Shown piece after piece: positions 1 to 29,896 of a stretch of 29,896 nt of DNA. The position numbers and the translations under genes are program-made. Origin of the DNA: a virus. Under the pieces are notes generated by a model that searched no databases, had not been told where the DNA came from, and worked only from the letters and a program-made list of their open reading frames with translations. The stretch is from positions 1 to 29,896 of the IMG/VR virus record IMGVR_UViG_3300037847_002973. One strand, 5' to 3'. How positions within the stretch are numbered: the stretch's first letter is position 1; each line of letters opens with the position of its first letter.

Positions 1-2674
1 CTTCCGCTGTTGCTCTTGCACCAGATCCACCGCCACCAGTAATTAAAATGTAAGGAGGTTCTTGGTAGAACTCACCAGGATCGTTAATACTGATACTAGT
101 AACTTTACCAGTAGGACTTACTTCTGCAGCACCTTCAGCATCTTGACCACCGCCACCAGTGAATTGTAGGTTAGGTGCAACTGTATAACCTTGTCCTGGA
201 TTTAAAAGTGTTAGACCAGTAACTGTTTGAACAACTGGATTAACAAGTGCTCCACTTCCTTCACCACCTAAAATTCTAGCAGTGGTAGGACCAAAATAAT
301 TATCACCCTGTTGAGTGACATTAACGTATGCAATGGTTCCATCAGGATTTAGTGCAACATCTCCCTCTGCTCTAGTTGGGAAAATATCTGGTTTTGGAGG
401 AACTGTATCACCTTCAAATAAAGGAACACCATAATATTTTGGACCAATAGCATAAGGATATGCTGGATTACCACTGCTATCTTCGGTCATGAAGTAAGCA
501 TATGTTCCGTTGGGATACTCAGGAGTAACGGCAAATTTGCCATTAAATTCATCTAAAGTACCAACAGATGAATCATATACATAATCCTCAACAAAATCGC
601 CAAGAACATATCCATCTTGAGTAAGTCTGAATCCTAATCCAGAAGTAGAATATGCAAATGCATATAGATTGTTTGGAGCATCTACAGGTACAAAGAATCT
701 CATCTCCCGTTGAGATGCAGTAGTAAATTGACTGAGATACTGAGTATACGTTACTTGAGATCCATCAATATAATACGTTGCAAAATGAGGTTGCGAATAA
801 AGATAAGTTGTATCTCCAATAACAGGAGGAGCACCTACATGCCACCCGTCTTCAGTTGTAGAAATAAACAAATGATTTGCATCATTTGAAGAATCATCTT
901 GGTTAAAGACGTAGGTTTTACCTCTTTTTAGATTCAAAAATGGAACTACAGAACCATCTACTAAAAACTGACCATTTGCAACAGTGATTGCATAAGTAAC
1001 CGTTGATGGGGTGACAATTTCTTCGCGATTACCAGCAACCTCATTACCAGTTCTTAGTCTGTATGAAGAAACTTCTCTTGCTACAGCACCACTAGAATTA
1101 TATCCCCATGGACCATAAATGGGATATCCATCAAAGGACATACCAATAATTTTTGAGTGTCCATCTACATGTCTACTGCGATCAATGGTTGATGTATCAC
1201 CAGGTTGATAAAAATCTTCGATGTAGTATGTGTTCATATTTACATCGTCGTCATCGTCCGTCGATGTATCAAGAATCATATATCCTTCATCACCAGTGTA
1301 ACCAGACATATAATTATGAATGGCACAATGATAATAGATTCTATTGGTCTCATCTTCATTCATTAAGAATAAAGCCTGATACTCATTTTCATAATCCGCA
1401 GCGGGTGCTGAAGACGATCCACTACTGGTGTATAAAATCGTACCAGGTGAAGATTGATTTAAAGGACCATCTGGAGTTGTACTGAAACGCATCGGATGGT
1501 TTTGATTACTACTATCCGATTGATTCCAAATAATTAAGTAATTCTTTTTGACCAGAATATTTTTTGGTGCCATGTAATAAGTCCCTGGCACAAAAGGACC
1601 AAATTCAGACGCTTCTGATCCAAAGTCAATGTAAAAAATACCTGTGGGGAATGTAATAGGAGCACTTTGAATTGTGAAACTAAATCCATTAGAACCAAGA
1701 ATTTTATCTCCAGATGCAAAAGTAGATTGAACTTCTCTTATATAAATTCTTGTAGGAAGACCATTATTATCGGTAATAACCTTAGCAATTTCTCCTCGGG
1801 CATTTCCACCAATTTGTGTAATAATTCTACCAACTTCAATGGTTCCCAGTGTTTGATCGAGAGATGCGGGATCAATGAATAATAATAAATTATCAAGTTC
1901 AGTTTTTACATTCCATGTAAATTGTTCTAATTTACCCCATTGAAAAACACCATTTTCTAAGGCAAATTCATCAATTGTTTTGGATGATGAATAATATCTA
2001 ATATTACCTTCGGTAATAGCATCATATACATCTGCATTTTTTACATAATCGTACTTTACAGTATCAATAGAGAAAGTACCTGGTGCTCCACCATCAGATG
2101 CCCAGTCTGGAGTATGTAAAAGACCGCCATTGGAAAGAATGCCAGTTACTTTATCTTCTTGTGCAAGTCTTGTACCAAAATTAGGTACATCTTTACCACC
2201 TCTGTATACAAAGGTCTGATCAAAAGATCTATCTACTAATGGACCACCACCAGGTGCTGCTTCTGCTTGAGTCCATGTAGGTTTTGGATGATTATCAGAC
2301 TCAATTCTCAGTCTATCATCTGTAAAAGTTCCCCTAGTTAATGAGTTGGGGTGACGTTGCCAGATCCTATTAATATCAAAAGATCTTACAACATTTGGAG
2401 TTTCTTGTTGAGGAACAATTTCAACACGAAGTGGATCGTATCCTCTTCCTCTTCTGAGAACACGAACGTGAACAATTTTACCAGAACCTTCTGCAATGAT
2501 TGGATATAATATCGCCTCCTGATCAGGAGTGCCGCATCCATCAATAGTAAGTCTAGGTGGATCAGCAGGATCATATCCGCTACCACCATTTACTACTCTT
2601 ACCGCTCGAACACCAAATATATCATCAAAAATCGGTTCAATTACGGCACCAGATCCAGGAACTAGTCTTGCCAT
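1..2674 (-). CDS. YHYH / cupredoxin-like virion structural protein, C-terminus beyond left edge
   Basis: I read this frame from ATG at 2674 to base 1 without a stop: 891 codons, and the gene continues outside the window. The start follows the upstream stop by 6 bp with a GAGG ribosome site. Modules in order: two GSGY/GRGY beta repeats (about 20-85); a cupredoxin-like domain with H393 and C450-x2-H453-x2-M456; a YHYH-family domain opening with FDGYPIYGP (514-522) and resuming at about 690-745 with a YAYF..YPYAIGP segment; a second cupredoxin-like domain lodged between those halves (about 575-680) which keeps H601 but lacks the Cys-His-Met set; and further GSGY repeats at the visible end. It has no signal peptide or membrane segment. 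By position it should be a baseplate or tail-periphery protein. T4 gp8 would be expected near here, but I see no resemblance to T4 gp8 (334 aa), so I give no symbol. The precise role is unknown. Confidence 0.85.
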   Translation of the reverse strand, partial: MARLVPGSGAVIEPIFDDIFGVRAVRVVNGGSGYDPADPPRLTIDGCGTPDQEAILYPIIAEGSGKIVHVRVLRRGRGYDPLRVEIVPQQETPNVVRSFDINRIWQRHPNSLTRGTFTDDRLRIESDNHPKPTWTQAEAAPGGGPLVDRSFDQTFVYRGGKDVPNFGTRLAQEDKVTGILSNGGLLHTPDWASDGGAPGTFSIDTVKYDYVKNADVYDAITEGNIRYYSSSKTIDEFALENGVFQWGKLEQFTWNVKTELDNLLLFIDPASLDQTLGTIEVGRIITQIGGNARGEIAKVITDNNGLPTRIYIREVQSTFASGDKILGSNGFSFTIQSAPITFPTGIFYIDFGSEASEFGPFVPGTYYMAPKNILVKKNYLIIWNQSDSSNQNHPMRFSTTPDGPLNQSSPGTILYTSSGSSSAPAADYENEYQALFLMNEDETNRIYYHCAIHNYMSGYTGDEGYMILDTSTDDDDDVNMNTYYIEDFYQPGDTSTIDRSRHVDGHSKIIGMSFDGYPIYGPWGYNSSGAVAREVSSYRLRTGNEVAGNREEIVTPSTVTYAITVANGQFLVDGSVVPFLNLKRGKTYVFNQDDSSNDANHLFISTTEDGWHVGAPPVIGDTTYLYSQPHFATYYIDGSQVTYTQYLSQFTTASQREMRFFVPVDAPNNLYAFAYSTSGLGFRLTQDGYVLGDFVEDYVYDSSVGTLDEFNGKFAVTPEYPNGTYAYFMTEDSSGNPAYPYAIGPKYYGVPLFEGDTVPPKPDIFPTRAEGDVALNPDGTIAYVNVTQQGDNYFGPTTARILGGEGSGALVNPVVQTVTGLTLLNPGQGYTVAPNLQFTGGGGQDAEGAAEVSPTGKVTSISINDPGEFYQEPPYILITGGGGSGARATAE

Positions 2675-2682
2675 TTATCCTC
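2675..2682 (-). promoter_or_regulatory. Ribosome binding site merged with upstream stop codon
   Basis: On the minus strand GAGG (2682-2679) lies four bases before the ATG at 2674. Its first two bases are the last two of the TGA stop (2683-2681) of the 415-aa gene. This fixes the start of the YHYH gene and suggests re-initiation by ribosomes finishing the upstream gene. Confidence 0.65.
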
Positions 2683-3928
2683 AACTAATAACGTTAATAG
2701 TTCCCTGCATTGCAGCATGGATTGTACATTGATAATACAATGTGCTAGGAGCGTCCATTGGAACAGTCCAATAGAGAACGTTACTACCACTACCACTTTG
2801 ACCAGCAGTGTATGGATTACCTGCTAAACCTTGAGTGCTTTGAATTCTGAATGGATGAGCACCACCTTGTACGCTGTTATCAAAAGCGTAAGTAAATCCT
2901 CTATTCACATATAAGGTAGGATCATTAGCGGTTGAAGGGAATCCTGGTCCTTGGAAAGTGAAATCGGAAGATCCGTTTGCATTAATTTCCCACCAAGTAA
3001 TAGGACTACGAGTAACAATCCAATCGCTACCATTCCAGAATAATGAATCTCCTTGAGTAGGAGTACCAAACTGAGCACCACTTGACATGTCAGTGTCAGT
3101 CATTGCTGCAAATGTAGTTGGAATAGTTCCATTAAATGCAACAGTAACTGTATCACCAACAACACTAGTAACGATGTCAGCACCACCAGCAATCGTCAGA
3201 GTATCAGTCTGAGTATTTGCTGTTGTACTACCAGTATCTGCGGTTACAGTAGCAAACAAGTTAATGCTTGCAATACCAGCAGCATCATCTCCAGGTAACC
3301 ATTTGCTGCTAGAAGCATTCCACTTCAGAACCTGGTTATTTGTAGGAGCATTGGTTGTTGTATCTACATCCAACAAAGCATCAACACTAGAATATTGAGT
3401 CAATATCTTTGCTCTAGTGTCTCCAACACCGCCAGCAGTGATATTAATATTTACATAAGGACTATCGTCACCATCAACAGTGAAGAAATAACCTTTGTAA
3501 TTAGCAATGGCAGGAGCAGAACTTAATGTTGCATATTGGTTTTTGTATTGAATTTTCGTAGGAAAATCAATAACACCAGTAGCACCATCAAAGACACTGG
3601 TAACACTTCCATGAGAAATGTTTACATCTCCAGTTCCATTGGGATTTAAAATAATATTGCCATTCGACGCCGAGATAATCTCGTTTCCGTTGACATTTAG
3701 AGCGGCGGTAAGAGTGTCAAGATTACCAGGTTCAAACCTGTTATTTGACGTATATTTCAATACTTGATTGAGAGTTGGACCAGAAACGCTCAGTTGAACG
3801 TCGGTTCCATTTCCAATCGCACCATATACTTCATTAAAGTTATCATTAATCTTATCACCGCCCGCACGGAGGGTATCCCCCGTGTTATCATTAGCGGAAG
3901 CGCCAATACCAATAATTTGCTTAGACAT
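2681..3928 (-). CDS. gp9/gp10-like baseplate protein with C-terminal cupredoxin-like domain
   Basis: 415 aa. The N-terminal 45 residues (NDNTGDTLRAGGDKINDNFN and nearby) closely resemble the N-termini of T4 gp9 and gp10, which read TGDILFDGGNKINSDFN and TGDYLRKGGIKINENFD from memory. That segment belongs to the part of those proteins tied to the baseplate, so attachment to the wedge is a reasonable inference. The middle (about 50-310) is low-complexity beta structure with three QVLKYTSN / QVLKWNAS / DSLFWNGS repeats, as in fibre shafts. The last 100 residues form a cupredoxin-like domain with H358 and C401-x2-H404-x2-M407, homologous to those in the next gene (shared VPxDAPxxLYxxC). Nothing of the T4 gp9 or gp10 C-terminal domains is evident. 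The gene follows the giant by 23 bp and carries its own late promoter candidate. It could equally be called a short fibre or fibre connector. Confidence 0.8.
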   Translation of the reverse strand: MSKQIIGIGASANDNTGDTLRAGGDKINDNFNEVYGAIGNGTDVQLSVSGPTLNQVLKYTSNNRFEPGNLDTLTAALNVNGNEIISASNGNIILNPNGTGDVNISHGSVTSVFDGATGVIDFPTKIQYKNQYATLSSAPAIANYKGYFFTVDGDDSPYVNINITAGGVGDTRAKILTQYSSVDALLDVDTTTNAPTNNQVLKWNASSSKWLPGDDAAGIASINLFATVTADTGSTTANTQTDTLTIAGGADIVTSVVGDTVTVAFNGTIPTTFAAMTDTDMSSGAQFGTPTQGDSLFWNGSDWIVTRSPITWWEINANGSSDFTFQGPGFPSTANDPTLYVNRGFTYAFDNSVQGGAHPFRIQSTQGLAGNPYTAGQSGSGSNVLYWTVPMDAPSTLYYQCTIHAAMQGTINVIS

Positions 3929-3948
3929 TACTCGCAGTGATTTTTAGT

Positions 3949-3956
3949 TATTTATA
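3949..3956 (-). promoter_or_regulatory. T4-type late promoter TATAAATA
   Basis: The minus strand reads TATAAATA (3956-3949), an exact match to the T4 late promoter -10 box. It sits in one of the few intergenic gaps here, 20 bp upstream of the ATG at 3928. The TAA stop of the giant gene (3954-3952) lies inside the box. By T4 spacing, transcription would start near 3943. It would give the fibre-like gene and the YHYH gene transcripts independent of the 21-kb gene above. An exact 8-mer of this composition can occur by chance in AT-rich DNA; its position is the main support. Confidence 0.6.
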
Positions 3957-6900
3957 GGATCTCTGGATCAATTAGTTCTTCACCATATTGGGAAAGATCA
4001 GGTGCAGTCCAGTCATCTGGGACAGATGTCTCAACAACAATCTCTGGATTTTGATATCCAGTACCTTGATTTGAAACTTCGATAGATGCAACACCTACCA
4101 GGGCACGAATGTTAGCACCAGATCCTTGGATAGCACTAGCATTAACTGCTGGTCTAGAAGTATAACCAGATCCACCAAATGTAACCTTGACGGATTCGAT
4201 CGATCCTGTTGTGACGTTAGCAGTTGCTTCAGATCCGCGTCCAAACACAGATCCAAGATAATCAAATGTAATCAGAGAGTTAGAAGATTCAATGATAGCA
4301 ACTTCCCTATCTTCAACCTCACCCTGAATATCTAACAGATCTCCAGGTTCAATTGGAGGAACAACTTCAGCAGCATCAACGTCTGCCTCAGAACCAACGT
4401 AAGAGAACGCAACGAATGTGGAACCTACGCGAGGAATTTCGGAGAAGATGATTCTAGAACCAACGATTTCAAAGGACTCTTTTGGTTTCTGAATAACACC
4501 ATTGAGCGAAACAATAATATTATTCTCAGGAAGGATGTTTGTAGATTGTACACCATCCGTCAGGGTTAATGAGTAGAATACGTCATTACGCTTCAAGTTG
4601 AAGGATTGACGTAAGGAATCAAACTCAAACGAAATATCATCCAATTGTCTCAGTTTACCAATATAGAATCCAACGAAGGACGCTCCAGCATCAGGTGCTT
4701 CAGTGAATTGAATTTGATCAGAGAACGCTGTGTATGCGTTAGTTGCACCAGGAGGTTGGAGAACACCATTAACAAAAATGAGCATGTGACCTGCGGGATC
4801 AGGCAGATATTGTGTGCCATTATTGATGGAGAGTTTGAAGGTAGTTGTAGTACCATCAAATCCTTTAAATGATCTCTTAACTCTACCTTTCAAATCAACC
4901 AAGTTGATAATTGCTGCCTTGAATCCATTAGGACCAATTACTGCGTCATTTGCAGTAAAGGCACCAACAATATTACTGAGATAGTATCGTGTAAGTGTGC
5001 CAACTGTTTCAAAGTTTTGAATCAATGCCGATGCAGCACCTGCGGTAGTTACGTTAGTGTTGATAGTTGCATAACCAACTGGGAATGGAAGACTACCAGA
5101 AGGACCATAATCACCAACCTGTTCACCATTACTAAACGTTCCTTGTACAGGCGTGAAGTAAATATAATTATTTGCAAGATCTACACCCGTAATAATTCCA
5201 TAAACATTGGTAACTTGTCCACCACCAACAACTTTATAAAGTCTGTTACCAGGCGTAAAGTTGTTATATGTGACATTCTGTGCAGTGATGACGGAGATAC
5301 CGAGACGAATCTGACCAGAAGATGCAATTCTGTCACCAACATTAACATCAAGACCTTCATATTTAGAAACATCGATGTATTGTCTGGACGTGTCTGGATA
5401 AACAACAGCAGTCTTCTCAAACTCACCTGTAAGAGTATCAGTATCAACAGAAAGTGTACCGCCAGTATTATCATTAACCGCAGCAGTGTTCTTGTAGAAC
5501 ACGTCAGGAGTTGCATTGCTTCCACTAGTATAACCCTTGAATGGGATATCAGTAGTAAATCCACCCTTAAGATCAATGACGTGCATACGATCTTCGATGA
5601 GACTGATTTGTGCTGTTGTAGTATTCGTAGCACCAACTAATACGTCAGTAATTGCCCAAGTACCACCAGTTACAGCAACATCAAGATACTTATAAGTAGC
5701 ATCTTCATGGAATCCATAAACTTGACCCGTAACAGAACTATCGCCCTGCTTGGTAACAACTTCATTCATTACGAAAGGACCATCAGTGATTGCACCATCG
5801 ATACGGAATCTCTTATAGATTCTCGCAATAGTTGCAGAATTTTCTACCTTATTCTTAATTTCTGCATATGCGTCACTCTGTAATCCATAGACATATTCAG
5901 TAGCATCGACACCGCCGCCAACACCGACAGCAATATCTCTAACACCATATGTCTTGGCAGGTACAGAAATACCACTATAGAAAGGAATTGTATTATTGAA
6001 TGCAGTGCTACCCAGTTGACTCTGGATAAGTCCATTCAGATAACGAATCATTCTAGTGATTGATGCCTTAGCATAATCAGTATTGATTGTATTATCATAA
6101 TATGCATAGTTACCACCACTGGTAGGACTTGTCAGAGTATTGTCAAGAGACTTGCTCATCCATTCAGTCAATCTAATTAAGATTCTAGACTTAATATTAA
6201 ATTCAGTATTAGAGAAGAATGTTTCACCAGATACTGCCTGATAAGGATCCAGAGCACCCTTATTCAGTTTTGCACCCCAAAGGTAGAAACCATCATTTCC
6301 AGTTCCTGTGTAATCAGTTGCCTGGTTGTTGAGAACGTAAATTTGTTGACGTAGTGTACTGAATCCAAAACCAAAGCGAGCAGTAGTAAAGATTCTATAC
6401 CAACCATCACCATAAGGAATTACACCAGTATCCATTGGAGTAACTGTTGCAACTTGGAACGTGAGATTGTTAGTTCCATCTGCTCCACCAAGAACACTAC
6501 CAGTTACTGTAAAGTTGTCACCAGGTGCATAATTTGAACCAGTGTTTGTAACTGTGATAGTTGCCTGATTGGGTTGATTAGCGTGATCAATAGTGACATT
6601 GAATGTTGCACCAGCACCACCATTAGAAACATTAGATGTATTTGCAACACTTGTGTAAGTGCCAGTCATAGCACTTGTAGTGATAATTGAAATAGAACCT
6701 AATGTTTCAATATTATTAGCATTTACAATAATATCACCAACATTTCCACCGCCATCAAGGATATTTACAGATCCCTTAGCACCATTATCAAGATCTACAT
6801 TAAAGAATACTCTCTGAGAATTATTTCCTGTACCAGCATCAAGTCCAACTTCATATCTGAGATTGGAACGAGTTCCTGCTTTTGCAAAGAAGGACAGAGT

Positions 6901-9900
6901 AAATGTTTGATCATCGGTAAAGGAACCTGTGTCAAACGTTTCAGACCCAGAGTCAAATTTAACACCAGAACTATCAAATGTTTCAAACGATGTTAGATTG
7001 TAATCTCTAAATTTAAAGTGTTGACCAGCGGTGGTGTTATCTTTAACATGATCAGCAGTTTGAGTGCCATCAGGAGCAAGAATCGCATTCGCAGCATAAG
7101 TCGTATTGCTACTAGACCAGTTAGTGCTGAAATCTTCTGGATTTGTCCAGAGGTTTGTACCAGCAATTTGACCTTCAATCAGACCAGTAATACCAGCAGC
7201 GGTAGTTTTAGTTCTGACATTACCAGGTTCTGTATACCAATCATATGCACTTCCAACACCACTGGTAGCAATAGTTGCTGTAGCACCAGAAGTTTGACCA
7301 GTCAGAGTTTCTGCAGCAGACCAAGTTGTACTTGTAAAGTATGGTCCGATAATCAAAATAGAATCATCTTCCAACCATTCATTAACGAGAGCATATCCAC
7401 CACCACTAGAAACAACGGTCTCTCCAACGGAGAAGTCACCAGTCACACTGGTTAATGTAATGTTGCGTGCGTCTTCTTTCTTATAGAAGTCGGTTGTCAT
7501 TATGTCATGAACAATATTGGTGGTGAGTTCATCAACAAAGTCGTTATAAACCCAAGATCCAGCACCAAACTGAACATTAATTTCAGAATTAAGTTCTGCT
7601 CTATAGTAATGCTCATTGAACAGAATTTGCTTACCAGCAGATCTTGCGGGTGTGCCACCAGGAGCAAGGATTCCAATGACAATATCAACCAGAGTACGAA
7701 GACGATAGATTACTGCATTGATATCGGATGGAGATTCGCTATCGCGATATGCAGTTCCAGTCTTAGGAGTGCCACCAGCGTTATTTCCAACACCTGCATA
7801 TTGAGCAGCATATTGACTACCAGTTACAGAATCTCCGTTGTTATACAGAAGATTATTCAATGCTTTTTCGCCAAGTTGCTTAAGTTGCTCGATTGCATAA
7901 ACTGTTGCCAACAATTCGCCTTCAACACTAGTGATTCTTTGATTACCATCAAGATAAAGTTCAGCAGCACGAATTGTGCTATTAGTTCCACCAGTTTGCA
8001 GGTCAGAAATGATACTAATAAGAATCAGTTTAAGATCTCTCTGACAGGTAACTTCGCCACTAGATCCAGGATATTGGAATGCATTGTAAGTAACATTGTT
8101 CAGAGTATAAGTAAACTCTGCTGTTGTGAGACCCGTTGCTTCTTCAGCAATGTATTGCCTATTGAAGTAAAGTCTATCTGCACCGATTTGATAATCAGCA
8201 CCTTTAGGTGCGATAATCTCATTTAAAGTAGAAATTAATGTATCGATTGCAGTCTTGACATTTGCACATCCACCACCATCTTGAGTAATACCCCAATCAC
8301 CAGTAATAATTTTATCAGTATTAGTGCTATCAAGATCACCAGTAATTGCCTGCTTCATGTAGAAACCAAGTCTCTCATGAGCATATTCCGATTGCCATAC
8401 TTGCAGGCGAATATGAATCAATTCATCATTAGCACCAAGATATTGTCTTGCTACATTTGCTGTATGGAAATTACCACCATCTTCAACGTCCTTAACAAGT
8501 TCATTAAGAAGCAAACTAAGGTCAGTTTGACATCTCAATGTTCCAGCAGTGCTAGATCCATTTTGGTTTCTTGGCATATCTTCTGCAAGATCAGGATATC
8601 TTTGCAGTAAGTCGAACGATGCCTTATCTACAATAGCACCAGCATTCAATCTAATTAAGTTAGCAGCATCACGGAATCTATACTGAGTATCTGCATCAAT
8701 TTGATTTGTATAGAAGATATTATTTGCAGCATCAACGTAATCAATTGAAAGATCAACATCGCTAAATGCATCAACTGTTGCACCAGCAAATTCAAACGCA
8801 GGGTCTACCTTAGTTACGCTAGCAAGATGATCAACTGGTACTGGGAGATTTGCATTACTGAGTGTATCAATAATGATATCCATCAAGTTACCGATGGTTG
8901 TATAAACATCAGAACAATCACCAGAATCAAAGTTTGATACAGAAACAGAGTTGCTAGCAGCAGAAACAAAGGTGTGAGTGTATCTTTGTCTGACAGGAGA
9001 TGCTCCAACATTAACTGTAAATGTGTTGGTATCTGCAGCAGTAATTTCAAGTAAGGAATTCAGATTTGCAGAATCGGGATCAGGATATGCTTCCTGACTC
9101 TGATTACCATCTAATGTACATGTAAATGTCAGTGAATTGGGAGCAATATAAATTTCATCACCCGCACGAATGACTCCGTTAGATGTTGCACTTACGAATG
9201 TATGAGTATAATTACCACCAGTTGTGATTGCGTTCGTTGCAGAAGAAACAAATGTATGAGTGTACTGAGTTGCAGTGACCACTGCACCTGATGTAGCGGA
9301 TACGAAAGTATGTGTTGTCGTATTGCTAGAAGTACCAACATTAAGTGTAACTGCACCAGTTTGTTTGATCAACGCACCAGCAGTTGCTTGTACAAATGTA
9401 TGACTTGTAGTATTGGTAGAAGGACCAACCTGAATAGTAAATGTGTTGGAGTCAACAACTGTTACATCAATCCACTTTCCGCTGATAGGATCAGTAGTTC
9501 TAGGATAAGTCTTCTGAGAAGCATTATTATCTTGAGCGCAAGTGTATGTCAGAGAATTGTCTGCAATCTGAACTCTATTACCAGTAGAAAGTCCATGAGA
9601 TGCCGAAGTAATGGTGATAACACCAGTGCTAGGCACATAAACTGCGTTGGTAATGTTTGCAGTGGAAGTTCCAACTGCGCTAATAGTCAGTTCGGAATCA
9701 TATGCACGATCTCTCTTGACCTTAATGCCGTTAGAAGTTGCTGATACAAATGTATGAGCGTATTGATCTCCTTGTGCAGAAGCACCAACATTAACTGTAA
9801 ATGTGTCTGTGGTAACTGCAGAGATAACCAAGAAAGTTTCATATGCGGGATCAGGATTTCCGTCCCCTGCAACTGCACGAGGATAAGTCTTTTGAGCACT

Positions 9901-12900
9901 ATTGCTATCCTGCGTACAAGTAAATGTGAAGGAATCATGAACAAACTTAACTTGATCGCCAGTTGATAATCCATGACCAGCAGAAGTAACAACAAACTCA
10001 CCAGTTGAAGAATTATAAGTTGCATTGGTAGCAGTCTTATTATCCAAGATAGATCTAGGATACAACTTGTTAGTTGCGTTACTATCTTGATCGCATGTGA
10101 AAGTAAGAGATTCCTTGCCAAGACGAATCTTATCGTTGACATTCAAACTATGAGTTCCGATCTGAAGAACCATATCACCTGTGGTGGGGTTATAGCTGGT
10201 TCCAGTTGTAGGAGTATAAGTTACTCTGTTAGGTCCAACATAGACTGTAACTGTGTTATCCCTCTTAACAATACCATTAGGTACAGCAGACACGAATGTA
10301 TGTGTATATTGATCTTCTGCCTTAGAGGGACCAACATTAACTGTGAATGTGTTGTTGGTTGCAGCAGTGATCTTCAACCATCTGCCAGCAAAAGGATCTG
10401 TGGGACGGGGATATGAATGATTTGTATAGTTATTATCCTTAGAGCAAGAGAATGTTAATGAATTATTTTCAAGTCTAACTTCATCAGAAGTAGTCAATCC
10501 ATGACCGATAGCAGTGATAACGATCTCACCATTTGCAGGATTGTATGCTGCACTAGAGACTGAAGCATTAACAACCACGCCATCATTATAGATGGGGAGA
10601 GGAACGTTATTGTTTGCAGGATCACTGGAACGAGGATATGTGTGATTAGAAGCACCACCATCCTGACTACAAGTAAATGTCAGAGCATCATTGGTAAGTT
10701 TGATTGTTTCACCAGATCTTACAATACCATTTGCCTTTGCACTAACAAAGGTATGAGTAGAAGTATCAGAAGAAACACCAACATTAATATCAAAGGTATT
10801 GGTTGTGATATTCGTGATTGCAAACCACTTATTAAATGCAGGATCGGGACCAGCATCACCAGCATATTGTCTAGGATAGGTATGATGAGTTGCATTGCTA
10901 TCTGTAGCACATGTAAACGTCATCGAATTGGGTTCGATGAGAACGCGATCACCAACAAACATTCCATGATTGGGAACTGTGATAGTCATAGCACCCGATG
11001 CTGGAGTATAGACCGCATTAGTTGCTGTAAACTTCTGAGAAGTTCTCAAATCATGATCACCGATGGTCATCTTGAGAGCACCAGTTCCAGGATCATAAGT
11101 CGCTGCAGTTGGTGTGTAGTTAACTGTAGGCGATGCACCAACGTTAACATCAAATGTATTTGTAGTGACGTTAGAGATAATCATCCAACCCTGACTTGCA
11201 GGATCATCTGCTCTAGGATAAGACTGAGAAACTGTATTGCCGTCAGAAGTGCAAGTAAACGTCAGAGAGTTATCAGCAAATTGAATTCTGTCGCCATTTG
11301 CAAATCCATGATTATTAATTGTAACTTGCAGAACACCTGTGGTTGCAGTATATGTTGCGTTTGTTGCAGTATGAGTAGTTCTAGCAGTAAGACCATGACT
11401 ATTTGAAGTCAAGACCATTATGCCAGTCGAAGAATCATAAGTTACATTAGTGGGTGTTAATTGCGTCAGAGAAGCATAATCAGATTCAGTGATAGTAGAA
11501 TCTGTACTTTGTGTCAAACCATGATCTCCTTGGATATCCCAAAGAAGATTGGTAATAACGAATCGCACAATTTCTTGTGCTTTTTGTAAAGTATAAATCG
11601 ATTCGGGAATTTCAGATTCAATATGATAAAGAGAGATTGGACTTGTCGCTCTATTAACATAGAGTGCCGCAGCATCCCAAACATGGTTATTACTACCATT
11701 ACGAAGGTCTTCAACAACTGCTTCTAAGATATCTACAACGTCATCTTCGCAATTTACATCACCTTTAGGAACACTGAAGGATGCAAATCTTGCCTTCATG
11801 ATATCTACTGCTTCTTTAGCAATAAAGTCTTTATTTGCAAGGATTAAATCAGCAGCATCAATATATCTCTGACTATTGCCAGTAAATCCAGCAGGAGCAC
11901 CAGTTAAGCGAGATGTTGCAAGAATTGCTTCATTATTGATGTCCTCACCCTTAGTGAAGTTTTCAACGCCAGACCAATCTTCAGTATGAGTCTGACCATA
12001 AGATCCATCAAAGTGGACCAGAAGTTTTGCATTAGCATCACCTTGGAATACTCCGTTAAGTGGTGTGAAGTTTGCTGTATAACGAGCATTATTAGAAATT
12101 CTAACCTCGTCAACATAACCAGCAAAGTCATTTGATGCATCAAAGTCAGCACCAATTCTGACTGGTTTGGTAGATCCATAGTTACTAGCATCTGTATAAG
12201 TGGATCCTTCTTGTGTACCATTCAGGAACAACTTAGTGCTAGTACCGCTTCTGGAGAGGGCAACGTGATACCAAGTTCCAGCAGAGAGATTTGTAGATCC
12301 GCTAATTGCAGCACTACCATTATTATAATACTTAAGGTTTGCACCATCAAGATATATTCTAGGTGAAAGTTCAGTTTCTTGAGTTCTGAAATCAAAGATT
12401 GCTCTCTCGCCAGCAGAAACTAAGAGAGGGTTGATCCAACATTCAATTGTAAAATCACCAGAAGCAAATCCAAATTCAGTAGATGTAGCAAAACTGATAT
12501 ATTCATCAACAGGAACTGCACCAACGTTTACTGTAATCGTAGTGGCAGTCACTGCAGTAATATTACGGGCAGATCCTGATGCAGGATCAGTAGACCGAGG
12601 ATATGTTTTATTTGAAGTGTTATTATCCTGAGCACATGTAAATGTCAGGGTATCGTCTGCAATAAGGACTGTATTGGACGTTGTGAGAGTATGAGCACCA
12701 ATCTCAAGAACCAAGTTACCAGTCTCAGGATCGTATGTAGTGCCTGTAGCAGCAGTAAATGTGCCTGTAGCACCACCACTAGCGGTAATAGAGTCTGCAG
12801 TGCCACTTACAAATGTGTGTGTAGCAAGACCAGGTGAAAGTGCTAATGCAGCAGTTCCAAACTTCTTATTATAAGTGTTCAGAGTTGCATTAGTGAAAGT

Positions 12901-15900
12901 TGCAGAATGATAATCTTGACCATTTGCTTGAGTTCTACCAATCTTACCGACATAGATGATCTTGTCAGCAATATTGTAACCAATAACCTCTGCCTTTGTA
13001 TCTTGAGTTCTTACAACCTGACCTTTGTTAAACAGACCATTGCCTTTCAGATTCTTTACTGCAAGTTTTCTACTCTTAGCAGTTTCACCAACAGCATAGT
13101 CAAGAGTATTACCAATGCCGTAATCCATCTTATAATTACGGATTACTTCATTTTCCGTAAAGGCACCGCTAGCATTATCATATTTGATTACGTTATTACT
13201 GATAGGTTCTGTTGATGGGAACTTATCATCAAAATCTGTAGTATTAGTTGGGAAGTCAACAATGTTAACCTGCGACTTGGAAATATCATCCAAAACAACG
13301 TTTGGATATGTCTGAGCAGCAATTCTGTTGAACAGAAGACCGAAGAAAGAAGAACCATCAGAAATATCAAATTCTCCAGAAGATTCTGGTAATCCAGTGG
13401 TGGGATCAATCTGTGCATTAGGAGCAACATAAGATGCCACAAATGTCACCTCTGCAACAACATCGGACTGAGAACCAATGATAAAGTCATTCTGATTGAT
13501 TTCAAACAATCCAGGTTTAGACTGATATGTACCAGTTGTCTTACTTAAAAGAAGTCTGGTTGTAACATTAATTTCTGTTCCGTAGAGAGGTGTTCCACTA
13601 GATTGAGAATCAGAAACTGTACCATTATTCAAACCAGTTGCTCTAGTTACTGTCAAAGTAGTAGAATCAGAATTATCTGTAATTGTATCTACACGGAACA
13701 ATTCGGAACCAAACTGATAGATCTTAGTTGGAACAAGATTTCCAGCAGGTACAGGTGCTGCTGGTGCATTAGGATCTGCATTATATGCAATGACTTCAAT
13801 TGTGCTAGTTGTTGCACCGATAGAGAATCTTAATTCGGCAAGAGGTGTTTCAGCACCTGCTGCAAGGTTGATTTCTTCAACTCTTGCAGTTTTACCAGCA
13901 AGATTTCGTACTTCTTCACCAAAAGCATATAGACCATCGCTTTCTACTGCTGTTGCTGTAGCAAAGTTAGCATTGAATCCTGTAGCACCAACTGTTACAA
14001 ATTCACCGCCGATGAATGAAACTAAGTTACCAGCAACAACCTCGGTGAGGAAACCAAATACATTATTACCTACAACTTTAGTTACGGTCAATCTAGCATT
14101 AGAATCAGAACCAACCATAACATCACCAATATTAGGGAAGATACCACTAATGTTAGTAAATGTAAGTTCAATGACATCTTTCAGATTAATTGTAGTTTCT
14201 ACATATTGAACTTGAGCGTCAGGTTGAGGAGGTTCTGCAAAAACAATAGAATCTTGCTCAATAGTAAAAGAAGTTCCAGGGTTCTGAACAACACCATTGA
14301 GAACAATCATCAACTGATTAGCATTTGCCTGAACAGGGGTATTATTAACCTTAAGGGTAAATGCTCTCTTTACGCCATCAAATTGATCAGAAATATCATC
14401 AATCTGGTTAGTAAATGAAGTCAGAATATTCTCTGAAGATGTCAGTCTCTTTTGTCTGAAGAGAATTTCAGTATTATTAAATTCAGAATAAATTGGTTGA
14501 ACCAGAGCAAAACTTTGAATATTAGGGACAATTGCTTCTCTTGCAAGTTCAACAGACTTAGTAATTTGGAAAGTAGTCTCTTTGTTAGGAATAGAACCAT
14601 ATTCATCAAGATTCAGTTCACCAAATACCTTGAATGAAGCAGGGTGAACATTCTTAAGGAGAATGTCTTTCCAATCATTAATAGAAACTGCAGACTTAAC
14701 AGCATATGAGAAGTCCTGATAATAATAAGAGTCTTGGATCTTTTGAATAATTTCGGATGGTTTACCAACATCATCAGTAAACTGACCAGAAGTTTTAGTA
14801 ATAGAACCAATTTCTAGAACACCTTTAGCAACTTTGAGGTCACTGATAACACCAGAAGATTTGGAAATAACACCAGTGATTCTTTCATTCAGAGAGAAAG
14901 TACCATCATAATCAACAATCTTCAGGATTCTAGGTCCAACCTGCCAACCATTGTTTGTAGAAACATAACCAGTAGCAACTGCAGTCTCCAGTGAATTGCC
15001 TTGATAAACCAATTCACCTTCAAGGAAAGTAGAAGTTTCTACGTTAGCAGTTGCAGCACCACCGAAGGAGGAGGTAAGAACCTGCTGACGACCAACACCT
15101 CTACCACTTTCACCATCGACGAATGTAATTGCATCACCGAGAGCAGCGTTAGCAGAACTAATTGCGATCTTTAACTGGTCATCTTCAAGAGAGTTTGCAG
15201 ATCCAGCAATTGCATAATATGTGGTAGTTCCATTCAGAGTGGTAGCACCAGATGCTTCAGGGAATGCTGTACCATCTCCAGTATCAACAACATTCAAAGT
15301 AATCTCTGCCCCATTAGTAATACCATGAGGGAAAGCAAATTGCAACAGACCCAAATCAGTGTTTACAACATAATTGAAAGAAGATTTCAACTGAATAGTA
15401 GGTTCTGAAGAATATCCTGATCCAGGATCTTTAACAACGATTTGATTCAGTCTGCCATTTTTAATTTCTGCTGCAGCAATTGCACCAGTACCGCCACCAC
15501 CAGTGATTACAACTTCAGGTGCTTGAGAATATCCAGATCCAGGATCGGTTACGGTAATACTTGCAAGAATACTGGTAGAAGTTAACTGAGCATTGATTGG
15601 GAATGTGATTTCAGGACGTAAGGTATAATCATGAGGATAGTCATAACCGAAGTTGTTATTCTTCAGTCTCTTAATCTTACCAACGCTAGTACCTTTGGTA
15701 AATACCGAAGCACCAGTTCCGAAAGGAGGAATGACTACATTAAGATCAGCACCAGAACCAGTATTACCAGGTCCAAGAATACCATCAATCGCTTCAATAT
15801 CAATAGAGGCAGTTGTATAACCAACACCAAATGAAGTTACTTGTACCTTTTGAATCTGTCCAGGAATGACACTACCACCACTATCAGATCCATCTGCTAC

Positions 15901-18900
15901 TGTAATTTCAACAATACCGCCTTCACCATCACCAGCAATAGGAACACCAGAATATACACCAACTGCATATTCAGTTCCAGGATCATTGATTTCAACTCTT
16001 TCAATTTTTCTGTTGGAAACAATGGAGGAAACAACTGGCAATCTAGTGTAGAATCCACCGCTGTTTACTACTCTAATAGAATCAATAGATCCAACAGCAT
16101 TTGGAGAACTAGTAGAATACTTAGAATTTGCTACTTCTGCAGCACCTTCAGGTTCATTGAGAAGTAAGAATTTAAAAGTATCATCGCCTCTAGTAATTGA
16201 ACCACCAGATGTTGCAACAATATCAAAAATACCAGTGTAGGGAGAATCAACAACATCGAGATAACTTCCAGGAATAACTGGAGAATCTGCACCAGTTCTT
16301 GAAGGATCAAAGTAGTAAGAAATATTTGTAACGATACCTCTGTCTACCTTCAGTTTGACAGAAGGAGTTGGAAGTCCCTGACCTGTTAATCCTGGTGTCC
16401 CAACACGCTCAATAGAGTTGAAGGAATATTCCAGTTTGTAGAGATTATCCTTGGAGAACGACAGGTTAGTACCAACCATCGTACCATGACTGACATCAAA
16501 GACATATTGATGCCCATAATACATTTTAAGGGTAGGAGACTTAGTGAACAGAGAGACTCCTGCCGAACCAGTGGTTCCCAATGCGGGAAGAGTAGAAGCA
16601 GTCGCAGGTAATTTATATGTAAATTCAATTGGACTTACAATTGTATCTACAGGGAAAGAACCATTATATTCGCTAGTTTGACCAGTTGCTTCATTACCAT
16701 CAATATAAAGCATTTCTCCAGCACGAAGATAATGCTTACTGCCAGTAACAACATATACCTCATCAGTATTAGCAACAGCAGTCACTTTTAAAATCTTAGA
16801 AAGATTTGCAACGATAGTAATCTTAGTTACATTAGTAAGATTACTAATGGTCATAATATCTTTAGTTGCGTTAAATGCAACCTGATTATTTGCAAGTGTT
16901 ACTACAGAACCAACTGCATAGGGAGAACTTCCAGTAATTTCATCAACTCTGATAGAGTAATCATTTGAACTATAATCTTTCCAAAGAGCAAATTGATCGA
17001 GGTTATTAGTTCCACCAGATCCAGGAGCAGCATAATCGTCAAGATCAATAGTAAAGTTACCAGGTGTAGTATCTTCTACTTGAGCGAATGTATAGTTGGA
17101 AATATCATTTCTAACATTTGGTACAGGACCAACAATTCCAAAACTAGTATTATTAAATTGCTCAAAAGAAAGTTGACCTGTATTTAAATCATCACTCCAA
17201 ACATTAGAGTTGATAGCAACGTATACATGAGTATCATCATATCTAACAATATAACCAGCATTAACCTGAGCACCAAGATTATTTCTAAGTACGAGATTTA
17301 AGTTATTTTCAGCGTTGAAACTTTGATTGATCGTCAGTTTTTGAATATTATCAATCTTCAGTGTATTTGTAACTTTGAAGTAATAACGATCTTTGACTAC
17401 TGCGGTTGCCTTTAGTTTTTGAGATCCAGGAGAAGGAACTGTAGCAGTTCTGGTACTCCAAGTTCCAGGGACATAAGTCAGATTCTCAGTATCCTGTGCC
17501 ATAGTAGTTGTGGCATCATTATAATCCAGAGATTGAAGTCCTTGAGCACCAAGAGTGTAATCTGCACTGACTATCGACAAAGCAGTTCCTGTTACAGGAG
17601 AAACAGCAGTTCTCTTAATGGATATACCTGTTGTAGAAGCAACACTAGTAAAGTTTCCAATTCTAGCAGCGTCTGAATTTTTATCAGTCTTTAAGATATA
17701 ACCATTATAGTCAATATAATCGTATTGATTGAGATTAGTTGTAAACCATGCATCATCTACCCAATCAAATGCAAGACCAAATGCTCCTGCAGCAGGATAT
17801 GCAACAACGTCTCCAGGAACTGTAGGAGTAATCGCTCTGTTCTTAAGTCTTAAATTTTCAACAAAGAACTGACCCTGCTCATTACTTCTGAAGGTTCCTG
17901 CACTACCACTTCTACCAGGAATATTACCAATGTAGAGATCCTTACTAGCAAAGGAAGTATTAGTAATTGTGGAAGAGAATACAGAATTGCCATTGACATA
18001 AGCAGCAAAGGTATCACCACTCTTTCTTAACGCAATAAATTGCCAAGTATTATCGGCAAACATATTGGAGAGGGAAGATTGTAATGGACTGGAAGAAGAA
18101 TTGATAGTAGTTGTATTATTGGTTACAACTAGTTCAAGTTTACCAGTTCCAATATCATAGTATAACCAAAGACCACCAGTTGCACCAGAAGCATCACCAA
18201 TTGCAACTAAGGTATGTTCTGTTTGAGACAGAGTTCCATTACCAGTGTAATTCTTATAGAGCATAAACTCTAATGTCCAATCACCATCAAGTTTAGTTCC
18301 CAATTGAGCACCAGTAACTTTTTGATGTGCGTTTACCCAAGTTGCAGTGTTACCAGAGGGATCATATCCATAGATCTTAGCAACATTATCAGCATAAGTT
18401 ACCGAATTAGTTGTGGTTTGTGTGGTAAGAGTATAGTGACCTGTTGTATCAGTAGTTGAACCAGAATCAAAGGTGTAAATGAATTCATTTCTATTCCAAG
18501 ACGTTTGTCCAACTGCATAAACATCACCAGATACATCAGTTGCAAGACCATTAACTTGCATACCTTCAATATTACCAGCATAAAAATCATTAGTAGTATG
18601 ACTCAAAATAGTTCCATCATACTTAATTTTTACTGTATCAATAGTCTTCTGAGAAGTTGTTGTATCAACTCTAGTGAATGCAACATTAAGATCACCAAAG
18701 ATATCAATAACAGACTTTTGTGCCAGGTTGATTTCTCTACCAGGAGCAATATATCTCTTGTTCCAGAGGAGAGCACCAGCAGAATCAACTTTACCAACCC
18801 AGAAACTATCTCTGCGTAAGTCGGACTTAAGACTTAATGTGGAGCAAACATAATATTCGTTAAATTCATCTACAGCAAGAGACGTATCTAAGAAAGAATA

Positions 18901-21900
18901 TCCGTTATTACTAAATTCTTTGATAAAGTCAACTGTAATAACACTAGTTCCTAAAGTACACTTACCAAAAGCAGCGTTGATTGCAGTAGAGGAATTGGTT
19001 GCAGAAGTCTCCATTGTAAAGTAAATGGAGTTATCTTCAGCAAGAACCATGGAAGTAATCTTCTCGGAAAGATTCTGAGAGGAAATCTTTCTCTTGATAG
19101 CAAAATTACCACTAGTATCAATGCTTGCAATGAAAGCATCGTAAGGATTGGATGAGTTGGTATTTGTAAAACCACCAATAATGAATCTGGTATCAGAATA
19201 CTTAATGATACTAGTTACTTCATCGGCACGAGTAGAACCAGAGATACCAGCATATCCTTTTTGGAATCCAAGAGTTGCACTCAACCCGTTTGCTGCTTCA
19301 ACATACTTACACAGAATAATATCTGGATTATAAGCAGCAACCGCAGATTGGTTGGGTTTATTGATACCAACTACCCAGATGTTTGTGCCATCTGCATAAA
19401 TTCTCTGGAATTCTGCAAAATCTTCTCCATCATCACTCTCAAGAGTCTTTTCCCATTCTTTAGATCCAGTTGCAGAAATTTTAGCAATAAATGCAACATC
19501 TTTATTACCTGCAGCATTCTTTGTAGTACCACAAACATATGCAGACTTATTAGGAAGTAATTGAACATCATTGACTTTTACGTTGTCATTATTGTTCAAT
19601 GCAGAAACATAATAATCTGCTTTTTTAAAGACCTGAGGATGAGAAAGAATTACTCGGGGATTCTTTGTATATCCAGAACCAGAATTGACAATATCAACTC
19701 TCTCAATAGCACCAACACTATTAACAACAGCAGAAAGTGCTCCCGAATTTCCATCGCCATCAATGATTAATGTAGGAGGAATGTCAGAATTGTATCCAGA
19801 TCCAGTTTGAGTGATAACAATTTCTTCAATACCCTTATACTGCCTAACAACATATTGTTTGTTAGTATTATTCATTGTGGGCGTGTAGTCAACAAAAATT
19901 CTGTTGCCCACAGACATATTATGTGGATTTGTTGTCGTAATGGTTCCGTAACTTACACCACTTTCATTAAGAAAATTATAAGTGGAAATAGGTTCACCAG
20001 TAATTCTAGAAATTCTAGCAGATACACCTAAACCATCAGTATCAGTATTATCAAATACTAATCTATCATCTACCTGATAGTTTTTGCCTGGGTTTTCAAT
20101 AGAAAACCCTGTTACAGAAGCATCCTCAAATTTAGTGATAGTTTCAACTTCAATATCGACCTTAGAGTCAAATTTAACAGCAGGGAAATAATCAAACAAT
20201 TGTAAGGGCGATTCTTCCAAAACAGAGTCGGGATCAGCAGTTTCATCTGCAGTGATTACGCCATCTCGGTTTTCATCTTCCACTTCAAACAATAATAATG
20301 AACCATCTTCCAGAGTCAACTGATTGGTAGATGCATTAGGTGTTCTCTCAACATCAATATCAACGTTCTCGTATGGATCGCGATATCTTACAACACCAGT
20401 AGGAATATTTTGCTGAACAGCATCTGAGACCAAATTCCAAGAATCTACAACCGAATTGAACGTAGGTCCAAGAACATATGGGAATACAGGTACACCAGCA
20501 TCACTATTATCGATAGTGACAAAATAACAATATCTGCCTTCAGGATATTCTGGAGTTTTACAGAAACGTCCGTTATATTGATCCAGTTCACCTAAGTTGA
20601 AGATATACTCATAGTCTTCAACAAACGTACCTGCAGGTTCATCGCTCAAAGCAGGACCATCGGTTCTTTGAGGAGAAATATTAGTATTCTCATCAAAGAT
20701 TAAGGATGGTTTTACTCTATAAGAAGAACCAAGTCTTACAATACTGGACTGCTGATCGGTGGGATCTTGATATGCATAAGGTCCGTAAATTGGATTACCA
20801 TCAAACGCCCAACCAATAATGGGAGAGTGAACTGCATGATCGGTAATTTCTTGAAGTGTTCCATCACCAAGAGTTTCTACACCATCACCCAATACTTCTC
20901 TGAGTTTCTTTGGAGTAGAAAGATGGGCATATTCACCACCATATTGATTATTAAATCCTTCAAATACACCACCTTGAGCAGCATCAAAAGTTGTAGAATT
21001 TTGAAGGTTGTAAGTCCACTGGAATACATTTGAAGTGAACAATGCACCTTCACCAACAGAATTGAGATTGATTAAGGTAGTTCCTTGTACATAACCAATA
21101 CCTCTGTTGATAATGTCAATACTAGTAACCCTACCAGCATTTTCACCATCGGTATCAATATTTGCTTTTGCTACTGCACCAAAACCAACACCTTGAATAG
21201 TAACTTCAGGTGCTGTGGTATATCCAGAACCAGCAGCGATAATAGCAATAGAAATAATTCGACCATTATTGACAATTGGTTGAGCAACAGCACCACTACC
21301 AGAACTGAGAGTTACACTTGGTTTAGAAGTATATGATGCACCACCATTGGTGACATTGATTGATTGAATAGGACCTCTAACTGCTGCTGTAGCAGTTGCT
21401 CCCGCTCCTCCACCACCAACAATGGAGATTTGAGGTTGAGATGTATATCCAGTACCACCCTCATTGATAAGAATTCTAGAAACTGCACCCTTAGTGATAA
21501 TTGCAGTAGCAGATGCGCCAGTTCCACCACCACCAACAATAGCGACTAATGGAGAAGAAGTATAACCACTACCACCTGCGGTAACATCAATACTATCCAG
21601 AGAACCATTAACTACAACCTCTGCTGTAGCACCAGATCCAGCACCACCAGAAATAGTTGCGGTTGGTGGAGATGCAGCATCATAGTTACTACCAACATTG
21701 TCAATAGTGATGCTAGTAACAGAACCAAAAGTTTTGGTAATAGAGGATTTGTACGACCAAATTGAAACACCATTGACCCATGTACCAATAGGACCAGGGT
21801 TAATAGTATTCTTAGATGAAATTGTAGTCGATACTCTAGGGAATCTATTTAATTTACGTTGGTTGCCAGGTAGAAGTGCAGATCCAGGGAAGGGTCCAAT

Positions 21901-24900
21901 CTTATAGTTGGGAATACCTGTTGATGCAACATAAACGTAATCATCATTGAAGAAAGTATTTTGAATATTAGTCGTATATGGACTAATAGCGTTAAATACA
22001 GCAGAATTGTCAGACTTACCTTTGTTAAGGTCAATAGAAACTAGAATATTACCCTGTGGAGCAACAGCAGGGGGTTGAGGCAATTCGTATTTAAATACTG
22101 TAGGACTAGTTCTGTTCTTAACTAAGAATGTTCCATTGTAAATGATTGGATTTGCACCATAAATTGAAATCTGGTCACCAACCAACAAACCATGATTATT
22201 TGAGCAAGTAACTTCTGCAATATTACCATCAAAAGTAATAGAAGTAACTTCAATTAATTTTTTAACGTTGTATAACCAAGTCGAAAGATCAGCAGTATTA
22301 CCAGTACCACCTAACTTAGAAATTGATAATTTATCGCCAGGAAGATAGTATGATCCAGTATCAGTAAGAGTCGTTTGTTCGGCATCAACGATACCAACAA
22401 CTCTCATGAGAACTTCTCTATCAGTTCCTTTATTGATGTAGACACTAAAGTTTGAAGTTACCTCTGTAGCAGAGTCCCAAACTTGAGCAGGTCCACTAAC
22501 AGTAGCACCACGAGTACATTCAATAAACTGGTTTAGGGATTTTTCTTTATATTGTACAACTTCAGTTCCACCAATCAAGAATTGTCCGTTTCTTTCTGGC
22601 CAACCAATTGTAGAGTCTACAGTGATAATACTATCAGTGGTAGAAAGAGGTTCTGCTAACTTTGTTTTATAAGGAACTACAAATTTACCCTGAATAGTTT
22701 CTTCGGAGAGAACCAATTCATAAATTTCAGTTTCAGATGTTCTAATAGCAATATAATTTTCTACCAGAGCACTTGCCGCTAAAATATTAGGATCTGCAAT
22801 ATCAGCATCTTGCTGTAGTAAACCATCTCTAATATTGATAGGATCACCAGATACTAAAACTGCTCTTAAAACAGTATCAATTGACCATGTAGATGCAGAT
22901 GGTTTGATAATCTGATCTTTGGGGTAAGTTACGCTAACTTCTTCACCATAGAGGAGTTTGAACAGATATGAAATACTGAAAGAAGTACCTTTAGAAGTAT
23001 AGAAATCTCTTACACTTTTAATTGCATTTCTAACATCAATCTTAGTATAGTCAAGTTCAGGAACGTCGGGAAGGAATTGTTCCGTATACTTATCAAGAAG
23101 TCGTTTAATAAAGAGAGCGTCTAGACATTTAACAGGAGTATCTGCAGTTGCTGCCGCTGCAGTTGTATTGTTAGAAAATACTGCGTTACCATCTTCAGTA
23201 TACTTAACAATACCACTAGCAGCTCTAGCACAACCCTCGAAAGATGCCTTTGAGTATCCGCTACCTTGCTTATTAATTTTATAACCAGTTACTTCATTCA
23301 GACCAATATCTACAGACGCTCTAGCATTAGGAGGTTCTTGAATAAAAATTTCAGGAGGTTCTGCAGCACTATATCCACTACCAAATGCCGATACATTAAT
23401 ATCAGTAATTTTACCATTGAAAATAGAGGCAGTTGCAGTTGCTCCACTTCCACCATTTTGACGATTATCTACAATATAAACAGAAGGGACATCATCGTAT
23501 CCAGATCCTCCATCAAGAAGATCAATACCAACAACACGTCCATCTCCATCAACGCGAGTTTGAAGAACTTGAGCGCCAACAGGATCGATAATAGCAATTC
23601 TAGGAGTAGTTTCGTATCCTTGACCTCTATTAAGAATATTGATAGAGGTAACTACACCATTAGTAAGAACTGCTTGGAATGATGCCTTAATGGAGTTATC
23701 TCCAGTGGGTTCGTCAACATAAATTGCAGGAGGTGTGGTATATCCAGATCCACCATCAACAATAGGAACAACGCCTGTAACTTGACCGCCACCAATAGTC
23801 AGAGTTCCTAATTTTGCTCCACCAGGTTGTTTGAACGTGACTCTAGGAGTAAAAGTATATCCACTACCAGAACTAACAACCTCCAGTGAAGATACAGAAC
23901 CATTCGTGACAGTTGCTTTTAATTGTGCAGGAACAGATCCTGCCTTTGTAGGAACCTCTACGATAACCGCAGGTGGGTTTGTATCGCTATACCCTTTACC
24001 ACCATGCAGAAGGGTAGAACTTTTAACTCCATTAACCAGAGTTGCTGCCGAAGCACCAAATCCCGACTCAGAGTTAATAGTTACCTTAGGAGGATACTCA
24101 AATCTATAATTTGATCCACTAACACTAGTAGAAATAGAAGTTAAATTACCATCATCATTTACACGAGCAAAACCAACTGCATTTGCACCAAAAGAAGGAA
24201 TAGGTGCTTCAATTGAGAATAATGCGAGTTTTCGTCCATTTAGAGGAGCAGTTTCAAAAATGAAATAATCTCTATCAATATAAAAATCTTGTTTAGGGAT
24301 CAACAATTGATTATCATAGATTGCAATGAGAAACTCATCTACAATGGGTTCATAAGGAATACCCGATCTTGTCATTTTGAAAGAAGTTTTACCTTCTCCA
24401 AAAGAACCAGAAATATCATCAATCTCAAGGATATTATTTTCAATAAAACCACCAAGATAGAAGATATAAGTTAAATCACTAGAGTCTGCAGGAATTCTAG
24501 TTCTAGGAGCAGTTGTAAATACAATATTAGTTCCACTAACAGTATAATCAACTCCAGGAATTAAAATCTGTCCATAAAGACTGACAACTAAATGCTGAGG
24601 TGTTGGTGGTGCTGCAGGATTACCAGCAGTTCTTAATGGAAAGATCCTAGTTGTTCCATCATACGAATCAATTTGACTCTCAGCAATAGTCCACTTTAAT
24701 TTTACTTGCTCATAGGAAATACCAGGACTGAGAGCAATGTTTGGTGCTGATTTTGTACTTTCATAATAAATTACTTCATCACCAATTAAAATAGAACCAT
24801 TTTTTTCTACAAACTGATCAACACTCTCTACAACAATAGATGTTGAAGTTGTAGTAATAGGTTCTACAATTTGCGTACCCCCGTCCAAGATACCGATATC

Positions 24901-25077
24901 AAGTTTGTCAATATCAAGATATTGAATGAATTCATTAACAATATTTTGTCCCAAGCCCGTTTTTTCTTGAGACCTATAGTAATACTCAATAAACTTATTG
25001 AAAAGTGGATAGTCTGATCTAATAAAATCGGGACTAATAGCGTTGACCGATTGCGAGACCTTATTGACGTTACTCAT
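3952..25077 (-). CDS. gp7: Giant (7041 aa) gp7-like baseplate wedge protein with many inserted adhesion modules
   Basis: One uninterrupted frame with ATG 4 bp after the gp6 stop. T4 gp7-like pieces: PDFIRSDYPLFNKFIEYYYR (16-35); FYTSKG..YLFKLLYGEEV (692-714; T4 has FYSTKG..YKFLFKVLYNEEV); DSYYYQDFSYAVKS..W3469..VHP (3477-3479; T4 has RSYYVMKIKS..W..VHP, same W-to-HP spacing). T4 gp7 is 1032 aa, so most of this protein is extra. Modules in order: GSGY array (292-626); second GSGY array (about 1112-1340); YHYH domain (1410-1540); propeller-like repeats (1816-2203); LamG-like 1 (2220-2416, W2267); HGL/GSGY modules and a degenerate cupredoxin-like stretch (from 2846); gp7 segment; NGVVQNPG module; LamG-like 2 (4071-4350, W4214) with an LTFTC insert; helical Cys module (4402-4515); LTFTC/HTFVSA array (4530-5385); more helical Cys modules (5386-5866); carbohydrate-binding-like jelly roll (5975-6285); two NGVxQxP modules; two final GSGY repeats. 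No signal peptide or membrane span. Expected role: wedge assembly plus a large peripheral structure. gp7 identity is strong by motif and position; binding functions are inferred. Confidence 0.85.
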   Translation of the reverse strand: MSNVNKVSQSVNAISPDFIRSDYPLFNKFIEYYYRSQEKTGLGQNIVNEFIQYLDIDKLDIGILDGGTQIVEPITTTSTSIVVESVDQFVEKNGSILIGDEVIYYESTKSAPNIALSPGISYEQVKLKWTIAESQIDSYDGTTRIFPLRTAGNPAAPPTPQHLVVSLYGQILIPGVDYTVSGTNIVFTTAPRTRIPADSSDLTYIFYLGGFIENNILEIDDISGSFGEGKTSFKMTRSGIPYEPIVDEFLIAIYDNQLLIPKQDFYIDRDYFIFETAPLNGRKLALFSIEAPIPSFGANAVGFARVNDDGNLTSISTSVSGSNYRFEYPPKVTINSESGFGASAATLVNGVKSSTLLHGGKGYSDTNPPAVIVEVPTKAGSVPAQLKATVTNGSVSSLEVVSSGSGYTFTPRVTFKQPGGAKLGTLTIGGGQVTGVVPIVDGGSGYTTPPAIYVDEPTGDNSIKASFQAVLTNGVVTSINILNRGQGYETTPRIAIIDPVGAQVLQTRVDGDGRVVGIDLLDGGSGYDDVPSVYIVDNRQNGGSGATATASIFNGKITDINVSAFGSGYSAAEPPEIFIQEPPNARASVDIGLNEVTGYKINKQGSGYSKASFEGCARAASGIVKYTEDGNAVFSNNTTAAAATADTPVKCLDALFIKRLLDKYTEQFLPDVPELDYTKIDVRNAIKSVRDFYTSKGTSFSISYLFKLLYGEEVSVTYPKDQIIKPSASTWSIDTVLRAVLVSGDPINIRDGLLQQDADIADPNILAASALVENYIAIRTSETEIYELVLSEETIQGKFVVPYKTKLAEPLSTTDSIITVDSTIGWPERNGQFLIGGTEVVQYKEKSLNQFIECTRGATVSGPAQVWDSATEVTSNFSVYINKGTDREVLMRVVGIVDAEQTTLTDTGSYYLPGDKLSISKLGGTGNTADLSTWLYNVKKLIEVTSITFDGNIAEVTCSNNHGLLVGDQISIYGANPIIYNGTFLVKNRTSPTVFKYELPQPPAVAPQGNILVSIDLNKGKSDNSAVFNAISPYTTNIQNTFFNDDYVYVASTGIPNYKIGPFPGSALLPGNQRKLNRFPRVSTTISSKNTINPGPIGTWVNGVSIWSYKSSITKTFGSVTSITIDNVGSNYDAASPPTATISGGAGSGATAEVVVNGSLDSIDVTAGGSGYTSSPLVAIVGGGGTGASATAIITKGAVSRILINEGGTGYTSQPQISIVGGGGAGATATAAVRGPIQSINVTNGGASYTSKPSVTLSSGSGAVAQPIVNNGRIISIAIIAAGSGYTTAPEVTIQGVGFGAVAKANIDTDGENAGRVTSIDIINRGIGYVQGTTLINLNSVGEGALFTSNVFQWTYNLQNSTTFDAAQGGVFEGFNNQYGGEYAHLSTPKKLREVLGDGVETLGDGTLQEITDHAVHSPIIGWAFDGNPIYGPYAYQDPTDQQSSIVRLGSSYRVKPSLIFDENTNISPQRTDGPALSDEPAGTFVEDYEYIFNLGELDQYNGRFCKTPEYPEGRYCYFVTIDNSDAGVPVFPYVLGPTFNSVVDSWNLVSDAVQQNIPTGVVRYRDPYENVDIDVERTPNASTNQLTLEDGSLLLFEVEDENRDGVITADETADPDSVLEESPLQLFDYFPAVKFDSKVDIEVETITKFEDASVTGFSIENPGKNYQVDDRLVFDNTDTDGLGVSARISRITGEPISTYNFLNESGVSYGTITTTNPHNMSVGNRIFVDYTPTMNNTNKQYVVRQYKGIEEIVITQTGSGYNSDIPPTLIIDGDGNSGALSAVVNSVGAIERVDIVNSGSGYTKNPRVILSHPQVFKKADYYVSALNNNDNVKVNDVQLLPNKSAYVCGTTKNAAGNKDVAFIAKISATGSKEWEKTLESDDGEDFAEFQRIYADGTNIWVVGINKPNQSAVAAYNPDIILCKYVEAANGLSATLGFQKGYAGISGSTRADEVTSIIKYSDTRFIIGGFTNTNSSNPYDAFIASIDTSGNFAIKRKISSQNLSEKITSMVLAEDNSIYFTMETSATNSSTAINAAFGKCTLGTSVITVDFIKEFSNNGYSFLDTSLAVDEFNEYYVCSTLSLKSDLRRDSFWVGKVDSAGALLWNKRYIAPGREINLAQKSVIDIFGDLNVAFTRVDTTTSQKTIDTVKIKYDGTILSHTTNDFYAGNIEGMQVNGLATDVSGDVYAVGQTSWNRNEFIYTFDSGSTTDTTGHYTLTTQTTTNSVTYADNVAKIYGYDPSGNTATWVNAHQKVTGAQLGTKLDGDWTLEFMLYKNYTGNGTLSQTEHTLVAIGDASGATGGLWLYYDIGTGKLELVVTNNTTTINSSSSPLQSSLSNMFADNTWQFIALRKSGDTFAAYVNGNSVFSSTITNTSFASKDLYIGNIPGRSGSAGTFRSNEQGQFFVENLRLKNRAITPTVPGDVVAYPAAGAFGLAFDWVDDAWFTTNLNQYDYIDYNGYILKTDKNSDAARIGNFTSVASTTGISIKRTAVSPVTGTALSIVSADYTLGAQGLQSLDYNDATTTMAQDTENLTYVPGTWSTRTATVPSPGSQKLKATAVVKDRYYFKVTNTLKIDNIQKLTINQSFNAENNLNLVLRNNLGAQVNAGYIVRYDDTHVYVAINSNVWSDDLNTGQLSFEQFNNTSFGIVGPVPNVRNDISNYTFAQVEDTTPGNFTIDLDDYAAPGSGGTNNLDQFALWKDYSSNDYSIRVDEITGSSPYAVGSVVTLANNQVAFNATKDIMTISNLTNVTKITIVANLSKILKVTAVANTDEVYVVTGSKHYLRAGEMLYIDGNEATGQTSEYNGSFPVDTIVSPIEFTYKLPATASTLPALGTTGSAGVSLFTKSPTLKMYYGHQYVFDVSHGTMVGTNLSFSKDNLYKLEYSFNSIERVGTPGLTGQGLPTPSVKLKVDRGIVTNISYYFDPSRTGADSPVIPGSYLDVVDSPYTGIFDIVATSGGSITRGDDTFKFLLLNEPEGAAEVANSKYSTSSPNAVGSIDSIRVVNSGGFYTRLPVVSSIVSNRKIERVEINDPGTEYAVGVYSGVPIAGDGEGGIVEITVADGSDSGGSVIPGQIQKVQVTSFGVGYTTASIDIEAIDGILGPGNTGSGADLNVVIPPFGTGASVFTKGTSVGKIKRLKNNNFGYDYPHDYTLRPEITFPINAQLTSTSILASITVTDPGSGYSQAPEVVITGGGGTGAIAAAEIKNGRLNQIVVKDPGSGYSSEPTIQLKSSFNYVVNTDLGLLQFAFPHGITNGAEITLNVVDTGDGTAFPEASGATTLNGTTTYYAIAGSANSLEDDQLKIAISSANAALGDAITFVDGESGRGVGRQQVLTSSFGGAATANVETSTFLEGELVYQGNSLETAVATGYVSTNNGWQVGPRILKIVDYDGTFSLNERITGVISKSSGVISDLKVAKGVLEIGSITKTSGQFTDDVGKPSEIIQKIQDSYYYQDFSYAVKSAVSINDWKDILLKNVHPASFKVFGELNLDEYGSIPNKETTFQITKSVELAREAIVPNIQSFALVQPIYSEFNNTEILFRQKRLTSSENILTSFTNQIDDISDQFDGVKRAFTLKVNNTPVQANANQLMIVLNGVVQNPGTSFTIEQDSIVFAEPPQPDAQVQYVETTINLKDVIELTFTNISGIFPNIGDVMVGSDSNARLTVTKVVGNNVFGFLTEVVAGNLVSFIGGEFVTVGATGFNANFATATAVESDGLYAFGEEVRNLAGKTARVEEINLAAGAETPLAELRFSIGATTSTIEVIAYNADPNAPAAPVPAGNLVPTKIYQFGSELFRVDTITDNSDSTTLTVTRATGLNNGTVSDSQSSGTPLYGTEINVTTRLLLSKTTGTYQSKPGLFEINQNDFIIGSQSDVVAEVTFVASYVAPNAQIDPTTGLPESSGEFDISDGSSFFGLLFNRIAAQTYPNVVLDDISKSQVNIVDFPTNTTDFDDKFPSTEPISNNVIKYDNASGAFTENEVIRNYKMDYGIGNTLDYAVGETAKSRKLAVKNLKGNGLFNKGQVVRTQDTKAEVIGYNIADKIIYVGKIGRTQANGQDYHSATFTNATLNTYNKKFGTAALALSPGLATHTFVSGTADSITASGGATGTFTAATGTTYDPETGNLVLEIGAHTLTTSNTVLIADDTLTFTCAQDNNTSNKTYPRSTDPASGSARNITAVTATTITVNVGAVPVDEYISFATSTEFGFASGDFTIECWINPLLVSAGERAIFDFRTQETELSPRIYLDGANLKYYNNGSAAISGSTNLSAGTWYHVALSRSGTSTKLFLNGTQEGSTYTDASNYGSTKPVRIGADFDASNDFAGYVDEVRISNNARYTANFTPLNGVFQGDANAKLLVHFDGSYGQTHTEDWSGVENFTKGEDINNEAILATSRLTGAPAGFTGNSQRYIDAADLILANKDFIAKEAVDIMKARFASFSVPKGDVNCEDDVVDILEAVVEDLRNGSNNHVWDAAALYVNRATSPISLYHIESEIPESIYTLQKAQEIVRFVITNLLWDIQGDHGLTQSTDSTITESDYASLTQLTPTNVTYDSSTGIMVLTSNSHGLTARTTHTATNATYTATTGVLQVTINNHGFANGDRIQFADNSLTFTCTSDGNTVSQSYPRADDPASQGWMIISNVTTNTFDVNVGASPTVNYTPTAATYDPGTGALKMTIGDHDLRTSQKFTATNAVYTPASGAMTITVPNHGMFVGDRVLIEPNSMTFTCATDSNATHHTYPRQYAGDAGPDPAFNKWFAITNITTNTFDINVGVSSDTSTHTFVSAKANGIVRSGETIKLTNDALTFTCSQDGGASNHTYPRSSDPANNNVPLPIYNDGVVVNASVSSAAYNPANGEIVITAIGHGLTTSDEVRLENNSLTFSCSKDNNYTNHSYPRPTDPFAGRWLKITAATNNTFTVNVGPSKAEDQYTHTFVSAVPNGIVKRDNTVTVYVGPNRVTYTPTTGTSYNPTTGDMVLQIGTHSLNVNDKIRLGKESLTFTCDQDSNATNKLYPRSILDNKTATNATYNSSTGEFVVTSAGHGLSTGDQVKFVHDSFTFTCTQDSNSAQKTYPRAVAGDGNPDPAYETFLVISAVTTDTFTVNVGASAQGDQYAHTFVSATSNGIKVKRDRAYDSELTISAVGTSTANITNAVYVPSTGVITITSASHGLSTGNRVQIADNSLTYTCAQDNNASQKTYPRTTDPISGKWIDVTVVDSNTFTIQVGPSTNTTSHTFVQATAGALIKQTGAVTLNVGTSSNTTTHTFVSATSGAVVTATQYTHTFVSSATNAITTGGNYTHTFVSATSNGVIRAGDEIYIAPNSLTFTCTLDGNQSQEAYPDPDSANLNSLLEITAADTNTFTVNVGASPVRQRYTHTFVSAASNSVSVSNFDSGDCSDVYTTIGNLMDIIIDTLSNANLPVPVDHLASVTKVDPAFEFAGATVDAFSDVDLSIDYVDAANNIFYTNQIDADTQYRFRDAANLIRLNAGAIVDKASFDLLQRYPDLAEDMPRNQNGSSTAGTLRCQTDLSLLLNELVKDVEDGGNFHTANVARQYLGANDELIHIRLQVWQSEYAHERLGFYMKQAITGDLDSTNTDKIITGDWGITQDGGGCANVKTAIDTLISTLNEIIAPKGADYQIGADRLYFNRQYIAEEATGLTTAEFTYTLNNVTYNAFQYPGSSGEVTCQRDLKLILISIISDLQTGGTNSTIRAAELYLDGNQRITSVEGELLATVYAIEQLKQLGEKALNNLLYNNGDSVTGSQYAAQYAGVGNNAGGTPKTGTAYRDSESPSDINAVIYRLRTLVDIVIGILAPGGTPARSAGKQILFNEHYYRAELNSEINVQFGAGSWVYNDFVDELTTNIVHDIMTTDFYKKEDARNITLTSVTGDFSVGETVVSSGGGYALVNEWLEDDSILIIGPYFTSTTWSAAETLTGQTSGATATIATSGVGSAYDWYTEPGNVRTKTTAAGITGLIEGQIAGTNLWTNPEDFSTNWSSSNTTYAANAILAPDGTQTADHVKDNTTAGQHFKFRDYNLTSFETFDSSGVKFDSGSETFDTGSFTDDQTFTLSFFAKAGTRSNLRYEVGLDAGTGNNSQRVFFNVDLDNGAKGSVNILDGGGNVGDIIVNANNIETLGSISIITTSAMTGTYTSVANTSNVSNGGAGATFNVTIDHANQPNQATITVTNTGSNYAPGDNFTVTGSVLGGADGTNNLTFQVATVTPMDTGVIPYGDGWYRIFTTARFGFGFSTLRQQIYVLNNQATDYTGTGNDGFYLWGAKLNKGALDPYQAVSGETFFSNTEFNIKSRILIRLTEWMSKSLDNTLTSPTSGGNYAYYDNTINTDYAKASITRMIRYLNGLIQSQLGSTAFNNTIPFYSGISVPAKTYGVRDIAVGVGGGVDATEYVYGLQSDAYAEIKNKVENSATIARIYKRFRIDGAITDGPFVMNEVVTKQGDSSVTGQVYGFHEDATYKYLDVAVTGGTWAITDVLVGATNTTTAQISLIEDRMHVIDLKGGFTTDIPFKGYTSGSNATPDVFYKNTAAVNDNTGGTLSVDTDTLTGEFEKTAVVYPDTSRQYIDVSKYEGLDVNVGDRIASSGQIRLGISVITAQNVTYNNFTPGNRLYKVVGGGQVTNVYGIITGVDLANNYIYFTPVQGTFSNGEQVGDYGPSGSLPFPVGYATINTNVTTAGAASALIQNFETVGTLTRYYLSNIVGAFTANDAVIGPNGFKAAIINLVDLKGRVKRSFKGFDGTTTTFKLSINNGTQYLPDPAGHMLIFVNGVLQPPGATNAYTAFSDQIQFTEAPDAGASFVGFYIGKLRQLDDISFEFDSLRQSFNLKRNDVFYSLTLTDGVQSTNILPENNIIVSLNGVIQKPKESFEIVGSRIIFSEIPRVGSTFVAFSYVGSEADVDAAEVVPPIEPGDLLDIQGEVEDREVAIIESSNSLITFDYLGSVFGRGSEATANVTTGSIESVKVTFGGSGYTSRPAVNASAIQGSGANIRALVGVASIEVSNQGTGYQNPEIVVETSVPDDWTAPDLSQYGEELIDPEIL
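6215..7165 (-). other. Carbohydrate-binding-like jelly roll interrupted by a GSGY module
   Basis: Residues about 5972-6285 of the giant protein. It opens with NLWTNPEDFSTNW (W5977), has LAPDGTQTADHV and FTLSFFAKAG, and closes with GWYRIFTTARF (W6226) and GFYLWGAKLNKGALDPY. This is the layout of the phage and bacterial jelly-roll modules that read NLLxxSEDFxxxxW...APDGTxTAD...FxKAG...WYR...YxWGAQLExG. Between the FAKAG strand and WYR sits about 100 residues containing a GSNYAPGDNF repeat of the GSGY kind. Glycan binding is an inference from that resemblance. Confidence 0.6.
7480..8925 (-). repeat. Alpha-helical Cys modules (degenerate repeats)
   Basis: Residues about 5386-5866 of the giant protein, with an earlier copy at 4402-4515 (DNA 11535-11875). 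A full unit has a helix such as DAANLIRLN, a (N/R/T)C-x2-DL/V helix (C4443, C5516, C5678), a DGG/GSN turn, and a helix ending before the next module. Shorter helices beginning with DCSDVYTT (C5388), GCANVKTA (C5604) and SPSDINAV alternate with them. These are nearly the only helical parts of an otherwise beta-rich protein, so they may act as spacers or oligomerisation struts. The function is not known to me. Confidence 0.6.
8930..11470 (-). repeat. LTFTC / YPR / HTFVSA tandem module array
   Basis: Coding repeat in the giant, residues about 4530-5385. A full unit is roughly 90-120 aa: YxxxTG, HGLxxGDxV, a (L/M/F)TF(T/S)CxxDxN core, YPR, DP, a TFTVNVG strand and HTFVSAxxNGI. Eight TF(T/S)C cores lie here, one with Tyr for the second Phe, and a ninth lies inside the second LamG domain. 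The lone Cys, the Asp three residues after it and the YPR are nearly invariant. Between about 9165 and 9415 the array decays into short HTFVS-only units of 18, 18 and 30 aa. It resembles an adhesin-type beta stack; I know no experimentally defined function. Confidence 0.75.
12000..12870 (-). other. LamG-like domain 2 carrying an inserted LTFTC module
   Basis: Region of the giant protein, residues about 4071-4356. The first LamG strand (KKFGTAALALSPG, 4071-4083) is followed by an entire LTFTC/YPR/VNVG unit (C4148), and only then by DEYISFATSTEF and FASGDFTIECWINP (W4214), W4269 in TWYHVALSRSG, and VDEVRISNNARY. In standard LamG/concanavalin-type sequences the first strand runs almost directly into the second, so the unit reads as a domain insertion. 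LamG folds often bind glycans or calcium; no ligand is shown here. Confidence 0.65.
21040..21745 (-). repeat. GSGYxxxP beta-repeat array 2 (about six units)
   Basis: Coding repeat in the giant, residues about 1112-1340. Units read VGSNYDAASPP, GGSGYTSSP, GGTGYTSQP, GGASYTSKP, AGSGYTTAP and RGIGYVQGT. Units two to four share GGGGxGAxAxA linkers and are closer to one another than the units of the first array, so this block looks younger. The YHYH domain follows about 70 residues later. Confidence 0.8.
23205..24200 (-). repeat. GSGYxxxP beta-repeat array 1 (about eight units)
   Basis: Coding repeat in the giant protein, residues about 292-626. Each unit is 35-45 aa: an NGxVxxI strand, then (G/S)G(S/K/Q)GYxxxPP, then a hydrophobic strand and a small-residue linker ending in AxA. 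Units read SGSNYRFEYPP, GGKGYSDTNPP, SGSGYTFTP, GGSGYTTPP, RGQGYETTP, GGSGYDDVP, FGSGYSAAEPP and QGSGYSKAS. The array separates the first gp7-like segment from the second. Units differ too much at the DNA level to suggest very recent duplication. Confidence 0.8.
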
Positions 25078-25081
25078 CTAT

Positions 25082-27130
25082 TTAAAAACAGCTTGATGTG
25101 TTGAGGGAGCCAGCATTATCTATGTTTGGAATTTCGATCGTAACGGGGGGTTGATCGAACTCAGTTGGCGTCAAACTATTTAGTGGTATACTGGGAGGTG
25201 GAGTAGTACCAATTGGGGCAACTGTAACTTCAGGGACGACAACATTTAAAATAGTTCCAGGTGTTGTCGCAGGAATTGTTGCATTGTTTGACGGAATAGT
25301 AACAACTGGCAGTTGTAAATCTGCAGGAAGAAGATCTTCATTGGTAATACTACCAACACCTGTTACAGTATCAGTGATAGTGATGATAGTATTGTCTGGA
25401 ATATTACTACCTGTACCGATAATATTAACAGGACCAAAGCAAATACGACCAGTATTATAATCAACAGTTCCTGCCGCATTATTGGTATAGACTTTCTTAA
25501 TACCAGTGTTGTAGAACATTCTCAGGTTGCCAAATCCATCATCTTCAAATTGCTGGTTGATTCCAGGTCGATCGTAAGTTCTGAAAGTTCCAGATAAGAT
25601 AACAGGTTCTTTTTTACATTGATTGGCACTACCATCACTACCATCACCATCATTATTACTGGGATTACTATCGTATAAACCAGAACCAATGGAAACACAA
25701 TATGTGTTAGTTTGATTAGAAATAGGTGTAATGTATTTGAGAAGTGATGTCTGCACAGAAACGTCACTAACACATTTGTTTGCAAGTGCAATTGCTTTCT
25801 GATAACTATTCAATCTAAACGTAGAATTGAAGTTATTAATCTGAGTTTGTCCTGCCCAATCAACAATAGAATTTTGAATGTCGGTTTTAATTGCAGAGGA
25901 ATTAGATCCGCAACCAGTATCGTACTGAGCAAAGACTTTTGTATTGATGTATAGACTATCTGGATCAACTACAACAGGGTCGATAGACGCCATTGCATAT
26001 TTTCTTAAAAGATTCTGAACTTCTTTTTTAGTAGCAGCGTTAAGTTCAGAACCAGTTTTTGTTAGGATTGCAATATAGACTTTTCCGTAGATAGGAGGGT
26101 TTAAAATATCTCCACCATATGCAACAACTGCCTGAGCATTCTCATATAGTTTTTTTGTCAAGACAGCATAGTCTTGAGCAGTAACTGCTCTGTTTTGGGA
26201 AGAAAGATATCTAGGAGCATTATATTTAATAGATTCGATAGTTTCAGCAGCTTCACCTTGCTGAGAGTTATCAATAGTATCTAAAATTACTGTAGAAGCA
26301 CTATAGGTTGCTGAATTACTATCAGTTAGTCTACCAACAAAACTAAAGTTCTTGACCTGATTTGCTTCCGCTCCAGAAGTTACCAAATACTCAAGATCAA
26401 TAACCTCGCCGTCTTTTAATGCTCTACCGATACTATCATCACCAAATCTAATTTCATATCTCATGTCCTCACCTTCGTGCATAAAGTACACACGAGTAGT
26501 GGAAGTTACCGATGTAATATTATCAGTTATATTGTAAAGATCAGAGGCAGTAGATGATTCATTAGGTCTGACTCTGACAACTAAAGTAGATGTATCAACG
26601 TTTCCAGAAGGAATTGCATAAACCTGTTTTGCAAACGTATTAACAATGTAAGAATAATTTAAGATATTACCTTCATAGATAAGCATCTTATCAAAAACTG
26701 CTTGACCTGTTGTTAAATCAACATTTGTCGTTCTATCGCTTAAAATATTCCAAATATAATTACCACCAGTTGCAACAGGTCCTTTTTTCAAAGTTATTGA
26801 ACTAGGATAAACTCCATTAATTGCAGTAGTCTGTATGGTTAACTTAATACATGCTTTTGCCGCTGTAATAGAGTTAGGAGTATAATTCATCAACTTAGCA
26901 ATGTTGACGACGTTATCCCTAATTGTTGAAGATGGCAAAAATGCCTCATTCATTGCCATATTAGCATTGAACGAGGTGTAGTAAGTATTATATGCTAAAA
27001 GATCAATAATATAAGACAACGAAGAACCATCAAAATCATAATCCGTGAACTCTTCTCTAGTTCTCAGATAGGATTTGATAGAGGCTTTAATATCCTCAAA
27101 ATCTAAAGCAGTTAGGTTATTCGGTTGCAT
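25082..27130 (-). CDS. gp6: Baseplate wedge protein gp6
   Basis: 682 aa, close to T4 gp6 (660 aa). The N-terminus (LTALDFEDIKASIKSYLR, then YDFDGSSLSYIIDLLAYNTY and NMAMNEAFLPSS) is the family hallmark, shared with the gpJ-type baseplate proteins of other myophages. The central YLSSQNRAVTAQDYAVLTKK and VVAYGGD..PPIYGKVYIAI stretches fit the core that makes the inner baseplate ring. gp6 pairs with gp25 and gp7 to build each wedge; the order gp25-gp6-gp7 seen here matches that assembly. Its ATG overlaps the gp25 stop by one base (TAATG), indicating translational coupling. Oddities: an Asp/Asn/Gly/Ser-rich loop at about 487-501, bracketed by two cysteines, and a Pro/Thr-rich, low-complexity C-terminal tail of about 85 residues ending in SSCF. 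Confidence 0.93.
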   Translation of the reverse strand: MQPNNLTALDFEDIKASIKSYLRTREEFTDYDFDGSSLSYIIDLLAYNTYYTSFNANMAMNEAFLPSSTIRDNVVNIAKLMNYTPNSITAAKACIKLTIQTTAINGVYPSSITLKKGPVATGGNYIWNILSDRTTNVDLTTGQAVFDKMLIYEGNILNYSYIVNTFAKQVYAIPSGNVDTSTLVVRVRPNESSTASDLYNITDNITSVTSTTRVYFMHEGEDMRYEIRFGDDSIGRALKDGEVIDLEYLVTSGAEANQVKNFSFVGRLTDSNSATYSASTVILDTIDNSQQGEAAETIESIKYNAPRYLSSQNRAVTAQDYAVLTKKLYENAQAVVAYGGDILNPPIYGKVYIAILTKTGSELNAATKKEVQNLLRKYAMASIDPVVVDPDSLYINTKVFAQYDTGCGSNSSAIKTDIQNSIVDWAGQTQINNFNSTFRLNSYQKAIALANKCVSDVSVQTSLLKYITPISNQTNTYCVSIGSGLYDSNPSNNDGDGSDGSANQCKKEPVILSGTFRTYDRPGINQQFEDDGFGNLRMFYNTGIKKVYTNNAAGTVDYNTGRICFGPVNIIGTGSNIPDNTIITITDTVTGVGSITNEDLLPADLQLPVVTIPSNNATIPATTPGTILNVVVPEVTVAPIGTTPPPSIPLNSLTPTEFDQPPVTIEIPNIDNAGSLNTSSCF

Positions 27131-27549
27131 TATTCAGGTCTCTGTAAAACAAACTCGATTGTTTCAACAATGGGTAACCCAACAATTCGGTACTCAACAT
27201 AGACATTCAACTTATTACCTGCAAAAACAGGAGTTGCCTGAACATTTACGAGTTGCACCCTGGGTTCATACTGATTAATGGTATTTATGATCTCATCCCT
27301 AACTGTATCTGCGGTAAACGCATCTAGGGGTTCAAAAAGCAATTGTCTAACCCTAGAACCAATGTTAGGTTGAAAGGGTTTCTCTCCAGGAGCAGTTAAT
27401 ACTAAATTTTTAATCGATTGCTTGATAGCATTGTCGTTTTGCACAGCAGAAACATCTTTAGTAAATGGATTCAAGAGCAAATTGATCGATAAATCTTTAA
27501 AAGATCTCGATTTCTTAAATTCTCTACCAGTGACTTGTTTTAACGCCAT
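27130..27549 (-). CDS. gp25: Baseplate wedge protein gp25
   Basis: 139 aa (T4 gp25 is 132). It belongs to the gp25/GPW/TssE family, the most conserved component of contractile baseplates, where it locks the gp6 dimer and contacts the sheath end. Visible landmarks are FKDLSINLLLNPFTKDV (17-33), AIKQSIKNLVLTAPGEKPFQP (41-61), GSRVRQLLFEP (64-74) and the EPR triplet at 95-97 that defines the family core. It is intact with no insertions. The start at 27549 overlaps the end of the 51-aa ORF by ten bases, and the upstream TGAG at 27556-27553 can serve as a weak ribosome site. The gp6 gene overlaps its stop by one base, so the two are probably made in matched amounts. Confidence 0.95.
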   Translation of the reverse strand: MALKQVTGREFKKSRSFKDLSINLLLNPFTKDVSAVQNDNAIKQSIKNLVLTAPGEKPFQPNIGSRVRQLLFEPLDAFTADTVRDEIINTINQYEPRVQLVNVQATPVFAGNKLNVYVEYRIVGLPIVETIEFVLQRPE

Positions 27550-27695
27550 TTACTCAGTGGTTTATTTTTGCTGGTTTTATTTTTTTGGTGCAAATTGAGA
27601 TAATAATCGGATTTTGGATCAGTAATTAGTACATGAGTACCATGATCTTGCTTCATCATCTCAACATTATGATCTGGGACGTGATTTAACCCCAT
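27540..27695 (-). CDS. Small 51-aa protein of unknown function
   Basis: Read directly on the minus strand: ATG at 27695, TAA at 27542-27540, 51 residues beginning MGLNHVPDHNVEMMKQDHG and ending KPLSKWR. A strong ribosome site GGAGG (27705-27701) lies five bases before the start, better than any other in the window. The first half is acidic and His-rich (five His in 21 residues); the second half is Lys-rich with nine lysines after residue 27. There is no Cys, membrane span or recognised motif. It overlaps gp25 by ten bases. The start codon is buried in a predicted stem, which implies controlled translation. Its position between spike and wedge genes suggests an assembly or minor baseplate role; this is a guess. 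Confidence 0.75.
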   Translation of the reverse strand: MGLNHVPDHNVEMMKQDHGTHVLITDPKSDYYLNLHQKNKTSKNKPLSKWR

Positions 27696-27736
27696 AAAAT
27701 CCTCCAAACAAAGTTCGTAGAACTTTTTATGGGGTT
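27688..27736 (-). promoter_or_regulatory. RNA stem-loop sequestering the start codon of the 51-aa ORF
   Basis: On the minus strand AACCCCATAAAA (27736-27725) is perfectly complementary to TTTTATGGGGTT (27699-27688), and the second arm contains the ATG at 27695. Inside, AGTTC-TAC-GAACT (27724-27712) forms a second hairpin stacked on the first arm. The GGAGG ribosome site (27705-27701) is left unpaired in the joining strand. The arrangement would hide the start codon while leaving the Shine-Dalgarno exposed. The inner hairpin plus flanking T residues could alternatively be a weak attenuator or RNA processing site. Confidence 0.55.
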
Positions 27737-27748
27737 CTATCCCAATAA

Positions 27749-27756
27749 TATTTATC
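27749..27756 (-). promoter_or_regulatory. Possible late promoter GATAAATA
   Basis: The minus strand reads GATAAATA (27756-27749), seven of eight matches to the T4 late box TATAAATA. It overlaps the TAA stop (27754-27752) of the 48-aa ORF, just as the box at 3949-3956 overlaps the stop of the giant gene. By T4 spacing, transcription would begin near 27743, just upstream of the stem-loop, and would cover the 51-aa ORF, gp25 and gp6. The first base is off consensus, so it is a candidate only. Confidence 0.35.
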
Positions 27757-27898
27757 GACCTTGACCGCGATAACGCTTTTTAGCATTATTTCGACTGGTT
27801 GCAGCATATTTTGTATGCTGACCTCCACCTTGACGAGTCTTTTTCGGGGTGGTCTCGATCATATTGCCGCCAGAGAGCGACTTTTTCATTTTTGCCAT
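27752..27898 (-). CDS. Small basic 48-aa protein of unknown function
   Basis: Read directly on the minus strand: ATG at 27898, TAA at 27754-27752, 48 residues (MAKMKKSLSGGNMIETTPKK... and ending KKRYRGQGR). AGGAG (27912-27908) lies nine bases upstream, inside the end of the PAAR gene, and the ATG follows that gene's stop by 4 bp. It is strongly basic, with about 14 Lys/Arg and one acidic residue, and is rich in Gly, Ser and Asn, so it is probably largely unstructured. The tight spacing and ribosome site argue for a real gene. I recall similar short basic ORFs beside baseplate genes in marine T4-like phages but cannot confirm that here. RNA, DNA or negatively charged protein surfaces are plausible partners. 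Confidence 0.75.
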   Translation of the reverse strand: MAKMKKSLSGGNMIETTPKKTRQGGGQHTKYAATSRNNAKKRYRGQGR

Positions 27899-27902
27899 AA
27901 TT

Positions 27903-28451
27903 TTAAGCTCCTACAAATACGTTTGGACTGCTACCTGCAACTTTGGACAAACAACCATATGGTCCTGTTCCTGGTGTTACACCAAAAGGATCATTGAATC
28001 TACCCAATCTTTTTTTATTTACGAAGACTGTAGCAGTGGTAGCAACTAGTTTCCTAGGATGTCCTGCAGCAGTCTCTCGTGCCCCTCCAAGGTCTGTCAA
28101 CCACCATGCTGGGGTAGACAATGTAGTTAGGCATTTATAACCTGTAGAGGTCGTTACATGCAATGTGGGGGTTGGGTGTGGGGTTAATTCGTCTTGGTCC
28201 ACAATGGGCACCTTTTTATTAATTAGCACATTTGTCACTGCTGGTCCAGCAGGGAGTTGTGCAACTGGTGGCCAAAGTGTTACTGGTTCTTGAGTTGCTA
28301 TGGGAACTTGTCCCATATCAGGTCTCATTGGGGGGTGTGGACATGGAGAAAGCATACCTCCTACATGTCCTGGGTGTGCAGTAGATCCCGAACCTTTTCC
28401 GTGACCACTACAGGTCCCCATATACAATGCTGCTCCTAGTCCTGATGGCAT
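27903..28451 (-). CDS. PAAR-like spike-tip protein
   Basis: 182 aa. PAAR proteins form the metal-stabilised pointed tip on the central spike of contractile tails (T4 gp5.4 is the short counterpart). The C-terminal half shows the family pattern: VFVNKKRLGRFNDPFG (about 143-158), matching the VxVNGxxxxRxGDP motif, and the closing SSPNVFVGA (174-182). An earlier VLINKKVPIVDQDELTPH looks like a first, more diverged copy. The N-terminus is rich in Gly, Pro, His and Cys (C14, H17, H26, H29, C37, H39), candidate metal ligands in addition to the usual tip set. At 182 aa it is about twice the length of a minimal PAAR protein (about 95-100 aa). It sits 2 bp after the preceding structural gene and 4 bp before the 48-aa ORF. 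Confidence 0.8.
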   Translation of the reverse strand: MPSGLGAALYMGTCSGHGKGSGSTAHPGHVGGMLSPCPHPPMRPDMGQVPIATQEPVTLWPPVAQLPAGPAVTNVLINKKVPIVDQDELTPHPTPTLHVTTSTGYKCLTTLSTPAWWLTDLGGARETAAGHPRKLVATTATVFVNKKRLGRFNDPFGVTPGTGPYGCLSKVAGSSPNVFVGA

Positions 28452-28453
28452 GA

Positions 28454-29896
28454 TTAATTAGCAAATCCTGGGTCGTATGGGTTTCCGTATGCTTTAGTAG
28501 CTTCCGATACTCGATCAATACTCCTAGTGAAATTATTGAAAATAGTAATTTCACCTTGTGCAGTCCATTCCTGACATCCTGGTCCTAATAAAGGAGACAT
28601 ACTATAAAGATATGAAATAGTAGTCGAGTTTCCTTGATCATCAGTAGTCGTTTCGTCTGCTCTGGTAGATGATCCTGGTACATTGCATGTAAAATGCGAT
28701 TTACCAATATCAACGGGAGTGCATGTTAAAGATACTTGAATTGACGTTTGACGGGTAGTATCTGGGCGATACTGCTTCATAAGATATTTAGTGTATTCGG
28801 AAGCATATGGCAATTGTGTCAAACTTCCTTGTACAGTTTCAACTAAATTTTCTTGATACCGCTCTTTCCGTGGAATTACGTCTTGAATTAGTGCTTCAAA
28901 CGTTGCATCGCGCCTAGGTTGGTCTGCTGCTTTCTCATCACGATAGATATTTTTCAATTCTTCAGTGATAGGAGTCTGATTTAAGTGATCTACGTTGTAT
29001 TTTGACGTATATTCTTGCTTCAGAGGTTCAATATCCTCTCTCCTATACAATTCTTGTGCAAATTCTTGCTCTCGAACGCGATTGATATCGGGTCTAACCT
29101 CATAACGAGGTATTCTTTCAGTTTCTTCGATTACTTTTTTGCGTGCATTGTACAATTCTTCAATTTCTTGAATGGCATCACTTGCAATTGGCGATTTTTC
29201 TACCCCATTTTCTACTGTATTAGGCAAAGTTGTTAAAAGATCCTTAAAATCTTGCAAAGTTTGCGTAGAATATCCCTCATGTTCCTTCTCTGTTGGGATA
29301 TCTCGGTAAATATTCTCTACAAATAGTCTAGGACGATTGTTGACACCAGCATCTTCATCAAATCCACCATCATATCCCGCACCAGCATCAGTAATTTGCA
29401 CTGCAGTGAGCACTCCATTACTAAAAGTACCCTTTACTTTAGCAGGAATTCCATTTTCTGACGCAGGTTGTGTAATATTTAACACAGGTTCCGTGCCAGT
29501 TTGATTCCAACCACTACCACCATCGACAATATTGATGCCTGTAACCCGTCCATTTTCAATAATACCCTCTGCTACGGGTTGAATTGCGGTAGTTAGTGTG
29601 TCAATTGCTTCTTTATCAAGGTCAGCAGTGAGAAATTGCACGCTTTTTTCCAAAAATTCATACAAACCGATCAAACATGCGCGGTCTGGAATGCCATGTC
29701 CCGCGACAGCAGTAATTTGATGCTGTCTACTAGAGGTATATTGCGTGTCTTTTGTAAATGCACTACCAGATCCGTCCAAATATAAGACATGATAACTAAA
29801 ATTTGAGTAATCAGTGTGGAAAGTGCGTGTAATAGTATGACCATTGATGGTATCACCTGGTCTCAATAGGTTAAAACTAGTAGATCCTGAAGGAAT
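28454..29896 (-). CDS. Virion structural protein (baseplate/hub region), N-terminus beyond right edge
   Basis: 480 residues are visible. A TTG at 29866 could be taken as a start, but the frame stays open to the last base and reads IPSGSTSFNLLRPGDTING, so the true N-terminus lies outside. Visible parts: a beta-rich opening (PGDTINGHTITRTF); a helix around LIGLYEFLEKSVQFL; two GSGY-type repeats (DGGSGWNQ near 29510-29530 and DAGAGYDGG near 29365-29390); a long charged, helix-prone stretch (about 28800-29280) rich in Glu, Arg and Lys; and a closing beta domain with LTCTP..FTCNVPG and ending YGNPYDPGFAN. The GSGY repeats tie it to the giant and the YHYH protein. Lying directly upstream of the PAAR gene it could be the C-terminal part of a gp5-like hub or another baseplate protein, but I see no lysozyme motif and do not name it. 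Confidence 0.75.
   Translation of the reverse strand: MPSGSTSFNLLRPGDTINGHTITRTFHTDYSNFSYHVLYLDGSGSAFTKDTQYTSSRQHQITAVAGHGIPDRACLIGLYEFLEKSVQFLTADLDKEAIDTLTTAIQPVAEGIIENGRVTGINIVDGGSGWNQTGTEPVLNITQPASENGIPAKVKGTFSNGVLTAVQITDAGAGYDGGFDEDAGVNNRPRLFVENIYRDIPTEKEHEGYSTQTLQDFKDLLTTLPNTVENGVEKSPIASDAIQEIEELYNARKKVIEETERIPRYEVRPDINRVREQEFAQELYRREDIEPLKQEYTSKYNVDHLNQTPITEELKNIYRDEKAADQPRRDATFEALIQDVIPRKERYQENLVETVQGSLTQLPYASEYTKYLMKQYRPDTTRQTSIQVSLTCTPVDIGKSHFTCNVPGSSTRADETTTDDQGNSTTISYLYSMSPLLGPGCQEWTAQGEITIFNNFTRSIDRVSEATKAYGNPYDPGFAN

Follow-up and report, generated by a model that had tools for sequence, protein, structure and literature searches.

A relative of the baseplate protein gp7 is described as forming a heterotrimer with two gp6-type proteins in T4, in the T6SS and in phage XM1 (PMC10457771, PMC6300606). 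Two of these relatives are also described as adaptors for host-contact proteins. The gp7 orthologue of Vibrio phage XM1, gp17, reportedly holds the tail spikes by its C-terminal region together with an internal loop (PMC10457771), and TssG of the T6SS reportedly binds two TssK trimers through two loops (PMC6300606). Both are small proteins, unlike the giant protein presented below, with which they are compared by published description.

For marine T4-like phages, gp7 has been listed under the non-cyanophage core genes, with the remark that gp7, like other large proteins, has diverged strongly (PMC3037559). It is said to be absent from cyano- and pelagimyophages, apparently substituted by VrlC (PMC7029224), and a 2010 review states that cyanomyoviruses lack g10, g11 and g12 (PMC2984593). 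The protein encoded in the slot after gp6 is labelled gp7 or baseplate wedge initiator in the GenBank entries of P-SSM2, P-HM2, S-SM2, S-SZBM1 and S-RIM8, and that of S-SCSM1 (4120 aa) is annotated 'virion protein'. S-SZBM1_208 is reported to be represented by 71 peptides from CsCl-purified particles, with 13.5% coverage, in a phage for which the authors observed no long tail fibre (PMC9146016). For S-CREM2 ORF122, which directly follows two inner wedge genes, 91 unique peptides are reported (PMC10665884). A giant gp7 is thus not new as such, since same-slot relatives already bear this name, nor is it peculiar to the phage analysed here. As far as we found, the splitting of its core is apparently undescribed: open-access titles and the beginnings of abstracts yielded no description of a split gp7 core.

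A giant gene in the gp7 slot

The window analysed is a stretch of 29,896 bases, the IMG/VR virus record IMGVR_UViG_3300037847_002973. Its nameable genes are all on the minus strand, as are the features of the giant gene described below. In the order of that strand, they are a 470-aa ORF (phrog_719), a PAAR-family ORF, gp25 (139 aa, 27130..27549; PF04965, 9.5e-16), gp6 (682 aa, 25082..27130; phrog_219, 7e-224; PF21379), a 7041-aa ORF (3952..25077), a gp9-like tail-fibre connector (415 aa, 2681..3928; PF07880, 1.1e-7; phrog_677) and phrog_708, a further wedge protein whose gene is interrupted by the window end. The giant gene immediately follows those of gp25 and gp6, and the order gp25-gp6-giant agrees with the gp6-gp7 order of T4, where gp7 is likewise encoded after gp6.

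The first-pass annotation had called a single 7041-aa ORF at 3952-25077. This was confirmed as a continuous frame coding for a 752-kDa product, with the correction that it reads on the minus strand. Synechococcus phage S-E7 has an identical gene order across this stretch and an equally long counterpart, which is annotated in GenBank as a 'hypothetical protein' and carries the remark 'cyanophage only'. The two proteins are identical at 7010 of 7041 residues, and their genes differ by 129 synonymous and 33 non-synonymous changes (dN/dS 0.078). The equal length and the low dN/dS indicate a real gene under purifying selection.

PHROG 701 spans most of the window protein, which is longer than the named giant gp7s of cyanophages, S-SZBM1_208 (6619 aa), S-RIM8 (6395 aa) and P-SSM2 (5195 aa). 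It has in common with them the post-gp6 slot, three core segments and enlarged gaps between these. S-SZBM1_208, which carries all three segments, is collinear with the window protein up to residue 3987 of the latter and again close to its end, with ~43% identity over residues 1-2585 and 2693-3987, 41% over 6368-7026, and patchy similarity in between. ORF101 of S-TIM4 is the orthologue of the giant protein according to match lists; the host-adaptation paper on that phage, as far as its accessible text goes, names no ORF101 mutation.

Annotations of related loci showed two irregularities. S-SZBM1_205 (stretch 9260-11107) is labelled wedge initiator, yet it has no gp7 core segment and matches the giant protein in module regions only, so that its label looks transferred. 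In S-H35, there is no annotated feature beneath the matches to segment 3 (KY945241) and segment 2 (NC_055719); the giant gene was apparently overlooked when these records were annotated.

The gp7 core and its link to T4

Three gp7-like stretches in T4 order had been proposed within this one protein. We searched it with segment profiles built from seven non-T4 compact proteins, including neither T4 nor any giant, and the proposal was borne out. Segment 1 (residues 1-57; 24907..25077), which corresponds to T4 gp7 ~644-695 by profile alignment, scored 24.4 bits at residues 5-34 and was also aligned by hhalign. Segment 2 (residues 647-733; 22879..23139; T4 gp7 ~700-762), which has a KGT motif, scored 58.8 bits at 661-733, and segment 3 (residues 3438-3494; 14596..14766; T4 gp7 ~848-898) scored 60.2 bits at 3446-3489. 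Each segment is single-copy, and their order is that of T4. The Pfam family PF23786 (Baseplate_wedge) also matches the giant protein in segment 2, at 27.3 bits for a cut-off of 27, but covers residues 674-723 only. The non-T4 training phages came from tblastn matches to window segment 2 or 3, so their possession of one of those segments partly reflects selection. TIGR02242 was found below its cut-off on two of the six homologues scanned (phiM12 and Melnitz-3) and was not found on the two window pieces scanned.

Segment 1 by itself is short (24 bits), as might be expected if the resemblance to gp7 were a chance or repeat artefact. However, among 300 shuffled versions of the window protein the highest scores were only 2.3, 2.6 and 8.7 bits with the profiles of segments 1, 2 and 3 (1.1, 2.8 and 4.8 bits in 200 shuffles with T4-containing profiles), and the segments are single-copy, ordered and present in 10/10 giants. 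Such an artefact is thus vanishingly improbable, and a chance origin is refuted for segments 2 and 3.

A strong match to T4 gp7 was also obtained with an alignment that contained T4, but it was set aside as circular. With T4-free profiles, segment 2 matched T4 gp7 firmly (29.1 bits) and segment 3 weakly (11.0 bits, E 0.018), the best of 500 T4 gp7 shuffles being 5.0 bits; the segment 1 profile used alone did not detect T4 gp7. Segment 1 of T4 is tied in by a longer T4-free profile of segments 1 and 2 from six compact proteins. Among 177,635 PDB sequences, its top match was T4 gp7 (E 7.3e-10, T4 residues 647-759), followed by gp7 of phage KP1 (E 3.2e-8) and then by a match at 0.81. By hhalign, the T4 family aligned with the compact proteins in segments 1-2 at 98.2% and a score of 94.7, where none of 60 column shuffles exceeded 20.9, and with the cyanophage core in segments 2-3 at 97.8% and a score of 88.2 (highest shuffle score, 20.4). 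No signal was obtained by hhalign to P2 gpI, used as a single sequence. The core of the giant protein is thus homologous to that of T4 gp7 via the compact homologues and hhalign, and we regard its identity as gp7 as extremely likely. Also supported are the claims that the pieces share homology with a single gp7 core and that this core was retained.

The core order is shared with T4 gp7 (5IV5, 5HX2), where it occupies residues 647-759 and 848-898. The giant protein differs from it by gaps of ~626 and 2712 residues and by 3552 residues beyond the core. In addition, the ~640-residue N-terminal region of T4 gp7 has no detected counterpart: T4 residues 1-640 gave nothing significant anywhere in the giant protein (best blastp E 0.52), whose core match begins at residue 5. 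The giant protein is therefore a gp7-core orthologue rather than a full-length T4-type gp7.

A fourth piece of the core, domain V, probably persists just after segment 2. In T4 gp7, Pfam places this domain at residues 766-861, between segments 2 and 3. In the window protein, residues 735-801 (22675..22875) are a probable remnant, matched by the domain V HMM at 768-801 with 11.5 bits, against 5.7 bits for the best of 300 shuffles. By hhalign, domain V of the cyanophages aligned with that of the compact proteins (P 1.2e-7) and the latter with that of T4 (P 5.5e-6); the cyanophage piece aligned directly with T4 domain V gave 0.034, inside the shuffle range and not significant. The compact Melnitz homologue, as modelled by AlphaFold (mean pLDDT 52.6, poor overall), has a better-predicted barrel following segment 2, which VIA-align superposed on T4 gp7 765-841 (Z 8.6, rmsd 2.0 Å, 76 residues) and on KP1 gp7 (Z 8.8, 1.9 Å, 74 residues), if chains 5iv5_BJ and 9f4a_A0 are gp7, as inferred partly from chain length. 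The T4 sheath protein gp18 ties at Z 8.8 on a different region of the model, and elongation-factor-type barrels score ~5-6.9; the domain V match thus needs its position in addition to Z. As domain V is probably kept, the second insert would be located beyond it.

Sheath-like matches were observed elsewhere in the family. The match of the Melnitz model at Z 8.8 is to the T4 sheath fragment 3fo8, and a beta-repeat region of YB07 (residues 261-308) and ACP17 (263-307) has a sub-threshold match to Pfam Gp18_dom_I (tail sheath domain I).

AlphaFold predicted the core with low confidence in window residues 1-760 (pLDDT 46-58 in segment 1 and ~31-63 in segment 2) and mostly below 50 in the compact Melnitz homologue. 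The segments would very probably fold jointly as one gp7 core.

Compact and giant homologues and the inserted sequence

Proteins in the same slot after gp6 vary widely in length, with 482 aa in ACP17, 503 in YB07, 523 in pf16, 586 in SRB7757 (from a record without annotation, hence only presumably in this slot), 767 in Cr30, 896 in Melnitz-3, 1007 in phiM12 and 1032 in T4 gp7. We compared the gaps in 20 proteins, namely 10 compact ones, T4 gp7 and nine giants (3007-7041 aa, with the window protein and its near-twin of S-E7 both counted). All nine giants carry the three segments, as do the 10 compact proteins (482-1016 aa), seven of which trained the profiles; S-SZBM1_208 raises the total for giants to 10/10. 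The compact PF23786 proteins (ACP17, YB07, pf16, SRB7757, Cr30, Melnitz-3 and HTVC008M) share the core and the slot with the giant protein.

In the compact proteins, the first gap has 1-113 residues (at most two in 6/10 and 11-113 in 4/10) and the second 101-798. The first-gap insert of Melnitz-3 lies somewhat earlier in the alignment than that of the cyanophages. In the giants, the first gap has 119-132 residues in six proteins and 626-635 in S-RIM8, S-E7, the window and S-SZBM1, the second has 1584-2790, and 544-3552 residues lie beyond segment 3. The values for the window protein are 626, 2712 and 3552. The extra sequence was thus correctly assigned to two internal gaps, proposed to be surface loops, and the C-terminus, both gaps being enlarged in all 10 giants. 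In a tree of the core (19 proteins, 190 columns), the eight giants included group at 56% support, and hence we do not claim a single origin for them. BUCT-ZZ01, a lake phage of Synechococcus elongatus from the same family, has a compact gp7-core protein of 607 aa (stretch 5869-7692), so that giant size is not universal in the Kyanoviridae.

Insert 1 (residues 58-646; 23140..24906) comprises beta-rich domains, including one at 212-291, followed by GSGY repeats at ~320-610 according to repeat and model analyses. The first gap had been described as mostly GSGY repeats, which is true of ~320-610, the remainder being other beta-rich sequence. AlphaFold predicted blocks of the GSGY region (residues 301-610) with confidence (pLDDT 78-93), and Foldseek with the model of window residues 1-760 gave no match at E <= 0.001. 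Insert 1 is ~70% identical among 39 aligned orthologues, drawn from the 80 closest of 412 relatives; among such close orthologues, this conservation appears unlike that of a host-range hot spot.

The predicted beta domain at residues 212-291 (window 24205-24444) resembles the T7 gp17 N-terminal and CBA120 TSP4 domains. With VIA-align, residues 209-291 gave Z up to 7.8, below the safe level of the tool, with domains of CBA120 TSP4, cyanophage A4 and T7 gp17 type. A profile of this domain (209-291) found nothing at E <= 10 among PDB sequences, and one seeded on 212-292 detected no further copy elsewhere in the giant protein. That this might be an adaptor domain is a lead only.

Insert 2 (residues 802-3437; 14767..22674) also contains GSGY repeats, together with a YHYH domain (1354-1523; 20509..21018; PF14240, 106.9 bits) and a Laminin_G_3 (ConA-like) domain (2284-2391; 17905..18228; PF13385, 29.1 bits, cut-off 27.6), as delineated by Pfam and repeat profiles. 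The C-terminal extension (residues 3495-7041; 3955..14595), delineated in the same way and by comparison with S-RIM8, has another Laminin_G_3 domain (4193-4332; 12082..12501; PF13385, 79.5 bits) and an array of THTFVSA repeats with units of ~75 residues (4589-5375; 8953..11313). The profile of this repeat found 10 copies or part copies of at least 15 bits within residues 4128-5375, one of them at 4128-4195. The inserts had been called adhesion-type; Pfam identified a few lectin-like or YHYH domains and left most of the inserted residues without an assignment.

The window protein is collinear with that of S-RIM8 over residues 3-4149 (62% identity) and 6217-7036 (57%), with a patchwork in between (~4150-6220). 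Residues 3558-3618 (window 14224-14406), after segment 3, resemble stretches near the S-RIM8 C-terminus, and the reverse also applies: residues 6740-6889 (window 4411-4860) cross-match the counterparts of 3558-3618 in S-RIM8, with 6809-6889 doing so also in S-SZBM1. It looks as if a copy of one module had passed from one of these two regions to the other. Neighbouring structural proteins of the gene cluster (window 2-2674 and 28454-29866) bear YHYH and/or GSGY modules that resemble those of the giant protein, which suggests module exchange inside the cluster.

Possible roles of the giant protein

As the bulk of the protein lies in two gaps and at the C-terminus, it is most simply read as a wedge core whose own chain supplies an arm for docking or for contacting the host. 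We put at roughly 80% the probability that a T4-like marine cyanophage encodes its orthologue of gp7 in this ORF, the protein having a wedge core and an outward arm that we infer to serve in docking or host contact. In such a protein, a core of ~200-270 residues, made up of segment 1, segment 2 with the domain-V-like piece, and segment 3, would fold into the gp7 portion of the wedge heterotrimer, (gp6)2-gp7, beside gp25. The inserts and the C-terminal extension would exit the core at fixed points and presumably form an outward-pointing arm, ~6,800 residues long in each wedge; as in T4, a baseplate would have six wedges. This arm, carrying beta-repeat spacers and lectin-like domains, would dock fibres or might itself contact the host, thereby doing the work of T4 gp10, gp11 and gp12. 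By analogy with the described systems, a role of the giant protein in adsorption is more likely than not. More tentatively, giant gp7 might replace gp10, gp11 and gp12 as the 750-kDa docking and adhesion arm of each wedge, with host contact pulling directly on the (gp6)2-gp7 trigger.

The segments might instead be gp7-derived in a chain that is cleaved, or whose inserts are passive bulk, such as spacers or virion mass, and make no host contact. The lack of Pfam assignments for most of the inserted sequence, the conservation rather than variability of insert 1 among close orthologues and the similar GSGY and YHYH modules of neighbouring genes would all fit such a protein. However, the dN/dS of 0.078 relative to S-E7 argues against it, and YHYH and ConA-like domains have been named as putative receptor-binding domains (PMC7029224). 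Furthermore, the peptides reported for S-SZBM1 fit the 6619-aa product, although their 13.5% coverage leaves room for cleavage. We thus consider a cleaved or passive chain unlikely and favour the wedge core with an outward arm.

The giant protein could also be a baseplate or tail-fibre scaffold with borrowed gp7-like pieces, the function of gp7 being met by another protein, such as VrlC. The report that gp7 is absent and VrlC substitutes for it (PMC7029224) points in this direction, as does the PHROGs category of the family, which is head and packaging. In HTVC008M, Mosig, P-HM2 and S-E7, however, VrlC is encoded by a separate gene located beyond the wedge gene that comes next (gp8 if a label is given), and a gp7-core protein occupies the gp7 slot; VrlC-type genes also adjoin the core in phiM12 and ACP17. 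HTVC008M, the reference pelagimyophage according to PMC7029224, has a 1016-aa slot protein with the three segments in addition to a separate VrlC. We therefore find a scaffold with borrowed pieces very improbable and retain the identification as the wedge gp7. In the HTVC008M genome, the gp7-core protein and VrlC coexist at 8983-12033 and 13466-19471, respectively.

These data conflict with the published claim that gp7 is missing from cyano- and pelagimyophages, with VrlC in its stead, and they settle the identity of the slot protein in the lineage of the window, where the S-E7 annotation reads 'hypothetical, cyanophage only'. The single core found in proteins of 482 to 7041 aa provides a size series with which to study how part of a machine can accommodate insertions over 10 times as large as itself, and in which cyanophage proteins the functions of the missing gp10, gp11 and gp12 reside. 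If the more tentative reading above is true, the wedge and the host-contact apparatus of marine cyanomyoviruses would be fused in one chain, with the arm carried in the way that smaller gp7 relatives bind separate spikes.

Follow-up and report, generated by a model that had tools for sequence, protein, structure and literature searches.

The window, by which we mean the entire stretch of 29,896 nucleotides of viral DNA analysed here, carries on its minus strand a run of genes for a baseplate wedge protein, a PAAR-type protein, a basic 48-aa ORF (phrog_516), a 51-aa ORF (phrog_1414), gene 25 and gene 6, in this order. The start region of the 51-aa ORF is 99.9–100% identical to that of the Synechococcus phages Syn30, S-E7 and S-P4, which are T4-like cyanophages of the Kyanoviridae. 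This ORF (27540..27695, minus strand) had been described in the original prediction as a hidden gene; it is in fact annotated in Syn30, as CPRG_00004 (YP_007877768.1), and its translation matches the PHROG 1414 profile over its full length (residues 1-51 of 51, E 3.6e-22). Its dN/dS ratios among relatives lie mostly at 0.1-0.3 and reach 0.6, and these mostly low values support its coding status. The ORF list and profile matches place the baseplate wedge gene 25 directly downstream (27130..27549, minus strand), with the 10-bp overlap between the two ORFs that had been claimed, followed in the same operon by the baseplate wedge gene 6 (25082..27130, minus strand). From the sequence, coupling of gp25 synthesis to the small ORF through this overlap appears plausible; many relatives have a gap of 20-50 nt between the small ORF and gene 25 and no overlap. 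The 48-aa basic ORF on the upstream side (27752-27898, minus strand) is unannotated in RefSeq NC_021072 and annotated in S-E7. We also observed that a 7041-aa ORF (3952-25077, minus strand) matches the giant virion structural protein family phrog_701 with both its first and its last 1500 residues.

Searches of Pfam and PDB with the small protein recovered no match, and AlphaFold2 modelled it as a helical peptide at low confidence (pLDDT 69). The homologous proteins of loci L066-L185 share a common N-terminus, to which interchangeable C-terminal modules of the form ..DRxSRPCGGxGGFDDFVERWHE or ..HEKIRNDEDYDDWEYGTEPxYG are attached. In S-TIM5 (L060) a relative of the small ORF lies away from gene 25, between nrdB and an HNH endonuclease gene in the neighborhood of ribonucleotide reductase, and the conserved RNA element described below was not found in that genome.

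The start codon of the small ORF (27695-27693) is located within a hairpin, whose left arm AACCCCATAAAA (27736-27725) and right arm TTTTATGGGGTT (27699-27688) are perfectly complementary over 12 bp on the minus strand. The ATG is contained in the right arm, and a second, inner hairpin (AAGTTC-TAC-GAACTT, 27711..27725, minus strand), recognized in the sequence and in the predicted fold, lies between the arms, just as originally proposed. This is the single perfect inverted repeat of at least 12 bp with a loop of at most 60 in the window, as against a mean of 0.07 in dinucleotide shuffles of the same DNA, and the start region folds better than 200/200 shuffled versions (z -4.2). The GGAGG Shine-Dalgarno (SD) sequence (27701..27705, minus strand), taken earlier for the strongest ribosome site, is present as stated; the window holds just one further GGAGG-ATG site, which serves a 16-codon ORF. 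The GGAGG is not left open by the hairpins, as had been supposed, but is mostly paired in the minimum-free-energy fold. The complete 12-bp arm running through the ATG is specific to the Syn30-like phages; their closest relatives retain AACCCC/GGGGTT alone, and in most lineages the SD would be blocked by a different hairpin instead. The window carries an unusual, AUG-burying version of a wider start-site design.

An alignment of the DNA upstream of the homologous ORF in named cyanophages revealed a strongly conserved block, AGGGAUAGnAACCCCUnnAAAAGUUCUG, placed just after a late promoter of the form NATAAATA. This block corresponds to an RNA element of about 30 nt with the pattern (P1)AU-RG-N-AAC(P1')nnnAAAAGUUCU, and the left arm of the start-site hairpin is made up of its P1 3' strand, its linker and a part of its tail. 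Both the element and the late promoter directly upstream of it had been missed in the original prediction. In the window the element occupies positions 27717..27746 of the minus strand, where it matches our covariance model R1 with 39.8 bits (E 1.7e-9). Its P1 helix, recognized by covariation, is formed by UGGG (27741..27744) and CCCA (27730..27733), and the loop that P1 encloses contains the invariant strand AGAAC (27734..27738), which is complementary to positions 27723-27719. The latter positions form the tail GUUCU (27719..27723), the proposed pseudoknot partner, which is overlapped by the inner hairpin, and an A-rich linker, L3 (UAAAAA, 27724..27729), precedes it. The start-site hairpin is one local form of a small structured RNA found ahead of the small gene and gene 25 in many T4-like cyanophages.

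We collected 228 distinct copies of the element, in which P1 is formed by the four bases before the AU and the four bases after the AAC. The second pair of this helix is GC in 120 copies, AT in 98, TA in 7 and CG in 3, with no mismatch, and the fourth is A-U, C-G, G-C, U-A or G-U in 214 of the 228. Among 65 cluster representatives, 97% of the P1 cells are paired, double changes are seen in 28 and 33 sequences at two of the pairs, and the covariation score for P1 is 0.258, compared to 0.080 for shuffled alignments and at most 0.119 when the structure is slid along the alignment. Some letters of P1 were fixed by the search patterns, namely those of the first pair plus, for one of the scans, the whole of GAG/CTC; when the copies from the GAG/CTC scan are removed and stricter clusters are used, the second pair still retains all four types, in 11-28 clusters. 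The P1 helix is thus supported by compensatory changes.

A second helix, P2, is predicted between the loop RGNAAC and the tail GUUCU, which are complementary over five pairs and almost invariant, the last pair alone being variable. Both strands of P2 are devoid of informative covariation, their invariance being due in part to the construction of the search patterns, and no variant with a changed loop or tail was encountered among the fetched loci. The case for P2 is instead one of complementarity and geometry, with an L1 of 2 nt and an A-rich L3 of 6-7 nt, which together predict a compact H-type pseudoknot.

The element holds a constrained position with respect to both the promoter and the start codon. 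The window's late promoter, GATAAATA (27749..27756, minus strand), matches the motif NATAAATA reported for cyanophages (PMC2984593) and lies 12 nt ahead of the left arm; the stop codon (TAA) of the preceding 48-aa ORF falls inside it. In 48 of 66 leader clusters the distance from the end of a late promoter to P1 is 3-9 nt, against 2.6 clusters expected from mononucleotide shuffles, and about a quarter of the lineages (18/66 clusters) have no recognizable late promoter directly upstream. In T4, late transcription begins some six bases past the TATAAATA-like box, and with the same spacing here P1 would form the very 5' end of the transcript. On the other side, the element lies about 26 nt before the AUG of the small-ORF family, next to gene 25, with most GUUC-to-ATG spacings in the range of 22-31 nt.

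Genomic searches showed that this arrangement is widespread in cyanophages. Named cyanophages carry the core ahead of the small ORF, and a degenerate core pattern recovered at least 120 stretches from IMG/VR, nearly all of which, among those listed, have it about 25 nt before the small ORF, followed by gene 25. Gene 25 lies within 1.5 kb of 216 of the 228 copies; nearly all of the exceptions are sequences that end too soon, chance matches or copies at another site, such as that between terminase and PhoH in S-CBWM1. When 74 loci were chosen by gene 25 only, 26 had both the element and the small ORF, 28 the small ORF alone, 20 neither and none the element alone. The element is therefore absent at 28 of the 54 gene-25-anchored loci with a small ORF, indicating that the small ORF can do without it. 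Complete genomes have one strong copy each, and a model search of the genomes of S-PM2, S-TIM4, Syn33, S-TIM5, S-RS29 and T4 found no strong copy. Scanning the bacterial and archaeal genomes of GTDB with the core pattern gave 20 scattered matches, near the chance level of about 15 estimated from base frequencies, which marks the element as phage-linked. Weak additional model matches in Syn9, S-IOM18 and S-RS29 (L394, L395, L396) trace to a single stretch of about 110 nt, 94% conserved, with a hairpin AGAGATAGTAACCTCT and without the AAAAGTTC tail.

We then compared the complementarity of the P1 3' side of each leader to its own start region with its complementarity to those of other leaders (ALT pairing). 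The own leader pairs at -7.99 kcal/mol, as opposed to -6.96 +/- 0.21 kcal/mol for permuted leaders, a value reached in 0 of 5000 permutations, or in 1 to 21 of 5000 under stricter clustering. In 21 of the 66 clusters ALT pairing is strong (-10 or better) and spans nucleotides of the P1 3' strand and the SD; in three of these, namely those of the window, L006 and L144, the AUG is covered in place of the SD. In the remaining 45 clusters a local hairpin (H2) starts from the UUCU of the tail, with -5.58 against -3.64 +/- 0.24 (0/5000 permutations), a signal that is lacking in the 21 clusters with strong ALT. For 37 of these 45 clusters, the P2 3' strand (UUCU) supplies the base of H2 and is paired either to the SD region or to the bases surrounding the AUG. 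At the level of sequence, complementarity in both designs is above the permutation controls, and the two have a theme in common, a hairpin over the ribosome site that draws on strands which the pseudoknot would also need. What recurs among relatives of the pairing originally described is the above-chance complementarity of the left-arm strand to the ribosome-binding site, and not the full 12-bp arm through the ATG. The SD is paired in the predicted folds of 44/47 leaders, against 13/17 for gene 25 leaders from loci of this kind; the latter being similar (p = 0.07), we dropped this excess as evidence.

These features lead us to lean towards a cis-acting translational switch, in which a 5' pseudoknot that leaves the start free would alternate with a hairpin blocking the ribosome-binding site, and the element probably controls when the small gene and gene 25 are translated. 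The region would constitute the structured 5' leader of a late operon comprising the small ORF (PHROG 1414), gene 25 and gene 6, with the late promoter placing the H-type pseudoknot (P1 UGGG/CCCA, P2 AGAAC/GUUCU) at the 5' end of the mRNA. Once formed, the pseudoknot would occupy the invading strands and leave the ribosome site free, a state that we take to be ON. If the pseudoknot were absent or disrupted, the P1 3' strand, the linker and the P2 3' strand could pair downstream into a hairpin over the SD or AUG, giving an OFF state that would exclude the former; in the window this hairpin would be the 12-bp stem through the ATG with its inner hairpin, and elsewhere an SD-pairing hairpin. The synthesis of gp25 may be affected as well. 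In the window the hairpin state has a predicted MFE of -24 compared to -3.8 for P1 alone, and P1 is predicted as the optimal fold when the first 30 nt are taken alone, to be outcompeted once the downstream strand is added. With the hairpin far more stable than P1, the switch would rest in the OFF state by default, and the ON state would require a helper or kinetic trapping. Candidates for shifting this balance are a phage or host protein, a small molecule and the kinetics of transcription.

The leading alternative, a less probable one, is a protein-binding translational operator, at which gp25, the small protein, gp32 or some other phage protein would bind the invariant AUAGNAAC loop and AAAAGUUC tail to repress or activate translation. 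An invariant loop and tail combined with a freely covarying stem are typical of a bound motif, linkage to one operon only with one copy per genome fits autogenous control, and T4 gene 32 indeed uses a leader pseudoknot (PMC3014915). The leader pseudoknot of gene 32 in T4, T2 and RB69 likewise lies upstream of the start region of a phage mRNA, but it is situated 67 nt from the AUG and is bound by gp32 along with an A+U-rich operator, whereas the present element differs both in position and in the gene it precedes, i.e. the small ORF with gene 25. Against an operator, the candidate small protein is the low-confidence helical peptide without Pfam or PDB match noted above, and the core itself does not explain the co-selected SD hairpins. 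The T4 gene 43 operator, AGCCU-AAUAACUC-GGGCU, also is a short hairpin with an NAAC-containing loop; it has a different register, no complementarity to a tail and a different gene, and upon comparison with the real T4 sequence we rejected it as a relative of the element.

The frequent placement of the late promoter 3-9 nt ahead of P1 would suit a stability element, a pseudoknot at the transcript start that shields late mRNA from 5'-end-dependent decay, with the downstream hairpins being secondary. We consider this unlikely: the promoter is not in that place in 18 of the 66 clusters, other late genes of the same genomes do not have the element, and an AUG at a fixed distance of 22-31 nt, together with hairpins overlapping the SD or AUG, points to initiation. 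Attenuation is an improbable account even for a subset of lineages. Here a long hairpin with a U-run (GGAGGUUUUUU) would act as an intrinsic terminator against read-through and the pseudoknot as an antiterminator, as the sequences of L084, L094, L141, L151, L156, L158, L287, L295 and L312 could suggest; yet the U-run doubles as the SD-AUG spacer, and no U-run follows the hairpin in the window and most lineages. The long leader hairpins of these nine loci end in GGAGG followed by the U-run, and look both SD-sequestering and terminator-like.

The original prediction invoked the mechanism of T4 gene e, in which early read-through RNA is kept silent by a hairpin that late RNA lacks. The structured and probably regulatory nature of the start site holds, but this mechanism for it is very improbable. 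The hairpin is real, and T4 e, soc and 49 do work in this manner, the late transcript of gene e starting downstream of the 5' arm and so escaping the hairpin (PMC3014915). The hairpins of e, soc, 49 and I-TevI resemble the present one in burying the RBS or AUG of a T4-type phage in an RNA helix; they have the late promoter within the 5' arm, however, whereas in the window it is located ahead of the left arm, and in relatives it precedes the whole element, so that the late transcript would keep the entire structure. Moreover, no NATAAATA is visible between the arms, and, unlike those hairpins, the element combines a covarying stem with an invariant core. That the inverted repeat arose by chance without function, for which the restriction of the complete 12-bp arm to Syn30-like phages might speak, is the least credible reading given the P1 covariation, the permutation tests and the geometry of promoter and AUG across 66 clusters.

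Among other known leader RNAs, the preQ1-I riboswitch offers a functional parallel to the proposed switch in being a compact H-type pseudoknot with an A-rich third loop that competes with access to the SD; here, by contrast, the P2-P1 loop is predicted to be 0 nt long, and the gene that follows has no relation to queuosine. The Rfam preQ1-I model had no match at its gathering threshold, and none of preQ1 type emerged up to E 10. The glnA (glutamine) and Downstream-peptide RNAs of marine cyanobacteria and their phages likewise are cyanobacteria-associated leaders of short ORFs, and their Rfam models matched neither the window nor its relatives. At T4 gene 25 too, RNA structure controls translation, in a split initiation region; there the structure separates the SD of gene 25 from its AUG and has an enhancing effect, whereas the present one precedes the small ORF before gene 25. 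Scans of the window and 26 relatives against Rfam 15 at gathering level produced no match, and at E 10 the start region drew in chance matches only. A search of freely accessible papers returned the T4 leader structures and the cyanophage RNA motifs manA, wcaG, PhotoRC-II, glnA and Downstream-peptide, and not the element, which apparently has not been described before.

We place the element among the structured leader RNAs of phages or bacteria, with a minority chance that it constitutes a new riboswitch class. Such a class, a very small pseudoknot (~30 nt) sensing a metabolite or protein, devoted to a virion-assembly operon and allowing T4-like cyanophages to adjust the timing of baseplate production to conditions in the infected cell, is a speculative possibility. 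According to a review, T4 had no characterized riboswitch, and its gene 32 pseudoknot may be the sole viral one to serve translational autoregulation (PMC3014915, 2010). Few marine viruses have been studied as much as the T4-like cyanophages, yet neither Rfam 15 nor the literature searched holds a record of this element, which, being short, in single copy and at a late promoter, is directly testable. If the switch were confirmed, RNA structure on late mRNA itself would be a means by which phages regulate assembly genes, and the retention of a small gene of unknown function ahead of gene 25 would be accounted for.
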